From Psychrobacillus glaciei (GTDB lineage: Bacteria; Bacillota; Bacilli; Bacillales_A; Planococcaceae): DNA of 64,000 bases. Below, piece by piece: positions 1 to 64,000 of the stretch. The stretch's first letter is position 1. The number at the start of each line of letters is the position of its first letter. The stretch spans positions 1,240,001 to 1,304,000 of the forward strand of contig NZ_CP031223.1 in assembly GCF_008973485.1 (NCBI RefSeq), read 5' to 3'. The notes beneath the pieces were generated by a model. That model searched no databases, had not been told where the DNA came from, and saw nothing but the letters and a program-made list of their open reading frames with translations. The translations under genes were made by a program, and so were the position numbers.

Positions 1-105
1 GTTACTGCTCCTGATACTGTATTCCCGTTCTCTCAAGCAGAAACAGTTTGGTTGCCAGGAGTAAAGGATATAGTAGAAACAGCTAAAAAAGTATTAACGT
101 TTTAA
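1..105 (+). CDS. pdhB: Pyruvate dehydrogenase E1 beta subunit, C-terminal fragment
   Basis: The window opens inside this gene. The 34 visible codons end in TAA and include the stretch APDTVFPFSQAETVW, which is typical of the C-terminus of the E1 beta chain of branched alpha-keto acid and pyruvate dehydrogenases. E1 alpha2beta2 decarboxylates pyruvate with thiamine diphosphate and acetylates the lipoyl arm of E2. The E2 and E3 genes follow directly on the same strand, so this is the third-from-last gene of a pdhABCD operon. The rest lies outside the window, so length and start cannot be judged. Confidence 0.9.
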   Translation, partial: VTAPDTVFPFSQAETVWLPGVKDIVETAKKVLTF

Positions 106-138
106 TAACATAATTTTTAAATAGAAAGGGTGAATATT

Positions 139-1485
139 ATGGCATTTGAATTTCGATTACCGGATATCGGAGAAGGTATACATGAAGGCGAAATCGTTAA
201 ATGGTTTGTGAAAGCAGGAGACGAAGTAGCAGAAGATGATATTTTATGCGAAGTCCAAAACGATAAAGCAGTCGTTGAAATTCCTTCCCCTGTTAAAGGG
301 AAAGTTACGGAAGTTTTAGTAAGCGAAGGTACAGTAGCGGTAGTTGGAGACGTTCTTATACGATTAGATGCTCCTGGGTATGAAGATTTGCATTTTAAAG
401 GTCATGACAACGAAGCTGCAGCTGAAAAAACAGAAGCACAAGTGCAATCTTCAGCAGAAGCAGGACAAACGATTGATAAAGAAGCAACAAAAGCTCCAGA
501 AAAGAAAGAAGCAACGAAAGAATTGCCAAAAGAAGAAGCAAAAGGTAGCAAACGTATAATCGCTATGCCTTCTGTACGTAAATTTGCTCGTGATAACGAA
601 GTAATTATCGCAGAAGTTTCTGGTTCTGGGAAAAATGGACGTATTCTTAAAGAAGATATCGAAGCATTCTTATCAGGTGATCAAAAACTGGCTGAAGTTA
701 CAACAGAAACGCAAGGGGAAGAAACACTACAAGAAACGAAGGTAGAAGAAAAAACTTCTGCTCCGATTTCATTAGAAGGTGAATTCCCGGAAACACGCGA
801 AAAAATGTCGGGTATACGTAAAGCAATAGCAAAAGCAATGGTACATTCGAAACACACTGCTCCTCATGTGACATTAATGGACGAAGTGGATGTAACAGAA
901 CTAGTAGTTCATCGCAAAAAGTTCAAAGACATTGCCGCTGAGAAAAATATTAAGTTAACTTACTTACCATATGTAGTAAAAGCATTAGTAAGTACTTTAC
1001 GTGAATTCCCTCAATTGAACACATCATATGATGATGCAACTAGTGAAGTTATTCAAAAACATTATTTCAATATTGGAATTGCTGCGGATACAGACAAAGG
1101 TTTACTCGTTCCTGTTATTAAACATGCGGATCGTAAATCGGTATTTGCTATTTCCGATGAAATTAACACGCTTGCAGGAAAAGCTCGTGATGGAAAATTA
1201 TCACCTTCTGAGATGAAAGGTGCTTCATGTTCTATTACAAATATCGGCTCTGCGGGTGGCCAATGGTTTACTCCAGTTATTAACCATCCAGAGGTTGCTA
1301 TACTTGGAATTGGACGAATTTCAGAAAAACCTGTCATAAAAAATGGTGAAATTGTAGCAGCTCCTGTGTTAGCATTATCTTTGAGTTTTGATCATCGCAT
1401 GATCGACGGTGCGACTGCTCAACATGCGTTGAACCATATTAAACGTTTGCTAAGCAGTCCTGAATTATTATTAATGGAGGCGTAA
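139..1485 (+). CDS. pdhC: Dihydrolipoamide acetyltransferase (E2) of pyruvate dehydrogenase
   Basis: E2 core enzyme of the pyruvate dehydrogenase complex, which transfers acetyl groups from lipoate to CoA. The ATG at 139 is chosen over the GTG at 130 because GAAAGGG (124-130) lies 8 nt upstream and homologues start MAFEF. Visible parts: one lipoyl domain (residues 1-80) with lipoyl lysine K43 in NDKAVVEI; a Glu/Lys/Ala-rich linker; an E1/E3-binding domain near residues 140-180 ([10 protein letters not shown]); and a C-terminal acyltransferase domain with the catalytic motif DHRMIDG. Length is 448 residues, normal for single-lipoyl Bacillus E2. The pdhD ribosome site overlaps its last codons, so the two are one transcript. 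Confidence 0.96.
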
Positions 1486-1488
1486 AAA

Positions 1489-2901
1489 ATGGTAGTAGGA
1501 GATTTCCCGATTGAAACAGATACTTTAGTAATTGGTTCAGGTCCCGGGGGATATGTAGCTGCAATTCGTGCTGCACAAACTGGACAAAAAGTAGTAATAG
1601 TAGAAAAAGAACATATTGGCGGGGTTTGTTTAAACGTTGGATGTATTCCATCAAAAGCTTTGATATCTGTTGGACATCGTTTTGAACAAGCAAAACATTC
1701 AGATGACATGGGTATTACAGCAACTGACGTGAAAATTGACTTTTCAAAAGCTCAAGCTTTCAAGGATAGCGTTGTAAAAAAATTAACGAGCGGTGTTTCT
1801 GGTTTATTAAAAGGGAACAAAATCGACGTAGCGATGGGCGAAGCTTACTTTGTTGATGCAAACACTGTCCGTGTAATGGACGACAAATCTGCACAAACCT
1901 ATACTTTCAAAAATGTGATTATTGCTACTGGATCACGTCCAGTGGAAATTCCAACTTTTAAATATACAAAACGTGTAATTAACTCAACAGGCGCTTTAAG
2001 CTTACCTGAAGTACCTGGAAAATTAGTAGTAATCGGTGGAGGTTATATTGGTACTGAACTAGGATCTGCATTTGCTAACTTAGGATCTAATGTAACGATT
2101 ATTGAAGGTGGCGATGATATTTTAGCTGGCTTCGAAAAACAAATGACAACTATCGTTAAAAAAGGCTTGAAGAAAAAAGGCGTTGAAATCGCGGTTAAAG
2201 CTTCTGCAAAGGGTGTAGAAGAAACTGAAACTGGCGTAGTAGTAACTTATGAAGTTGGCGGAGAAGAGAAAAAAGTTGAAGCTGATTATGTATTAGTTAC
2301 TGTTGGCCGTCGTCCTAACACGGATGAAATGGGTCTAGAAGAACTAGGTATTAAATTTGCAGAACGCGGATTATTAGAAGTAGATAAACAATGCCGTACA
2401 AGTATTAGTAATATTTATGCGATTGGTGATATTGTCGCTGGTCCTCAACTTGCACACAAAGCATCCTATGAAGGAAAAGTTGCTGCGGAAGCAATCGCTG
2501 GTCAATCTTCTGTTGTCGATTACTTGGCTATTCCAGCAGTATGCTTTACAGATCCAGAAATGGCTACAGTTGGATTAAATGAAGCTCAAGCTAAAGAGCA
2601 AGGATATGACGTAGTAGCTGGGAAGTTCCCATTTGGAGCAAATGGTCGTGCACTTGCACTTAATGCTACAGACGGTTTTGTAAAGCTTGTTTCTCGTAAA
2701 GAAGACGGGTTACTCCTTGGGGCACAAATCGTAGGTCAAGGTGCTTCTGATATGATTGCTGAACTTGGTTTAGCAATCGAAGCAGGTATGACTGTGGAAG
2801 ATATCGCAATGACAATTCATGCACATCCAACACTTGGAGAAATTGCAATGGAAGCTGCAGAAGTTGTTATGGGTCATCCAATCCATATCCTTTCAAAATA
2901 A
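1489..2901 (+). CDS. pdhD: Dihydrolipoamide dehydrogenase (E3)
   Basis: FAD flavoprotein that reoxidises dihydrolipoamide with NAD+; E3 of the pyruvate dehydrogenase complex and probably shared with other 2-oxoacid dehydrogenases. It shows the N-terminal FAD motif GSGPGGY (about 16-22), the redox disulfide in [13 protein letters not shown] (C47 and C52), a second dinucleotide motif GGGYIG near residue 184, and the C-terminal interface motif HAHPTLGE with the active-site His. The 470-residue length is standard. GGAGG at 1476-1480 lies 8 nt before ATG. It is the last gene of the operon and is followed by a strong hairpin terminator. Confidence 0.97.
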
Positions 2902-2910
2902 AATTTTAAG

Positions 2911-2957
2911 AAAAAACTACTTGATGGATGAGTTTTTCATCGTCAAGTAGTTTTTTT
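2911..2957. terminator. Bidirectional intrinsic terminator between pdhD and tetR
   Basis: ACTACTTGA (2916-2924) pairs with TCAAGTAGT (2943-2951), flanked by an A-run on the left and seven Ts on the right, so it can work on both strands. The TGA stop codon of the minus-strand tetR gene lies in the right arm. Confidence 0.9.
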
Positions 2958-3569
2958 GTCGTCTATTTTCAATATAAAGTCTTCTTCTAAAAAAGGTGTT
3001 GTTAGTCCCGAAACTAATGAATCAATCCTATAAAGGAGAAAATTGGCCAACTTTTTAAAATCTAAATTTCTATTATACATAATAATTAATTCAATATAAC
3101 CCTTAATAAGTCCCTTTACCATAATGGTCATATCAGGGATATGTCTTTTTATCGTTATTCCATATACCCCCACGAGCAACTCTTTCAAGGTATCATTTAG
3201 TTGTTTATCCATTTGCTGCATTAAGACAAATAGCTCAGTATCTTCGGGTTTTGTTTGTTCTCTTAATAGCATTAAAATGAAATCAGAGTATTGATCTATT
3301 TCTTCAAATTGAATACATAGGAAAAGTTCTAGTTTATCTTTAGGTGAACTATCCATTTCAAAAACACTCGCAACTTTTTTAGAAACTCTATCAATAAAAA
3401 CCTCAAATATACTAAAAAGCAAACTTTCCTTTGATTTAAAATATAAATAGAAGGAGCCTTTTGAAATGCCGCAAGCTTCCGTTATTTCTTGCACGGAGGT
3501 AGATTCAAAGCCGCTTTTTGCGAAAAGCTCCACAGCTCTTTCAATTATTAATAACTTTTTAGTTGAAAT
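2943..3569 (-). CDS. TetR/AcrR family repressor, probable regulator of the adjacent RND pump
   Basis: Transcription factor with an N-terminal helix-turn-helix (ELFAKSGFESTSVQEITE, then GISKGSFYLYFKSKESL), the signature of the TetR family, and a divergent ligand-binding C-terminal half. A GTG at 3533 would cut off helix 1. The reading frame continues upstream to a stop at about 3591 without ATG, GTG or TTG. Given AAGAGGTGG at 3585-3577, the ATT at 3569 (or ATA at 3572) is the better start, giving about 208 residues beginning with STKKLLIIERAVELF. It is divergent from the RND pump and resembles the B. subtilis YerO/SwrC pair. Two matching palindromes between the genes are the likely operators. 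Confidence 0.85.
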   Translation of the reverse strand: MSTKKLLIIERAVELFAKSGFESTSVQEITEACGISKGSFYLYFKSKESLLFSIFEVFIDRVSKKVASVFEMDSSPKDKLELFLCIQFEEIDQYSDFILMLLREQTKPEDTELFVLMQQMDKQLNDTLKELLVGVYGITIKRHIPDMTIMVKGLIKGYIELIIMYNRNLDFKKLANFLLYRIDSLVSGLTTPFLEEDFILKIDDKKTT

Positions 3570-3594
3570 TATAATGCCACCTCTTTCTTATTAG

Positions 3595-3624
3595 TTGACG
3601 AATGACTGACTGGTCATTTACTAT
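3595..3624 (+). promoter_or_regulatory. RND pump promoter with operator O1 filling the spacer
   Basis: TTGACG (3595-3600) and TACTAT (3619-3624) are separated by exactly 18 bp. That spacer is the palindrome AATGACTGACTGGTCATT (3601-3618), so a bound TetR dimer would sit between the -35 and -10 boxes. Assignment as a TetR operator is inferred from position and the repeat of the same word downstream. Confidence 0.7.
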
Positions 3625-3636
3625 TATAAAGGAATG

Positions 3637-3650
3637 TGACTGACTGGTCA
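3637..3650. promoter_or_regulatory. Second TetR-type operator O2
   Basis: TGACTGACTGGTCA repeats the core of O1 exactly, centred 34 bp downstream (about three helical turns) and 24 bp before the pump start codon. It lies in the untranslated leader of the pump gene, a usual place for a second repressor site. Confidence 0.65.
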
Positions 3651-3673
3651 AAAAAACAACTTGGGGGAAAAGA

Positions 3674-6600
3674 ATGAATTCTATAATTAACTTTGTCATA
3701 AAGAATAAATTAGCAGTATGGCTTTTAACATTAATCATTACTGCTGCAGGTATTTATGCTGGAACAAATATGAAACTTGAAACAATTCCAGATATTACGA
3801 TACCTGTCATTACTGTAACGACTGTTTACCCTGGTGCAACACCAGAACAAGTTGCTAAAGAAGTATCTGAACCTTTCGAAAAATCGGTTAGTAATCTTGA
3901 GGGTGTGAAAACGGTTAGTTCTACTTCTTTTCAAAATGTATCTTCACTTCAAATTGAGTATACATATGGAGTTGATATGAAGGAAGCAGAAACCGAATTA
4001 AAAGCTGCATTAGACAATGTAAAGAAACCGGATAATGTAAAAGATCCTTCGGTTGCCCGCATTAGTTTAAATGCATTCCCAGTCATCGCTTTAAGCGTTT
4101 CCAATAGTGGAAAAGATTTGGATGCATTAACGGACGATGTAGAAAAAGTAATTGTTCCTAAACTAAATGGAATTGAAGGTGTGTCTTCAGTAGCAGTTTC
4201 AGGACAACAAGTCGAAGAAGTAAGTTTGGTATTTGACCAAACTAAATTGGCTCAATATGGATTAAATGATTCTACTGTTAAAATGATTGTGCAAGGCACA
4301 AATTTGACAATGCCTTTAGGTTTATTCCAATTTGATGATGAAGAACAGTCTGTTGTAGTAGATGGGAAAGTTACTACATTAGAAGACTTGGAAAATCTTA
4401 AAATTCCAGTAGCTGGTCCTAATGGGATGTCTTCTGTAACTTTAAAGGAAATCGCTAAAATTAATTTTGTTGGTAAAGCGGAATCTATTTCCCGTACAAA
4501 TGGGAAAGAAGCAATTGCTATTCAAATTGTAAAAGCGCAAGAAGCTAATACAGTGGAAGTAGTAAATGCTGTAAAAGATATGATTCCCGAGTTAAACAAA
4601 GATTTTGATGGTATAGACATTAAAGTAACTTTGGATCAAGGAGAGCCAATTGAAGCTTCTGTTGATACGATGATCAATAAGGCGTTATTTGGCGCACTAT
4701 TTGCAGTATTAGTCATTATGTTGTTTTTACGAAACTTTAAGTCAACCATCATTTCGATTATTTCTATTCCATTATCCATTTTAATTGCGTTTATATTATT
4801 ACACCAAATGGGTATTACGTTAAATATGATGACATTAGGTGCGATGACCGTAGCAATTGCGCGAGTAATTGATGATTCCATTGTAGTTGTGGAGAATATT
4901 TATCGTCGCATGAGTCTACCAGGTGAAAAGTTAAAAGGTAGAGATTTAATTCGCGAAGCGACAAAAGAAATGTTTGTTCCGATCATGTCATCTACTTTAG
5001 TAACGATTGCAGTATTCTTACCTTTAGGCCTTGTAAGTGGTATGGTAGGAGAGCTATTTTTACCATTTGCCTTAACAATGGTATTTGCTTTACTTGCTTC
5101 TTTGTTAGTAGCGGTAACGATTGTTCCGATGCTTGCACATACTTTATTTAGAAAAAATATGGAAAAAGGACCTGTAGTGCATAAAGAATCGCAAGGAAAA
5201 CTTGCAGCAGTTTATAAGAAAACCTTAAATGCTGCATTAAACCATAAAGCAATTACATCTATTTCAGCAGTAGTTATTTTGGGAGCAAGTTTGTTCTTAA
5301 TCCCAGTTGTAGGAGTAAGTTTCTTACCGGATGAAGAGCAAAAAATGATGTATGTAACTTACTCACCTAGCGCGGGTGAAACATCTGGAGATGTAAATGC
5401 TAGTGTGGAACAAGTTGAAAATTATTTCTTGAAGAAAGACAAAGTAGATGTAGTTCAAGTTTCAATTGGTGGAGCTAATCCAATGTCTCCAGGGGCGTCT
5501 AATAGTGCATTGATGTTCGTCACATTTGATAAGGAAACAGAGGACTTTACGAAAGTAAAAGAAGATGCGATGAAAGATATTCAGGCTTATGATGTAAAAG
5601 GGGAATGGAAATCACAAGATTTTTCTACAAGTGGTTCTAGTAACCAAGTAAGCTTCTATGTTTACGGAAACAATAAAAAAGATATTGAGCCAGTAGTAGA
5701 AAAAATCTCATCTATTTTAGCGGACAACAAAGACTTGAAAGATGTTGATACAAGCTTATCAAAATCATATAAAGAATTTACATTTGTCGTTGATAAAGAA
5801 AAATTAACACAATATGGTTTAACGACTGCACAAATTGGGATGAAGTTAAATCCGAATGTCCCACGTGAAGTGTTAACAACCATTACAAAAGATGATCAAA
5901 CTGTTGATGTTTATATTGATCAACAGAAAGAAAAAACAACATCAGTCGATGACTTATTAAAACAAACTATAACAACTCCTGTAGGGGTAGAAGTTCCTAT
6001 TTCTGAGTTAGTAACCATACAAGAAGGAAAAAGTTCAGATACGGTAAACCGCCGAGAAGGAAAAATATTTGCTAGTGTTTCTGGAACGTTAACTGCGAAG
6101 GATGTAGCGAAAACTACTAAAGATGTCCAAGCAAAAATTGATAAATTAGACGTACCTGCAGGCGTAGAAATCAATACCGCTGGAGTTACAGAAGATATTG
6201 CGCAAGCATTTACGCAATTAGGTTTAGCAATGCTTGCTGCTATTGCAATTGTGTATTTGATACTAGTTATCACTTTTGGTGGAGGACTTGCACCATTTGC
6301 TATCCTTTTCTCATTACCGTTCACGGCTATTGGGGCTCTAGTGGGATTGGCGATTGCTGGCGAAACTTTAAGTGTATCTTCTATGCTAGGTTTACTTATG
6401 CTGATCGGCATTGTTGTCACTAACGCGATTGTTTTAATCGACCGAGTAATTCATATGGAAAAAGGAGGTCATTCAACGCGTGAAGCAATTCTAGAAGCTG
6501 GAGCTACTAGACTAAGACCTATCCTTATGACCGCACTAGCTACAATAGGAGCATTAATACCGCTTGCTATTGGTGTAGAAGGAAGCGGACTTATTTCCAA

Positions 6601-6721
6601 AGGTTTAGGGGTTACTGTTATCGGTGGGTTAACAAGTTCTACATTATTAACACTAATTTTCGTGCCAATGGTATATGAATTTTTTGCAAAATTTAGAAGA
6701 AAAAAAGGTTCAAATAACTAA
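3674..6721 (+). CDS. RND family efflux transporter, SwrC/AcrB type
   Basis: Proton-driven export pump of the inner-membrane RND superfamily (1015 residues, usual size). It has the N-terminal membrane helix, a first porter region (TIPDITIPVITVTTVYPGATPEQV), a block of helices including the proton-relay pair in RVIDDSIVVVEN (TM4), a second periplasmic-type domain (about 550-830) and a second helix block. GGGGGAAA precedes the ATG. No membrane-fusion protein or outer-membrane partner is nearby, as expected for a Gram-positive SwrC-like pump. SwrC gives surfactin resistance in B. subtilis; the substrate here is unknown. The promoter carries two palindromes likely bound by the divergent TetR protein. 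Confidence 0.93.
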   Translation: MNSIINFVIKNKLAVWLLTLIITAAGIYAGTNMKLETIPDITIPVITVTTVYPGATPEQVAKEVSEPFEKSVSNLEGVKTVSSTSFQNVSSLQIEYTYGVDMKEAETELKAALDNVKKPDNVKDPSVARISLNAFPVIALSVSNSGKDLDALTDDVEKVIVPKLNGIEGVSSVAVSGQQVEEVSLVFDQTKLAQYGLNDSTVKMIVQGTNLTMPLGLFQFDDEEQSVVVDGKVTTLEDLENLKIPVAGPNGMSSVTLKEIAKINFVGKAESISRTNGKEAIAIQIVKAQEANTVEVVNAVKDMIPELNKDFDGIDIKVTLDQGEPIEASVDTMINKALFGALFAVLVIMLFLRNFKSTIISIISIPLSILIAFILLHQMGITLNMMTLGAMTVAIARVIDDSIVVVENIYRRMSLPGEKLKGRDLIREATKEMFVPIMSSTLVTIAVFLPLGLVSGMVGELFLPFALTMVFALLASLLVAVTIVPMLAHTLFRKNMEKGPVVHKESQGKLAAVYKKTLNAALNHKAITSISAVVILGASLFLIPVVGVSFLPDEEQKMMYVTYSPSAGETSGDVNASVEQVENYFLKKDKVDVVQVSIGGANPMSPGASNSALMFVTFDKETEDFTKVKEDAMKDIQAYDVKGEWKSQDFSTSGSSNQVSFYVYGNNKKDIEPVVEKISSILADNKDLKDVDTSLSKSYKEFTFVVDKEKLTQYGLTTAQIGMKLNPNVPREVLTTITKDDQTVDVYIDQQKEKTTSVDDLLKQTITTPVGVEVPISELVTIQEGKSSDTVNRREGKIFASVSGTLTAKDVAKTTKDVQAKIDKLDVPAGVEINTAGVTEDIAQAFTQLGLAMLAAIAIVYLILVITFGGGLAPFAILFSLPFTAIGALVGLAIAGETLSVSSMLGLLMLIGIVVTNAIVLIDRVIHMEKGGHSTREAILEAGATRLRPILMTALATIGALIPLAIGVEGSGLISKGLGVTVIGGLTSSTLLTLIFVPMVYEFFAKFRRKKGSNN

Positions 6722-6732
6722 ATGGACTTATA

Positions 6733-6770
6733 GGGGGTTGTGTGGATATACTCTACACAGCTCCCTTTTT
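6733..6770 (+). terminator. Intrinsic terminator after the RND pump
   Basis: GGGGGTTGTGTGGA and TCTACACAGCTCCC form an imperfect long stem with the loop TATAC, followed by TTTTT. Confidence 0.85.
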
Positions 6771-6800
6771 ATAATGGTAGAATAAGGATGGAAAGGTTTG

Positions 6801-7622
6801 GTGATTAAATTGAAATGGACAAAATGGTTCTTACTAGCAGCGTTAGTGCTTGTACTATCGGCATGTGCAGTAGACAAAGAAAAAACAAAGTCTCAAAAAG
6901 AGAGTGAACAAACGACGGAGGTAACCAAAGTAGACTCTGTCGAGAAAGAGGTTGTAGAGGAACCTATAGAAGTTGAGAAACAAGAAATTCTATATGAACT
7001 AAATCCGGCTAATTGGACTTTTAAACCTACTGGAGATGCAAATCCCAAAGCTGTGCTAATTACGATTGATGATGCACCTGATAAATATGCTGTTGAAATG
7101 GCAACGACTTTAAAAGAATTAAATGCACCTGCTATCTTTTTTGTAAATGGTCACTTTCTTGAAACAGAAAAAGGAAAAGCTAACTTAAAAGCAATTTATG
7201 ATATGGGATTTCTAATTGGAAACCATACACAAACGCATGCTAATTTAAAAAATAGTACAGAAGAACAACAACAGGAAGAAATTTTAAAAGTGAACGAAAT
7301 AGTAGAAGCAGTCACTGGAGAGAAACCAAATTTTTTCCGGGCTCCTTTTGGTGTAAATACCGATTTCAGTAGAGCGCTTGTTCAAAGGGAAGGAATGCTC
7401 CTGATGAACTGGACATACGGATATGATTGGGAAAAACAATATATGGATGCCGCTAAACTAACGGAAATTATGCTAAAGACGGAGTATTTGACAAATGGGG
7501 CAAATTTATTAATGCATGATCGTAAATGGACTTCAGAAGCGTTAAAAGATATTGTAGAAGGTTTACGAGCAAAAGGATATGATTTAATAGACCCTCATAC
7601 GATTAAAGGAATTGAAGATTAA
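6801..7622 (+). CDS. Lipoprotein polysaccharide deacetylase (NodB-like)
   Basis: Secreted, membrane-anchored carbohydrate esterase of family CE4; it probably removes acetyl groups from cell-wall glycans. It has a signal peptide ending in the lipobox LSAC, a charged Lys/Glu-rich linker (about 25-60), and a NodB fold with the metal and catalytic motif TIDDAP and the zinc-binding H-x3-H in GNHTQTH. The usual C-terminal leucine-histidine motif is seen as LLMHDRKW. About 273 residues. Start codon is not certain: TTG 6798, GTG 6801 and TTG 6810 are all in frame after AAGGATGGAAAGG; GTG is used here. It is transcribed alone after the pump terminator and has no clear terminator of its own. Confidence 0.85.
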   Translation: MIKLKWTKWFLLAALVLVLSACAVDKEKTKSQKESEQTTEVTKVDSVEKEVVEEPIEVEKQEILYELNPANWTFKPTGDANPKAVLITIDDAPDKYAVEMATTLKELNAPAIFFVNGHFLETEKGKANLKAIYDMGFLIGNHTQTHANLKNSTEEQQQEEILKVNEIVEAVTGEKPNFFRAPFGVNTDFSRALVQREGMLLMNWTYGYDWEKQYMDAAKLTEIMLKTEYLTNGANLLMHDRKWTSEALKDIVEGLRAKGYDLIDPHTIKGIED

Positions 7623-7727
7623 TACTATGTCTGTTGATTATCATGTTTTTCCCTACCAATACATTTAGGTTAATGTACGATTAGTTTTCCGTCTTACTGT
7701 AGATATAGTGGGTCTTAGTGACCGCAG

Positions 7728-7854
7728 GGATTTCCGCTCTAGGCGGACGCTTTCCGAGGGGGAGCGATGAGCCAGCACCGTCGCATGTGCGCCGTTTGTG
7801 CTGTCTAATCTGTCTCCCTGATCCCTCCGGAGTCGCCGCCTGCCGCTGCAATCC
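7728..7854 (+). repeat. Module B repeat, copy 1 (GC-rich, inverted ends)
   Basis: GC-rich 127 bp block in AT-rich DNA. It begins GGATTTCCGC and ends CGCTGCAATCC; AGGCGG near the left end can pair with CCGCCT near the right end, so the whole block can fold on itself. The same word order recurs at 8124 (inverted), 24227, 31426, 33746 and 54907. Open frames within it are by-products of base composition. The surrounding stretches 7623-7727 and 7855-8123 are AT-rich and show nothing recognisable. Confidence 0.75.
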
Positions 7855-8123
7855 AGCATATTTGCTAACTATTCAGTGTCACTATTCACTTTTTAATCTT
7901 AACTATATTATCTAAAATAAAATCCAATAAATGGTTGGACGAGTCAAATCACGGAGAGAATGCGACTACTTTCTCTTAATAAAGCCTTAACTTTGCATTA
8001 AATTATATGTCGCCATTGAAAATATTCCGTATGTTGCGCATTATTTATTTGGTGATAATATCCGGATTAGTAGAGTGGATAACCTTGCGCAATACTACTG
8101 AATAGTTAATAAGTTTCTTCTGG

Positions 8124-8312
8124 GTTGGAGCGAAAGGGCGGCGACTCCTACCGGAGGCCAACAGGATGTTGGTCACGAAGGTGTTGCCACACGATGTGGC
8201 GCTTCTAGCCTTCGACCCTCTGTGGGCAAATGAGCCTTCACAACGAACGCGTAGCGGCGGTGAAGGCTCATCGCTCACCCGGTGGAAAGCGTCCGCCCTG
8301 CAGCGGAAATCC
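8124..8312 (-). repeat. Module B repeat, copy 2 (inverted orientation)
   Basis: Reverse-oriented copy, read on the minus strand from GGATTTCCGCTGCAGGGCGG to the AGTCGCCGCC end. An internal segment of about 50 bp (8154-8207, including the words CAACAGGATGTTGG and CACACGATGTGG, each a small hairpin) matches the copy at 31510-31565 with about one difference. This is the only B copy in opposite orientation. Confidence 0.75.
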
Positions 8313-8438
8313 CAGCGGCAACTTTCTTACGACGCATTATTTCTAAAAAGCGAACTGAAACATAAAACTGTAAGCCGTCGTCTTGTTACATTAAATAGAA
8401 GAAGATGGATAATCAAAAGACTTGCAGTAATACATAAA

Positions 8439-8478
8439 AACATTTATGCGGAATGGAATATTCGCATAGATGTTTTTT
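8439..8478 (+). terminator. Intrinsic terminator-like hairpin in the lrgA leader
   Basis: AACATTTATGCG (8439-8450) pairs with CGCATAGATGTT (8463-8474) over 12 bp with one wobble, followed by six Ts. No gene ends just upstream; the next gene is lrgA, about 100 nt downstream. It may be a leader attenuator or end a small unannotated RNA. Confidence 0.6.
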
Positions 8479-8581
8479 GCAATTGTAATGGAATTATAGT
8501 TGAAATTGACGTAAGATATTGGATATTCAAATGACGTAGGAGGTTTTGGCTTTAGAAGTAGTTTCTTTTAAAGTGAGCTTA

Positions 8582-8956
8582 ATGAAAAAGTACATACGAA
8601 TTATCTTTCAGATTGTTATTTTATATTTATTTTCTCTGCTCGGATCTTTTATTGTTCACATACTGCATGTAAAATTTCCTGGAAGTATAGTAGGGTTACT
8701 ATTATTATTTTTATTATTGCATTTCAACATAATACTGGTTTCGCTGATACAAGATGGAGCAGGTTTTTTACTTAGTATATTGGCATTATTTTTCGTTCCT
8801 GCAACGGTAGGAGTTATGAATTATTCGGAACTATTATCCGTCCATGGATTTTTAGTAGTATTGGCTGTCTTATTCAGTACAATATTTGCAATTATTATTT
8901 CAGGAAGAATATGCCAATACTTAGAAAATAAAGAAGCTTCAAAGGTGGTAGAATAA
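8582..8956 (+). CDS. lrgA: LrgA/CidA family membrane protein
   Basis: Small holin-like membrane protein with about four hydrophobic helices (starting MKKYIRIIFQIVILYLFSLL), containing the LrgA/CidA pattern of a Pro-Gly turn followed by a Leu-rich helix (KFPGSIVGLLLL). It forms a pair with LrgB; related B. subtilis PftA/PftB imports pyruvate and others modulate cell lysis. ATG 8582 gives 124 residues, the family length. An AGGAGG sits 38 nt further upstream with an in-frame TTG at 8546 only 2 nt after it, so an N-terminally longer form is possible. The stop abuts lrgB directly. Confidence 0.85.
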   Translation: MKKYIRIIFQIVILYLFSLLGSFIVHILHVKFPGSIVGLLLLFLLLHFNIILVSLIQDGAGFLLSILALFFVPATVGVMNYSELLSVHGFLVVLAVLFSTIFAIIISGRICQYLENKEASKVVE

Positions 8957-9631
8957 ATGGCTGCTACTGGAATGATTTTGGGGACGATTTTCATTTATTT
9001 TCTAATGAGAAAAATAAATACCCGATTTACAACTCCTTTTTTATTGCCCGTTTTAACAACAACAATTTTGATCATAGCATTATTACGCTTTTTTTCTATT
9101 TCTTATGATTCCTATATGTTTGGGGCGAAATATATTAACAACATGCTGGGTCCGGCTGTTGTAAGCCTTGCTTATCCTTTATATATGCAAAGGGGACTTA
9201 TAAAAAAATATAAATTTACCATTTTAACGAGTATTATTGTTGCGATGTTTTCTGGACTATTTAGTATCATAACATTTGCTAAACTGTTAAAAATGGAAGA
9301 TGAATTAGTTCATTCACTTCTTCCAAAATCGATCACAACCCCTGTCGCGATGCAAATTAGTGAATCGATTGGTGGTAATCCTACGTTGACTTCTGCTTTC
9401 GTAATTGTAGCGGGATTTACAGGAGCATTGCTCGGACCAATAATCTTTAAAATATTCTGTATTGAAACGCCAATTAGTAAAGGGGTTTCGATAGGAAGTG
9501 CTTCGCATGGATTTGGCGTTTCAAAACTATCGGAGTTTGGAGAACAAGCATTTTCCATGGGTTCGGTATCGATGACATTAAGTGCAGTGATCGGTTCATT
9601 TATATGTCCTTTCATAGCATTATTTATATAA
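8957..9631 (+). CDS. lrgB: LrgB/CidB family membrane protein
   Basis: Polytopic partner of LrgA, 224 residues. It has the conserved LrgB segments LGPAVVSLAYPLY, LLPKSITTPVAMQISESIGG and the C-terminal GSASHGFGVSKLSEFGEQAFSMGS. It is translationally adjacent to lrgA with no gap. In this family the two proteins form a transporter or channel for pyruvate or small acids, or affect murein hydrolase activity. No LytST two-component genes are in view, so regulation cannot be read here beyond the leader hairpin. Confidence 0.92.
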   Translation: MAATGMILGTIFIYFLMRKINTRFTTPFLLPVLTTTILIIALLRFFSISYDSYMFGAKYINNMLGPAVVSLAYPLYMQRGLIKKYKFTILTSIIVAMFSGLFSIITFAKLLKMEDELVHSLLPKSITTPVAMQISESIGGNPTLTSAFVIVAGFTGALLGPIIFKIFCIETPISKGVSIGSASHGFGVSKLSEFGEQAFSMGSVSMTLSAVIGSFICPFIALFI

Positions 9632-9679
9632 TTTTAATCAATTACATAACCGAAAACTAAGTTTTAAATCTGAATAAAG

Positions 9680-9736
9680 TTGATTTCCGCTTCAGGCGGC
9701 AAACGACGAAACTTCTCCTTTGCTAGCGTCAAATCC
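9680..9736 (+). repeat. Module B remnant
   Basis: TTGATTTCCGCTTCAGGCGG is the left end of module B as at 24227; the rest has decayed or been deleted, leaving AAATCC at the right. It lies directly upstream of a module A copy, the same order as in the intact islands. Confidence 0.5.
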
Positions 9737-9799
9737 TTATATTAACTTTTAGTTGGTCTCGGGTTGAAAAAAATCGTACTCGAAGTACCATAAAGTGTA

Positions 9800-9999
9800 A
9801 AAAAATATATCTTTTCTCTATCATTTCCAAAAGGGAGACGGACAAAAAATCGCCACAAGATGACCGAAAAAAAGATCGTGAAGTGACGCAGTCACTTCAC
9901 GATCTTTTGCTCTAACGGTAATAGTGTAGCCTAGGTTTAGTCCAAAGCACTCGGGAATTGGTTAAGACAAGATGCACTTAAAGGACACCTGTTTTTTTC
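9800..9999 (+). repeat. Module A repeat, copy A1 (5'-truncated)
   Basis: Contains the GGAGACGGAC ... CGCCACAAGATGACCG stretch, the central stem (9870-9907: AAAAGATCGTGAAGTGAC, loop GCA, perfect complement), TAATAGTGTAGCC, AGTCCAAAGCACTC and the T-rich end. The left 130 bp of the full module is missing. The right end touches the stop codon of the minus-strand speA gene. On the minus strand the stem is followed by seven Ts. Confidence 0.85.
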
Positions 10000-11469
10000 T
10001 CATTTAATCGCTTGTCGTTCCTTAATAACATGAATCATTTCTAATGTATCATCTTCTGGACCTTGAACAGGTAAACCTGCTTCTATATTCATCCGGATAT
10101 AATCGATATTACCTTGCGTAATTATTTCCCCGGGAATAAAAATAGGAATTCCAGGTGGATATACCATCACAAACTCAGCGGAAATACGTCCTTCTGCTCT
10201 TTTTAGAGGAATAGATTCCGTTTGTGCGTAGAAAGCATCACGAGGGGACATAGCTAGTCCGGGTATATCAGGTAAAGTAACAGATGGTTCTACTATTACT
10301 GCGTCGGATTCAAATGCTGTTACCATTCGAACGAGGGCATTCACAAGTAAGTTTGCCTCTTTTTTAGTATCCCCAATTGTAAACAAGCAAAGAATGTTAT
10401 ATAAGTCTGACAGTTCTACTTCGATATTTGCATTTTCTCTTAACCATGATTCTGCAGCATATCCGGTAATCCCTAAATTTTTCACACTAATTAATAACTT
10501 TGTTGGATCCATATCATATGTCGCCGAAGAAATTAAAACTTCCTCCCCTACACAACGTAAATGAGGAATTTTATTAATCCGCTTCCGAGTATCCTTCGCA
10601 AGTCTAATTGTTTCTCCTATTAAATCTTCCCCATGAATTGCTAACTGTCTTCTAGCGGTATCTAATGATGCTAACAAAGGATAGGAAGTAGAAGTGGTAG
10701 TAAGCATAGATATAATGGATTGAACACGTTTAGCTGAAACTAAACCTTCTCTAACGTTTAAAACCGAAGTTTGTGTCATCGATCCGCCGAGTTTATGAAC
10801 GGAAGTGGCAGCCATATCTGCTCCTGCTGACATTGCTGAAACTGGTAGCGATGGATGAAAATGAATATGAACACCATGCGCTTCATCTACTACTACAGGA
10901 ATACCATGTTTATGTGCCATATCAACTATCTTTTTTAAATCAGCTGCAAAACCAAAATACGTTGGATTTATTACGAGTAAACCTTTTGCATCTGGATGTG
11001 CCTCCAAAGCTTTTTCAACAGACTCTGCAGAAATACCGTGAGAAATACCTAACTCTTTATCAACTTCTGGATGAATAAATACAGGTATAGCTCCTGCAAA
11101 AACGATTGCTGACATAATAGATTTATGAACATTTCGTGGGACTAGTAACTTATCGCCAGGTCCACAAATAGTAAGGATCATTGTCATAATTGCACCACTT
11201 GTACCTTGGACAGAAAAAAATGTTTGATCTGCACCAAAGGCTTCAGCAGCTAATTGTTGTGCATGTTTAATGGCACCTTTAGGGGAATGTAAGTCATCTA
11301 AAGGGGCAATATTGATTAAATCTATGGAAAGTACATTATCTCCAACAAACTCTCGAAATGCAGGGTCCATCCCTTTCCCTTTTTTATGCCCTGGAATATG
11401 AAACTGGATAGGATGACGGTTACGATGCTTTAGTAATGCATCGAACAAAGGAGTTTCTAATTGTGACAA
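10000..11469 (-). CDS. speA: Arginine decarboxylase (Orn/Lys/Arg decarboxylase, SpeA type)
   Basis: PLP enzyme converting arginine to agmatine, first step of polyamine synthesis via agmatinase. It is of fold type I, 489 residues, like B. subtilis SpeA (490). PLP features visible: substrate-side HIPGHKKGKG near the N-terminus, DEAHG (D195) and the Schiff-base lysine K226 in SVHKLGGS. Start is TTG at 11469, 8 nt after AGAGGTGG; an ATG in the spacer is out of frame. Position after pdhD matches B. subtilis synteny, interrupted by the efflux, deacetylase and Lrg genes. Specificity for arginine rather than lysine rests on synteny and overall likeness. Confidence 0.9.
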   Translation of the reverse strand: MSQLETPLFDALLKHRNRHPIQFHIPGHKKGKGMDPAFREFVGDNVLSIDLINIAPLDDLHSPKGAIKHAQQLAAEAFGADQTFFSVQGTSGAIMTMILTICGPGDKLLVPRNVHKSIMSAIVFAGAIPVFIHPEVDKELGISHGISAESVEKALEAHPDAKGLLVINPTYFGFAADLKKIVDMAHKHGIPVVVDEAHGVHIHFHPSLPVSAMSAGADMAATSVHKLGGSMTQTSVLNVREGLVSAKRVQSIISMLTTTSTSYPLLASLDTARRQLAIHGEDLIGETIRLAKDTRKRINKIPHLRCVGEEVLISSATYDMDPTKLLISVKNLGITGYAAESWLRENANIEVELSDLYNILCLFTIGDTKKEANLLVNALVRMVTAFESDAVIVEPSVTLPDIPGLAMSPRDAFYAQTESIPLKRAEGRISAEFVMVYPPGIPIFIPGEIITQGNIDYIRMNIEAGLPVQGPEDDTLEMIHVIKERQAIK

Positions 11470-11510
11470 CGTTCATACCACCTCTAGTATTATTTTTTAA
11501 AAACAAATGA

Positions 11511-11539
11511 ATTATAGCATTTCCTTACTTTTATGACTA
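11511..11539 (-). promoter_or_regulatory. Probable sigma-A promoter of speA
   Basis: On the minus strand TAGTCA, 17 bp spacer, then a perfect TATAAT, about 40 nt before the speA start. Confidence 0.6.
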
Positions 11540-11606
11540 TAAAAATATTTGTGATTTGAATCTGAGTGTTATTTCTTTTACACTAAAGAGCATTGGGGGG
11601 ATAAAA

Positions 11607-12566
11607 TTGGTATTTCGTACAAGCGTATCTGATTTATTGGAAATTGAATACCCAATCGTCCAAGGGGGACTCGCTTATTTGGCATATTCCGGACTATGTG
11701 CAGCTGTTTCGAATGCAGGTGGGCTTGGTCAAGTAACAGCAATGAGCTTAACAACACCGGAAGAATTGCGGGAAGAGATAAACAAGGTTAGAGTACTAAC
11801 GGATAAACCTTTTGGTGTAAATTTTGCTATTGGGCAAATGGGAAGACCTTATGAGAAAATGTTGCAAGTTGCAATTGATGAGAATGTTCCGGTTATTACG
11901 ATGACAGGAGGAAACCCAGCTCCTATCTTAGAAAAACTTGCAAATACAACAATAAAAAAACTAGTATTAGTAGCCGCTAAACACCAAGCACTAAAAGCAG
12001 AACAACTTGGTGCTGATGCTGTAATGGTCGTCGGACAAGAAGGAGGTGGGCATTTAGGGAGAGATGACGTTGGCACAATGGTATTGATCCCTCAAGTGGT
12101 AGATGCAGTATCAATCCCCGTAATTGCATCAGGAGGTATATCGGACGGCAGAGGTTGGATGGCTGCTCACGCACTAGGTGCACAGGGAATTGAAATGGGT
12201 ACTCGCTTTATCGCTACAAAAGAATGTGTCCATGCTTCCACTGCATATAAAAATGCAATAGTAGAAAGTGGAGAAATGGATACGATCGTCATTAAACGTT
12301 CGATAGGTGCCCCAGCTAGAGCTATTAAAAATAGTTGGACAGAAACGATTCGAAGTATTGAAAAGGAAAATCCGACATATGATGCTTTAAAGGACTACAT
12401 TAGTGGTGAAGCAAATAAACGCTTTATCTACGAAGGTAACTCCGAAAAGGGATTTGGATGGGCAGGTCAGGGAATAGGTCTAATAACGGATATTCCTACC
12501 GTAGAAGAATTATTTAGTCGAATGGTAGATGAAGCAACAGAAATACGAAGAAAATGGAAATTATAG
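11607..12566 (+). CDS. FMN-dependent nitronate monooxygenase / FabK-like oxidoreductase
   Basis: TIM-barrel flavoprotein of the nitronate monooxygenase family, which oxidises alkyl nitronates such as propionate-3-nitronate, or in the FabK branch reduces enoyl-ACP. Seen: [30 protein letters not shown] with the conserved His, [11 protein letters not shown] and [13 protein letters not shown] (phosphate and FMN binding). Start is TTG at 11607, 6 nt after GGGGGG, giving 319 residues; homology would not extend to the longer frame upstream. It shares the intergenic region with divergent speA and leads into yktA. The substrate cannot be decided from sequence. Confidence 0.85.
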
Positions 12567-12577
12567 GAGGTACTAAA

Positions 12578-12847
12578 ATGGACTATACATATCCATTCTC
12601 GCTAGACTGGTCGACCAATGAAATTATAGATGTAGTGCAGTTTTTTGAGGCAATCGAAAATGCATATGAAAAAGGTGTAAAGCGTGAAGAACTACTGAAA
12701 AAGTATCGTCGCTTTAAAGAAATTGTTCCATCTATTGCAGAAGAAAAAACATACTTTCGTGAATTTGAAAAAGAAAGTGGGTATGCAAGCTATCCAATCA
12801 TTAAAAAAATGAAAGAAAATACGGATGGAGTGTTGATTAGAGGTTGA
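12578..12847 (+). CDS. yktA: UPF0223 family protein YktA
   Basis: Small cytosolic protein of 89 residues starting [16 protein letters not shown], the signature of the UPF0223 family. No biochemical function is known. TAGGAGG overlaps the stop codon of the preceding flavoprotein gene, so the two are co-translated. It lies next to yktB as in B. subtilis. Just after it, CCTCCAATA (12853) and TATTGGAGG (12882) can form a hairpin without a T-run. Confidence 0.9.
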
Positions 12848-12897
12848 AAAACACCTCCAATAGGTTGTTTATAAGGCAAATTATTGGAGGAATCCTC

Positions 12898-13527
12898 TTA
12901 CTTGATATTAATCATGGTTCTATAAATTGGTAGTAATTGCTCGAAAGTCTCTTCCGCTAAAAGTAAAAATTCCTCTTCTGAAAGTTTTACTGCTTCTTCT
13001 TTAGCGATATGTCTACCTACAAGAAATTCTCCTTTTTTTACATCACGTAGCCGAGTTAATAATTGCTCAAGATCAGTTTTTTTAGCATTCTTCAGAAGAA
13101 TTGCTTCTTGCTTCATATGATCACCCGAAACAATAAAATCACTTGGAATTCTATTAAACAATGATTTTTTCTTTAATAGTCTTTCGGCAATGACAACTTT
13201 ATCGGGAGCCTCATAGATGACTGCCAAAATAAGAAATAAATGACTTCCCCATAAGCCAATTTGGAAATGAGGTAATGCTTTATATCCCCTTTTATAAGGT
13301 GAAAATGCTACCCAACTATCTTTGGGAGGATTTACAGAGCGTCTAGCATGTTTTGCAACATGGGCAAAGTATTCATCTCCGAGGACACCAGAAAAGAATA
13401 AGCTATACTTTTTTCCTAATTCCTCAAATTTTGGACGTATATTGGAGCTTAATGCTTCCATTCTATTCTCTAACCCATCTATTTGGAATACGTTAAAATC
13501 TTTCTCTTCCCAAAATTTCTTACTCAT
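12898..13527 (-). CDS. yktB: UPF0637 (DUF1054) family protein YktB
   Basis: Cytosolic protein of 209 residues with the family pattern FWEEKDFNVFQIDGLENRM at the N-terminus, VAKHARRSVNPPKDSWVAFS and the hydrophobic LWGSHLFLILAVI core. Function unknown. The ATG at 13527 is preceded by AAAGGAG at 7 nt; upstream codons in the longer frame are not family-like. It is convergent with yktA. Confidence 0.9.
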   Translation of the reverse strand: MSKKFWEEKDFNVFQIDGLENRMEALSSNIRPKFEELGKKYSLFFSGVLGDEYFAHVAKHARRSVNPPKDSWVAFSPYKRGYKALPHFQIGLWGSHLFLILAVIYEAPDKVVIAERLLKKKSLFNRIPSDFIVSGDHMKQEAILLKNAKKTDLEQLLTRLRDVKKGEFLVGRHIAKEEAVKLSEEEFLLLAEETFEQLLPIYRTMINIK

Positions 13528-13678
13528 TTGAAAACTCCTTTCACTTTGTATGTTTATTTTATAGCAAATATGGGTAAAAATCATGTAAGTAGAATTTTTG
13601 ATTGACAATTATTTTATATAAGCGTAAATTATTATAAATATTTTGAATATTATAATAAAAAGTGAAGGGGTGTTAGTA

Positions 13679-13876
13679 ATGAGACAGGTTGTTCATATTA
13701 TTCGTAAAAATGACTTGGAAAGAGAAAAAATTTTCACATTGAAATTGGAGTTGGACTATGAATTAGCTACTCTTTTTGATGCAATCAGTAATAAAAATGA
13801 AAAAGAAATATACCAAACCAAAGTTAAGTTAATGGAAATTCATAATTCGTTGAAAGAACTAAATGCACTTGACTAA
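13679..13876 (+). CDS. ykzI: Small conserved protein YkzI
   Basis: 65-residue, strongly charged, probably all-helical protein (MRQVVHIIRKNDLEREKIF...). Size and position between yktB and yktC match B. subtilis YkzI. AAGGGGTG precedes the ATG. No function is known. It is followed by its own terminator. Confidence 0.8.
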   Translation: MRQVVHIIRKNDLEREKIFTLKLELDYELATLFDAISNKNEKEIYQTKVKLMEIHNSLKELNALD

Positions 13877-13902
13877 CGTTTTACTTTTGAACAACACATA
13901 GA

Positions 13903-13940
13903 AAACACCTGCTTAATTGAAAGACAGCTGGTGTTTTTTT
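13903..13940 (+). terminator. Intrinsic terminator after ykzI
   Basis: AAACACCTGC and GCTGGTGTTT form an imperfect stem followed by a run of Ts. Confidence 0.75.
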
Positions 13941-13985
13941 CTTTATACTTAAAAGGCAAGGTGATGTGAAGAGAGGGTGGATATA

Positions 13986-14777
13986 GTGAATTTACATAAG
14001 CTGGATAAATATGCCAAATCTTTAATCAAGGTAGCAGCTGGAAGAATAAGATCTTCTTTTGCAACGGATCTATTAATTGAAACAAAATCTGAAGCAAATG
14101 ATTTAGTGACAAATATAGATAAGGAAACGGAACAATTTTTTATCCATCATATAAAACGTGATTATCCAGATCACCGTATTTTGGGAGAAGAAGGTTTCGG
14201 AGATGACATACATGATTTAGACGGCTATGTATGGATGTTAGATCCAATCGATGGCACAATGAATTTCATTCACCAAAAAACGAACTTTGCTATATCTTTA
14301 GGGATATTTAAAGATGGGGTAGGAATACTTGGTTATATCTATAATGTGATGGATGACGTTTTAATATCTGCAACCCTAGATGAAGGAGCATTTATAAATG
14401 ATATTCGTATTCCAACGGTTAAACAAGTGAACTTGGAGCAATCTATCATTGGTATTAATGCAAGTTGGGTGGTTCCAAATAAATACATGGAGCACGAGGG
14501 AATGGTGAAGCTTTTACAAAAAGTTAGAGGCACTAGATCGTATGGTTCAGCAGCAATTGAAATATCCTATGTAGTTACAGGGAAACTGGATGCCTACATG
14601 TCTATGCGTTTATCACCGTGGGATATCGCAGGCGGGATGATAATTGCGAAAGAAGTTGGGGCAATCGTAACAAATCTTGCAAATGAACCTGTTAATTTGT
14701 TAGGACAAGGAACTTTTCTTATTGCGAAGCCAAGTCTGCATAAAGAATTAATAACTAATTATATTCAATTAAAATAA
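13986..14777 (+). CDS. yktC: Inositol monophosphatase family protein YktC
   Basis: Mg2+-dependent, Li+-sensitive phosphatase of the IMPase/FBPase superfamily, hydrolysing inositol-1-phosphate or similar sugar phosphates. All three metal motifs are present: GEEG (E68, E69), DPIDGT (86-91) and SPWDIAGG near residue 212. GTG 13986 is preferred over GTG 13977 because GAGAGGG sits 8 nt before it, giving 263 residues. In vivo substrate is not known. It is single in its transcript, ending at a strong hairpin. Confidence 0.92.
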   Translation: MNLHKLDKYAKSLIKVAAGRIRSSFATDLLIETKSEANDLVTNIDKETEQFFIHHIKRDYPDHRILGEEGFGDDIHDLDGYVWMLDPIDGTMNFIHQKTNFAISLGIFKDGVGILGYIYNVMDDVLISATLDEGAFINDIRIPTVKQVNLEQSIIGINASWVVPNKYMEHEGMVKLLQKVRGTRSYGSAAIEISYVVTGKLDAYMSMRLSPWDIAGGMIIAKEVGAIVTNLANEPVNLLGQGTFLIAKPSLHKELITNYIQLK

Positions 14778-14782
14778 GAAAT

Positions 14783-14812
14783 GGTCGGCAAAATTAATTG
14801 CCGACCTTCTTT
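14783..14812. terminator. Terminator between yktC and ylaF
   Basis: GGTCGGCAA (14783-14791) pairs perfectly with TTGCCGACC (14798-14806); T-rich on the right. Confidence 0.85.
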
Positions 14813-14996
14813 ATAATAATCCTTTATCACGCATTTTTTTCTTTGTTTTAAAACCATAGCCCATGATTACGCAAAGTAGAGCAATGCTAAGGATAATTAA
14901 TAAGAAGCTTCTTAATGCTATAGCAATTCCGATAAATGCCATAGACAAAATTGCCCCAAGAGAATATAGAACAAAAATCCATTTGATATTGGTCAA
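14811..14996 (-). CDS. ylaF: Small membrane protein YlaF
   Basis: About 61 residues with two membrane helices (WIFVLYSLGAILSMAFIGI and LLIILSIALLCVIMGYGF) and a basic C-terminal tail. TTG at 14996 follows GGAGG by 8 nt. Position next to typA and size match B. subtilis YlaF. Function unknown. Confidence 0.8.
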   Translation of the reverse strand: MTNIKWIFVLYSLGAILSMAFIGIAIALRSFLLIILSIALLCVIMGYGFKTKKKMRDKGLL

Positions 14997-15031
14997 AATG
15001 ATTACCTCCAAAAATAAAAGATTAAAAATAT

Positions 15032-15060
15032 TATTACTTTAGTTTCACTTGTGATATAAT
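15032..15060 (+). promoter_or_regulatory. Extended -10 promoter of typA
   Basis: TGATATAAT is a perfect extended -10 element (15052-15060) with only a weak -35 (TATTAC) 17 bp upstream. Confidence 0.65.
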
Positions 15061-15101
15061 AACACAGTTATGGACTCGAAAAAAGAATATGGAGTGGAAA
15101 T

Positions 15102-16949
15102 ATGACAAATTTACGTCAAGATTTAAGAAACATTGCAATTATAGCACACGTTGACCATGGGAAAACGACTTTAGTCGACCAATTATTAAAACAATCGGGA
15201 ACGTTCCGTTCTAACGAGCACGTTGACGAAAGAGCAATGGACTCGAATGATATCGAACGTGAGCGCGGAATTACTATATTAGCAAAAAATACAGCTGTAG
15301 ATTATCATGGTACACGTATCAATATCCTTGATACACCTGGACATGCTGACTTCGGTGGAGAAGTTGAACGTATACTAAAAATGGTAGATGGCGTTTTACT
15401 AGTTGTTGATGCATATGAAGGTTGTATGCCACAAACGCGTTTCGTTTTGAAAAAAGCGTTAGAACAAAGATTAACACCTATTGTTGTAGTAAACAAAGTA
15501 GATAAAGATTCAGCTCGTCCATTAGAAGTAGTAGATGAAGTTTTGGAATTATTTATCGAATTAGGTGCAGACGAAGATCAATTAGAGTTCCCAGTTGTTT
15601 ATGCTTCTGGTGTTAATGGTACGGCTTCATTAGATGCTGATCCAGCTAACCAAGAAGAAGACATGAAATGTCTATTTGAAAAAGTTATCGAGTCCATCCC
15701 TGCACCAATTGATAACTCAGAAGAGCCATTACAATTCCAAGTAGCATTACTTGACTATAATGATTATGTAGGACGTATTGGTATTGGTCGCGTATTCCGC
15801 GGAACAATTGAAGTAGGTCAACAAGTTTCTTTAATGAAACTAGATGGTAAAGTTAAAAACTACCGTGTAACTAAATTATTCGGTTTCTTTGGTTTAAAAC
15901 GTGAAGAAATTCAATCAGCAAAAGCTGGAGATTTAATCGCTGTTTCTGGGATGGAAGATATTAACGTAGGGGAAACAGTTTGTCCTACATCACATCAAGA
16001 AGCTTTAGTTCCACTACGAATTGATGAGCCAACATTACAAATGACTTTTTTAACAAACAACTCACCATTCGTTGGTCGTGAAGGTAAATGGATTACTTCA
16101 AGTAAAATTGAAGAGCGTCTTCGTTCTCAATTAGAAACAGACGTATCTTTACGTGTTGAAGATACTGATTCACCTGATGCTTGGACTGTTTCAGGTCGCG
16201 GAGAGCTTCATTTGTCGATTTTAATCGAAAATATGCGTCGTGAAGGTTTTGAATTACAAGTATCTAAGCCAGAAGTAATTATTCGTGAAATTGATGGCAA
16301 AAAATGTGAGCCAATTGAACGCGTTCAAATTGATGTACCAGAAGATAGTGTAGGTTCAATTATTGAATCTATGGGTACTCGTAAAGGCGAAATGGTTGAT
16401 ATGGTAAATAACGGTAGTGGACAAGTTCGTTTAATCTTTATGGTTCCCGCTCGTGGATTAATCGGTTATACAACAGAATTCATGTCCCTTACTAAAGGTT
16501 ATGGTATTATCAACCATACTTTCGATAGCTACCAACCAGTAGTTTCTGGCCGTGTTGGTGGACGTCACCAAGGTGTTCTTGTTTCTATGGAAACAGGTAA
16601 ATCAACAACTTACGGTATGATGGGTATTGAAGACCGTGGTACTCTATTCGTTGAACCAGGAACTGATATTTATGAAGGTATGATTGTCGGAGAAAATACT
16701 CGTGATGCTGATATCACAGTAAATATTACTAAAGCAAAACAAAAAACAAATATTCGTTCAGCTAACAAAGATCAAACGAACGTGATTAAGAGACCTCGTA
16801 TTTTAACGCTTGAAGAAGCAATTGAGTTCTTAGGGGATGATGAGTATTTAGAAATTACTCCTCAATCAATCCGTTTACGTAAAAAAGTTCTTGAGAAGAG
16901 CGAACGCGAACGAGTAACGAAGAAAAAGAAAAATGCAGAACTTGAATAG
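15102..16949 (+). CDS. typA: Ribosome-associated GTPase TypA/BipA
   Basis: Translational GTPase of the EF-G/LepA class that binds the ribosome and helps growth at low temperature and 50S assembly. 615 residues. GTPase motifs: G1 AHVDHGKT (15-22), G2 region RGITI, G3 DTPGH, G4 NKVD. The C-terminal part GLIGYTTEFMSLTKGYG and RVGGRHQGVLVSMETGKST is BipA-specific. GTGGAAAT precedes the ATG weakly, but the promoter is good. Followed by ylaH as in B. subtilis. Confidence 0.97.
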   Translation: MTNLRQDLRNIAIIAHVDHGKTTLVDQLLKQSGTFRSNEHVDERAMDSNDIERERGITILAKNTAVDYHGTRINILDTPGHADFGGEVERILKMVDGVLLVVDAYEGCMPQTRFVLKKALEQRLTPIVVVNKVDKDSARPLEVVDEVLELFIELGADEDQLEFPVVYASGVNGTASLDADPANQEEDMKCLFEKVIESIPAPIDNSEEPLQFQVALLDYNDYVGRIGIGRVFRGTIEVGQQVSLMKLDGKVKNYRVTKLFGFFGLKREEIQSAKAGDLIAVSGMEDINVGETVCPTSHQEALVPLRIDEPTLQMTFLTNNSPFVGREGKWITSSKIEERLRSQLETDVSLRVEDTDSPDAWTVSGRGELHLSILIENMRREGFELQVSKPEVIIREIDGKKCEPIERVQIDVPEDSVGSIIESMGTRKGEMVDMVNNGSGQVRLIFMVPARGLIGYTTEFMSLTKGYGIINHTFDSYQPVVSGRVGGRHQGVLVSMETGKSTTYGMMGIEDRGTLFVEPGTDIYEGMIVGENTRDADITVNITKAKQKTNIRSANKDQTNVIKRPRILTLEEAIEFLGDDEYLEITPQSIRLRKKVLEKSERERVTKKKKNAELE

Positions 16950-16970
16950 GAACTGAAAGGGTGAATAACC

Positions 16971-17294
16971 TTGGAGGAACAGCAAGTACTTGATAGAATG
17001 TCTAGCATTTCACGTTTTATATACGAGACTATGCCATCATTTGACATAGCAGGTTATGTATTATATTTAGTTATTTTCTTGCTATCCGTGGTTGTTTACA
17101 AACTTGGATTTGCGAAAAAATTACGTTTAGGACAAAACATAGTTATTTATGCATTTTTGTTGATAGGTTGTTTAATGTTGACGTTTTTAGCTTTTTTCCT
17201 TCCAGTTGTCGAAGGACTAATTGTAGCTGCATTAATCCTTATCATATACAAAATTCGTTTACGACTTGAAAGAAAACAAAGTCCAACTGCATAA
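16971..17294 (+). CDS. ylaH: YlaH-like membrane protein
   Basis: 107-residue protein with three hydrophobic helices (about 25-45, 57-75, 78-95) and a basic C-terminus. TTG at 16971 with GAAAGGG 9 nt upstream. It lies 21 nt after typA and is probably co-transcribed. Function is not known in B. subtilis either. Confidence 0.85.
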
Positions 17295-17355
17295 TACATT
17301 CTAAAGAATTATAGATTAATGCAAGCTAGCTCCACTACATTTGTATCAGAGCTTC

Positions 17356-17407
17356 AGACTGTAGGAAAACTCGATTATTATCGAGTTTTCCTACAGTCTT
17401 TTTTCTT
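17356..17407 (+). terminator. Strong terminator after ylaH
   Basis: AGACTGTAGGAAAACTCGA (17356-17374) pairs perfectly with its complement ending at 17399; four-base loop and T-run follow. Stem of about 20 bp. Confidence 0.95.
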
Positions 17408-17419
17408 TTACGAGCACCT

Positions 17420-17600
17420 TCTCTCTAGGGATCTCAAGAAGGAGAAAGACAAATAATCGTCACAAGATTACCGGAAAAAATGGATCGTGAAGTGATGTAG
17501 TCACTTCACGATCCATAGCTTTAAATAGTAATAGTGTAACTTGTGTTTTAGGCGATGCACTAAGGAAATAGTGAAAACGAGACCAATTAAAGAATTAGTT
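17420..17600 (+). repeat. Module A repeat, copy A2 (5'-truncated)
   Basis: Includes CACAAGATTACCGG, the central stem at 17481-17515 (TGGATCGTGAAGTGA and its complement, loop TGTAG), AATAGTGTAAC and a degraded right end. Six As precede the stem. It sits directly behind the ylaH terminator and 240 bp before copy A3. Confidence 0.8.
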
Positions 17601-17699
17601 AGTATATTAACTACCGTGTTCATTGTATTTTTAGTTGCATAGGATTGTCTAAAGTTGTTTTGTACCATCTCACTCAAAGTTAACTCTTTACATAGAGAA

Positions 17700-17800
17700 A
17701 TGGTTGCTTTCAAGATAAAATTGGTTGCTTAGTTCATGGATTGGTTGCTTTCAGTGTAGAATCTGTAGTTTTCACCTTACAATTAGTCGCTCTTTGACAG
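17700..17800 (+). repeat. Five short imperfect direct repeats, about 20 bp period
   Basis: TGGTTGC occurs at 17701, 17722 and 17742, then weaker units follow at about 17763 (CTGTAGTT) and 17783 (TTAGTCGC). The spacing of 20-22 bp is two helical turns. The stretch lies between two module A copies with no gene around it. Confidence 0.55.
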
Positions 17801-17837
17801 TTTTTAACTTTTTAGTTTGGCATTTGAACTTAATAAT

Positions 17838-18172
17838 ACCGGTAATCCTGTGAAATTTGAGAAAAATAGGTAGCAGCTCTTGATAAAGAAGTGCAGAGCG
17901 GACGAAATTACATCTTCGTTCGTTCTTAAAAGAATAGGAAAGGATTTATTCTCTCATTATCCATACTTTATGTACCTTGTTTCAACATATTCTAAGAGGG
18001 CGACGGACAAACATCCGCCACAAGGTTACCGAAAAAATGGATCGTGAAGTGACGTAGTCACTTCACGATCCACAAAAATTCCAACGGTAATAGTGTAGCA
18101 ATTGTTTTGTCCAAAGCACTCAGGAATTGGTAAAGGCCAGATACACTTAAAAGACGTTTGCGTTTTCCTTAG
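17838..18172 (+). repeat. Module A repeat, copy A3
   Basis: Near full-length. It starts CCGGTAATCCTGTG, then the first hairpin (17893-17922, AGCGGACGAA against TTCGTTCGTT, kept pairable by two G-T wobbles), GAGGGCGACGGAC, the central stem at 18038-18072 (TGGATCGTGAAGTGAC, loop GTA), and a T-rich end at the stop codon of ylaI. Confidence 0.85.
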
Positions 18173-18376
18173 TTAAAATTCATTTTCAATAAGTTTAGAG
18201 CTTTTATAGAAAATGAACTTACCGGTTGCCAATCGAGCTTTTGTTTTTACTTCTATTCGATCGTGACATATTTGGCACATATAAGTGTGAATAGGGCGGT
18301 TTCTCAACTTTTTTGCTAGTGGCAAATCATTGGAAAGTTCATCAATTCGATCGCAAATGGCACATTGTACCTTCAT
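18173..18376 (-). CDS. ylaI: DUF2197 zinc-ribbon protein YlaI
   Basis: 67-residue protein with two CxxC knuckles, CAIC near the N-terminus and CQIC near residue 34, which presumably bind one zinc ion. Short basic tail. Same position as B. subtilis ylaI. Function unknown. Its stop codon directly abuts module A3, whose hairpin can serve as its terminator. Confidence 0.85.
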   Translation of the reverse strand: MKVQCAICDRIDELSNDLPLAKKLRNRPIHTYMCQICHDRIEVKTKARLATGKFIFYKSSKLIENEF

Positions 18377-18387
18377 AAAACCTACTC

Positions 18388-18885
18388 CTATTCTATGTGG
18401 AATGCTGTAACATGTTTTATTGGATCATTAATATTTGATCCGTCTTTTTTTAGAATATGAACAGGACCATCTTCACGAAGTGGTTTTCCTTTATGACTGA
18501 ACTTTAATAATAATGAGTCTAGTTCATCTAAAGAAAATGAATAGTCCCCTTCTGAAGTTTTAATAATGAGTGTAGTTGCACCCTGTAATGGCTCAGCATT
18601 TAATATGAATTGTTTCAACTCAACTCCAAAAGTACTTGTTAATACTTTAGTACGTTCATATTTTTTTTCGGTTTGTAAAGTAGGAGGGAATGTAGCACCT
18701 TCTATTATTTCACGTGACCAATGAGCAGATGTAACTTTTGTATATTCCTCTAACTCATCTTTGTATTCATAACTACCAGAAAAAAAGTCATCCAAGTCGA
18801 TTCTTCGGTCATCAAAAATCCATACTGTAGGATCTAAAGTAATATTGAATTTAACTGCACCTTTAATGGGAATAATGGATTCCAA
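18388..18885 (-). CDS. Conserved hypothetical protein, possibly YlaL-like
   Basis: Not recognised with confidence. TTG at 18885 with GAGGAGG 8 nt upstream gives about 165 residues, soluble, acidic and rich in beta-type segments. The C-terminal half (LREDGPVHILKKDGSN) looks like a small binding domain. A longer frame to 18921 exists, but its ribosome site would be internal. Position between ylaI and ylaN makes a YlaL relative possible; this is synteny only. It lies 11 nt upstream of ylaI on the same strand, so they are probably one transcript. Confidence 0.7.
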   Translation of the reverse strand: MESIIPIKGAVKFNITLDPTVWIFDDRRIDLDDFFSGSYEYKDELEEYTKVTSAHWSREIIEGATFPPTLQTEKKYERTKVLTSTFGVELKQFILNAEPLQGATTLIIKTSEGDYSFSLDELDSLLLKFSHKGKPLREDGPVHILKKDGSNINDPIKHVTAFHIE

Positions 18886-19147
18886 AAAAATTGCCTCCTC
18901 TAAACTATCTAATCTAAACAAGTATACCGTTAAATGGAGAAGTCTAAAAGAATAATTAACTAAAAAAAGAAAAAGGATGTGCTATTGCCTGTCGGGATAA
19001 GTCGATAGAGTCTAAAAGTTGCAAAGTAAGAAGTTATCTATTCTATTCTGAAAAAAGGGAATGAGAGAAAACTTGCATTTTTTCATCACAAAAGATACAC
19101 TTTAGGGAGCTAGAGAATTAGAAATTATAAATAATGGGGGAGTCCTC

Positions 19148-19429
19148 ATGGATACTAATATACAACTTTCGTATCAAGACAAAGCAGTAGAACTTTTAAA
19201 AAGAGATGCTGAAAAGATTGCGCAGCTTATAAAAGTGCAGATGGATAATTTAACTATGCCTCAATGTCCTCTATACGAAGAAGTTCTAGACACTCAAATG
19301 TTTGGTTTGTCACGTGAAATTGATTTTGCGGTAAAGCTTGGACTTTTAGAGAAAAGTGAAGGAAGAGAAATTATGGCTTCACTTGAAAAAGAGTTATCAA
19401 TTTTACATGAGATCCATACAGAAAAATAA
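19148..19429 (+). CDS. ylaN: YlaN family iron-homeostasis protein
   Basis: 93-residue helical protein (DUF1507), highly conserved in Bacilli. Studies in S. aureus and B. subtilis connect YlaN with the iron regulator Fur, relieving its repression when iron is scarce. Conserved core [20 protein letters not shown] is visible. GGGGGAG precedes the ATG. Own terminator follows, so it is monocistronic. Confidence 0.93.
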
Positions 19430-19433
19430 TTGC

Positions 19434-19468
19434 AAAACTCAAACAAATTTCTGTTTGAGTTTTTTTTC
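19434..19468 (+). terminator. Intrinsic terminator after ylaN
   Basis: AAAACTCAAACA and TGTTTGAGTTTT form a perfect 12 bp stem with loop AATTTC, then a T-run. Confidence 0.92.
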
Positions 19469-19535
19469 TAGAAATATTTAAAAGAGTGATAGATTAATAT
19501 ATCTACTCTTAATTATGAAATAGAGGTTTTACAAA

Positions 19536-20702
19536 ATGATTCCGTATATAAAACGATATTTAAAAAACTTTGATTACCCCTTATTTTTTGTTTATTTAGT
19601 CCTGTGTTTGTTTGGACTTGTGATGATTTATAGTGCTAGTTATGGCTGGTCAGTTCTTAATTATGGCTGGGAGCCAGATTATTTTTTCAAAAAGCAACGA
19701 CTAAATTTATTGCTATGTATACCCGCATTCTTGTTAACTGCTTTTTTCCCATATAAGCATTATAAAAATAAAGCCATGATGCAATTTATGCTTCTTATCA
19801 TGTTTACTCTTTTATTTTTAGTGCATATTATTGGAACCGGAGGAGAAAGTGGTTCCCAAAGTTGGATTCATTTAGGTTTTGGAAACTTACAACCTTCAGA
19901 AGTTGCAAAGATTATTATTGTTTTATATTTTGCTGGAATATTTGCGAAAAAACATGAAAATGGAACGTTAGATAAGTTAAATGAATCAGTTGGCCCACCA
20001 CTAATAGTGCTGTTTTTTGTATTTGTTTCGGTTATGTTAGAAACCGATGTTGGGAATACAATGATCATTGGTTTTGTTGCAATTTCTGTTATTGCAGCTA
20101 GTGGAATAAAATTCAAATCATTTGCAAAATTTATTGGATTAATTGGTGTTGTTTTAACCGTTGGATTCTTTGTGATTTATATGATGAAAGACCAATTCAT
20201 TACTGAGAAACGACTTGGACGATTAGAAGCGTTCTTCCATCCTTTCGATTACGAACAAGGTTACGGTTATCAAATTGTAAATGGGTATATTGCAATCGGA
20301 GCAGGTGGTTTAAAAGGGCTTGGATTAGGCAATTCTAATCAAAAATTTGGTTATCTTCCTGAACCACATACAGATTTTATCATGGCCATTATTGCGGAAG
20401 AACTGGGTTTAATAGGTGTTCTAGTTGTACTTTGTGGACTGTTTTTCCTTGTATTTAAAGCGATCATGATTGCTATATCTACAAAAGATCCCCAAGCCCG
20501 AATGATTGCTGCGGGGATTGGTAGTATTATCGGGTTTCAAACGTTTGTTAACTTAGGTGGCATGTTGGGAATAATCCCACTTACCGGTGTTCCGCTCCCA
20601 TTCATTAGTTATGGAGGAACATCCGTTATATTATTATCTGCTGCAATCGGTATATTGATGAATGTATCTATGTTTACAAAGTACGAGAAAACCAAGGGAT
20701 AA
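19536..20702 (+). CDS. ftsW: Septal peptidoglycan polymerase FtsW (SEDS family)
   Basis: Lipid II glycosyltransferase of the divisome with about ten membrane helices, 388 residues. SEDS landmarks: FGLVMIYSAS in TM1, GSQSWIHLG and LQPSEVAK after TM4, the ETDVGNT segment with the catalytic-type Asp, and the C-terminal PLPFISYGGTS. It pairs with a class B PBP; PBP2B is encoded 40 kb downstream. Position before pycA matches B. subtilis ftsW, which favours FtsW over RodA or SpoVE. Confidence 0.93.
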   Translation: MIPYIKRYLKNFDYPLFFVYLVLCLFGLVMIYSASYGWSVLNYGWEPDYFFKKQRLNLLLCIPAFLLTAFFPYKHYKNKAMMQFMLLIMFTLLFLVHIIGTGGESGSQSWIHLGFGNLQPSEVAKIIIVLYFAGIFAKKHENGTLDKLNESVGPPLIVLFFVFVSVMLETDVGNTMIIGFVAISVIAASGIKFKSFAKFIGLIGVVLTVGFFVIYMMKDQFITEKRLGRLEAFFHPFDYEQGYGYQIVNGYIAIGAGGLKGLGLGNSNQKFGYLPEPHTDFIMAIIAEELGLIGVLVVLCGLFFLVFKAIMIAISTKDPQARMIAAGIGSIIGFQTFVNLGGMLGIIPLTGVPLPFISYGGTSVILLSAAIGILMNVSMFTKYEKTKG

Positions 20703-20715
20703 GGGGTGTTTAGTA

Positions 20716-23700
20716 TTGGATAAAATTAATAAAATAGTAGTTGCGAACAGAGGAGAAATAGCAATTCGAATATTTCGAGCTTGTACGGAATTGAATCTTC
20801 GAACTGTAGCCATTTATTCAAGAGAAGATAGTGGATCCTTCCATCGTTTTAAATCAGATGAATCTTATTTGGTTGGAGAAGGGAAAAAGCCCATTGATGC
20901 TTATTTGGATATGGAAGATATTATTCGGATTGCGAAAGAAAGTAAAGCAGACGCAATCCACCCTGGATATGGTTTTTTAGCAGAAAACGTAGATTTTGCA
21001 AGACGTTGTGAACAAGAAGGAATTATTTTCATCGGACCGACTTCCGAGCATTTAGATATGTTTGGTGACAAAGTTAAGGCACGTAAACAGGCGGTCAATG
21101 CTGGAATCCCTGTTATTCCCGGTAGTAATGGACCAGTAGTAAGTATTGAAGAGATACAGGCATTTGGTAAAATACACGGTTATCCGCTTATTATTAAAGC
21201 CTCTCTAGGTGGCGGTGGACGGGGAATGCGCGTTGTTCTTTCTGAAGAGGAACTTGAAAGCGCCTACGAACGTGCTAAATCGGAAGCCAAGGCGGCTTTT
21301 GGATCAGATGAAGTTTATGTAGAGAAATTTATTGATCAACCAAAACATATAGAAGTTCAAATCCTTGGAGATACATTGGGTAACTTAATTCATCTGTATG
21401 AACGTGATTGTTCAATCCAAAGAAGACATCAAAAGGTGGTAGAAATAGCACCGTCTAATTCTTTAAGTCCAGCACTTCGAGATGAAATTTGCCAGGCTGC
21501 AGTTCAGTTAATGAATAATGTATCTTACATAAATGCAGGCACTGTTGAGTTCTTAGTGACGAATGATAAGTTTTACTTTATCGAAGTAAATCCCCGAATA
21601 CAGGTGGAACATACGATAACAGAAATGATTACTGGTGTTGATATCGTCCATGCACAAATTAAAATTGCGAGTGGTTTAGCGTTAAATAGTGATGAAATGG
21701 GAATTCCGAATCAAGAAAATATTCCACTTTTTGGTTTTGCTATTCAGTCTCGTGTAACAACTGAAGATCCGTTAAATAGTTTCATGCCTGATACAGGAAA
21801 ACTAATGGTATATCGCTCTGGTGGAGGATTTGGCGTACGTTTAGATGCTGGGAATGGATTCCAAGGTGCCGTTATTACGCCGTATTATGATTCTTTATTA
21901 GTTAAAGTTTCTACATGGGGTATGTCTTTTGGCGAAGCTGCAGCTAAAATGGTCAGAAATTTGCAGGAATTCAGAATAAGGGGGATTAAAACAAATATCC
22001 CTTTTTTGGAGAATGTAGTGAAGCACCCAAGTTTTTTATCAGGACATTTTAATACTAGTTTTATTGATACCACTCCAGAGTTATTTTTATTCCCAAATAG
22101 AAAAGATCGTGGAACAAAAATATTAAATTATATTGGGAATGTTACAGTAAATGGTTTTCCTGGAATAGAGCAAAAATCTAAACCCATTTTTAGTTCTGTT
22201 AGAAAACCAAAGATGGATAATTCCATTCCTCCGACATCTGGCACTAAACAAATTCTAGAACAACAAGGTGTACAAGGTGTCATCAAGTGGGTGAAGGAAC
22301 AACAAGGTGTGTTATTAACAGATACAACATTTAGAGACGCGCATCAATCGCTTCTTGCAACGAGAGTTCGTTCACATGATATGTTTCAAATTGCGAAAGA
22401 ATCGGCTAGTGGGATGCATAATTTATTCTCTTATGAAATGTGGGGTGGAGCTACATTTGACGTAGCCTACCGATTCTTAAAAGAAAATCCTTGGGATCGT
22501 TTATTAAAAATGAGAAAAATGATTCCAAACGTTCTTTTTCAAATGCTATTTCGAGGAGCAAATGCAGTAGGCTATAAAAACTATCCCGATAATGTAATTC
22601 GTGAATTTATTCAGGAATCGGCGGAAGCGGGTATTGATGTATTCCGTATTTTTGATAGTTTGAACTGGATTAAAGGAATGGAAGTGGCAATTGATGCTAC
22701 CAGACAATCGGGTAAGATTGCCGAAGCAGCTATATGTTACACAGGAGACATTTTAGATGACTCTCGCTCGAAGTATACGGTTAAGTACTACAAAGATATG
22801 GCAAAAGAATTAGAGGCTTCTGGGGCTCATATTTTGGCGATTAAAGATATGGCTGGATTACTGAAGCCGGAAGCTGCTTATCGTCTAATAAGCGAAATTA
22901 AAAGCGTGACAGACTTACCTATACACTTACACTCTCATGATACTAGTGGTAATGGCATTTATATGTACGCAAAAGCTATTGAAGCAGGTGTAGACATCGT
23001 CGATACTGCTTTAGGTGCAATGGCAGGTTTAACTTCTCAACCTAGCGCAAGTACTTTAAGTTATGCGATGAATGGAGGAAGTAGAGAAGTAATAGGGGAT
23101 GTACGTGCATTTGAAAAAATCTCCTACTATTGGGAAGATGTTCGTAAATACTATAAAGACTTTGAAAGTGGCATGATTAGCCCCCATACAGAGATTTATG
23201 TGCATGAAATGCCTGGTGGACAGTATAGCAATCTTCAACAACAAGCAAAAGGAGTAGGTTTAGGAGAGCGTTGGGAAGAAGTAAAAGAAATGTATTCCCG
23301 TGTAAATTTACTATTTGGTGATGTAGTAAAAGTCACACCTTCCTCTAAGGTAGTTGGAGATATGGCGCTATTCATGGTACAAAACAATTTAGATGAAATT
23401 TCAGTGATTACGAGAGGGAAAACTATCGACTTCCCAGACTCGGTTATCGAGTTTTTTGAAGGATATATTGGTCAACCGTACGGTGGTTTTCCAAAAGAGC
23501 TTCAAAAAGTGATTTTAAAAAATCGCCAAGCGATTACCGTTAGACCCGGAGAATTGCTTGAACCAGTAGATTTTCAAGTGATGAGAGAAGACTTATTCAA
23601 TAAATTAGGGCGTCCAGTTACGAGTCAGGAGATTTTAGCTTATACGTTATATCCTAAAGTATTTGATGAATATTCTGCGATGGAAAATAATTTTGGGGAT

Positions 23701-24144
23701 GTTTCTGTTCTTGACACTCCAACATTCTTTTATGGAATGAGGCTCGGTGAAGAAATAGAAATAGGGAAGACATTAATTATTAAATTAGTTTCTATAAGTG
23801 AACCAATGAGCGATGGAAATCGAATTATTTATTTTGAATTGAATGGACAACCACGTGAAATATCAATTCAAGATATGACAATTGAAGTGAGTCATCTATC
23901 TAAATCCAAAGCTGAAGTGGCAAATGAGCAACATATAGGTGCCACAATGCCTGGCACTGTTCTCAAAGTTGCTGTATCTATCGGAAGTAAAGTAAAAAGG
24001 GGACAGCATTTACTTATTACAGAGGCAATGAAAATGGAAACGACTGTACAAGCTCCATTTAATGGAGTGATAAAAGAGATTCATGTAGTTGCAGGAGAAG
24101 CAATAGCCACTGGAGATCTTTTAATTGAAATAGGAAAAGAATAA
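20716..24144 (+). CDS. pycA: Pyruvate carboxylase
   Basis: Biotin enzyme making oxaloacetate from pyruvate, bicarbonate and ATP; the main anaplerotic reaction. 1142 residues. Order: biotin carboxylase with ATP-grasp loop GGGGRGMR (about 1-450), carboxyltransferase TIM barrel (TTFRDAHQSLLATRVRS, about 530-800), allosteric and tetramerisation region, and a biotinyl domain with EAMKMET, biotin lysine about K1106. TTG 20716 follows AAGGGGTG by 7 nt, 13 nt after ftsW, so expression may be partly coupled. Ends at a strong terminator. Confidence 0.97.
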   Translation: MDKINKIVVANRGEIAIRIFRACTELNLRTVAIYSREDSGSFHRFKSDESYLVGEGKKPIDAYLDMEDIIRIAKESKADAIHPGYGFLAENVDFARRCEQEGIIFIGPTSEHLDMFGDKVKARKQAVNAGIPVIPGSNGPVVSIEEIQAFGKIHGYPLIIKASLGGGGRGMRVVLSEEELESAYERAKSEAKAAFGSDEVYVEKFIDQPKHIEVQILGDTLGNLIHLYERDCSIQRRHQKVVEIAPSNSLSPALRDEICQAAVQLMNNVSYINAGTVEFLVTNDKFYFIEVNPRIQVEHTITEMITGVDIVHAQIKIASGLALNSDEMGIPNQENIPLFGFAIQSRVTTEDPLNSFMPDTGKLMVYRSGGGFGVRLDAGNGFQGAVITPYYDSLLVKVSTWGMSFGEAAAKMVRNLQEFRIRGIKTNIPFLENVVKHPSFLSGHFNTSFIDTTPELFLFPNRKDRGTKILNYIGNVTVNGFPGIEQKSKPIFSSVRKPKMDNSIPPTSGTKQILEQQGVQGVIKWVKEQQGVLLTDTTFRDAHQSLLATRVRSHDMFQIAKESASGMHNLFSYEMWGGATFDVAYRFLKENPWDRLLKMRKMIPNVLFQMLFRGANAVGYKNYPDNVIREFIQESAEAGIDVFRIFDSLNWIKGMEVAIDATRQSGKIAEAAICYTGDILDDSRSKYTVKYYKDMAKELEASGAHILAIKDMAGLLKPEAAYRLISEIKSVTDLPIHLHSHDTSGNGIYMYAKAIEAGVDIVDTALGAMAGLTSQPSASTLSYAMNGGSREVIGDVRAFEKISYYWEDVRKYYKDFESGMISPHTEIYVHEMPGGQYSNLQQQAKGVGLGERWEEVKEMYSRVNLLFGDVVKVTPSSKVVGDMALFMVQNNLDEISVITRGKTIDFPDSVIEFFEGYIGQPYGGFPKELQKVILKNRQAITVRPGELLEPVDFQVMREDLFNKLGRPVTSQEILAYTLYPKVFDEYSAMENNFGDVSVLDTPTFFYGMRLGEEIEIGKTLIIKLVSISEPMSDGNRIIYFELNGQPREISIQDMTIEVSHLSKSKAEVANEQHIGATMPGTVLKVAVSIGSKVKRGQHLLITEAMKMETTVQAPFNGVIKEIHVVAGEAIATGDLLIEIGKE

Positions 24145-24145
24145 T

Positions 24146-24188
24146 AAAAAAGCTGTTTGACAATTAACTTTGTCAAACAGCTTTTTTT
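24146..24188 (+). terminator. Intrinsic terminator after pycA
   Basis: AGCTGTTTGACAA pairs with TTGTCAAACAGCT and is followed by seven Ts. Confidence 0.95.
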
Positions 24189-24226
24189 AAGGCAAGAAAT
24201 ATAAAAAGCTTTTATGCCAAGAACAG

Positions 24227-24350
24227 GTTGATTTCCGCTGCATGCAGCCGCTTTCCTGAAGCAAACAAATCAAGCCGTTTCCTTCGTTACGCTTTAGTCC
24301 GGGGTCTTGATTAGTTTGCTAATATCCTAGGAGTCGCCGCTTTCCACTCC
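24227..24350 (+). repeat. Module B repeat, copy 4
   Basis: Starts GTTGATTTCCGCTGCATGC and ends GGAGTCGCCGC ... CCACTCC. Inside, GCAAACAAATCAAG and TCTTGATTAGTTTGC are near-perfect inverted repeats, a different central stem from copies 2 and 5 within the same outer frame. It precedes module A4 by about 180 bp. Confidence 0.75.
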
Positions 24351-24527
24351 ACTCAACAGTGCAAATAAGTAAGACAATATGCTTTGTCTAAATAATGAAT
24401 TAGTGATTATAAGGAGTATTTAGACGGAGATGCATAGGGTAGGACCGGATAACTGGAAACTTTCAACTCGCTAGGTCTTGATTTTTATTTTTTTCTTTTA
24501 TTTGCAATTTCTAAAGGAGAAATTATT

Positions 24528-24870
24528 CATTGGGTAGATGATTAGAGTTGGTGGAACCTAAAAAAATAGATAGCAACTATTGTTAAAGAAGCGCTGAGCG
24601 GACGAAATTGCATCTTCGTCCACTTTTAAAAGAATACGAAAGGTTTTATTCTCTCATTATCCAAACCTTATGTACCTTGTATCTACATATTTCAAGAGGG
24701 CGACGGACCCACATCCGCCACAAAATTAACGAAAAAAGAGAATCTGGATTTGACCGAGTCACATCCAGATTCTCCATAAAAGTTCTCGTTAATTGTGTAT
24801 CCAATGTTTAGTCCGAAGCACTCAGGGAATATTGAAGACAAGAAGCTGTTAAAGGGAGCTTAGGTTTAAC
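24528..24870 (+). repeat. Module A repeat, copy A4
   Basis: Full-length. Its central stem (24738-24774) has its own sequence, GAGAATCTGGATTTGAC, loop CGA, partner GTCACATCCAGATTCTC with one mismatch, while the framework around it is as in other copies. The enclosing arms also change together, ATTAACGA with TCGTTAAT instead of ATTACCG with CGGTAAT. It ends at the ctaA stop codon. Confidence 0.88.
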
Positions 24871-25782
24871 TTATATCTTCAATCGACTTCGGGATAATAA
24901 CAGAACCATATAACATAACAAACCAAATAGTAATGAAACAAATAAAGAATGCAACAACGCAATATACAAATTTAGTTTAGTAAATACTATTAACATACCA
25001 GTGCAAGCTTGGCAGAGAACAAGAATTAAAGCGGTAATCCAACCCCAATAAATTGCTCGCTGTTCTTTATAGTTTCTAAAAGCATGAATGGCAATAATAA
25101 TTATCCAAATAATAATCAACCCAGCAGCCGCTCGATGCCCCATTTGTACCCACTCATATAAGTTTGTAGGCAATGAAAACTCATCATTTCTACACAGGGG
25201 CCAGTCTTTACAAACCAGGCTAGATTTTGTATGACGAACAAGAGCACCCGAATATACTACTATATAGGAATAAAGTGTAACTCCAATTGTATGAAACTTT
25301 AATGTTTTACCTATTCTAATTTTATCCGTGTCAAATTTTCTATCTACTTCAAAAATGAGTAGTGTGAGTAATAAGACGGCTGCAAAAGAAATGAGAGAAA
25401 TTCCAAAATGCAATGCGAGTATAAAATCGCCTTGTCCCCATTTTACTTGTGCTGCACCGATTAAAGCTTGTAGTACTAAGAAAAAAACAGCCATAATTGA
25501 TAAAAACTTTGTTTCACGAACATGTCCAAGTGCACGCCATGCCCAAATGGCTAAAGCTACAATTAGTATTCCAACAGCACCTGTAACTACCCGATGTGAA
25601 AATTCAATTAGTACTTCAGTTGTTATCTTATCTGGTATAAGTTGCCCATTACAGCCAGGCCAATGTCTTCCACAACCCATCCCGCTGTCGGTTTTCGTAA
25701 CAAGCGCTCCTCCTAAAAGAATGAGAAGCATTCCAACAGTAGAAGCTACAGCTAACCATTTTAAAATTTTATGAATGTGCAA
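24871..25782 (-). CDS. ctaA: Heme A synthase
   Basis: Membrane oxygenase that turns the methyl at C8 of heme O into a formyl group, giving heme A for the caa3 oxidase. Eight helices, 303 residues. Two conserved Cys pairs are visible, in [11 protein letters not shown] and [10 protein letters not shown], plus heme-ligand histidines in EFSHR and [11 protein letters not shown] 25782 with GTAGGTGG upstream fits the B. subtilis length (306); a longer frame to 25866 lacks a ribosome site. Divergent from ctaB. Confidence 0.94.
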
Positions 25783-26103
25783 TGTGCCACCTACTTTATG
25801 TATGTTGATCGTCTTAAATGACGGTATCTGCTTTTTGATAATATCGAAATATGAAAGAAAAAACAATGTTTATACATTGAACACTAAAAGTTGATAGTGC
25901 CATTTCACAAATTGTTCATAAATTCGTGCTTGAACCTTCACAAAACAGTAGAGGAAATGATTTACTATTAATATTGTTACTCTTTTGTAAGGTAAACATA
26001 TAACTTATTATCAAAAAAACTTATTCACTATGGAAATTAATAAGGTTTTTCGATATAGTAAAAGGTAGCGGAATATGCTTACAACTTTGAAAGGAGAGGC
26101 AGT
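25783..26103. other. Divergent ctaA/ctaB intergenic region
   Basis: 321 bp of AT-rich DNA that must hold promoters for both genes. TTGTTA (about 25975) and TATAAC are 19 bp apart, too far for a confident sigma-A call. No repeat, hairpin or clear ResD or CcpA site was recognised. Confidence 0.4.
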
Positions 26104-27027
26104 ATGTCAAATAGTCAATCAATTACCGCTACTACCGAGACTGACAAAGTTCCAGAAACAACTTCTTTCATAAAAGACTTTCTAGCACTTATTAAGATTG
26201 GGATTGTCAATTCGAATTTAATAACAACGTTTACTGGTATTTGGTTAGCTTTTCAATTTACTAACCGTAATTTTCTTCAGGAACTAGATCTAATGTTTTA
26301 TACGCTTTTTGGTGCGGCTTTCATAATCGCCGGATCTGGTGCGATGAATAATTATATAGATCGTGATATTGACCCTATTATGAAAAGTAAAAGAGCTAGA
26401 CCCACTGTTACTGGAAGGTTTAAACCGATTGCCGTACTGACAACTTCTCTTACTTTATTAGTTGTAGGTGAAATTTTATTATTCCTGGCTTCAACATCTG
26501 CTGGAATTTGGGGACTGGCGGGTATCATTAGTTATGTGGTTCTTTATTCGATGTGGTCAAAAAGAAAGCATGTTAGTAACACAATAGTAGGAAGTATATC
26601 AGGAGCAATACCACCTTTAATCGGATGGGCTGCTGTAGAACCAGGCTTAAGCTACGGAGCTCTTGCATTATTCTTAATTATGTTTGTGTGGCAACCACCA
26701 CATTTTTATGCTCTTGCAATGAAACGAACAGAAGAATATAGAGCAGCAGGTATACCAATGCTTCCAGTTGTGAAAGGATTTGCACGTACAAAGCGTTCGA
26801 TGCTTCTATGGGTAATCTTTTTGTTCCCTTTACCATTTTTGTTAATGGATCTTGGAATTTCCTTTCTAGTATTAGCTACGTTATTAAATATCGGTTGGCT
26901 TATACTTGCAATTAAAGGTTTCCGGGTAAAAGATGATTTGAAATGGGCAACTGGTATGTTTGTTTATTCATTAAACTATATGACCATCCTGTTCGTATCA
27001 ATGATTATCTTTTCTATTTTTATTTAA
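26104..27027 (+). CDS. ctaB: Protoheme IX farnesyltransferase (heme O synthase)
   Basis: UbiA-type membrane prenyltransferase that attaches farnesyl to heme B, producing heme O, the substrate of CtaA. 307 residues, about nine helices. The Asp-rich motif NNYIDRDID (82-90) binds Mg-diphosphate; a second conserved loop is YSMWSKRKHVSNT. AAAGGAGAGG precedes the ATG. First gene of the plus-strand cta run. Confidence 0.95.
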   Translation: MSNSQSITATTETDKVPETTSFIKDFLALIKIGIVNSNLITTFTGIWLAFQFTNRNFLQELDLMFYTLFGAAFIIAGSGAMNNYIDRDIDPIMKSKRARPTVTGRFKPIAVLTTSLTLLVVGEILLFLASTSAGIWGLAGIISYVVLYSMWSKRKHVSNTIVGSISGAIPPLIGWAAVEPGLSYGALALFLIMFVWQPPHFYALAMKRTEEYRAAGIPMLPVVKGFARTKRSMLLWVIFLFPLPFLLMDLGISFLVLATLLNIGWLILAIKGFRVKDDLKWATGMFVYSLNYMTILFVSMIIFSIFI

Positions 27028-27188
27028 CTTGAATCAGAAGTAGTCTACCTTTTCTAAAAAAGGGAAGATTACAGTAAAGTAATTTTATCCTATTGGAATT
27101 CTTTCTTTAGTCACCAAGAATTCATATAAAATGAACCGCAGTCCAACAGCACATGAATACAACAATGAAAGAGGGGTTTGATTTAGCT

Positions 27189-28274
27189 ATGATGAAAGGG
27201 CTTAAAAAATGGCGACTTTTTTCAGTGTTAGCAGCTCTAACGATTTTCCTATCGGGTTGTGGCGAAGAATACCTATCGACGCTTACACCTGCTGGACAAG
27301 TTGGAAGAGATCAATTTAATTTACTACTACTTTCTTCTGCTATTATGGCTTTAGTTATAATTGTAGTAGGAATTATCTATGTAGTTGCTATCGTGAAGTT
27401 CCGTCGTTCAAAATTAGGGGAAGATTTTATCCCTAAGCAAGTTGAAGGAAGTCATACTTTAGAAATTATTTGGACAGTTATTCCAATTATTCTTCTATTA
27501 ATTCTTGCAGTTCCGACAGTATTTTATACTTATAAACATGCTGATGTAGCTGGTATGGCAGATGTAAATGCAGAAGGTAATAAAACTGCCTTGACAGTAA
27601 ACGTTACTGCTAAACTTTATTGGTGGGAGTTTGAGTACCCTGATTTAGGTGTAGTAACTGCACAGGAACTAGTTGTTCCAACAAACGAAAAAGTATATTT
27701 CAATTTGAAAGCAGCTGATGTAAAACACTCATTTTGGATTCCAACAGCTGGCGGTAAGATGGATACAAACGTAGATAATGTCAATCAATTCTATTTAGAG
27801 TTTGACAAAGAATCGGCTGGCTTAGAGCAAGGCGTATTCTATGGTAAATGTGCGGAACTTTGTGGTCCTTCTCATGCTTTAATGGACTTTAAAGTAAAAA
27901 CAATGAATAGACCAGATTTTGATGCATGGGTAGCAAAAGCGAAATCTACGGAACATGTTGCAGTAGGAGACAGTGCTAAGCAAGGTGAAGCTCTATTCTC
28001 TAGTGCAGGTTGTATCGGATGTCACGCAACTTCTGTTGCAGGTACAGGCGGAAGCATGGGTCCAAACCTAGGTACTTTTGGAGACCGTAATCGCGTTGCT
28101 GGATTTATGGATCATACGAAAGAAAACATCAAATCATGGATTAATGATCCACAAAGTTATAAACCAGGTAACAAAATGCCACAACCTGAAGATTTAAACA
28201 ATGGCAAAAAATTTACTGATGAGCAATTAGATGCTCTTGCGGATTATTTGATGGAATTATCTGTTGAAAAGTAA
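27189..28274 (+). CDS. ctaC: Cytochrome caa3 oxidase subunit II with cytochrome c domain
   Basis: Lipoprotein subunit that receives electrons from cytochrome c. Signal peptide ends in lipobox LSGC; two membrane helices; a cupredoxin domain with the CuA ligands in CAELCGPSHALM; then a fused cytochrome c domain with CIGCH and a distal Met region (KPGNKMPQPEDL). 361 residues from ATG 27189, which follows AGAGGGG. A longer frame starts at 27153 but would weaken the signal peptide. The fused heme domain identifies the caa3 rather than aa3 type. Confidence 0.94.
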   Translation: MMKGLKKWRLFSVLAALTIFLSGCGEEYLSTLTPAGQVGRDQFNLLLLSSAIMALVIIVVGIIYVVAIVKFRRSKLGEDFIPKQVEGSHTLEIIWTVIPIILLLILAVPTVFYTYKHADVAGMADVNAEGNKTALTVNVTAKLYWWEFEYPDLGVVTAQELVVPTNEKVYFNLKAADVKHSFWIPTAGGKMDTNVDNVNQFYLEFDKESAGLEQGVFYGKCAELCGPSHALMDFKVKTMNRPDFDAWVAKAKSTEHVAVGDSAKQGEALFSSAGCIGCHATSVAGTGGSMGPNLGTFGDRNRVAGFMDHTKENIKSWINDPQSYKPGNKMPQPEDLNNGKKFTDEQLDALADYLMELSVEK

Positions 28275-28306
28275 CACAATAGATAAAATTTAAGGAGGTT
28301 AGAGTT

Positions 28307-30169
28307 GTGAGTTCAATCGCAAAGAAAAAAGGCTTTGGCGCTTCTGTATGGGACTTCTTAACGACAGTCGACCATAAAAAAATCGCTATCCTTTACCTCG
28401 CTGCCGGCGGTTTGTTTTTCGTAATCGGTGGTCTTGAGGCAATGCTAATTCGTATACAATTAGCAAAACCGGATAATGATTTTGTTAGTGCAGGCTTATT
28501 TAACGAAATTATTACAATGCATGGTACAACGATGATTTTCTTAGCGGCCATGCCAATATTATTTGGATTTATGAATGCAGTTATGCCACTTCAGATTGGT
28601 GCACGTGACGTTGCATTCCCATTTCTGAATGCTCTTGGTTTTTGGTTGTTCCTATTCGGAGGAATTTTCCTTAACTTATCTTGGTTCTTAGGTGGCGCAC
28701 CTGATGCAGGATGGACGTCGTATGCATCATTATCATTGGCTTCACCAGGACATGGTATTGACTTCTATGCACTCGGGCTTCAAATAGCCGGTGCCGGAAC
28801 TTATATTGGAGGTATTAACTTCCTAGTAACAATTATAAATATGCGTGCTCCGGGTATGACATACATGCGTATGCCATTAATGACTTGGACTACATTTGTT
28901 GCAAGTGCGTTAATCCTATTTGCTTTCCCACCACTTACTGTTGGTTTGTTTTTCTTAATCTTTGACCGTATGTTCGGTGCAAACTTCTTTGATCATACAA
29001 TGGGTGGTAATACAATAATCTGGGAGCATTTATTCTGGATTTTCGGGCATCCTGAGGTATATATCTTAATATTACCGGCTTTTGGTATATTCTCTGAGAT
29101 ATTCTCTATATTCTCACGTAAACGACTATTTGGTTATTCATCCATGGTTTTTGCAACTGTATTAATCGGTTTCTTAGGATTCATGGTTTGGGCTCACCAT
29201 ATGTTTACAGTTGGTTTAGGACCAACAGCAAATGCTATTTTCGCTGTTGCTACAATGGCAATCGCTGTTCCTACAGGTATGAAGATTTTTAACTGGTTGC
29301 TTACAATTTGGGGAGGAAGTATTAAAGTTACGGTTCCAATGCTGTATGCTTTAGGATTTATTCCTTCATTCGTAGCAGGTGGGGTAACTGGTATCATGCA
29401 AGCTGCCGCTCCACTAGATTATCAATTGCACGATTCATACTTTATCGTTGCCCATTTCCACTACGTAATCGTAGGGGGAGTAGTGCTTGCTATTTTAGCA
29501 GCATTACACTTATATTGGCCTTTAATGTTCAATCAAATGTTAAGTGAAAAATTAGGGAAATGGACATTCTGGTTCTTCTTCCTTGGATTCCATTGTACTT
29601 TCTTTATTCAACATTTCTTAGGATTAATGGGTATGCCACGTCGTGTATTTACGTTCCGCGAAGGGCAAGGTTGGGATTTATTCAACTTAATCAGTTCTTT
29701 AGGTGCAGGATTAATGGCAATAGGGGTTATCATTTTAGTTATTAACATTATTATCACGATTGTAAAAAATGAAAAAGTTGGTAATGATCCTTGGGAAGAT
29801 GGCCGTACGTTAGAATGGGCTATTCCACAACCAGTGCCTTATTATAACTTTAAACAAACACCACTTGTTCGGGGACTTGATACTTTTTGGATTGAGAAAC
29901 AAGAAGGTAATAAAGAAGGTATGACATATGCAGAACCAATTTCTGATATACATATGCCTAACAACTCATTTATTCCTTTTGTGATGTCATTTGGATTATT
30001 TGTAGCTGCATTTGGTGCTCTATACCATGCTGATCATTCATGGGGTATATTAGTTATCATACTTGGATTAGGTATTACATTACTTTCAATGGCAGTTCGT
30101 TCACTTAAAGATGATCATGGTTATCATATTCACAAAGAAGAATTAATGAATGAAAAAGGGGGTAAATAA
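28307..30169 (+). CDS. ctaD: Cytochrome caa3 oxidase subunit I
   Basis: Catalytic subunit with low-spin heme a and the heme a3/CuB centre; reduces oxygen and pumps protons. 620 residues, about 13-14 helices. Heme and copper ligands: MHGTTMIF, GHPEVYILILPAFG with the His-Tyr cross-link, WAHHMF, and HDSYFIVAHFHYVIVGG. GTG start after AGGAGG. Confidence 0.97.
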   Translation: MSSIAKKKGFGASVWDFLTTVDHKKIAILYLAAGGLFFVIGGLEAMLIRIQLAKPDNDFVSAGLFNEIITMHGTTMIFLAAMPILFGFMNAVMPLQIGARDVAFPFLNALGFWLFLFGGIFLNLSWFLGGAPDAGWTSYASLSLASPGHGIDFYALGLQIAGAGTYIGGINFLVTIINMRAPGMTYMRMPLMTWTTFVASALILFAFPPLTVGLFFLIFDRMFGANFFDHTMGGNTIIWEHLFWIFGHPEVYILILPAFGIFSEIFSIFSRKRLFGYSSMVFATVLIGFLGFMVWAHHMFTVGLGPTANAIFAVATMAIAVPTGMKIFNWLLTIWGGSIKVTVPMLYALGFIPSFVAGGVTGIMQAAAPLDYQLHDSYFIVAHFHYVIVGGVVLAILAALHLYWPLMFNQMLSEKLGKWTFWFFFLGFHCTFFIQHFLGLMGMPRRVFTFREGQGWDLFNLISSLGAGLMAIGVIILVINIIITIVKNEKVGNDPWEDGRTLEWAIPQPVPYYNFKQTPLVRGLDTFWIEKQEGNKEGMTYAEPISDIHMPNNSFIPFVMSFGLFVAAFGALYHADHSWGILVIILGLGITLLSMAVRSLKDDHGYHIHKEELMNEKGGK

Positions 30170-30171
30170 TA

Positions 30172-30798
30172 ATGGACTTTAATACGAAGTACACCCCACA
30201 ATCTTGGCCAGATCATCCAGAGCAAGTAACTTTAGAAGGTAAAAACAAATTCTTAGGTTTCTGGTTATTTCTAGGTGGAGAAACTGTATTATTCGCTAGT
30301 TTATTTGCTACTTATTTAGCTCTAAAAGACAAGGGACCAAGTGGAATGGAGTTTTCAACTCATTCACTTTATGAGTTGCCACTAGCTTTTGTTATGACTA
30401 TGTTGCTTTTAACTTCATCTTTAACAAGTGTTTATGCAATGTATCATATGAAAAACCATAACTTTAAAGGTATGCAAACTTGGATGGCTATCACGGTATT
30501 CCTTGGTCTTGGATTCTTAGCTTTAGAGATTTATGAGTTTAATCATTATGTTCACTTAGGTTTTAATTATGGTCAAAGTGCATTTTCATCTGCTTTCTTT
30601 ACATTAGTTGGAACGCATGGTCTTCACGTTGTAATTGGTCTTGGGTGGATTGTTTTACTACTTTTACGTAATGCAAAACGCGGATTTAGCTTATATAATG
30701 CACCAAAATACTATACTGCTTCTTTATACTGGCACTTTATCGATGTTGTGTGGGTATTCATCTTTACTGTAGTATACTTGATGGGAGTTGTTGGTTAA
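30172..30798 (+). CDS. ctaE: Cytochrome caa3 oxidase subunit III
   Basis: Membrane subunit with five helices, 208 residues, supporting the proton-pump function. Family marks: LGGETVLFASLFATYLAL, LEIYEFNHYV, FFTLVGTHGLHVVIGL and YWHFIDVVWVFIFTVVYL. Two nt after ctaD, preceded by GGGGG inside the ctaD end. Confidence 0.96.
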   Translation: MDFNTKYTPQSWPDHPEQVTLEGKNKFLGFWLFLGGETVLFASLFATYLALKDKGPSGMEFSTHSLYELPLAFVMTMLLLTSSLTSVYAMYHMKNHNFKGMQTWMAITVFLGLGFLALEIYEFNHYVHLGFNYGQSAFSSAFFTLVGTHGLHVVIGLGWIVLLLLRNAKRGFSLYNAPKYYTASLYWHFIDVVWVFIFTVVYLMGVVG

Positions 30799-30799
30799 T

Positions 30800-31132
30800 A
30801 TGTCACACGACGCTCACGTTTATGTGAAAACACAAACAGAGTATGAATATACTCGTCGTAAAAGAAGAGAAGAAATGCGTAATCAAGTAACGACATTTGC
30901 AATTATGATTTTTATGACATTAGTTGCATTTAGTTCAGTTGCTGCTGGTTTTTCAAAGTATTTTGTTGTACCAGTAATATTACTATTAGCTGCTATTCAA
31001 GTGGTATTACAACTTTACTACTTCATGCATATGAGTGAAAAAAATCACGGTATTACAGCTTTCTTCTTATATCTAGGTGCAACTTTTGCATTTACTTTTA
31101 TCCTTACGTTTTTAACAATTGTTTGGTGGTAA
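30800..31132 (+). CDS. ctaF: Cytochrome caa3 oxidase subunit IV
   Basis: 110-residue accessory subunit with three helices (about 32-52, 56-74, 83-106) and the sequence YYFMHMSEKNHG between helices 2 and 3. The ATG at 30800 overlaps the ctaE stop region by one base gap; GGGAG is 12 nt upstream. Last gene of the structural operon. Confidence 0.93.
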   Translation: MSHDAHVYVKTQTEYEYTRRKRREEMRNQVTTFAIMIFMTLVAFSSVAAGFSKYFVVPVILLLAAIQVVLQLYYFMHMSEKNHGITAFFLYLGATFAFTFILTFLTIVWW

Positions 31133-31143
31133 ATAAAATTATA

Positions 31144-31182
31144 AAGCGGGACTAAGTTTATTCTTAGTCTCGCTTTTTTTTT
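31144..31182 (+). terminator. Terminator of the ctaCDEF operon
   Basis: AAGCGGGACTAAG pairs with CTTAGTCTCGCTT around the loop TTTATT, then nine Ts. Confidence 0.95.
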
Positions 31183-31204
31183 GGTAACTGGCATATAGTG
31201 TCTC

Positions 31205-31290
31205 TGACGTTTAATCCAAAGCACTTGGGAAACTGTAAAGACTATTTTCACATACCCTTAAAGGACGCTTACGTTTTCTCAAAGATGGAA
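31205..31290 (+). repeat. Module A remnant (right end only)
   Basis: Contains TTTAATCCAAAGCACTTGGG and CCCTTAAAGGACGCTTACG, the right-hand 85 bp of module A, without hairpins. It lies immediately upstream of a B-A island. Confidence 0.7.
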
Positions 31291-31350
31291 GAATAACTTT
31301 ACCGTATAGTGTCATTACAAAATTCAATGCTGCATCTTCCGTTTTTCTTA

Positions 31351-31598
31351 AAAGATAAGAAAGTATTTGGGTTATCGTATTGCGAAACCAGCGTTCATAG
31401 TACTTTAAAGAATTATATAATACCGTGGATTTTCGTTTCAGGTGGACGCGTTCCGCGGGGGTGCCGCATTCGCGTCGTTTGCGATGGCACATCTGTCTCC
31501 GAGGAACGAAGGCTAAGAGCGCCACATCGTGTGGCAACGCCTTCGTGACCAACATCCTGTTGGCCTCCGTCTGGAGTCGCCACCTTTCACTGCAATCC
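31351..31598 (+). repeat. Module B repeat, copy 5, with its left flank
   Basis: The left flank (GATAAGAAAGTAT ... GTTCATAGTACTTTAAAG) is shared with the islands at 33670 and 54837. The GC-rich part starts GTGGATTTTCG at 31425 and ends TGCAATCC. The segment at 31510-31565 repeats the inner part of copy 2. Open frames across it on both strands are not genes. Confidence 0.8.
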
Positions 31599-31734
31599 AT
31601 TAAGCGAGTAGTACCTAACAAGAAGATTTTGCCCAGCTATCGCTAAGAATCCAGTATTAGTAAGGAATCATAGTATAATTTCAAGGCTTAGATCTTTAGT
31701 TTTTTTAGTTTTCCGTACACAGTATACACGAATC

Positions 31735-32117
31735 AGTGGGTGTAACATTAGAGTAGGTGGTACTAGAGAAAAATAGATAGCACCCATTATTAAAGAAGCG
31801 CTGAGCGGAGGAAATTGCATCTTCATCCGCTTTTAAAAGAATAGGAAAGGATTTATTCTCTCATTAACCAAAACAAATGCATTAAGTCTTTACATTTTTC
31901 AAGAAGGCGACGGACACACAACCGCCACAAGATTACAGAAAAAAGTGGATTGAGAAGTGACGCAGTCACTTCTCAATCCACAGAAATTCCCATGGAAATA
32001 GTGTAGCCAAAATTCTTTTTGCGACGAGTAACCGCAGGAGCAGATGTTTCGTCCAAAGCACTCTAGAAATAGAGAAGACAAAATGAACTTAAAGGACGCT
32101 TGCGTTTTTCTTATTTG
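31735..32117 (+). repeat. Module A repeat, copy A5
   Basis: Full-length, with an extra insertion of about 35 bp after AATAGTGTAGC. The central stem (31945-31981) is GTGGATTGAGAAGTGAC, loop GCA, and its exact complement; it differs from the main version at three positions on both arms. Ends GGACGCTTGCGTTTTTCTTA, just before the ctaG promoter. Confidence 0.9.
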
Positions 32118-32131
32118 TCATAGTTCGTTCA

Positions 32132-32160
32132 TTGAAGTTATAGCTGTAGAGCATTATAAT
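32132..32160 (+). promoter_or_regulatory. Sigma-A promoter of ctaG
   Basis: TTGAAG, 17 bp, TATAAT; the start codon of ctaG is 37 nt downstream. It lies just outside the right end of module A5. Confidence 0.8.
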
Positions 32161-32196
32161 AAGGAAAGTAATGTAGCAGGAAGGAGCAAGGTACCT

Positions 32197-33108
32197 ATGC
32201 CTTTAAGTATATTCGGATTTCAAGCATTGTGGAGTCCTATCATGATTGGCGTTTTAGTATTGATTACAATATTATATTTCTTAATTACGGTAAAATGGAG
32301 AAAAGACTTTCATGTTTCAGAACCATTGAAACGAAAAGAAGTTGTTTATTTTCTAACGAGTTTAGTCCTTTTGTATATTATAAAGGGTTCTCCTATAGAT
32401 TTAATGAGTCATATTATGTTTTCATTTCACATGACACAAATGGCAATATTGTTAATGTTGATTCCCCCTATATTGATGAAAGGAATTCCATGGTGGGTTT
32501 GGAAAGCTGTAAGGGAGTTGCCTGTTGTTCGAAAGTTATTCCCTTTTTTTACAAGACCAATGTTAGCTTTGATCTTATTTTCAGGTCTGTTCTCTCTTTA
32601 CCATATTCCGTTAATTTTTGATTATATTAAATTAAATGAAGGTTTGCATGGCACTTATACGTTTATCTTGTTTATTTCTGCAATCTGCATGTGGTGGTCC
32701 ATTATTGATATCAATGGAGTTGAAAATAAACTACACGGATTAAAAAAAATTGGTTATATTATAGCCAGTGCTGTATTAATCACTCCAGCGTGTGCGCTTA
32801 TTATTTTCTCAGACGTACCAATGTATGCTACTTATACAAACCCAGATGCATGGTTGAAAGCTATGGCACTTTGTGTACCAAGTAATACATTAGCTGGTCT
32901 TTCATTATCTGGCCCTGAACTATTTTCGAACATGCCTCCATTTGAGGACCAACAACTTGGCGGAGTTATTATGAAAATTATTCAAGAAATTATTTATGGA
33001 TTCGTATTATTTTATATTTTCTTTGAGTGGTATCGAAATGAACAAGAAAATGCAGATGATATTACACAAAAAGCATTAGATGATCTACAAAATTCAAGTA
33101 GAGCCTAG
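32197..33108 (+). CDS. ctaG: Cytochrome oxidase assembly protein CtaG (caa3 type)
   Basis: Polytopic membrane protein of about seven helices, 303 residues, needed in B. subtilis for assembly of cytochrome caa3. Family segments: FSFHMTQMAILLMLIPPIL, LYHIPLIFD, FFEWYRNEQ at the end. ATG 32197 is used with AAGGAG 10 nt upstream; the frame extends to 32044 but that part is module A5. Separated from ctaF by 1.06 kb of repeats and has its own promoter, so it is a separate unit here. Confidence 0.92.
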   Translation: MPLSIFGFQALWSPIMIGVLVLITILYFLITVKWRKDFHVSEPLKRKEVVYFLTSLVLLYIIKGSPIDLMSHIMFSFHMTQMAILLMLIPPILMKGIPWWVWKAVRELPVVRKLFPFFTRPMLALILFSGLFSLYHIPLIFDYIKLNEGLHGTYTFILFISAICMWWSIIDINGVENKLHGLKKIGYIIASAVLITPACALIIFSDVPMYATYTNPDAWLKAMALCVPSNTLAGLSLSGPELFSNMPPFEDQQLGGVIMKIIQEIIYGFVLFYIFFEWYRNEQENADDITQKALDDLQNSSRA

Positions 33109-33145
33109 TTGTTAAAATAAACCGTTGTATTCAAGGAGAATGATG

Positions 33146-33607
33146 ATGAATTTACCTCTATTACCTACAATTAGTACCTCATTTATCGTATTAAGTGCTA
33201 TCTTGATAGCAATCGGTTGGGTATTAATCAAACAAAGAAAAATTGAAGCACATAAGAAGACGATGTTTGCTGCAGCTATATCAGCTTTAGCTTTTTTTAT
33301 CATCTATGTTTCACGAACAATATTTATTGGTAATACTGCATTTGGTGGACCGGAAGACATCAAAATCTACTACACCATATTTTTAATTTTTCACATTACA
33401 TTAGCCACTACAGGTGCAGTGTTTGGAATTGTAACGATTTATTTAGGGTTAAAGAATAATATTGCCAAGCACCGTAAAATTGGACCAATTACAAGCATTA
33501 TTTGGTTCTTTGTAGCAATAACAGGCGTAGCAGTCTATTTATTGTTGTATGTATTTTATCATGGTGGAGATACAACTTCTGTCATAAAAGCGATAATTGG
33601 TGGATAA
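33146..33607 (+). CDS. DUF420 membrane protein, CtaM-like oxidase maturation factor
   Basis: 153 residues, four helices with the conserved HKKTMFAAAISALAFFIIYV and FHITLATTGAVFGI. DUF420 proteins include S. aureus CtaM, required for activity of heme-A-containing oxidase; B. subtilis has YozB. ATG at 33146 with AAGGAG 7 nt upstream; three tandem ATGs make the exact start uncertain by two codons. Follows ctaG by 37 nt and is surely co-transcribed. Confidence 0.88.
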   Translation: MNLPLLPTISTSFIVLSAILIAIGWVLIKQRKIEAHKKTMFAAAISALAFFIIYVSRTIFIGNTAFGGPEDIKIYYTIFLIFHITLATTGAVFGIVTIYLGLKNNIAKHRKIGPITSIIWFFVAITGVAVYLLLYVFYHGGDTTSVIKAIIGG

Positions 33608-33622
33608 ATCAACTATAAAAAT

Positions 33623-33668
33623 AAAACAGTAGTCAGCGTAATTATGCTGGCTACTGTTTTATTCTTTC
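33623..33668 (+). terminator. Terminator after the DUF420 gene
   Basis: AAAACAGTAGTCAGC pairs with GCTGGCTACTGTTTT (one wobble), followed by a T-rich stretch. Confidence 0.88.
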
Positions 33669-33669
33669 T

Positions 33670-34024
33670 TTAAAGATAAGAATGTATATGGATTATCGCC
33701 ATGCGAAGCGAGTGTTCATAGTACTTTTAAGAATTACATAATACCGCGGATTTCCGTTTCAGGTGGACGGGTTCGTAGTGATGGCTCATTTGTCTCACTC
33801 ATGTGGCCACTGAAAAAGTCCAGTTTTCCATAAAATTAAAATTTCATTCCCGAAAAAAGTTATTTTTAGCTACTAAAGTTGGGGGGATTCTGCTTAATCT
33901 CATGGTTTTACCTATAAAAGCAGGGGTGAGAATTTTCGGTATTTTCAAATTTAAATATTTAGTCACTTTTTCAGTGGCATTTCACTTATCTCGCTGGAGT
34001 CGCCACCATCACTTCAATCAATTC
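33670..34024 (+). repeat. Module B repeat, copy 6, split by an inserted element
   Basis: Left flank as in the other islands (GATAAGAATGTATATGGATTA), GC-rich start GCGGATTTCCGTTTCAGGTGG at 33746 and right end GGAGTCGCCACC. The middle is interrupted by a 173 bp element with terminal inverted repeats. Confidence 0.75.
33806..33978. mobile_element. Small non-autonomous insertion (MITE-like)
   Basis: GCCACTGAAAAAGT at 33806-33819 and its exact complement ACTTTTTCAGTGGC at 33965-33978 are 14 bp terminal inverted repeats bounding 173 bp without a transposase. It sits inside module B copy 6. No convincing target-site duplication was seen. The ends recall those of IS elements common in Bacillales, but the family was not identified. 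Confidence 0.7.
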
Positions 34025-34084
34025 TAGGTAAAACTTTATTGTTTTTACTTTTACTTTTACTTTTCCCGAAAAAAGTTTAAGCGA

Positions 34085-34428
34085 TCCTGTGTAAAAATGA
34101 TTATGGTGGACTTGTCGAAAAATAGATAACATTCCTAGATAAAGAAGTGCTAAGCGGACGAAATTGCATCTTCGTCCGCTTTTAAAAGAATAGGAAAGGA
34201 TTTATTCTTTCATTATCCAAACCTTATGTACCTTGTCTCTAACTATTCCAAGAGGGCGACGGACAAACATTTTCTACAAGATTACCAGAAAAATGGATCG
34301 TGAAGTGACGCAGTCACTTCACGATCCACAAAAAAACACCGGTAATAGTGTAGCGATGCTTCGTCCAAAGCACTCTGGGAATAGAGAAGACAAGAGCGCT
34401 TAAAGTATGCTAGCATTTTTCTTAGTCT
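34085..34428 (+). repeat. Module A repeat, copy A6
   Basis: Full-length; central stem 34294-34328 (TGGATCGTGAAGTGAC, loop GCA). Preceded by five As. The upstream 30 bp (TTTTACTTTTACTTTTCCC) is shared with the start of copy A9. Ends 18 bp before the stop of the minus-strand permease gene. Confidence 0.88.
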
Positions 34429-34446
34429 ATCAACCAGTTTTATGGT

Positions 34447-35508
34447 TCATACCTTAAAGTTAAGCTTTATCATTCCGGATTCTTTTGCAGTAATAAATAA
34501 TATAACAATTATTGGTCCTATAATAAATCCAAGGATTCCAAATAATTTTGCGCCTACAAACATTGCAATTAGGACTGCTAATGGAGATATGCCCATTTGC
34601 GAGCCCATTAACTTAGGTTCCACTGTTCTTCTAATAATAATTAGAATAACTGCAAGAATAGTAAGCTTCGTTCCTAAAACAACGTCCCCAGTAAGGAAAT
34701 GATAGAGAGCCCAAGGTGCTAGAATAATAATAGACCCTAGAATTGGGATAATATCAATAATCCAAATAATAATCGACATAACTATTGCATATTTTGGAGC
34801 GATTAACAGTAATCCTATTAGGGTAGCAGCTAAAATGAAAAAACTTGCCAATACTTGTGCTTTTAAAAAGCCAATGACCACTTTTTTTATGCCTTTTGCC
34901 ATGAATCGTACCTTTTCTGCAGTACTTTCGGAAAAATATTGAAAAAGCTTTATTCGTAACTGTTCCAAATCAAGCATAAATAAAAATAATGCTACGATGA
35001 ATACGATGAAACTAACTAAAAAGTTTGGGATATTTGTTAGTAGGGACGTAATATTTGAGTAGCTCAATAAATCAAGTAAAGAATCTTTTAAACTTACTAA
35101 AGTATCTTCCAACTTATTCTGTATGGATAATACTACTTCTGCTGGTAATCCTTCTGTATATTTAAATAAGTTATTTTGAATATCTATCCACATTCCTGTT
35201 AAATTATTTAAATAATTAGGAATAATTTTTGTAGTGTATATTAATTGCGTGATAAGTTTTGTAATACCAAAATAAAGTCCTCCTGAAATAATTAACAAAA
35301 AGAAAGAAAAATTTGTGATTACGGCAGGTTTTCTATTCCACTTAAATGTTTTTTGTGTAAATTTAACTAGTGGTTCAATTATTATAGCTGTAAGGAGTGC
35401 TAATACAATAGGAACTGAGACAGGCAAGATAAAAATTGCAATCAACAAAAGGATGAGAATCAGAAAAAAGTATTTAAGGTATTTCTTAAAAAAAAATTTG
35501 TTTAACAA
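34447..35508 (-). CDS. AI-2E family transporter, YtvI-like permease
   Basis: 353-residue membrane protein of the PerM/AI-2E exporter family with eight predicted helices, an early basic-hydrophobic N-terminus and the C-terminal GAKLFGILGFIIGPIIVILF. Related B. subtilis YtvI is a sporulation membrane protein of unknown substrate. TTG 35508 follows AAGGTGG by 8 nt; the GTG at 35520 overlaps that site. Not at a syntenic position in B. subtilis, so it is likely an inserted gene. Confidence 0.85.
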   Translation of the reverse strand: MLNKFFFKKYLKYFFLILILLLIAIFILPVSVPIVLALLTAIIIEPLVKFTQKTFKWNRKPAVITNFSFFLLIISGGLYFGITKLITQLIYTTKIIPNYLNNLTGMWIDIQNNLFKYTEGLPAEVVLSIQNKLEDTLVSLKDSLLDLLSYSNITSLLTNIPNFLVSFIVFIVALFLFMLDLEQLRIKLFQYFSESTAEKVRFMAKGIKKVVIGFLKAQVLASFFILAATLIGLLLIAPKYAIVMSIIIWIIDIIPILGSIIILAPWALYHFLTGDVVLGTKLTILAVILIIIRRTVEPKLMGSQMGISPLAVLIAMFVGAKLFGILGFIIGPIIVILFITAKESGMIKLNFKV

Positions 35509-35572
35509 GAGCAGTACCACCTTCTTATGATTGTTATATTAAGTATAGTCAAAATTTATACTTTTGAACATG

Positions 35573-35603
35573 AAAAAACGCCAGAGAATATTTTCTCTAG
35601 CGT
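35573..35603 (-). terminator. Terminator after yugN (minus strand)
   Basis: Read on the minus strand GACGCTAGAGAA pairs with TTCTCTGGCGT and is followed by six Ts. Confidence 0.85.
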
Positions 35604-35610
35604 CATTTTA

Positions 35611-35976
35611 TTAGGCGTTCAGTTCAAAAGGTTTTAAATCCGCACTAAGTGCAGTTAATGTCTTCTCACAAGACTTAAGTAAATGATTTGGGAAAACCTC
35701 ATTTTCGCCATATTCAATGCCATGTGGATAGTAATGTTTACCAAGAGCAGGCTTCAATAATGTGATTATGGCATCATGAGCTCCAACATCGCCATCTTTT
35801 GTATAGCCAAATACGCGAAGATAAAAAATACCTTCTTTTATTTCATATTTTTTGTCATAAGTAACGCGCTCATAATCCCATTGTCCTGCGCGGATTAGAC
35901 CGTGCTGTTTCATTACATCATCTAATACATTTAGATCAATGACAGTGTTTTCGATACCTGTGTTTTCGAAATCCAT
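35611..35976 (-). CDS. yugN: YugN-like family protein
   Basis: 121-residue soluble protein starting MDFENTGIENTVIDLNVLD, with the family core WDYERVTYDKKYEIKEGIFYLR and HYYPHGIEYGENEVFP. Function unknown. AAGGAGGAC precedes the ATG. Located away from the B. subtilis yugN position. Confidence 0.82.
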   Translation of the reverse strand: MDFENTGIENTVIDLNVLDDVMKQHGLIRAGQWDYERVTYDKKYEIKEGIFYLRVFGYTKDGDVGAHDAIITLLKPALGKHYYPHGIEYGENEVFPNHLLKSCEKTLTALSADLKPFELNA

Positions 35977-36072
35977 TTAATTGTCCTCCTTCACGTTCAA
36001 ATTACCATATAATACGTTCTCATTAATATTAATTCAAATTTGAAAATGTTGCAATGACAACATTGTGTCTTT

Positions 36073-36102
36073 GTATACAAGCTTGATATACTAGTGAAAA
36101 TG
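36073..36102 (+). promoter_or_regulatory. Possible forespore (sigma-F type) promoter of ylbC
   Basis: GTATA (36073-36077), 15 bp, then AGTGAAAATG. The -35 is a full match and the -10 partial. Related ylbC genes are reported as forespore-expressed, which supports but does not prove this. Confidence 0.35.
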
Positions 36103-36128
36103 GATTAAAACCTAAGGAGATAAATAAG

Positions 36129-37205
36129 ATGAAAAATCTATTTCGTTTCTTAATCGCTATTGCTATTGTACTAGCAGTGTTTATATATTTTGATAACCCT
36201 ATTCAAGAAAATGAGTTGCTTACCGGCTCGAATAACACTGGACAAATAATTCCGCAAGAAACGAAAGGAACTGTCGAAACAAACAGTATTTTTTCTAGAC
36301 CTAAAACTGGTATTTCTGTGTTAGTAGGGCAACCATCTTCCGAATTAATCAAGTTATTAGGAAAACCAGCTCGAATTGAACCCTCCTCATTTGGTTTTGA
36401 GTGGTGGGTGTATAATGATTCTTATTCAAGTTATCAACTGGTAGGAGTTTCCGAAGGCCAAGTAAAACAAGTTCTGGCTATTGGTAACTCTGTGGAAGTT
36501 ACACCATATAAAATTGGCCAGTCAATTGAAGATATCTATCGTTTTACGCTCGTTCAATCAGAAATTACAATTTCCATTGGAACGAATACATATACGTTTT
36601 CATTAAATGAAGATGATATTAATAACCGAATTTTAGTTCAATTTGATAATTTACTAGCTATTCTATATATTGATGTCGTTGGTAAACGGCTAGAAGCAGT
36701 TAGATTTTCTGATTTAGAAACCCTCTTATTACAGAAGCCATATGATATTTTATATAATGGTTCGATGATAGAAACTCAAATTCCTACTTCCTCTTTTCAA
36801 ATTGCCGTAGACCGTGCAAATGAGAGACAAATTTTTGAAATTACAAATGTCTATCGACTGAGACATGGTGTTAGAGTTTTAGAATCAGATATGCCATTGC
36901 AAGATATTGCTAGAATGCAAAGTAAAGAAATGGCTAAAAATAATGTAGTAGCAAATGATTTGGCTGAAATTCCTACGTTAAGCGATACATTAAAAGAATC
37001 AAATATAGAGTTTTCCAGAGCTGGCGGAAATACAGCTGCTTTTTATTTTGATGCAGGAGAAGCGGTAAACGGTTGGTTAAACTCAAAAAATCATAGAGAT
37101 ACACTATTAGGTAGAAGGTATACACACACTGGGGTAGGGGTATACGGAAACTACTATACGCAGAATCTTATTGAAAGACCGACTTCCATAGAGGATAGGC
37201 CATAA
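36129..37205 (+). CDS. ylbC: CAP-domain secreted protein YlbC
   Basis: 358 residues: an N-terminal signal anchor (LFRFLIAIAIVLAVFIYF), a CAP-associated N-terminal domain (about 55-210, GISVLVGQPSSELIKLLGKP) and a C-terminal CAP/SCP domain (about 240-350) with RANERQIFEITNVYRLRHG and GWLNSKNHRDTLLG. CAP domains are extracellular; the biochemical role in Bacillus is unknown. Its stop lies 3 nt from the stop of the convergent aspartokinase gene. Confidence 0.88.
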   Translation: MKNLFRFLIAIAIVLAVFIYFDNPIQENELLTGSNNTGQIIPQETKGTVETNSIFSRPKTGISVLVGQPSSELIKLLGKPARIEPSSFGFEWWVYNDSYSSYQLVGVSEGQVKQVLAIGNSVEVTPYKIGQSIEDIYRFTLVQSEITISIGTNTYTFSLNEDDINNRILVQFDNLLAILYIDVVGKRLEAVRFSDLETLLLQKPYDILYNGSMIETQIPTSSFQIAVDRANERQIFEITNVYRLRHGVRVLESDMPLQDIARMQSKEMAKNNVVANDLAEIPTLSDTLKESNIEFSRAGGNTAAFYFDAGEAVNGWLNSKNHRDTLLGRRYTHTGVGVYGNYYTQNLIERPTSIEDRP

Positions 37206-37208
37206 TCA

Positions 37209-37940
37209 TTAATGAAAAACGAAAGTCCCATCTTCGTCTTCATATAAAGATCGAATATGCAATGGAACTTTATACAGAGCAGCAAATTTAGCTGCTCTTT
37301 TTTGAATGATTTCTACAGGTGCGCTTATTATAGTTTGAAGTTCTTCGTAAGACATTATTGGTATTAATTCGACCGTTTTATTTGTTGAAGGGTCTGATGT
37401 CATAACACCAGGAACATTTTTATAAAACTCTACAACTTCAGCTTTTAAATGATGCCCATAGAAGACAGCAGTAAAATCACTTCCACCTCTACCAAGTGTT
37501 GTGAAATTGTGTGTTTTTTCAGATATACCTTGAAATCCAGGTACTATAATGCAAGGGAAATCATTGAATGTAGAATTCAATATATTTGTATTCACATCTA
37601 TTATATTTGCGTTTCCATATGCTTCATTTGTGATGATTCCAGCGTTCTTCCCATAAAGAACTGTAGTGCTAATTCCTCCTTTTTTTAATTCTGCACATAA
37701 AACAGATGCAGAAATTAATTCACCACAAGCTGAGAGTAAATCTGACTCAACACTACTAAGAGTTGTTGGAATAAGGTCTAAAAGTGTATCTGTTGAATAA
37801 TGTTGACCTCTTCTTCCCATGGCAGAAACAACTACCAGTACTTGTTCATGATTTCTCATTGCTTTTTGAATGTGTTTAATGATCAATTTCCTGCTCTCAT
37901 AGTCTTGCATAGCAATACCACCATATTTTTGAATAATCAT
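37209..37940 (-). CDS. Short aspartokinase, catalytic domain only (DapG-like)
   Basis: Amino-acid kinase fold that would phosphorylate aspartate, the first step to diaminopimelate, lysine and dipicolinate. Motifs: QKYGG at the N-terminus, VVVSAMGR, TLGRGGSDFTA, KNVPGVMTSDP, and the C-terminal SYEELQTIISAPVEIIQKRA. About 243 residues against roughly 400 in DapG or LysC; both C-terminal ACT regulatory domains are missing, so feedback control is not expected. The N-terminus is unclear: GTG 37952 or ATG 37940 in frame, while a well-spaced GGAG serves an ATG at 37966 in another frame that stops as ATGA over the 37940 start. Divergent from a MurE paralogue. Confidence 0.8.
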   Translation of the reverse strand: MIIQKYGGIAMQDYESRKLIIKHIQKAMRNHEQVLVVVSAMGRRGQHYSTDTLLDLIPTTLSSVESDLLSACGELISASVLCAELKKGGISTTVLYGKNAGIITNEAYGNANIIDVNTNILNSTFNDFPCIIVPGFQGISEKTHNFTTLGRGGSDFTAVFYGHHLKAEVVEFYKNVPGVMTSDPSTNKTVELIPIMSYEELQTIISAPVEIIQKRAAKFAALYKVPLHIRSLYEDEDGTFVFH

Positions 37941-37960
37941 ATCTTCATCCACTTTACTCG

Positions 37961-38031
37961 TGACATTTTATTCACTCCGTTCATACGATACAAGGAATTC
38001 ATTTTACTTTATGCGAATATCCAAGAATGGT
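37961..38031. promoter_or_regulatory. Back-to-back sporulation-type promoters
   Basis: Plus strand: TGACATT (37961-37967), 14 bp, CATACGAT (37982-37989), a fair sigma-E match; the same -10 also fits the sigma-K form CATANNNTA. Minus strand: AC (38031-38030), 16 bp, CATAAAGTA (38013-38005), matching the sigma-K pattern. No sigma-A pair was found. Short motifs in AT-rich DNA, so tentative. Confidence 0.45.
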
Positions 38032-38048
38032 GTAGGGAGTGAAGGATT

Positions 38049-39509
38049 ATTTATTCTTTAAAAGAATTACTAAATGGAGTGCAATGTGAGATTGCAGGAG
38101 ATTTGTCACGGGCAACGATAAATAGATGGATTGATCATTCTAAACAAATCGAAGAAGGGGATATATTTGTCTCACAGACAAATAATCGAATCTTTATGGA
38201 GGAAGCGATTCAAAGAGGAGCAATGGCTATTTTAACAAAGTGCTTTGTCCCTGATTGTATCGTCCCGCAAATAATAATACCAACTGATATGGAACGTTTT
38301 ATAAGACGGCTGTCATCCGTTTCTTATGAACTTTACGGAAAACAAATAAAAACGATTGGCATAACCGGAACGAATGGAAAAACAACGGTCGCATCATTTA
38401 TCGGACAATTACTAATGCAACAAAATAAATTGGTTTGTGTTATAGGAACTCTAGGTGTATATGTCAACGGAGAAAAATTAAATAACTTATTTCGGAATAA
38501 TACTACTTTGCCTTTTTATGATTTCATGCAAGTAGTTAAGTATTGTTATGAAAAAAATGTTGAATATATAGTATTAGAGGCTTCTTCACAAGGGCTATTA
38601 GACCAACGTCTAGGTAATTATCCAATAGATGTAGGCGTATTTCTTAATATAGGAAAAGATCATATTGAGTTCCACGGAGGAATGGTTCCTTATAAAAAAT
38701 CCAAAGAAATGCTTATCCCCCTTTCAAAACAACTTGTTATTAATGACGATGATGCATGGTGCCGATCTATAGCTGATAAAACTCGCTTGCCAATCATTCG
38801 TTTTGGAGAAAATTTTACAAATGACGTTGTTTATCAAAAAGTAGATTACTCAACGGAAAAGGTACGATACAAATATCTAATAAAAGAAAAAGAACTTCAA
38901 GTAGAGATGAATAATAGTGGTTATTATAATGGATTGAATTTAGCAGCGGCAATAGCTGTGATGGGAGCGTTAGGTTTTTCACTGGACGAAGTAAAAACGG
39001 TAAACCTTCCTATTGGAAGATTAGAACGAATTCACAATAATGAGGGAATTGAAGTTCTGATTGATTATGCGCATACACCTGATGCATTAGAGGCAAGTTT
39101 ATCTGCAGTGGCATCTTATGCCAAGCGAAATATATATGTCGTTTTTGGATGTGGTGGAAATAGAGATAAACAGAAGAGAAAATGGATGGGGGAAGTGGCT
39201 ACCAAATATGCAACAACAGCTATAATAACGAACGATAATCCAAGGAATGAGAATCCTACTGACATAATTGCCGATATTTTAAAAGGGGCAAATACAGAAA
39301 AGGTAATCACTGAAACAGATCGGAAACAAGCAATTATTATGGCTTTAAGTAGTGCTAAAAAAGGGGATATAGTAGTAATAGCAGGAAAGGGACATGAACA
39401 AGAACAGATTGTTCATGATCTTGTGGTCCCTTTTTCTGATCATGAAGTTGTCCGAAACTATTTCAAAGGGTTTGGCGGAGTTATAACGAAAAATGATCCC
39501 GTAGCATAA
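38049..39509 (+). CDS. MurE-type UDP-MurNAc-dipeptide ligase, second copy with DNPR motif
   Basis: Mur ligase that adds the third amino acid to UDP-MurNAc-L-Ala-D-Glu. It has N-terminal MurE domain remnants (MYSLKELLNG-like, GDIFVS), ATP loop GITGTNGKTT near residue 105, IDYAHTPDALE in the middle, FGCGGNRDKQKR, and TNDNPRNENP around residue 395. DNPR is the meso-diaminopimelate recognition motif of MurE. No ATG, GTG or TTG lies between the upstream stop (38040) and GTG 38079, which would remove a conserved segment; ATT 38049 or 38046 after GGGAGTG is preferred. The main murE is expected just after spoVD outside the window, so this is a paralogue. Confidence 0.85.
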   Translation: MYSLKELLNGVQCEIAGDLSRATINRWIDHSKQIEEGDIFVSQTNNRIFMEEAIQRGAMAILTKCFVPDCIVPQIIIPTDMERFIRRLSSVSYELYGKQIKTIGITGTNGKTTVASFIGQLLMQQNKLVCVIGTLGVYVNGEKLNNLFRNNTTLPFYDFMQVVKYCYEKNVEYIVLEASSQGLLDQRLGNYPIDVGVFLNIGKDHIEFHGGMVPYKKSKEMLIPLSKQLVINDDDAWCRSIADKTRLPIIRFGENFTNDVVYQKVDYSTEKVRYKYLIKEKELQVEMNNSGYYNGLNLAAAIAVMGALGFSLDEVKTVNLPIGRLERIHNNEGIEVLIDYAHTPDALEASLSAVASYAKRNIYVVFGCGGNRDKQKRKWMGEVATKYATTAIITNDNPRNENPTDIIADILKGANTEKVITETDRKQAIIMALSSAKKGDIVVIAGKGHEQEQIVHDLVVPFSDHEVVRNYFKGFGGVITKNDPVA

Positions 39510-39955
39510 GCAATTTTTTTGCCATCCAGCTGTGTCACTGTACATTCCATAACTAAAGTTTGACGCCCTTTATGTAAGTATGATGCAGTTGCTATCAGCG
39601 TTTTTTCTGTTGAAGCTTTGACATAATGAATCGTCATAGTTGTAGTTACAGCGCCTTTACCATCTGCTCTTAAGTCCTTATTAACAAGGAAGCCCATTGC
39701 ATTATCTGTTAGGGTAGCAATTACTCCTCCGTGCGGCATATCAAAGCTGTTATAGGAAAGAGGGGTTACTGGTAGTGTGACAACACATCTATCCTCTTCA
39801 AATTGTGTATTCATATGAAATATGGCATTTAAGTAGGTAGGGGCATCCTTTTTTTGTTTGTTTTGTATGCCTTCTAAAAATTCTTGGACTAATCTTATTT
39901 CAACGTCTGTTGCGTTATCAGTTACTTGTTTTAACAAAGATTGTAATTCATTCAT
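39458..39955 (-). CDS. Hotdog-fold thioesterase, PaaI family
   Basis: 165 residues with an N-terminal helical stretch and a hotdog domain containing SFDMPHGGVIATLTDNAMG, where the HGG loop and following Asp are typical of PaaI/YdiI acyl-CoA thioesterases. Substrate unknown. ATG 39955 after AGGAG. Its 3' end overlaps the convergent MurE paralogue by 52 bp. Confidence 0.87.
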   Translation of the reverse strand: MNELQSLLKQVTDNATDVEIRLVQEFLEGIQNKQKKDAPTYLNAIFHMNTQFEEDRCVVTLPVTPLSYNSFDMPHGGVIATLTDNAMGFLVNKDLRADGKGAVTTTMTIHYVKASTEKTLIATASYLHKGRQTLVMECTVTQLDGKKIAYATGSFFVITPPNPLK

Positions 39956-40037
39956 TTTTTTTCTCCTAACAATAAGATAATAGTTTAGCAATTAGTTTTA
40001 CTTTTTGTTATGATAAAAAGGATTGGAGGATTGTCAA

Positions 40038-40487
40038 ATGATAATGACCAACGAATGGGCTATTTTAATGGACCACTCAGATAAACTATGTAAAATGATT
40101 CTTTCCTCTGAACAATTTTATCGATACTTAGATGCACATCGTGCTGTATATACAAATTCGAACATAGTTAGTGAAATAAATCATTTCGCTAAACTAAAAG
40201 ACCAATATGAAGAGGTTCAACGGTTCGGAAAATACCATCCTGATTATTCGACAGTTATGAAAGATATTCGCGTAACTAAAAGAAAACTGGATATGGTGGA
40301 TGAAATTGCAACACTGAAAGTTGCTGAAAACGAATTACAAGACTTACTAGATGAAGTGAGTTTGTTAGTCGGTAAATCTGTTTCAGAAGGAGTAAAAGTA
40401 CCAGTAAGTAATCCATTTTTTGCATCTAGCGGTTCAAGTTGCGGAAGTGGATGCGGTACAGGTGGTTCTTGCTCCTGTTCTGCATAA
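40038..40487 (+). CDS. ylbF: YlbF, Y-complex regulator of competence, biofilm and sporulation
   Basis: 149-residue helical protein; with YmcA and YaaT it forms the Y-complex that steers RNase Y processing and phosphorelay activity in B. subtilis. Family region: EINHFAKLKDQYEEVQRFGKYHPDY. The C-terminal tail SCGSGCGTGGSCSCSA is Cys-rich, consistent with reported Fe-S clusters in the complex. ATG 40038 after TTGGAGG at 8 nt matches the B. subtilis length. Confidence 0.93.
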   Translation: MIMTNEWAILMDHSDKLCKMILSSEQFYRYLDAHRAVYTNSNIVSEINHFAKLKDQYEEVQRFGKYHPDYSTVMKDIRVTKRKLDMVDEIATLKVAENELQDLLDEVSLLVGKSVSEGVKVPVSNPFFASSGSSCGSGCGTGGSCSCSA

Positions 40488-40493
40488 TAATAA

Positions 40494-40533
40494 CTATAAA
40501 GGATGTGTGCTAACAAGCACACATCCTTTATAG
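40494..40533 (+). terminator. Hairpin after ylbF
   Basis: CTATAAAGGATGTGTGCT and its perfect complement, 18 bp stem with a loop of about 4 nt. Few Ts follow, so it may act as a stability element as much as a terminator. Confidence 0.75.
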
Positions 40534-40617
40534 TATAACTTATTAAAATAACTGTCCAGAAACCAGCAACTGTTTCAAGAGGTCGCAGCACTAATACCCG
40601 TTACAAAAAACGACCAC

Positions 40618-40975
40618 AATAATCATGAATCAGTGGGTAGATGATTAAAGTAAGTGGTTCTTGAGAAAAATGGATAGCATCTATTGAAAAAGAAGTGCTG
40701 AGCGGAAGAAATTGTATATTCGTCCGCTTTTAAAAGAATAGGAAAGCATCTAATCTCTCATTAACCAACCCTAATGCATCATGTCTCTACAAATTCCGAG
40801 AGGGCGACGTACAAACATTCGCTACAAGATTACCGGAAAAAAAGGATCGTGAAGTGACACAGTCACTTCACGATCCTTTGCTCTAACGTTAACAGTGTAG
40901 CCTAGATTTCGTCCAAAGCACTATGAAAAAGGTGAAAATAAGATGCACTTAAAGGACGCTTCCGTTTTTCTTACA
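40618..40975 (+). repeat. Module A repeat, copy A7
   Basis: Full-length; central stem 40841-40879 (AAAGGATCGTGAAGTGAC, loop ACA). Seven As precede the stem core. Ends CGCTTCCGTTTTTCTTAC, 28 bp before the stop of the minus-strand phosphodiesterase gene. Confidence 0.88.
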
Positions 40976-41003
40976 GATAGACATATTTTTTTCTCAAAGT
41001 TTA

Positions 41004-41906
41004 TTAGTCTAGTTTTAGTGCTTCGATAGCTAGATCAGGACGATCGGTTATAATGCCCTTTGCGCCGTTTTTAATAAGTTTTCTCATCACATTTGGGTCA
41101 TCAATTGTCCAATAATGGACAGGAATATTCAAAGAAGTTAAAAACTTAATGAAATTCGCACTGTCTAAAGGAAACATATTAGACTTAATAGGGATTTGGA
41201 AAACATCCGCTTTTGGATGATATAGATGTTTAAACTGACTCGTAAATGCTGTATATGCTTTACGTACTTCTTTTTCACCGGCTCCAAGTGCTACCGTGTT
41301 TTGAGCATATAAATTAAAACGATCAATTTGATCATCATAAAAACTAGTTACAACAACTCGTTGGAATGCTTCCTTCACTTCTAACAATCTCCAAAGTTTA
41401 GAAGGCATTAAACTACCTTCATATGTTTGGGGAGCATCTTTAATATCCATATTAATAAGCATTTGAGGATACCTGTCTAAAAGTTCTCCTAATGTCATTA
41501 TTTGCTCTCCGCCATCTCGATAGGAGTATTCTCCGTTTAAATCTAAAAAATGATAGCCTAAATCTGCCTTCTTCAGCTCATCTAATGTGTAGTCAGCTAC
41601 TCTTCCAGAAAAGTTTGTGACTCTGCTCATATATTCGTCGTGAAAAACAATAATTTCCTCATCTTTTGTTAGTCTTAAATCTATTTCAAATCCATGAACA
41701 CCGAGTTTTGCAGCACCCTCAAATGCGGCAGGAGAGCATTCAGGTGCGAGTGCCGATCCTCCGCGATGCGCTAGTATTATGGGATGTTCATATTCAAGCG
41801 CTTCTTTTGCTGTACGACTTAGAGGTTTTGAAAGTGCTTTTGTACTAGCCCAAGCAGCCCCAGCTGCTGCTGCAATTGCTATCGCTACATTTGTTTTTTT
41901 GCCCAT
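41004..41906 (-). CDS. Glycerophosphodiester phosphodiesterase family protein
   Basis: 300 residues. A hydrophobic Ala-rich N-terminus (about 7-20) probably anchors or exports it. GDPD motifs: AHRGG (H47, R48), the following acidic residues, [18 protein letters not shown] with catalytic His, and C-terminal HYWTIDD. It hydrolyses glycerophosphodiesters to glycerol-3-phosphate and alcohol; a lipoteichoic acid or lipid substrate is possible. The start ATG 41906 is 11 nt after AGGAGG; a nearer ATG is out of frame and stops after 8 codons. Confidence 0.87.
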
Positions 41907-42040
41907 TCCATTTTAATCCTCCTTTTAAATTGAAAGGTAGTTTTTATTATATCGAAAAGCTTCTCAACTGTCAGCTAGTTGTTGTTGCTATCAATTTCAT
42001 GCATATGTTATCCTTGATAGGAAGAAATGAGGGGAATCGT

Positions 42041-42313
42041 ATGACAGAAAGACAAGGTTTAGTTGTCTATGTGCATCATTTAAAACAAGCAAAATCTTTA
42101 CGGAAATATGGGCATGTCCATTATATTTCGAAAAGACTTAAATATGTTGTATTATATTGCGATCAGGATCAGATTGAAAATGCTAAGCAAAAAATGAATA
42201 AACTTCCTTTTGTAAAAGAAATTTTGGAATCTTATCGTCCATTTTTAAAAACTGAATTTGAAAATAGTAAGCCGGATAAAGCGAAAGAATACGATTATAA
42301 AATCGGTTTATAG
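42041..42313 (+). CDS. ylbG: UPF0298 family protein YlbG
   Basis: 90-residue protein with the family start [32 protein letters not shown] broken here for length: key parts are VVYVHHLKQ and [16 protein letters not shown] lies 6 nt before the ATG. Follows ylbF in synteny, although the phosphodiesterase gene and module A7 now separate them. Function unknown. Confidence 0.9.
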
Positions 42314-42319
42314 CTTATT

Positions 42320-42706
42320 CTATTGTAACGGCGGTATAAAATGATTTAAACGTAGTATTCCGATGACATACTGATAGAATAATCCCTTATCAACAAAATT
42401 AGCTGAATGTTTAATATCCATTTGAACAGGCACTATTTTTAACTCTTTTAGAGTTTCATGAAAGGTAGAAAGCCTTTGTGGAACTGGAGTAATTTTAGGT
42501 ATTCCTTCGAGGCAAATATAAATCGGAAAAAAATTAGCTTTATTTATTGGGTTAAGGGCAATTGCTATTGAATAATATTCTTTCTCTTGTTTTTTAGAAG
42601 AAAAGATAAAAGCCCGATGTATTCGATTTTTGTTTACTCGAGCAAGTTCACAAAGCTCAAATATATCTCCATAACCCTCACCAAGCTCAATAAAACGTTG
42701 AATCAT
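42320..42706 (-). CDS. Conserved hypothetical protein
   Basis: 128 residues from ATG 42706 (AAGGAAGTG upstream). Starts MIQRFIELGEGYGDIFELCE; a soluble protein with the basic segment NKNRIHRAFIFSS. I recognise it as a conserved Bacillales protein next to the ylb genes but cannot assign a function. The frame extends to 42787 with poorer start evidence. Divergent from the next gene, and its stop is 6 nt from the convergent ylbG stop. Confidence 0.7.
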   Translation of the reverse strand: MIQRFIELGEGYGDIFELCELARVNKNRIHRAFIFSSKKQEKEYYSIAIALNPINKANFFPIYICLEGIPKITPVPQRLSTFHETLKELKIVPVQMDIKHSANFVDKGLFYQYVIGILRLNHFIPPLQ

Positions 42707-42758
42707 TGAAAACACTTCCTTTCCAATCCATCTTACCACTTTGTTGGAGGACAATTCT

Positions 42759-44177
42759 ATGAAATTTGTTATTGGTTTTTTATCCATGTTACTCGTTGTT
42801 ACGAATAGTGTTCTTTTACTATTTCAGTATCACGTTTATTCCTCGAGCTTGGAAGAGAATGGAACATCTTTTTATTACGAACAAGAAATTGAAATGAAAA
42901 TGAAAGAAAATAAAATCATTGTAAAACAACATTTTAATAATCTTTCAAACGAACAAACGACCATTTTATGGCCAATTTCAAGTGAAAATAGAAGTTGTGA
43001 TTTAAGTATAAGCGAAAGCTGTAATCGTTTATCAGAAGATTTGACTGCTTTTAAAAAGGGGGAATCCTCTAAGCAAAGTATTTCTTATGAAATTCCTTTA
43101 GTAGATGGATTTCAAGATAAAACAACTTTGTCTAACTTCCTTGTTAAACTTGAAAAAGGACAGGTATCTTATACAACACTTCATGTTACGGATGAGTTAA
43201 AAAGAGGCGGAATGTGGGTTAGTGGCTTGCCTATTATTGGAATTGAATCATTAGATTTAATTGATTACTCCCTCTCCTACGGATCTGGAAATATTACCGA
43301 TTTATATTGGCAAAAAAAAGTGCTGCCTATCGTGTTTGAAGATAATTATGTCACACTTTATTCAGAGAAAGAAATATCTAAAGAACTTATGAATCAGCTA
43401 AAAGAATTGCGATTACCAAATAGTGAACATGTATCCGTTCTTTTTGAGAAAAATACTAATCATTTGAATGCATCTCGAATTTCCTTTATTGATAGCGAAG
43501 ACATTGCTTCTTTACAACAAGAGTTAATTGTGAAAAATGTTCAGTTAAAATATGGAATAGATCCTTCTAATTTATTATTAGCAGAAGTTATTAGTAGTTA
43601 TTTAATGAACCGCCCAATTGGATCAGGGAAGGCTAAGTGGATGTATGAAACAATGAATAATTATTTTACAACAGATCAACTTGCTGACTGGAAATCCAAA
43701 CTACAAAGTAATAAAAGATTGAATGCGGAAAAACTAGATAAATTATTGTCAAATACAATTGGTCTAAAGACTTCCTATTTTACTTTTAATATGCAGTTTA
43801 GTTCGGAAAATTTCCCGTTATTATTTGAAGACTCTCGAACGGTTTATATAAATGAATTACAACAAGAAAATATGAAAGTATTGTTTAAAGATGGTAAGGT
43901 ACTTTATGCTGCTGAGCCACTTCTCGCAGTATTAGGTTACACACTAAAAGATACAAATAAAGGGCTTTACGTTCAAAAGACCTCAAGAGCTTTTCGGTTT
44001 CCAATTCATGAACCTTTTTATGTATTAAACGAAAAAAGATTTGATGCAATGTCAGAACCTTTTGAAAAAATAGGGTCGGTTTATTATATTGAAGAAGCAT
44101 GGATGATTCGATTGTTTTTAGTTGACATTAAAAAGCAGGATAAACGAATTACGATTACACAATCTGCGCTATTTTAA
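42759..44177 (+). CDS. Hypothetical exported protein with copper-amine-oxidase-like stalk domain
   Basis: 472 residues: N-terminal signal anchor (FVIGFLSMLLVVTNSVLLLF), a long extracellular part without recognised family, and a C-terminal segment (about 375-465, YAAEPLLAVLGYTLKDTNKG ... YYIEEAWMIRLFL) resembling the beta-rich stalk domains (copper amine oxidase N-terminal domain 1) common in Bacillales wall proteins. TTGGAGG lies 9 nt before ATG 42759. No function is proposed. Confidence 0.7.
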   Translation: MKFVIGFLSMLLVVTNSVLLLFQYHVYSSSLEENGTSFYYEQEIEMKMKENKIIVKQHFNNLSNEQTTILWPISSENRSCDLSISESCNRLSEDLTAFKKGESSKQSISYEIPLVDGFQDKTTLSNFLVKLEKGQVSYTTLHVTDELKRGGMWVSGLPIIGIESLDLIDYSLSYGSGNITDLYWQKKVLPIVFEDNYVTLYSEKEISKELMNQLKELRLPNSEHVSVLFEKNTNHLNASRISFIDSEDIASLQQELIVKNVQLKYGIDPSNLLLAEVISSYLMNRPIGSGKAKWMYETMNNYFTTDQLADWKSKLQSNKRLNAEKLDKLLSNTIGLKTSYFTFNMQFSSENFPLLFEDSRTVYINELQQENMKVLFKDGKVLYAAEPLLAVLGYTLKDTNKGLYVQKTSRAFRFPIHEPFYVLNEKRFDAMSEPFEKIGSVYYIEEAWMIRLFLVDIKKQDKRITITQSALF

Positions 44178-44277
44178 TTTAGTTCAGCATTCCTTAAGTG
44201 GTGAGTTGAACGCAATAATTTAAGTAAAATCTGGACGTACATACGCCAAGGTAAATTTGATAGCTAGGAGAAACAAG

Positions 44278-45330
<1,053 letters not shown>

Positions 45331-45331
<1 letters not shown>

Positions 45332-45362
45332 CCTTGCAAACTTTGCAAGGTTTATTTTTTCC
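45331..45362 (+). terminator. Terminator after coaD
   Basis: ACCTTGCAA (from 45331) pairs with TTGCAAGGT, then TTATTTTTT. The stem begins in the stop codon. Confidence 0.8.
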
Positions 45363-45409
45363 TTATTTAACTCCTCTAAATATTTTCACTACACGAATGT
45401 TAAGAGAAT

Positions 45410-45434
45410 GTTACGGGTGCCTGGCACCCGTAAC
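45410..45434. repeat. REP-like palindrome
   Basis: GTTACGGGTGCC, one T, then the exact complement GGCACCCGTAAC. GGGTGCC/GGCACCC palindromes are widespread extragenic repeats in Bacillales. It lies between the 3' ends of coaD and ylbJ with no T-run. Confidence 0.65.
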
Positions 45435-45447
45435 GTTAATGTAATAT

Positions 45448-46329
45448 TCATGCTACAAAGTAGAAAATTGTTGGGATAAGGATTACGTGAAGAATGCGGA
45501 AAAGTAAATATTTCCGAATAGAAATTCCTGCTTTTTGTGCTAAAACGATTATTTGCATATGGATACTTATCCCACTAAAAGCAATGATTAGTGCAACAAT
45601 TACAGGAAGCATAGCTTTCCCAGATAATATTTCTCCTGCGAGACTAATTCCTCCAGTCATTTCAAAGAATGAAGCAACAAATACTAACAAAAGTGGTGAG
45701 ATGGAAGGAAGTATCTCCTTTATCGATTCAAATACAATGATACTCACGGTGGTAAAGAATACCACAGTCGTCCCAATGAGCAGCAATATTTGCGAGGTTT
45801 CTTTAATGCTTTCTTGAAATGGTGAGGATGATAGTTTAGTTGTTTCAACATTCATTTGAATAGCGGGAGATAATATGATGAATACTAATAAGAATAAAAA
45901 ATTTACTACATGAATAATGATTAACAACTTCAAACCCGAAATCTCTGCCTGAAAAATATTAATACCTACGAATCCAATAACAAACATTGGGCTTGGTGCG
46001 TGGCAAATTGCCAATAACCAACTCGCATTGCGATTATTTAAAGTCCCCATTTCCTTAAGTGAAGAAATGATGGCTGCCCCGCTGGGAAACCCTCCTATAG
46101 CACTCAAAAGAAAAATATTTATATATAGTTTGAACTTATTTTGAGTTTTTAAAAAAGTATTTTGAGATCGTATAAACATCTGCGTGATCACCAGATATGG
46201 AAGTAAATAAGGGAGTAAAGCTGTCGTGAATATCCGCATTCCTTCAATTGCTCCTTTATGCGCAACACCAGGTTGCAAAAACAGAAGAGTAATAAGGACC
46301 CAACTACTAAGCGTTATTATTTTGTGCAA
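45448..46329 (-). CDS. ylbJ: Sporulation integral membrane protein YlbJ
   Basis: 293 residues, about eight helices, with the gate/nucleoside-recognition type pattern SAIGGFPSGAAIISSLKEMG and CHAPSPMFVIGFVGINIF. B. subtilis YlbJ is needed for heat-resistant spores and is under sigma-E. This copy is about 110 residues shorter than B. subtilis YlbJ. TTG 46329 follows AAAGGA. Divergent from ylbL; the B. subtilis ylbK gene between them is absent. Confidence 0.85.
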   Translation of the reverse strand: MHKIITLSSWVLITLLFLQPGVAHKGAIEGMRIFTTALLPYLLPYLVITQMFIRSQNTFLKTQNKFKLYINIFLLSAIGGFPSGAAIISSLKEMGTLNNRNASWLLAICHAPSPMFVIGFVGINIFQAEISGLKLLIIIHVVNFLFLLVFIILSPAIQMNVETTKLSSSPFQESIKETSQILLLIGTTVVFFTTVSIIVFESIKEILPSISPLLLVFVASFFEMTGGISLAGEILSGKAMLPVIVALIIAFSGISIHMQIIVLAQKAGISIRKYLLFRILHVILIPTIFYFVA

Positions 46330-46562
46330 TTGAATTCATCCTTTTGTGCTGAATAGAAAATTCTGCTTTCCTATTCAGTTATTGTCTTGCATCTAGCCAT
46401 CATCCGTTTGAAGTAAATTGTTGCTCCTCTTGGCAAAAGTTCGTCACAAATTTTTATGAAAAATGGGAGGATATCATTTTATTTTATATTTATTTTGTCA
46501 GAAAAAAATGGAAGTGATAAACTTATTAGTATTAAAAAACGAAAGGAAGGGATAAATAAATT

Positions 46563-47612
46563 ATGTTCAATAAAAAACCGATAATTTTTGTTTTAATTTT
46601 AGCGATAGTTGCATCCCTAGCCTTTTATCCAATGGAGTCTTATATATCCAAACCTGGTGGAGCATATGAACTATCACCGTTTGTTCAAGTAGAAGGTGGA
46701 GATAAAAATGATAAAGGAATGATGAGTCTTCTAACAATCTCCTTATCAAAAGCGACGCCATTAACTTATCTGTATGCAAAAGTAGCGGACAATAGGAAAA
46801 TTTATAAAGCTGAGCAAATTCGTAATCCTGACGAAGGTGAAAAAGAATATAATATTCGTCAATTAAAGCTTATGTCTGATTCTCAATTTAATGCTATATC
46901 TGTAGCATATAATCGTGCGAATAAGCCGTATCACATCATAAATAATGGGATATTTATTTTTAACGTTCTAAAGAATAGTGCAGCAGATGGTATTTTAGAA
47001 CCCGGCGATAAAATAATTGGATTGGATAATATATCTGATATAACCGAGGAAAAACTAAAAACTTATTTAAACGGTAAAGGAGAAGGCGACAAAATCCAAT
47101 TGACAGTTGAAAGAAACAAAGAGACGCTAAAAAAAGAAGTGACACTAAAAACGGTACCTGGCGTTCTAGATAAACCTGGTATAGGGGTTTCGTATACGGA
47201 AGATAAAAAGGTGGAAACTACTCCAGCTGTTCATATGAATTCGGAAGATATTGGAGGGCCTTCTGCAGGTCTTATGTTTACACTAGAAATTTTAAATCAG
47301 CTCTCACCAGAAGATATTTCAAAAGGATATAATATTGCTGGAACGGGAGAAATGAAACCAGATGGAACAATTGGACGGATCGGTGGTATCGATTTAAAAG
47401 TAATTGCTGCAGATCGCAAAGGAATTGAAATTATGTTTGCTCCAGATGACGAAATTGATCCTGCCATTTTAGCAAATAATCCGGGTCTGACATCTAACTA
47501 TGAGGAAGCGTTAAAATCTGCAAAAAAAATAGGCACAAAAATGAAAATTGTGCCTGTTAAAACAGTGGATGATGCCCTTGCCTATTTAGAAAAATTAAAA
47601 CCAAAGAAATAG
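46563..47612 (+). CDS. ylbL: PDZ and Lon-type S16 protease YlbL
   Basis: 349 residues: N-terminal membrane anchor (IIFVLILAIVASLAFY), a PDZ domain (about 125-200, ADGILEPGDKIIGLDN) and a C-terminal Lon-like protease domain with the Ser-Lys dyad, S234 in GGPSAGLMF and K279 in GGIDLKVIAA. In B. subtilis YlbL helps recovery from DNA damage by removing the division inhibitor YneA. AAGGAAGGG precedes the ATG. Stop codon touches the stop codon of convergent tmcAL. Confidence 0.93.
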   Translation: MFNKKPIIFVLILAIVASLAFYPMESYISKPGGAYELSPFVQVEGGDKNDKGMMSLLTISLSKATPLTYLYAKVADNRKIYKAEQIRNPDEGEKEYNIRQLKLMSDSQFNAISVAYNRANKPYHIINNGIFIFNVLKNSAADGILEPGDKIIGLDNISDITEEKLKTYLNGKGEGDKIQLTVERNKETLKKEVTLKTVPGVLDKPGIGVSYTEDKKVETTPAVHMNSEDIGGPSAGLMFTLEILNQLSPEDISKGYNIAGTGEMKPDGTIGRIGGIDLKVIAADRKGIEIMFAPDDEIDPAILANNPGLTSNYEEALKSAKKIGTKMKIVPVKTVDDALAYLEKLKPKK

Positions 47613-48830
47613 TTAATGAATGATTGGGGTGATTCTATAATCACTTCCAATCATTTTTTGTGCATAAGTAGATTGCAATCCTAAATAATATAAGTTCGCG
47701 GTTTTTACATCAAGCGCAAGCATATCGTTGTCTTTATATGCAGCTACTCTACTTACAAGAGGTAGTGGCAAATCTTTTTTGATGGATTGTAAGTATGCCT
47801 GTCCATTTTTACTCATCGCTAATGGACGTATATAAGTTGGTAAATCGAATGACTTTAATTGTTCCCAAGTAAAATCATTGTAGATATGCGTCAACATGCG
47901 TTGAATCCTAGTCCAGGTGAAGCGCTTAGATTTTATTTGCTCCATAAACGTCTGGAATGTATCTTTCTTAACAGCGGCATTCCAAATGGCGTTTTCCATT
48001 CCTTCCGTCACTTCTGCGAAAGTAGCTAACCGCTCTTTTGAATGACGTAAAATAATCAAACGGAGAATCGGCCAAAATCGTTCCCAACTTCCGAAAGATT
48101 GGAAAGTAGATTTCCACCTACTTAATTCATCTAAGCTTGTAATCGGTAAAAAATTTTGAATGGCAGAGAGATCCAGTTCACCAAATAATACTTTTCGTAT
48201 TCCTGTAGCGCTTGCTATGGTTTCGGAAGGTTTCGCTTCATCATGATAGTTTGCAACAACTCGGTGGATTGTTTCGGACCTTATGGATGCATGTAACCGA
48301 TACGCTGCCTCAATATAATGATAGCCCAAAATATTATTTGGCTTTGACAAATCGACTAAAGGCAAGGAGGAATCTTCTGAGACAACTTTATATGATTCGT
48401 TTAATGCTTTTGGATAGCTAATGCCTTGCTTCATGAAATTTGAAATCGCTGTATTATACTCTTCCTTTTTGGTCGATAATAAGTGATAGGTATGATGAAA
48501 AGCTTCTAAAGAGCCCTCTTCGCTACCAAAACAAAAAGCTTCACATTTCAACGCATCCAATAAAAAGATGGCACCTTTTGCAAAATCACTTGCCTGAGCT
48601 GTTGCAAATGCATAGGGTAATTCAATTACTAAGTCCACTCCAGCAGAAATAGCCATTTTTGCACGCGTCCATTTATCAACAAGTGCGGGTTCTCCACGTT
48701 GCAAGAAATTTCCAGACATTACTGCAATAATTATGTCGCTGTTTGTCTTTATACGTGATTGATTTAAGTGATGTAAATGGCCGTTATGAAAAGGGTTGTA
48801 TTCCACAACAATTCCTGTAGCTTTCATCAT
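47613..48830 (-). CDS. tmcAL: tRNA(Met) cytidine acetate ligase TmcAL (YlbM)
   Basis: ATP- and acetate-dependent enzyme forming N4-acetylcytidine at the wobble base of elongator tRNA-Met. 405 residues; nucleotidyltransferase-like HxGH in YNPFHNGH (15-18), followed by MSGNFLQRGEPALVDKWTRA. ATG 48830 after AAAGGA. Own sigma-A promoter, head to head with the ylbN promoter. Confidence 0.94.
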   Translation of the reverse strand: MMKATGIVVEYNPFHNGHLHHLNQSRIKTNSDIIIAVMSGNFLQRGEPALVDKWTRAKMAISAGVDLVIELPYAFATAQASDFAKGAIFLLDALKCEAFCFGSEEGSLEAFHHTYHLLSTKKEEYNTAISNFMKQGISYPKALNESYKVVSEDSSLPLVDLSKPNNILGYHYIEAAYRLHASIRSETIHRVVANYHDEAKPSETIASATGIRKVLFGELDLSAIQNFLPITSLDELSRWKSTFQSFGSWERFWPILRLIILRHSKERLATFAEVTEGMENAIWNAAVKKDTFQTFMEQIKSKRFTWTRIQRMLTHIYNDFTWEQLKSFDLPTYIRPLAMSKNGQAYLQSIKKDLPLPLVSRVAAYKDNDMLALDVKTANLYYLGLQSTYAQKMIGSDYRITPIIH

Positions 48831-48854
48831 CGATCAAATCCTTTCCTTAATCCA

Positions 48855-48883
48855 ATTATAATGTTAAAATAAAGTAGTGACAA
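48855..48883 (-). promoter_or_regulatory. Sigma-A promoter of tmcAL
   Basis: On the minus strand TTGTCA (48883-48878), 17 bp, TATAAT (48860-48855). Confidence 0.8.
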
Positions 48884-48892
48884 GAAATTATC

Positions 48893-48921
48893 TTGACATC
48901 TAAAACCAGTCATTATATAAT
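48893..48921 (+). promoter_or_regulatory. Consensus sigma-A promoter of ylbN-rpmF
   Basis: TTGACA, 17 bp, TATAAT: full consensus and spacing, 30 nt before the ylbN start. Suited to high expression of ribosomal protein L32. Confidence 0.92.
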
Positions 48922-48950
48922 AAATTTTGTTGTCTTGAGGTGATAATCGT

Positions 48951-49484
48951 ATGAAATGGGCAATTCATCAATTAGCTAAATATCGTGATAACGGGATGAC
49001 GTTAGATGAATTCGTGACTCTCCAAAATGTGAAGGAACGGAACCCAGACGTTCGAAGTATTTCACCCGTTCATGTAGAAGGGCACTGCACGTTTGGTGCA
49101 GCGCAAATGACTTGTCATTTTCAGCTTTCAGGGACGCTCATTTTGCCTTGTGCTCGCACTTGGGAAGATGTAGAATACCCATTTGAAATTCATTCTGATG
49201 AAATTTTCAGCTGGTCTGAAAATGCATCTGCTTTCGACTATGATAACTTCCATATAGTAGAAGGTGATGTCATTCAAGTAGATCCAGTTCTAGAAGAGTT
49301 AATCCTACTAGAAATTCCTTTGCAAGTGTATAAAGAAGGTGCAGACCAATTTAAACACGAAGGTGGAAACGGCTGGTCATATACAACAGATGAAGATTTA
49401 AATGATTTGCAAGAAAATGATCAACCAAAATTGGATCCAAGACTAGCTCAATTAGCTAAGTATTTTGATCAAACAGACGAATAA
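48951..49484 (+). CDS. ylbN: YceD/DUF177 family protein YlbN
   Basis: 177 residues, the partner encoded with L32 in most bacteria and implicated in 23S rRNA accumulation or processing. Features: HVEGHCTFGAAQMTCHFQL, LILPCARTWEDVEYPFE and the acidic C-terminal LDPRLAQLAKYF. GAGGTGA precedes the ATG. Confidence 0.92.
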   Translation: MKWAIHQLAKYRDNGMTLDEFVTLQNVKERNPDVRSISPVHVEGHCTFGAAQMTCHFQLSGTLILPCARTWEDVEYPFEIHSDEIFSWSENASAFDYDNFHIVEGDVIQVDPVLEELILLEIPLQVYKEGADQFKHEGGNGWSYTTDEDLNDLQENDQPKLDPRLAQLAKYFDQTDE

Positions 49485-49508
49485 TAGATCTGTAAGGAGG
49501 TGCCAACA

Positions 49509-49682
49509 ATGGCAGTACCAGCTAGAAGAACTTCTAAAACTGTAAAAAGAAAACGTCGTACACATTTTAAATTATCCGTACCTGGTATGGTTGCTTGTCC
49601 AAATTGTGGTGAAATGAAATTGGCTCACCGAATTTGTAAATCATGCGGTCAATACAAAGGGAAAGAAGTAGTGAGCAAATAA
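49509..49682 (+). CDS. rpmF: 50S ribosomal protein L32, zinc form
   Basis: 57 residues starting [19 protein letters not shown], with two CxxC pairs (CPNC, CKSC) for a structural zinc, i.e. the C+ form. AAGGAGG is 9 nt before ATG 49509. Cotranscribed with ylbN and ended by a terminator. Confidence 0.97.
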
Positions 49683-49698
49683 TTCAGTATTTGTTCCT

Positions 49699-49742
49699 TA
49701 AAAGACTACCAAAGAGACCATGGCTCTTCGGTAGTCTTTTTC
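49699..49742 (+). terminator. Terminator after rpmF
   Basis: AAAGACTACC AAAGAG pairs with CTCTTCGGTAGTCTTT (one mismatch), followed by Ts. Confidence 0.92.
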
Positions 49743-49776
49743 TCTATTTATATTTTTCAAAGAGGATGTGCTTACG

Positions 49777-50538
49777 GTGGCTTATTCAATCGAAATAAAA
49801 GGCGAAATACTTATTTTTGAAATAAATAGACCTACCATTCACAATGCCATTAATAAAGAAGTAATAGAAGGATTTAAGCAATTCATACATAGCGTAAAAA
49901 CAAATAAAACAATTAAACTGGCTGTAATTACAGGAGCAGGAGACAAGTCATTTTGCTCCGGAGGAGATTTAACTGTCTTTCATCAATTGAAAACGGAAAA
50001 AGAATCGTTTGGTATGTTAAGTGAAATAGCTAAAATTCTCTATGAAGTAGCTACTTTATCGATTCCGACGATGGCGCTAATTAACGGTACTGCTGTTGGT
50101 GGAGGTTGTGAAATAGCTACATTATGTGATTATCGTCTAGTAAAAAAAGAAGCAAAATGCGGATTTATTCAAGGTAAATTAGCAATTACTTCAGGGTGGG
50201 GTGGAGGAACGTATTTGTTTGAAAAGGGAATGAAACATGATTATGCTCTTCGAATGCTTACAGAAGCTGAGCCCTATTCTGCGGACCAATTATTATCGAT
50301 TGGATGGGCAACTGAACTTTTTGAGGGAGATAAACTAGCAGCATTAAATAAGTTTACTCGTAAAATGATTGTTCCTCATTCCTCTGTTTTACAAGCCTAT
50401 AAAACCCAAGTGATTCGAAAATGGGAGCAAACGAAATTATATGAACGTGTGATGGAAGAAGTAGCAACATGTGCGGTTCTTTGGGAGCAAGAAATTCATC
50501 ACGAGGCAGTTGATTTATTTTTAGAGAAAAAGAAATAA
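49777..50538 (+). CDS. Enoyl-CoA hydratase/isomerase (crotonase) family protein
   Basis: 253 residues from GTG 49777 (AGAGGA upstream). Crotonase fold with oxyanion-hole segments SFCSGGDL and INGTAVGGGCEIA. The two hydratase glutamates are not obvious; the region reads CGFIQGKLAITSGWGGG, which resembles the GWGG-type pattern of (m)ethylmalonyl-CoA decarboxylase-like members rather than classical hydratases. Function is therefore open. It lies 0.6 kb upstream of an acyl-CoA carboxylase gene set. Confidence 0.82.
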   Translation: MAYSIEIKGEILIFEINRPTIHNAINKEVIEGFKQFIHSVKTNKTIKLAVITGAGDKSFCSGGDLTVFHQLKTEKESFGMLSEIAKILYEVATLSIPTMALINGTAVGGGCEIATLCDYRLVKKEAKCGFIQGKLAITSGWGGGTYLFEKGMKHDYALRMLTEAEPYSADQLLSIGWATELFEGDKLAALNKFTRKMIVPHSSVLQAYKTQVIRKWEQTKLYERVMEEVATCAVLWEQEIHHEAVDLFLEKKK

Positions 50539-50599
50539 AATCTAGAGTCTATTTGTACCCACTTTGCATATATTAGTAAAAAAGCAAAGGGTGATAAAC

Positions 50600-50992
50600 A
50601 TGAATGTTAAAATTAGAAAAGATAGCTGGTCCGTGGAAGAAGACAATCTTTTAAAAGAGTTAGTTTTAAAGAAAATAGAGCAGGGTCATACGCAAATTTC
50701 TGGATTTGAAGAAGCAAGCATTTTGTTAGGTCGCTCCAAACAAGCTTGCGCTTTTAGGTGGAACAAAAACCTACGACCAATTGTCCTGCAAAGAAAAACG
50801 TCTGTAAAACCTACAGTTGCGAAAGAAGTTCCTGACTCTTCTACTTTACAAAACCATCTACAGTTGGCTATGGAAAGTTATGATGAAATGAGACAGTCAT
50901 ATGATGAAATTGCTAATGCCTACAATTTGTTAAAAAGAGATTATGAACAATTAGTAAATTGGGTAAAACAAGGAATAACACATATAGAATAA
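50600..50992 (+). CDS. rsfA: Prespore-specific regulator RsfA (YlbO)
   Basis: 130 residues: N-terminal Myb/SANT-like helix-turn-helix (DSWSVEEDNLLKELVLKKIEQG ... GRSKQACAFRWN; the tryptophans are typical) and a C-terminal coiled coil (about 90-125). RsfA fine-tunes sigma-F genes in the forespore of B. subtilis. AAAGGGTG precedes ATG 50600. Place after rpmF agrees with synteny. Confidence 0.88.
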   Translation: MNVKIRKDSWSVEEDNLLKELVLKKIEQGHTQISGFEEASILLGRSKQACAFRWNKNLRPIVLQRKTSVKPTVAKEVPDSSTLQNHLQLAMESYDEMRQSYDEIANAYNLLKRDYEQLVNWVKQGITHIE

Positions 50993-51002
50993 GGTTTAAA
51001 TG

Positions 51003-51032
51003 AGGTCTCTAATAGTAGAGGCTTTTTTTTTT
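51003..51032 (+). terminator. Terminator after rsfA
   Basis: GGTCTCTA and TAGAGGCT form a short stem with wobbles, followed by nine Ts. Confidence 0.7.
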
Positions 51033-51129
51033 GAACAAAAAAATTTGCTATTTAGTTGAAATCGCTTTCATAATTCGTATAGACTAATAGGGGTGGGAAC
51101 ACGTTTTTTTTACTTAGGAGGTATGGATA

Positions 51130-52491
51130 ATGAAAAAAGTATTAATCGCTAACAGGGGAGAAATTGCTAGACGTATTATTAAGACGTGTAAAAAGATGAA
51201 CATTGAAACCGTAGCCATATACTCGGAAGCCGACGCAGAATTGCCATATGTGAAAGAAGCAGACTTTGCTTTTTTAATAGGTCCTAATCCGGTGTTACAA
51301 TCGTATTTAAAAGTAGATGATATTATTGAACTTGCAGTAAAAGAGAAAGTCGATGCAATTCATCCGGGATATGGATTTCTCTCGGAAAATGCAGATTTTG
51401 CTCGAAAAGCGGAAGCAGCAGGAATCACATTTATAGGGCCAAAACCAGAAACAATTGAAAAAATGGGAGATAAGATTGCATCTCGATTAACGATGATAGA
51501 AGCAGGAGTACCTGTCGTTCCTGGAACGGAAGAAGGCTTAACATCTATTGAGGCTGCAAAAGAGGCTGCATCTAAAATTGGTTACCCCATCATGTTAAAA
51601 GCAAGCGCAGGTGGCGGTGGAATTGGGATGATTCGTTGTGACGATGAGGAGACTTTAGAAAAAAACTTTGAATCGATTAAAACACGAGCGAAATCTTACT
51701 TCGGAAATGATGTAGTATTTTTAGAAAAATTCATTGATGCATCCCGTCATATTGAAGTGCAAATTTTTGGTGATAACGATGGAAATGTTGTGCATCTATT
51801 CGAACGTAATTGCTCAGTTCAACGAAGAAATCAAAAAGTACTGGAAGAATCGCCATCACCAAACTTTCCACAAGAAGCTCGTATAAAATTGTTTGAAGCG
51901 GCAGTTAAAGCGGCAAAAGCAGTAGATTATGTTAATGCGGGTACAGTAGAATTTATAGTGGATCAAAATCATCAATTTTATTTTCTAGAAATGAATACGA
52001 GACTCCAAGTAGAACATCCAGTAACAGAAGCGATTACAGGATTCGACTTAGTAGAATGGCAGTTAAAAGTAGCGGCAGGAGAACAGCTCCCTGTAAAAGA
52101 TCAGGATTCTATTTCTTCCAATGGACATGCCTTTGAATTTAGAATATATGCAGAGGATCCAAAGACATTCTTTCCTTCACCAGGAACAATTATTCGCCAA
52201 TATTGGGGAGATGAAGGTGGTATTCGAGTAGAAGCAGGATATGAAGAAGGAAACAAAGTAACCCCTTTTTATGATCCGATGATTTCTAAAGTAATAATTC
52301 ATGCAGAAAATAGGGATATGGCAATAGAGAAAGCGCAAAAAGTATTCTCTTCTGCTAAAATAGAAGGTGTGAAAACAAATATTGACTTGTTTCACCAATT
52401 TTTAGATGCAGAAAGTTTTAAAAGTGGCATTTATTCAACATCCGTTTTAGGGGAATGGATGCAACAACAAAGGGAGGAAGTTTCAAAATGA
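51130..52491 (+). CDS. Biotin carboxylase subunit of an acyl-CoA carboxylase
   Basis: ATP-grasp enzyme carboxylating biotin. 453 residues with ANRGEIARRI, ATP loop GGGGIGMIR, HIEVQIFGD and the catalytic EMNTRLQVEHPVTE. TTAGGAGG lies 8 nt before the ATG. It heads a three-gene unit (carboxylase, biotin carrier, carboxyltransferase) like B. subtilis yngH-yngHB-yngE, not the fatty-acid accBC pair. Substrate may be propionyl- or another branched acyl-CoA. Confidence 0.9.
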   Translation: MKKVLIANRGEIARRIIKTCKKMNIETVAIYSEADAELPYVKEADFAFLIGPNPVLQSYLKVDDIIELAVKEKVDAIHPGYGFLSENADFARKAEAAGITFIGPKPETIEKMGDKIASRLTMIEAGVPVVPGTEEGLTSIEAAKEAASKIGYPIMLKASAGGGGIGMIRCDDEETLEKNFESIKTRAKSYFGNDVVFLEKFIDASRHIEVQIFGDNDGNVVHLFERNCSVQRRNQKVLEESPSPNFPQEARIKLFEAAVKAAKAVDYVNAGTVEFIVDQNHQFYFLEMNTRLQVEHPVTEAITGFDLVEWQLKVAAGEQLPVKDQDSISSNGHAFEFRIYAEDPKTFFPSPGTIIRQYWGDEGGIRVEAGYEEGNKVTPFYDPMISKVIIHAENRDMAIEKAQKVFSSAKIEGVKTNIDLFHQFLDAESFKSGIYSTSVLGEWMQQQREEVSK

Positions 52492-52700
52492 AAAATTTAG
52501 AATCAACAATGGCGGGTACAGTATTTACGGTAAATGTAGCAGTGGGAGAAGAGGTATCCGTTGGTCAAATAGTAATGGTGTTAGAATCAATGAAAATGGA
52601 GATTCCTATGGAAGTAGAAGTGGCTGGTAAGATAGCTACGATTCTTGCAAAAGAAGGAGATTTTGTGAACGAAGGAGACGTTCTAGTAACGTTTGAATAA
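52488..52700 (+). CDS. Small biotin/lipoyl attachment protein
   Basis: 70 residues, a single biotinyl domain with the motif ESMKMEI and modified lysine K36. Start ATG 52488 overlaps the carboxylase stop as ATGA, and GGGAGG is upstream, so the two are translationally coupled. Resembles B. subtilis YngHB. It carries carboxy-biotin between the neighbours' active sites. Confidence 0.9.
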   Translation: MKNLESTMAGTVFTVNVAVGEEVSVGQIVMVLESMKMEIPMEVEVAGKIATILAKEGDFVNEGDVLVTFE

Positions 52701-52737
52701 GTGAATTTCATGTGCTTTAAATAAGGGGGTCTTCAAA

Positions 52738-54279
52738 ATGGGAGAAAAAAAGGCGTATAATGAACGTCTAGAAGAAAAGCTTACATCCATTTTTTCAGGT
52801 GGTCATTCAAAATATCACGAAAAAATGAAAGAACAAAAAAAATTATTTGTTCGCGATCGTTTAGCATTACTTTTTGACAATGGGGAATATATAGAAGATG
52901 GTCGCTTTGCGAATGTAGAAGCTGGTGACCTACCAGCTGATGGTGTTGTCACTGCTACTGGAAAAGTGAATGGACAAACTGTGTGTGTAATGGCGAATGA
53001 CTCAACGGTGAAGGCTGGTTCATGGGGATCACGCACGGTTGAGAAAATTATTCGAATACAAGAAATAGCAGAAAAAAATAGAGTCCCAATGTTGTATTTA
53101 GTAGACTCAGCAGGTGCTCGCATAACGGATCAATTAGATATGTTTCCTAATCGCAGAGGAGCAGGGAAAATATTTCACAATCAAGTAAGAATATCTGGAC
53201 TCATCCCGCAAATCTGCTTATTATTTGGTCCTTCAGCAGCGGGCGGTGCTTACATACCAGCATTTTGTGATTTAGTAATTATGGTTGAAGGAAATGCTTC
53301 TATGTACTTAGGTTCACCACGTATGGCTGAAAAAGTAATTGGTGAAAAAGTAACCTTGGAAGAAATGGGTGGAGCTCGTATGCACTGTACGGTTAGTGGA
53401 TGTGGGGATGTACTTGTAACTTCTGAGGAAGAAGCTATTTCGGAAGCGAAAAGATATTTAAGTTTTTTCCCAGCAAACTATACGGAAAAGCCTAAAAAAG
53501 TAGAACCTTTAAAAGCAAAAGAAGGAAGAACACTAGAGGAAATTATTCCTGAAAACCAAAATGCTCCATTTGATATGTATGAAGCAATCGACGCGTTAAT
53601 TGACGAGGGTTCATTTTTTGATGTAAAAAAATTGTTCGCGCCTGAGTTAATTACAGGTTTTGCTCGTATTGAAGGGCAAGCAGTTGGAATTATTGCAAAC
53701 CAGCCAAAAGCTAAAGGTGGAGTACTTTTTGTAGATTCTGCAGATAAATCGGCGAAATTTATTTCTCTTTGTGATGCATTTTCCATTCCTTTATTATTTT
53801 TAGCGGATGTCCCTGGATTTATGATTGGAACAAAGGTAGAGCGCGCGGGAATTATTCGCCATGGTGCGAAACTAATTGCAGCAATGAGTTCTGCAACTGT
53901 TCCAAAAATCTCGGTAATAGTTCGTAAAGCATATGGGGCGGGTTTATATGCGATGGCAGGACCAGCATTTGAGCCGGATGTGTGTATTGCGCTTCCTACC
54001 GCACAAATTGCTGTTATGGGCCCAGAGGCAGCTGTTAACGCTGTTTACTCCAATAAAATTGAAGCAATTGAAGATCCAAAAGAACGATTAAAGTTTGTGC
54101 AAGAAAAGCATGCTGAATATAAAGAAGAAATTGATATTTATAAATTAGCTTCTGATATGATTATTGATGAGATTGTTGCACCAAGTGATTTACGCAACGA
54201 GCTTGCAAATCGTTTTAGATACTACGAAAATAAAGAAGTTTTGATAGCACCTCGAAAACATCCAGTGCTTCCTGTTTAA
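52738..54279 (+). CDS. Acyl-CoA carboxylase carboxyltransferase subunit (PccB/YngE type)
   Basis: 513 residues with tandem crotonase-like domains. Seen: DSAGARITDQLDMFPNRRGAG, FGPSAAGGAYIPAFCD, and in the second half KFISLCDAFSIPLLFLADVPGFMIG and RKAYGAGLYAMAG. These fit propionyl-CoA or methylcrotonyl-CoA carboxylase beta chains. GGGGG precedes the ATG, 37 nt after the biotin carrier. Which acyl-CoA is used cannot be read from the sequence. Confidence 0.92.
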   Translation: MGEKKAYNERLEEKLTSIFSGGHSKYHEKMKEQKKLFVRDRLALLFDNGEYIEDGRFANVEAGDLPADGVVTATGKVNGQTVCVMANDSTVKAGSWGSRTVEKIIRIQEIAEKNRVPMLYLVDSAGARITDQLDMFPNRRGAGKIFHNQVRISGLIPQICLLFGPSAAGGAYIPAFCDLVIMVEGNASMYLGSPRMAEKVIGEKVTLEEMGGARMHCTVSGCGDVLVTSEEEAISEAKRYLSFFPANYTEKPKKVEPLKAKEGRTLEEIIPENQNAPFDMYEAIDALIDEGSFFDVKKLFAPELITGFARIEGQAVGIIANQPKAKGGVLFVDSADKSAKFISLCDAFSIPLLFLADVPGFMIGTKVERAGIIRHGAKLIAAMSSATVPKISVIVRKAYGAGLYAMAGPAFEPDVCIALPTAQIAVMGPEAAVNAVYSNKIEAIEDPKERLKFVQEKHAEYKEEIDIYKLASDMIIDEIVAPSDLRNELANRFRYYENKEVLIAPRKHPVLPV

Positions 54280-54335
54280 TAATTATAACTTTATTCAGTA
54301 AGTAGGAATAAAGTTAAATTTTCTAGTAATTTGAT

Positions 54336-54369
54336 AAAAAAAGGTCTACCATAATGGTAGACCTTTTTT
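54336..54369 (+). terminator. Terminator of the carboxylase operon
   Basis: AAAAAAGGTCTACC and GGTAGACCTTTTTT around ATAAT; perfect 14 bp stem including A/T ends. Confidence 0.95.
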
Positions 54370-54489
54370 AAAAGATAATAAAGTATATGAATCTTGGATG
54401 CTAGAAATCCTATAATAGTAAAGATTCATAGTATAATTTCAAAGGTTTGATCTTGATTTTTTAGTTTTAACGTCCACAGTGTACATGAA

Positions 54490-54835
54490 TCATTGCGTGT
54501 ATGATTAGAGTAGGTGGTACTAGAGAAAAATAGATAGCATCCATGTATAAAGAAGCGCTGAGCGGACGAAATTACATCTTCTTTCGCTTTTTAAAGAATA
54601 GGAAAGTATCTAATCTCTCATTAAACAAACCTTACGCACCTTGTCTCTACCTATTCCAAGAGGGCGACGGACAAACATCCGCCACAAGATTACTGAAAAA
54701 GTGGATCGTGAAGTGACGCAGTCACTTCACGATCCACAAAAAACACCGGTAATAGTGTAGCGATGATTCGTCCAAAGTACTCTGGGAATCGAGAATACAT
54801 GAGCACTTAAAGGACGCTAGCGTTTTTTTAAACAG
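54490..54835 (+). repeat. Module A repeat, copy A8
   Basis: Full-length; central stem 54701-54737 (GTGGATCGTGAAGTGAC, loop GCA). The 80 bp upstream (GATTCATAGTATAATTTCAA) are shared with the stretch before A5. Ends GGACGCTAGCGTTTTTTT. Confidence 0.9.
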
Positions 54836-54836
54836 A

Positions 54837-54985
54837 AAGTGAAAGTATATGGATTATTAACCTGCGAAACCAGTATTTATTGTACTTTAAAGAATTCAAT
54901 AATACCGCGGATTTCCGTTTCACACGTTCGTTGAGATGGATCATCGCTCACCCCGCGAAAAGCGTTCGCCCTGCAGTGGAAATCC
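54837..54985. repeat. Module B repeat, copy 7, rearranged
   Basis: The left flank and start (GCGGATTTCCGTTTCA) are as usual, but the other end is a second left end in inverse orientation (CGCCCTGCAGTGGAAATCC). So two left ends face each other around 50 bp and the normal right end is lost. Confidence 0.7.
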
Positions 54986-55164
54986 TTACGGTAACTAACT
55001 TAATGCACACTATATAAACAATACGGTCTTTGCCCAATTTAATAAGGGTAACGCTAGTTCATATAGATGCTACATAGATTAAGTTAAACGGTAATTTACT
55101 GGTCATTTTTGGCTAATCAACAGACCTGTTTTTACTTATACTTTTCCTATAAAAATTAAACTGA

Positions 55165-55500
55165 TTCTGTGTGAATATGATTAGAACTGGTGGACCTATA
55201 TAAAAATAGATAGCATTCATAGATAAAGAAGTGCTGAGCGGACGAACATGTATCTCCGGCCTCCCTTAAAAGAGTAAAAAAGCATCTTAACTCTCATTAT
55301 CCGAACCAAATGCATCAAGTCTTTACATATTCCAAAAGGGCGACGGACAAACTCTCGCTACAAGATTACTGAAAAAAGTGGATGGAGAAGTGACCGCGTC
55401 ACTTCTCCATCCACAAAAATTCCCTCGTTAATAGTGTAGTTGGTGTTTCTTCCAAAGCTCTCTGGAAACGGTAAAACAAGATACACCTAAAGGCCGCATG
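55165..55500 (+). repeat. Module A repeat, copy A9
   Basis: Full-length; central stem 55378-55414 is GTGGATGGAGAAGTGAC, loop CGC, exact complement, a third stem version. The first hairpin is degraded here. Its right end runs to about 30 bp before the panE ribosome site. DNA between copy 7 of B and A9 (54986-55164) is AT-rich and holds nothing recognisable. Confidence 0.88.
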
Positions 55501-55533
55501 CAATTTACTTATAAGAAAGTAGAGGTGGAATAC

Positions 55534-56424
55534 TTGAAAATCGGTATTATCGGAGCGGGAGCAATAGGTCTGCTGTTTGGTGCCTATTTAGCAGAGGAGA
55601 ACCATGAAATACTTTTTTACGTGAGAGGAAACAAGAAAATAGCAAATTTATACATAGAAAAAATACCGAACGTTCCTGAACCAATCACTTGTATGCAAGT
55701 AAGTGAAATCAAAGCATTGTATTCGATGGATTTGATCGTTCTTGCAGTTAAATATCATCATCTGGAACAATTAAAAAAGGATTTAGATATTCTTCCAAAA
55801 CATATACCACTTTTATTTGTCCAAAACGGTTTACTTCATTTATCTTTTATTGATCAATTAAAGCAGTCGACCATTGCGATTGCTTCTGTTTTACATGGTG
55901 CTATGAAAGTAAATGAATACACGGTACGTCATCTAGGAATAGGAATTACATCTATTGGAATTCTTAGAGGTGTTTGGGACAAGACAGATGCTTTTTTACA
56001 ATGTTCTACTAACAATTTCCCTATTAAGTTCACCACTCAAATTGAAGAAACTCTTTTTAAGAAAGCACTATTAAACTGTTTAATAAATCCTTTAACAACC
56101 ATTTTGCAGGTAGAAAATGGAATGCTAATAAAAAATGAATCCTATAAAAAGATTTTGAAAAATATATATGAAGAATTAATGGAGGCGTTTGAGGAATGGA
56201 GAGAAAAACTTACTTGGAATGAAGTAGTCAACCTTTGTAAAAATACAGAAAATAATCGCTCTTCTATGCTTACAGACTATGAAAATGGTCGTTTAATGGA
56301 GGTTAATACGATTGTAGGGGCGGTAATTGCGGAAGCAGGAAAGAAAGATAAAGTATTGCCAGTGTTACATACTTTTTACTTAATGTTAAAAGAATTGAAT
56401 AAAGTAGGTGATCGCCATTATTAA
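55534..56424 (+). CDS. panE: 2-Dehydropantoate 2-reductase family protein
   Basis: NADPH enzyme reducing ketopantoate to pantoate for CoA synthesis, or a related ketoacid reductase. 296 residues with the Rossmann start KIGIIGAGAIGLLFGAYLA and a helical C-terminal domain with KALLNCLINPLTTIL and the catalytic-type Glu region. TTG 55534 follows AGAGGTGG; an in-frame ATG at 55498 lies at the end of module A9 and has no ribosome site. Syntenic with B. subtilis ylbQ. Confidence 0.87.
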   Translation: MKIGIIGAGAIGLLFGAYLAEENHEILFYVRGNKKIANLYIEKIPNVPEPITCMQVSEIKALYSMDLIVLAVKYHHLEQLKKDLDILPKHIPLLFVQNGLLHLSFIDQLKQSTIAIASVLHGAMKVNEYTVRHLGIGITSIGILRGVWDKTDAFLQCSTNNFPIKFTTQIEETLFKKALLNCLINPLTTILQVENGMLIKNESYKKILKNIYEELMEAFEEWREKLTWNEVVNLCKNTENNRSSMLTDYENGRLMEVNTIVGAVIAEAGKKDKVLPVLHTFYLMLKELNKVGDRHY

Positions 56425-56794
56425 TATACTTACATTTTTCTTGTTATTTCCAGTGCTTTTATTTATCTTAACATTTATAGTATCTAAATACTTATTTCAT
56501 AAAGGAAAAAAGTCATTCGGTTTTGCGGCAGATGCAACAACTTTTTTGTTATTTTTCTCTGTATCTAATGCTTTTTCTATTATTTTTTCTAAAAGTGTCT
56601 TTTTACTATTAATCGTTGCATCGTTACTAATAGCCACTATTTTTACCTATTTAGATTGGAGAAAGCAAAAGGAAATTGAAGTAATACCTCTCCTTCGAAA
56701 GATTTGGAGATTATTATTTCTTTTATTAAGCGTAGCTTATGCTTTTATTTGGTTAATCGGAGTTATCCAATATGTTTTGTATTATATAAGCTAA
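56417..56794 (+). CDS. DUF3397 membrane protein
   Basis: About 125 residues, four hydrophobic helices (ILTFFLLFPVLLFILTFIVS, TTFLLFFSVSNAFSIIF, VFLLLIVASLLIATIF and the C-terminal one). Function unknown; found beside bshC in Bacillales. AAAGTAGGTGATC (56401-56413) matches the 16S rRNA tail at 12 of 13 positions. The GTG at 56408 is inside that site, while ATT 56417 is at the right distance, so ATT is the likely start. The start overlaps the end of panE. Confidence 0.75.
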   Translation: MINILTFFLLFPVLLFILTFIVSKYLFHKGKKSFGFAADATTFLLFFSVSNAFSIIFSKSVFLLLIVASLLIATIFTYLDWRKQKEIEVIPLLRKIWRLLFLLLSVAYAFIWLIGVIQYVLYYIS

Positions 56795-56865
56795 TAATTT
56801 TTACCTACGCATACTGAAATGATATACTCTTAAAGTATTTAACCTATTTTAGCAGTGCAGAGAGA

Positions 56866-56990
56866 AGCTTGCTGAATAAGATTTAAGCCTCGGCGGATGC
56901 CACAGATTTTGCAAAAGAGTTCGTTTAGCAAGCTCGACGCAAAATCTAAGCTCATTATTATCTTCCGCGAGCTTGTGCAGGAGATATTAC
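56866..56990. other. Structured intergenic segment before bshC
   Basis: Nested inverted repeats: AGCTTGCT (56866-56873) with AGCAAGCT (56927-56934), and AGATTTTGC (56904-56912) with GCAAAATCT (56939-56947). More GC-rich than its surroundings. It looks like a solitary extragenic repeat or a leader structure; no second copy is in the window. Confidence 0.5.
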
Positions 56991-57026
56991 CCCCAGGAGA
57001 ATTTGATAAATAGAGGTGGAAAAATC

Positions 57027-58643
57027 GTGCGAGTAGAGCAATATACACAACCATTCGCTTCCTCATTTTATAAGAGATATTTAGAAGATGCTGGTAGTTT
57101 ATCTTCTTTCTTTCATTATGAATGGAATCAAACGGCCCTAAACACTAGATTTCAGGAAACTGATTTTAGCAATCATAAGAGAAGTGAGTTAGTAAACGTT
57201 TTAACAAAATATATGAGTAAATTTGGAATATCTACAAAAAGTGCAATACATTTAAAAGAACTCGAAAATAACGGAATCGTAGTTATTGGTGGACAACAAG
57301 CAGGATTGTTGTCTGGTCCGTTGTATTCTATTCATAAAGCAATTTCAGTTATTACTTTAGCCAAACAACAAAGAGAGTTGCTGGGAGTACCTGTGGTTCC
57401 TGTTTTCTGGATAGCGGGAGAAGATCACGATATTGACGAAATTAATCATGTTTACATAGAAAGAGGAAGAAAACTTCAAAAAGTTGTATATCCTGAGCCT
57501 TTAAGAATCAAGAAAATGGCTTCAGAAACCACTTTTGATACAGATTTAATAAATGCATACTTGGAAGAAATATTTCAAAGTTTGCCAGAAACGTTATATA
57601 CGAAAGAATTATTCCAGAAGGTAAAATCTCTCTTAGAAAATAACTTAACATATAGTGACTTTTTTGCAGCACTTATGAATGACCTTTTTCGAGAGGAAGG
57701 TTTGTTATTAATCGATGCAGCTTATAAACCTTTTCGGAAATTGGAAAGTGATTACTTTCAGCAAATGGTGAAGAATTCATCTCATCTTGCGAAGTTAGTT
57801 TTTGAAAATGAGATGGTGTTTGAACGAGAGGGATTTGGTACGCCAATTCAAACAAAAGAAAATGCAGCTAATTTATTTTATGTTGAAAATGGAGAACGTT
57901 TTTTATTAGAAAGAAAAGATGATAAATTTGTGCATGAGTCAAAAGGAATTTCTTTTTCGGAAGAAGAAATGTTGAATATTGCTAAAAATTATCCAGAAAA
58001 GTTAAGTAATAATGTCGTAACTAGACCTATTATGCAGGAAATGGTTTTTCCAGTATTAAGTTTTATAGGTGGACCTGGGGAAATTGCTTACTGGGGAACA
58101 TTAAAAACTGCATTTGAACTTTTTGATATGAAAATGCCTGTTATCATGCCGCGATTGAGCATAACTATTGTGAATTCGAAAACGCAAAACTTGTTAGAAA
58201 AATTCTCATTCACTGTACAGGATGTTTGGGAAGGTGCAGTAGAAAATACTAAACTTCAATATATCAATGAGCGTAGAAATGGAAAGGTAACCGAGCTAAT
58301 AGAAACAATTCAGGAAGAACTAGCAGCCAAATACAAAGAATTAGAAACACTTCTTGAAAAAGAAGATTTAAAGTTAGTTCCATTAGTAAATAAAAACCTT
58401 GGTTTTCACGAAAAACAATTAATATTTATCCAAAATGCAATTGAGGATACTTTCCTTGGTAAATTAGATGCTTCTATTCATCGTTATGATCGGTTGACAA
58501 TGGAGTTAACTCCGAATGGTGGATTGCAAGAAAGAACGTATACTCCACTTCAACTTTTAAATGAAGTAGGAGTGAATCTCATTCAAAATCTCTTAGAGAT
58601 ACCATATGAATTCAATGGGAAACATTATTCCGTATTAGTTTAG
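57027..58643 (+). CDS. bshC: Bacillithiol biosynthesis cysteine-adding enzyme BshC
   Basis: Last step of bacillithiol synthesis, addition of cysteine to GlcN-malate. 538 residues; Rossmann-like core with GGQQAGLLSGPLYSIHKA, FWIAGEDHDIDEINH and FIGGPGEIAYWGTLK, and a long coiled-coil segment (about 440-490). GTG 57027 after TAGAGGTGG matches the usual length. Monocistronic, with a terminator. Confidence 0.95.
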   Translation: MRVEQYTQPFASSFYKRYLEDAGSLSSFFHYEWNQTALNTRFQETDFSNHKRSELVNVLTKYMSKFGISTKSAIHLKELENNGIVVIGGQQAGLLSGPLYSIHKAISVITLAKQQRELLGVPVVPVFWIAGEDHDIDEINHVYIERGRKLQKVVYPEPLRIKKMASETTFDTDLINAYLEEIFQSLPETLYTKELFQKVKSLLENNLTYSDFFAALMNDLFREEGLLLIDAAYKPFRKLESDYFQQMVKNSSHLAKLVFENEMVFEREGFGTPIQTKENAANLFYVENGERFLLERKDDKFVHESKGISFSEEEMLNIAKNYPEKLSNNVVTRPIMQEMVFPVLSFIGGPGEIAYWGTLKTAFELFDMKMPVIMPRLSITIVNSKTQNLLEKFSFTVQDVWEGAVENTKLQYINERRNGKVTELIETIQEELAAKYKELETLLEKEDLKLVPLVNKNLGFHEKQLIFIQNAIEDTFLGKLDASIHRYDRLTMELTPNGGLQERTYTPLQLLNEVGVNLIQNLLEIPYEFNGKHYSVLV

Positions 58644-58648
58644 ATTTT

Positions 58649-58676
58649 AGCCTCCAAATTTGGGGGCTTTTTTTGT
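58649..58676 (+). terminator. Terminator after bshC
   Basis: AGCCTCCAAA and TTTGGGGGCT pair (one wobble), followed by a T-run. Confidence 0.9.
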
Positions 58677-58789
58677 GGGTAAAATAGCTTGAGTTTACAC
58701 TGTTTTTTTTTCAATTTTTTCTTTTTTGATTTCTCCACAAGTACTATTTACGCATTTTAAAAAATATTATACCTAATTTTAAAAAATGG

Positions 58790-58834
58790 GTGGAGGAAAG
58801 TGGGGGGATGTGGTATGTTAATCTCATAAAGTGG
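58790..58834 (+). promoter_or_regulatory. MraZ-box array upstream of mraZ
   Basis: GTGG occurs at 58790, 58800 and 58810, exactly 10 bp apart, with a fourth GTGGGG at 58831. Three or more direct repeats with a 10 bp period upstream of mraZ are the known binding pattern of MraZ, which represses its own cluster. Confidence 0.8.
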
Positions 58835-58844
58835 GGTGAATAGC

Positions 58845-59276
58845 ATGTTCATGGGCGAATATCAACATACCGTTGATTCGAAAGGTAGGTTAATCATACC
58901 TTCCAAATTTCGTGAGCACTTAGAAGACTGTTTTGTTTTAACACGCGGTCTTGATAATTGCTTATTTGGTTATCCTATGAATGAATGGCGAAAACTCGAA
59001 GAAAAACTAAAAGAACTTCCAGTCACTAAGAAAGATGCTCGAGCATTTACTCGATTTTTCTTCTCTGGTGCGACAGAAGTTGAAATTGACAAACAAGGTC
59101 GTATTAATATCCCAAATAATCTTCGAAGCTATGCAAAGATGGACAAAGAATGTATTGTTCTAGGTGTTTCTAATCGTCTAGAAATTTGGGCAAAAGATGC
59201 TTGGGAAAATTATTTTGAGGACTCTGAGGATTCCTTTAATGACATTGCTGAAAATATGATTGGATTTGACATATAA
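58845..59276 (+). CDS. mraZ: Transcriptional regulator MraZ
   Basis: 143 residues, two SpoVT/AbrB-like DNA-binding halves ([20 protein letters not shown] and [18 protein letters not shown]). First gene of the division and cell-wall cluster. ATG 58845 after GGGGTGA; direct-repeat MraZ boxes lie just upstream. Confidence 0.97.
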
Positions 59277-59291
59277 GAGGAGGAAAAAGGC

Positions 59292-60242
59292 TTGTTTCAT
59301 CACACAACGGTATTATTAAAAGAAACAGTAGATGGACTAGCGGTTCATCCAGAAGGAATCTATGTAGATTGTACACTTGGTGGGGCAGGACATAGTGAAT
59401 ACTTAGTACAACAATTGAATGATAACGGTAGGTTAGTTTGTTTTGACCAAGACATGACCGCTATTGAAAATGCAAAACTAAGACTTGCGCCATATTTAGA
59501 TAAAGTTATTTTTGTACACGCAAACTTTCGTTATTTAAAAGAAGAACTTGAGACGATTGGGATTGACAAGGTTGACGGAGTTTTATATGACTTAGGTGTT
59601 TCATCACCTCAACTAGATACCCCGGAGCGTGGCTTTAGTTACAATTATGATGCTCCTCTCGATATGCGAATGGATCAAACGAGCGAGTTGACTGCCTTTC
59701 ATGTTATAAATGACTGGCCATATGAAAAATTAGTAAAAATCTTCTTCCGATATGGGGAAGAAAAGTTTTCCAAGCAAGTTGCCAGAAAAATAGAACAAGC
59801 TAGAGAAAATGCTCCAATTGAAACAACCTTTCAATTGGTAGATCTAATAAAAGCCGGAATACCAGCCGCAGCAAGAAGAATGGGCGGACATCCAGCCAAA
59901 CGAATTTTTCAAGCAATTAGAATTGCTGTCAATGATGAATTAGGAGCAGCAGAAGAGTCATTGGAAGACGCTCTTAAGGTGATTAAAGTAGGTGGGAGAA
60001 TTAGTGTTATTACCTTCCATTCTCTTGAAGATAGATTAACAAAAACCATCTTCAAAGAAGCCTCCTCTTTACCTGATTTACCACCAAACTTGCCGGTCAT
60101 TCCTGCGGGTATGGAGCCGATGTTAAAGCTTATTACTAGAAAACCTATTTTACCTTCTGAAGAAGAATTAGCAGAAAATAATCGTTCTCGTTCAGCTAAG
60201 TTAAGAATTGTGGAAAAAATTTATGAAAAGGGAAGTGTTTAA
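59292..60242 (+). CDS. rsmH: 16S rRNA (cytosine1402-N4)-methyltransferase RsmH (MraW)
   Basis: 316 residues; SAM-binding [15 protein letters not shown] near the N-terminus, [23 protein letters not shown] split as key motif LGVSSPQLD, and ITFHSLEDR at the C-terminal side. TTG start after GAGGAGG. Second gene of the cluster; stop abuts ftsL. Confidence 0.96.
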
Positions 60243-60611
60243 ATGGCTTTGCGTAAAATTCAGTCTCAACCATACATAAATCGCCCTTCTTCTACTGAAC
60301 AACCACAAATAAAGAAGTTGGCAAAACCAAATAAAGGAATATTGACAAAAGGCGAAAAAATACTTTTTCTGGGATTATTATCAGTAGTAACTATACTTGC
60401 ATTAATAATCATTCAAACACAGGCAACGGTTCGTACAACTAGTGCGGATATACAACTCATGGAAAAGAAAATTGATATAACTTCAAAAGAGAATACAGAT
60501 TTGTCCATACAAGTAAGCGAATTATCTACCTATGATCGTATTTGGAAAAAGGCGGAAGAGCTCGGTTTGAAAATCAATGAGCAAAACGTAAAGGTAGTAC
60601 CAGGACAATGA
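60243..60611 (+). CDS. ftsL: Cell division protein FtsL
   Basis: 122-residue bitopic protein: basic cytoplasmic part, one helix (ILFLGLLSVVTILALIII, about 41-58) and an extracellular coiled coil ending with AEELGLKINEQNVKVV. It joins DivIB and DivIC in the divisome. The stop overlaps the pbpB start as ATGA. Confidence 0.92.
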   Translation: MALRKIQSQPYINRPSSTEQPQIKKLAKPNKGILTKGEKILFLGLLSVVTILALIIIQTQATVRTTSADIQLMEKKIDITSKENTDLSIQVSELSTYDRIWKKAEELGLKINEQNVKVVPGQ

Positions 60612-62809
60612 ATAAAAAATTTCGTTTTCAATGGGGAGCCTTTCTAATGTTTTTATTATATGGAGGGCTCTTTTTTCTATTACTAAGTCGATTTTTATTT
60701 ATACAAGTAACAGGAACTGCAGACGGACAAGTATTATCAGCAAAAGCAGAATCTAAGTATAGTAGAGAACAAGTAATTCAAGCAAGTAGAGGGAAAATTA
60801 TAGATCGTAACGGAGAAGTGATAGTAGAAGATACACTAAGTTATAAAATGATTGCAGTCATTAGTCCAAAAGCTACCAATAATAGTAATGTTCCGCGCCA
60901 TGTTGCCGATCCGGAAAAAACGGCACAAGTATTATCACAGTATATTGATATGACAGAACAAGAAATTATTGATTTACTCAACAAAAATATAAAAAATGAA
61001 ATGTATCAAGTAGAGTTTGGAAAACCTGGTAGAGATATTAGTTTTAAAAAAATGGCGGAAATAAAAGAACATAATCTTCCGGGTATTATTTTTATTCAAG
61101 ATATGAAAAGGCTATATCCAAATGGACAATTTGCTTCTCACTTAATAGGCTTTGCATTGAAAGAAGAGAAGGAAGATGGGAAAGCGGTTGCAGTAGGAAA
61201 AATGGGGCTTGAATACATCTATGACAAAGAATTAACTGGAACGGCCGGTAAGATAGAATTTAAAGGTGATACGAAAGGTTTTTTATTGCCAAATACCGAA
61301 AAAATGATTACGAAACCACAAGACGGTGACGATATTTATCTAACTATTGATAAAACAATCCAAAACTTTTTGGAGGATGCACTGAACAAAGCGGAAGAAA
61401 AATATCACCCGGAAAAAATGACTGCTATTGTTGCGAATCCTAAAACAGGAGAAATTCTTGCGATGTCTCAAAGACCTACATTCGAACCAAATACGAGAGA
61501 AGGTCTATCGACAAATTGGTTAAATGAAGCGACAGAACAAACAATTGAACCAGGCTCAACGATGAAAATTTTCACTTTAGCATCTGCGATAGAACAAGGG
61601 GTTTGGGATCCAAATGCATTTTACAAATCAGGATCTTACACACTGTATGACAGAACGATTCGAGATCATAATGTCTATGGTTGGGGAACTATTACTTTTT
61701 TAGAAGGTTTCCAACGTTCATCCAACGTTTCGATGGCCTACTTGCTAAATCGAATTGGAGACGAGACATTTATCGAATATTTACATCGATTTGGTTTTGG
61801 AGAAAAAACTGGTATTGATCTACCACACGAAGCAAGTGGAACAATACTAGCTACAAATCCTATTGAGCGAGTTACCTCAACATATGGACAAGGTACAACT
61901 GTTACTCCTATTCAATTAGTACAAGGTCTGACTGCAATCGCAAATAAAGGAAAGATGATGCAGCCGTATGTTATCGATAAAATAGTAAATCCGAATACAG
62001 GTGAAGTATTAACAGATCACAAACCTGTAGAAAAAAAATCGCCAATTTCAGCAAAAACGGCTGATCAAGTGAAAGAAATACTAGCCAGTACCGTGACGTC
62101 AGAACATGGTACAGCTAAGCGATTTAAGTTAGATGAATATACAACTGCTGGTAAAACTGGTACTGCTCAAATAGCAAAACCAGGTGGTGGATACTATTGG
62201 GGAAGTAATTTCTTTTTATATTCTTTTTTAGGTATGGCGCCTGTAGAAGATCCCCAATTAATTGTTTATGTGGCTGTTCATAAACCCCAATTGGAAGGTA
62301 CGGAAGTTGGATCAGAGCCTACTTCTGAAATTTTTAAATCTGTGATAGAAAATAGCTTGAAATACTTAAATATTAAACCTAAAAGTTTAGAACTTGCATC
62401 CCCAATTAAAATGCCCAATGTTGTTGGTAAAGATATAATAGAAAGTCAGAGCTTACTAGAGTCGCAAGGATTAAAAACTGTTATAATTGGGCAGAGGGAA
62501 CAGGTAAAGGAACAATTTCCTATTGCAGGAACTTCCATGTTAGCGAGTGGCACGGTATTTATTAAAGGCCAAGGAGAAATTCAATTACCTAATTTTACAG
62601 GATGGTCTAAACGAAATTTATTAATTTACAAATCATTAGCGAATATTCCGATAGAAGTTATTGGGGAAGGATATGTTACTAGTCAAAGTTTAACGACAGG
62701 ATCTATTGTTTCGGATACTACCCCAGTTGTTGTTCGTTTGTCGACACCAAAAGAAACAGAAATTTTACCAGAATTAGAGGAAAATATGGAAATACCACCA
62801 CAAGACTAA
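60608..62809 (+). CDS. pbpB: Penicillin-binding protein 2B, class B transpeptidase
   Basis: Septal transpeptidase partnering FtsW. 733 residues: membrane anchor, N-terminal PBP dimer domain (from about 55), transpeptidase domain with S317 in EPGSTMK, second motif SSN, third motif KTGTAQ, and two C-terminal PASTA domains (MPNVVGKDIIESQSLLESQG and the next). Clear member of the division cluster. Confidence 0.96.
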   Translation: MNKKFRFQWGAFLMFLLYGGLFFLLLSRFLFIQVTGTADGQVLSAKAESKYSREQVIQASRGKIIDRNGEVIVEDTLSYKMIAVISPKATNNSNVPRHVADPEKTAQVLSQYIDMTEQEIIDLLNKNIKNEMYQVEFGKPGRDISFKKMAEIKEHNLPGIIFIQDMKRLYPNGQFASHLIGFALKEEKEDGKAVAVGKMGLEYIYDKELTGTAGKIEFKGDTKGFLLPNTEKMITKPQDGDDIYLTIDKTIQNFLEDALNKAEEKYHPEKMTAIVANPKTGEILAMSQRPTFEPNTREGLSTNWLNEATEQTIEPGSTMKIFTLASAIEQGVWDPNAFYKSGSYTLYDRTIRDHNVYGWGTITFLEGFQRSSNVSMAYLLNRIGDETFIEYLHRFGFGEKTGIDLPHEASGTILATNPIERVTSTYGQGTTVTPIQLVQGLTAIANKGKMMQPYVIDKIVNPNTGEVLTDHKPVEKKSPISAKTADQVKEILASTVTSEHGTAKRFKLDEYTTAGKTGTAQIAKPGGGYYWGSNFFLYSFLGMAPVEDPQLIVYVAVHKPQLEGTEVGSEPTSEIFKSVIENSLKYLNIKPKSLELASPIKMPNVVGKDIIESQSLLESQGLKTVIIGQREQVKEQFPIAGTSMLASGTVFIKGQGEIQLPNFTGWSKRNLLIYKSLANIPIEVIGEGYVTSQSLTTGSIVSDTTPVVVRLSTPKETEILPELEENMEIPPQD

Positions 62810-62819
62810 AATAGTGATA

Positions 62820-62848
62820 GAATAGTTAGTGTCATTTTCTCATACGCT
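62820..62848 (+). promoter_or_regulatory. Sigma-E type promoter of spoVD
   Basis: GAATAGT (62820-62826), 14 bp, CATACGCT (62841-62848); one mismatch in each box against KMATATT and CATACAMT. spoVD is sigma-E-dependent in B. subtilis, which supports the call. Confidence 0.7.
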
Positions 62849-62877
62849 ATCTAAAACGATTAAAAGGGGAAAATGTA

Positions 62878-64000
62878 ATTTCAAAAGTAAAACAAATCAT
62901 GCGTCTCCGAGTTATTTGGTTGATTACGATATTGCTATTTTTAGCAGTGATTTTGAAATTAGTGCAGCTTCAATTTTTTCAATTTGAAGAATTGACGACT
63001 AAGGCAAAAGAAAGCTGGGATAGAGAGTTGCCTTATGCCTCACTTCGAGGTAATATCTTGGACAGAAATGGGGAAGTGATCGTAGGAAATAAGCTCTCTC
63101 CGACATTATTTTACATGCCTTCCCAAAATGATGATCCAGAGAAAGTGGCACAACAAATTGCACCACTTATTAATATGGAAACAGAAGATTTATTTGATCA
63201 AATAAATAAAAGAGCTTACTTGATCAAGATCGCACCAAAAGGAAAGAACATCTCTTCAGAGCTTGCGATGGAAATACAAGATAAAAATATAAAAGGTTTG
63301 TATGCAGGCATCGATTATGTACGAGACTACCCACATGGGAATATGCTTTCGAGATTACTAGGATTCACTGGTTATGATGCTCAAGGTCTTGCTGGTATAG
63401 AATATCAATACGACTCTATATTAAAAGGGAAATCCTCAGCAATCCGAATGTATACAGATGCAAAAGGTATTCCGCTTCCCCATGTTGATGACGGATGGAA
63501 GAATGGCGTTACAGGAAACCATGTACAATTAACAATTGATTTGAAAATCCAAGAAGTTGTGGAAAGAGAACTTTCACAAGCAATGGAAAAGTATGAAGCC
63601 ACGCAGGCAATTGCAATTGTAATGAATCCTAAGAATGGTGAAATACTCGCGCTTTCTTCTTCACCAAATTTCGATCCAGCCGCGTATCAAGAAGTGGACT
63701 CTACAATCTATAATCGTAATTTACCAGTTTGGATGACCTTTGAACCAGGTTCTACATTTAAAATCATTACATTAAGTGCTGCATTAGAAGAAAATGTAGT
63801 TGACCTGGAAGAAGATCACTTTAATGACATAGGATATACAATGGTCGGAGGAGCGAGACTACGTTGCTGGAAAAGAGAAGGGCATGGCAATCAAACATTT
63901 CTAGAAGTAGTAGAAAATTCATGTAATCCAGGATTTATTGAGCTTGGTAGAAGAGTAGGTCCAGAAAAGCTTCAGGATTACATACGAAAATTTGGCTTTG
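62878..64000 (+). CDS. spoVD: Stage V sporulation protein D, 5' part
   Basis: Class B PBP needed for spore cortex synthesis with SpoVE. The window ends after about 374 codons. Visible: membrane anchor (VIWLITILLFLAVILKLV), dimerisation domain (RGNILDRNGEVIVG), and the active-site EPGSTFK. ATT at 62878 is 8 nt after AAAAGGGG, whereas the first in-frame ATG (62899) has no ribosome site; an ATG directly followed by TAA lies between. Transcribed from a sigma-E-like promoter after pbpB. Confidence 0.92.
   Translation, partial: MSKVKQIMRLRVIWLITILLFLAVILKLVQLQFFQFEELTTKAKESWDRELPYASLRGNILDRNGEVIVGNKLSPTLFYMPSQNDDPEKVAQQIAPLINMETEDLFDQINKRAYLIKIAPKGKNISSELAMEIQDKNIKGLYAGIDYVRDYPHGNMLSRLLGFTGYDAQGLAGIEYQYDSILKGKSSAIRMYTDAKGIPLPHVDDGWKNGVTGNHVQLTIDLKIQEVVERELSQAMEKYEATQAIAIVMNPKNGEILALSSSPNFDPAAYQEVDSTIYNRNLPVWMTFEPGSTFKIITLSAALEENVVDLEEDHFNDIGYTMVGGARLRCWKREGHGNQTFLEVVENSCNPGFIELGRRVGPEKLQDYIRKFGF

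What the first reader, a model, noticed from the sequence alone, without database searches (positions are those of the whole stretch)
9800..55500. An abundant intergenic repeat (module A) of about 340 bp, nine copies plus a remnant in 64 kb
Copies at 9800, 17420, 17838, 24528, 31735, 34085, 40618, 54490 and 55165 (remnant at 31205) share an ordered framework: AATAGATAGCA, hairpin AGCGGACGAA/TTCGTCCGCT, AGGGCGACGGAC, GATTACCG, a long central stem, AATAGTGTAGC, TCCAAAGCACTC, TTAAAGGACGC and a T-rich end. There is no coding content, no transposase, and no clear terminal inverted repeats or target duplications. One copy per about 7 kb would mean hundreds in the genome. I do not recognise it as a named element.
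Basis: partly seen in the sequence, partly recalled or inferred. Interest (0 to 1): 0.78.

Follow-up and report, generated by a model that had tools for sequence, protein, structure and literature searches.

The report
Terminator-hugging noncoding mobile RNA-like repeat
The repeat is the constant end of a gene-free mobile element in cold-soil bacteria that lands just behind gene terminators, usually pointing the way the replication fork moves, and that folds into a conserved knotted RNA-like shape.

Summary
In detail: nine copies and a remnant, all on the + strand, no Rfam match for module A. Module A is the 3' part of a unit of about 0.46-0.76 kb that runs from AAAGATAAGAAAGTATATG to a small hairpin plus TTTTTCTTA; the two long units scanned hold Rfam's Bacillaceae-1 in their 5' part. 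Of 35 non-redundant 5' ends, 21 directly follow a hairpin and T-tract (control 1 of 35); by eye 11 more follow another copy's 3' end. Copies point with the replication fork (40 of 41 best hits of a capped list; 50 of 54 in sampled gaps, including 9 of 9 between lagging-strand genes) and avoid divergent gaps (0 of 117). Sites are empty in other species; no target duplication (0 of 23). Module A has a covarying fold with a pseudoknot, found in four genera (38 of 261 genomes). In a Sporosarcina-like genus it also forms inverted arms of an element with imperfect 18-bp inverted repeats and 9-bp duplications (10 of 14). Best reading: a non-autonomous noncoding mobile element that inserts like a group IIC intron (terminator, lagging-strand template) without being an intron. 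Mobility is well supported; the enzyme is inferred.

The parts
9807..10000 (+). module A, 5'-truncated copy (unit positions 542-740), convergent gap
17359..17405 (+). hairpin plus T-tract (intrinsic terminator) of the upstream gene, next to the truncated copy
   Evidence: read from the sequence
17414..17592 (+). module A, 5'-truncated copy (542-723)
17855..18169 (+). module A copy (426-740)
24330..24867 (+). copy (221-736) between pyc and the next gene (ctaA, named from recall); the same gap is also filled in G004, G005, G007 and G009 and nearly empty (11-34 bp) in G008, G014 and G015
31195..31277 (+). 3' remnant (661-737) beside the terminator of the upstream gene
31351..31369 (+). 5' terminal motif AAAGATAAGAAAGTATTTG
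31353..32111 (+). full-length unit (1-740), 5' part plus module A with a small insertion
31497..31563 (+). Bacillaceae-1 RNA (RF01690) inside the 5' part of the unit
31945..31981 (-). stem P4 read antisense: intrinsic-terminator-like hairpin plus T-tract
33620..33663 (+). intrinsic-terminator-like hairpin directly before the next unit
33672..34422 (+). unit, 5' motif from 33672, then 1-147 and 356-740
34293..34329 (-). stem P4 as antisense terminator-like hairpin
40610..40972 (+). module A copy (377-741); site nearly empty in G003, G006, G015 and G016
54371..54828 (+). short-class unit: 5' motif joined to 266-739, straight after a terminator
54841..55509 (+). unit (7-89 and 363-740) behind the previous copy

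Best explanation
A non-autonomous, noncoding mobile element. Shown: units with fixed ends (5' AAAGATAAGAAAGTATATG, 3' mini-hairpin plus TTTTTCTTA) lie immediately behind the T-tract of intrinsic terminators or behind the 3' end of a resident copy, without target duplication, mostly oriented with the replication fork, at sites that are empty in other species; the 3' 180-300 nt keep a covarying pseudoknotted fold. Inferred: the sense strand folds and is inserted into single-stranded DNA of the lagging-strand template at a terminator hairpin, most likely as an RNA-protein particle that borrows the reverse transcriptase of resident group IIC (class C) introns, as ORF-less introns or SINEs borrow a partner's enzyme. 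Its own 3' hairpin and T-tract recreate the target, which builds tandem arrays. Stem P4, read antisense, looks like a terminator and may shield the unit from convergent transcription.
For: Terminator junction: 21 of 35 5' ends by a strict test (controls 1 of 35 and 0 of 35), 11 of the other 14 behind another copy's 3' end by eye. Orientation: 40 of 41 best hits (40 of 207 candidates were scored); 55 of 59 sampled pieces, dnaA being at position 1; 50 of 54 in called gaps although 65-81% of genes are leading; 9 of 9 between two lagging-strand genes; divergent gaps 0 of 117 against 42 of 433 others. Listed copies change strand about once per chromosome: G008 18 of 18, G015 18 of 18, G004 contig 1 16 of 17 (18 candidates scored per genome, origin not located). 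Empty sites: window insert 31181-32112 against -5 to 26 bp in five genomes. No TSD, 0 of 23. Fold: 85.5% of cells paired, shuffles 75.4, slides at most 42.8, 34 of 58 pairs with changes on both sides; pseudoknot, not in the model used for alignment: matched 6.88, other-genus partner 5.18, same-genus other copy 5.74, shuffled 4.72. Same target in a resident group II intron: hairpin and TTTTTTTA followed by GTGCG (class C and the GTGCG start are from recall); class C introns are reported to go behind terminators and into the lagging template (PMC8919778, passages). 17 of 18 RT matches in G000 point with the fork (by eye; matches, not introns). RT matches against a copy-number proxy: Spearman 0.57, p 0.01.
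Against: No group II family at E<=1 on a locus with a full unit. Three element-bearing genomes (G001, G016, G018) have no RT match and G002 only one below the cut-off; G012 has 4 RT matches and few copies. The RT correlation falls to 0.50 (p 0.04) without G000 and ignores phylogeny. 5' truncation, expected of reverse transcription, is only modestly favoured (16 against 5, by eye; p 0.013), and the sample was chosen on the 3' module. Not all copies follow the fork: 4 of 54 in gaps, and in the pyc blocks the single G002 copy and one of the two G011 copies are reversed. In g3 the same fold moves as a TIR/TSD element. P4 shows no sense-strand wobble (10 GU, 11 AC). No transcript data.
Confidence: 0.4

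Rival explanations
1. Single-stranded DNA transposition by an HUH (Y1) enzyme, as for IS200/IS605 or REP/RAYT: the sense strand is excised and inserted on the lagging template next to a YTTR tetranucleotide; the terminal motif TAAGAAAG pairs with the target T-tract.
For: No TSD; fork orientation; bases before the junction TTTA 10, CTTA 6, TTTG 4, CTTG 2 of 35; 3' end CTTA; a Y1_Tnp match in 18 of 19 genomes, a single one in 11 of those 18.
Against: No copy of the element lies beside the Y1 gene in the six Y1 loci scanned, and G002, with 18 model matches, has no Y1 match. 5' hairpin only weakly above shuffled (7.8 against 6.6). TnpB, whose guide RNA could explain the fold, has no match in 17 of 19 genomes including this one. 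Does not explain terminator targeting or the pseudoknot.
Confidence: 0.22
2. An ordinary MITE of a DDE transposase, as in the Sporosarcina-like genus, whose Psychrobacillus branch kept one arm and lost its inverted repeats; orientation and site bias are then due to selection or to arm loss at the fork.
For: In g3, 10 of 14 elements with both ends have imperfect 18-bp TIRs and 8-9 of 9 bp duplicated, control 1 of 182; cores often stand as inverted pairs. The Psychrobacillus unit has a short inverted repeat TAAGAAA/TTTCTTA. A matching TIR relic lies at window 55111-55128.
Against: 0 of 23 Psychrobacillus units have a duplication; a fixed junction behind terminators and 9 of 9 fork orientation between lagging-strand genes are not expected.
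Confidence: 0.22
3. A family of functional RNA genes or transcription insulators kept by selection, with little present movement: 3' terminator outward, P4 stopping antisense transcription.
For: Covariation; P4 preceded by an A-run in 76 of 89 copies and followed by a T-run in 0 of 89; convergent gaps occupied most often, 19 of 115; two tandem copies kept in both G012 and G018.
Against: Occupancy of the 40-kb pyc block differs between species, 7 of 18 blocks having no copy; other copies in this genome are up to 96% identical to the query, while in relatives the best identities over 200 bp or more are about 75%, which points to recent spread; many decayed copies.
Confidence: 0.12

Closest known systems
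Group IIC (bacterial class C) introns
   Same: Insertion directly behind intrinsic terminators on the lagging-strand template (PMC8919778 passages); a resident group II intron sits at the same kind of site
   Different: No group II family matched, different 5' end, no ORF; another fold with its own pseudoknot
MITEs and bcr elements (bcr1-bcr18 of the Bacillus cereus group)
   Same: Short noncoding interspersed repeats, some structured and transcribed (PMC3446304 passages)
   Different: Terminator targeting, fork orientation, no TSD in Psychrobacillus; bcr sequences were not compared here
REP/REPIN elements with RAYT
   Same: Many noncoding palindromic copies and a Y1 gene in the genome
   Different: REPs are 20-40 bp and GTAG- or CGTC-tagged (PMC3733652, title and abstract in the listing); these are about 0.46-0.76 kb with a pseudoknot
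Bacillaceae-1 RNA (RF01690)
   Same: Lies inside the 5' part of the two long units scanned
   Different: Not in module A, and also found apart from it (window 8158-8224)

Membership tests
Group IIC intron | Catalytic core (D5/D6, D1-D4) | tested here: not met
   cmscan at E<=1 on L002, which holds a full unit, gives no group II family; the intron loci do match
Group IIC intron | 5' end GUGYG (recalled consensus) | tested here: not met
   35 5' ends start AAAGATAAG or close to it
Group IIC intron | Intron-encoded RT | tested here: not met
   No RT-like protein among 408 neighbouring ORFs; ORF-less members exist, so not decisive
Group IIC intron | Insertion behind intrinsic terminators | tested here: met
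   21 of 35 strict, 11 more behind another copy's 3' end by eye
Group IIC intron | Lagging-template orientation | tested here: met
   40 of 41; 50 of 54
DDE-transposon MITE | Target-site duplication | tested here: not met
   0 of 23 in Psychrobacillus; met in g3, 10 of 14
DDE-transposon MITE | Terminal inverted repeats | tested here: inconclusive
   Only TAAGAAA/TTTCTTA in Psychrobacillus; imperfect 18-bp TIR in g3
IS200/IS605 derivative or REP/RAYT | Subterminal hairpins with guide at both ends | tested here: inconclusive
   5' stem 7.8 against 6.6 shuffled
IS200/IS605 derivative or REP/RAYT | Y1 transposase that moves it | not testable with these tools
   Y1 match in 18 of 19 genomes, no copy beside it in six loci
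Known Rfam RNA | Match of module A to a family | tested here: not met
bcr1-bcr18 | Sequence similarity | not tested
   No bcr sequence was fetched

The most novel reading that the evidence does not exclude
A bacterial SINE-like retroelement: a noncoding pseudoknotted RNA that parasitises group IIC intron reverse transcriptase, homes to terminator hairpins on the lagging-strand template, recreates its target with its own terminator, and in a sister genus has been taken up as paired arms of a DNA transposon.
Probability: 0.26. Interest if true: 0.88.

Novelty: new variant of a known kind. Interest (0 to 1): 0.66.

Why it matters
It is a large, apparently unnamed noncoding mobile family in four genera, with exact ends, a target rule, a replication rule and a testable fold. 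It would let one ask how terminator hairpins are recognised by inserting elements, whether bacteria host noncoding RNA parasites of reverse transcriptases, and how one structured domain can serve both a terminator-homing element and a TIR transposon. It also places Rfam's Bacillaceae-1 RNA inside a mobile unit.

Tried and rejected
Rejected: TnpB guide RNA (no TnpB zinc-ribbon match in 17 of 19 genomes). Rejected on present evidence: an autonomous partner beside the copies. Rejected as sole cause: gene orientation, since 9 of 9 copies between lagging-strand genes still follow the fork. Not settled: RNA or single-stranded DNA. Paired columns show C>T 0.079 and G>A 0.034 against unpaired 0.082 and 0.090, which points to the sense strand; against it, AC cells equal or exceed GU cells in three of five helices (P1 13 and 6, P0 60 and 58, pseudoknot 60 and 40), and P4 has 11 and 10. 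Led nowhere: RNAalifold on the profile alignment, plasmid search, a promoter scan (12 found, 11.7 expected), a search for a source gene in low-copy genomes, the Y1 locus.

Weak points: the structure was read off row L034 of 32 sequences that I chose; the model used 24 of the 32 (L015, L119, L068, L082, L097, L044, L111 and L071 left out). In one search, 81 of 110 matches were kept, the rest being matches that overlap a better one. At least 3 of the 21 strict terminator junctions are themselves the end of another copy. Gene calls are long ORFs, not curated; 54 of 59 pieces fell in called gaps. The copy-number proxy is a count of first-look candidates of a BLAST search. Copies in one genome share ancestry, so p values are rough. 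The genus name of g11 rests on a contig length, that of g3. On re-checking I lowered the best explanation from 0.42 to 0.40, the SINE-like case from 0.27 to 0.26 and raised the MITE rival from 0.20 to 0.22, because three, not two, genomes lack an RT match and the class C label is recalled.
Full report
OBSERVATION. The nine copies and the remnant are real and all on the + strand. Module A has no Rfam match in the window at gathering level nor, in L002 which holds a full unit, at E<=1. The window lies at 1,240,001-1,304,000 of a 4.33-Mb chromosome. A pattern scan of named genomes hit 73 stretches, all in Psychrobacillus, Paenisporosarcina and one Sporosarcina (the tool may leave out the window's own genome). 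Size and a second 19-kb contig fit P. glaciei PB01 as described in an abstract seen in a search listing (PMC9728334); that identity is inference.

THE UNIT. Module A is the 3' part of a longer unit. The 5' end is the motif AAAGATAAGAAAGTATATG and the 3' end a small hairpin plus TTTTTCTTA. Of 23 units measured, 5 are 461-466 bp, 13 are 678-764 bp and 5 fall elsewhere between 497 and 885 bp. The two long units scanned hold Bacillaceae-1 RNA in the 5' part. In 844 kb of this genome nhmmer finds 59 pieces of module A (38 in 380 kb of the right arm, 6 in 280 kb of the left, 5 in 120 kb near the terminus, 10 in the window) and 0 in a further 20 kb at the origin.

WHERE IT SITS. Of 35 non-redundant 5' motifs, 21 directly follow a hairpin and T-tract by a strict test, against 1 of 35 at 150-210 nt upstream and 0 of 35 shuffled; by eye 11 of the remaining 14 follow the 3' end of another copy, and 3 follow neither. 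In G007 two full units stand in tandem behind one terminator. In 550 called gaps of the sample, copies occupy 19 of 115 convergent gaps, 16 of 245 between leading-strand genes, 7 of 73 between lagging-strand genes and 0 of 117 divergent gaps.

ORIENTATION. Position 1 is dnaA, recognised from its protein sequence. Of the 41 best hits 40 point with the fork (40 of 207 candidates were scored); 55 of 59 sampled pieces do, and 50 of 54 in called gaps, while 65-81% of genes are leading; all 9 copies lying between two lagging-strand genes point with the fork. Other chromosomes show one change of strand along the map among listed copies: G008 18 of 18, G015 18 of 18, G004 contig 1 16 of 17. The origin was not located in those, so this is pattern, not proof. 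G003 is less clean (4 of 5 listed; one more odd copy), and in the pyc blocks the single G002 copy and one of the two G011 copies are reversed.

MOBILITY. In the 40-kb pyc-cta block of 18 genomes, this one included, 7 have no copy of A. The window insert at 31181-32112 is about 930 bp, against gaps of -5 to 26 bp in G011, G013, G014, G015 and G017. The gap behind pyc is filled in G000, G004, G005, G007 and G009 and 11-34 bp wide in G008, G014 and G015. No unit of 23 has a target duplication (control 1 of 506). No RT or Y1 protein matches any of 408 neighbouring ORFs.

FOLD. Helices: P1 (AGC...CGAA/TTCG...GCT), long-range P0, P2 whose loop pairs with a downstream strand (pseudoknot), P3 around a hypervariable long stem P4. 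On 32 sequences 85.5% of cells pair, against 75.4 in shuffles (0 of 500 as high) and at most 42.8 when slid; 34 of 58 pairs have changes on both sides. The structure was read from one row, so the slides are flattering. The pseudoknot was then tested without being in the model: on 81 sequences matched strands score 6.88, strands from another genus 5.18, another copy of the same genus 5.74, shuffled 4.72. P4 is nearly perfect in 89 copies (1527 Watson-Crick pairs, 10 GU, 26 others) and, read antisense, has a T-tract in 76 of 89; in sense 0 of 89.

DISTRIBUTION. The covariance model finds it in 26 of 151 genomes of the family sample and in 38 of 261 of the order: 19 in the own genus, 7 in g11, 11 in g3, 1 in g14. 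Copy number varies: one tandem pair is the only strong match in G012 and in G018, while G240 has 62 matches at E<=1e-6, which may include antisense self-matches.

A SECOND LIFE. In g3, probably Sporosarcina, 23 inverted pairs are listed in G240 (16) and G268 (7), 46 of their 95 matches, 413-655 bp apart; G269 shows none in the list (by eye). Of 26 loci examined, 20 of them chosen as pairs, 14 had both ends of an imperfect 18-bp inverted repeat CACGTCTGTTGATTAACC, and 10 of those 14 have 8-9 of 9 bp duplicated (control 1 of 182). Arms of both kinds keep their own version of the pseudoknot: mean 7.4 over 40 Sporosarcina-like sequences.

MECHANISM. Class C group II introns are reported to insert immediately behind rho-independent terminators and into the lagging-strand template (PMC8919778, passages; PMC3898094, passages on hairpin recognition). 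This genome holds group II introns, one of them behind a hairpin ending TTTTTTTA; I take it to be class C from recalled features. 17 of the 18 RT matches point with the fork (by eye; several matches belong to one element). The element follows the same two rules without being an intron. I therefore think that it is inserted by a similar, possibly the same, machinery; this last step is inference, and three genomes with copies have no RT match (G001, G016, G018). Rivals are a Y1 single-strand transposase (a match in 18 of 19 genomes, single in 11 of those) and descent from the TIR element seen in g3.

LITERATURE. The listings show no paper describing this element; beyond listings only the passages named were read. 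Subscription papers, such as those on bcr elements, are not held, so absence from print is not shown.

VERDICT. A real and well-defined noncoding mobile family with an unusual target and orientation rule and a conserved fold; the enzyme that moves it is open.

Noticed in passing
G000 right arm 200-580 kb and left arm 3.60-3.88 Mb: Copies are far denser in the sampled right arm (38 in 380 kb) than in the sampled left arm (6 in 280 kb).
   Followed up: no
window 8158-8224 (-): A second Bacillaceae-1 RNA, outside any module A; the GC-rich part of the 5' half also occurs alone on both strands.
   Followed up: no
G000:C1:998144-998482 (-), L166: A Y1 (RAYT-like) transposase of 201 aa; Y1_Tnp matches 18 of 19 genomes, its cognate repeat unknown.
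   Followed up: partly
G000:C1 near 2.32, 2.35, 3.05, 3.22 and 3.56 Mb: Five places with two neighbouring RVT_1 matches about 1.4 kb apart, an unusual double RT arrangement.
   Followed up: no
window 55111-55128: An end like the inverted repeat of the g3 element, without a matching left end nearby.
   Followed up: partly
L010 1806 and L015 1812 (oriented): After the 5' motif these two have a perfect hairpin AAATGTACCATGAAC..GTTCATGGTACATTT; possibly a 5'-end-only mini element.
   Followed up: no
window 17701-17771: A short GGTTGCTT repeat upstream of a copy; similar stretches stand near some other copies.
   Followed up: no
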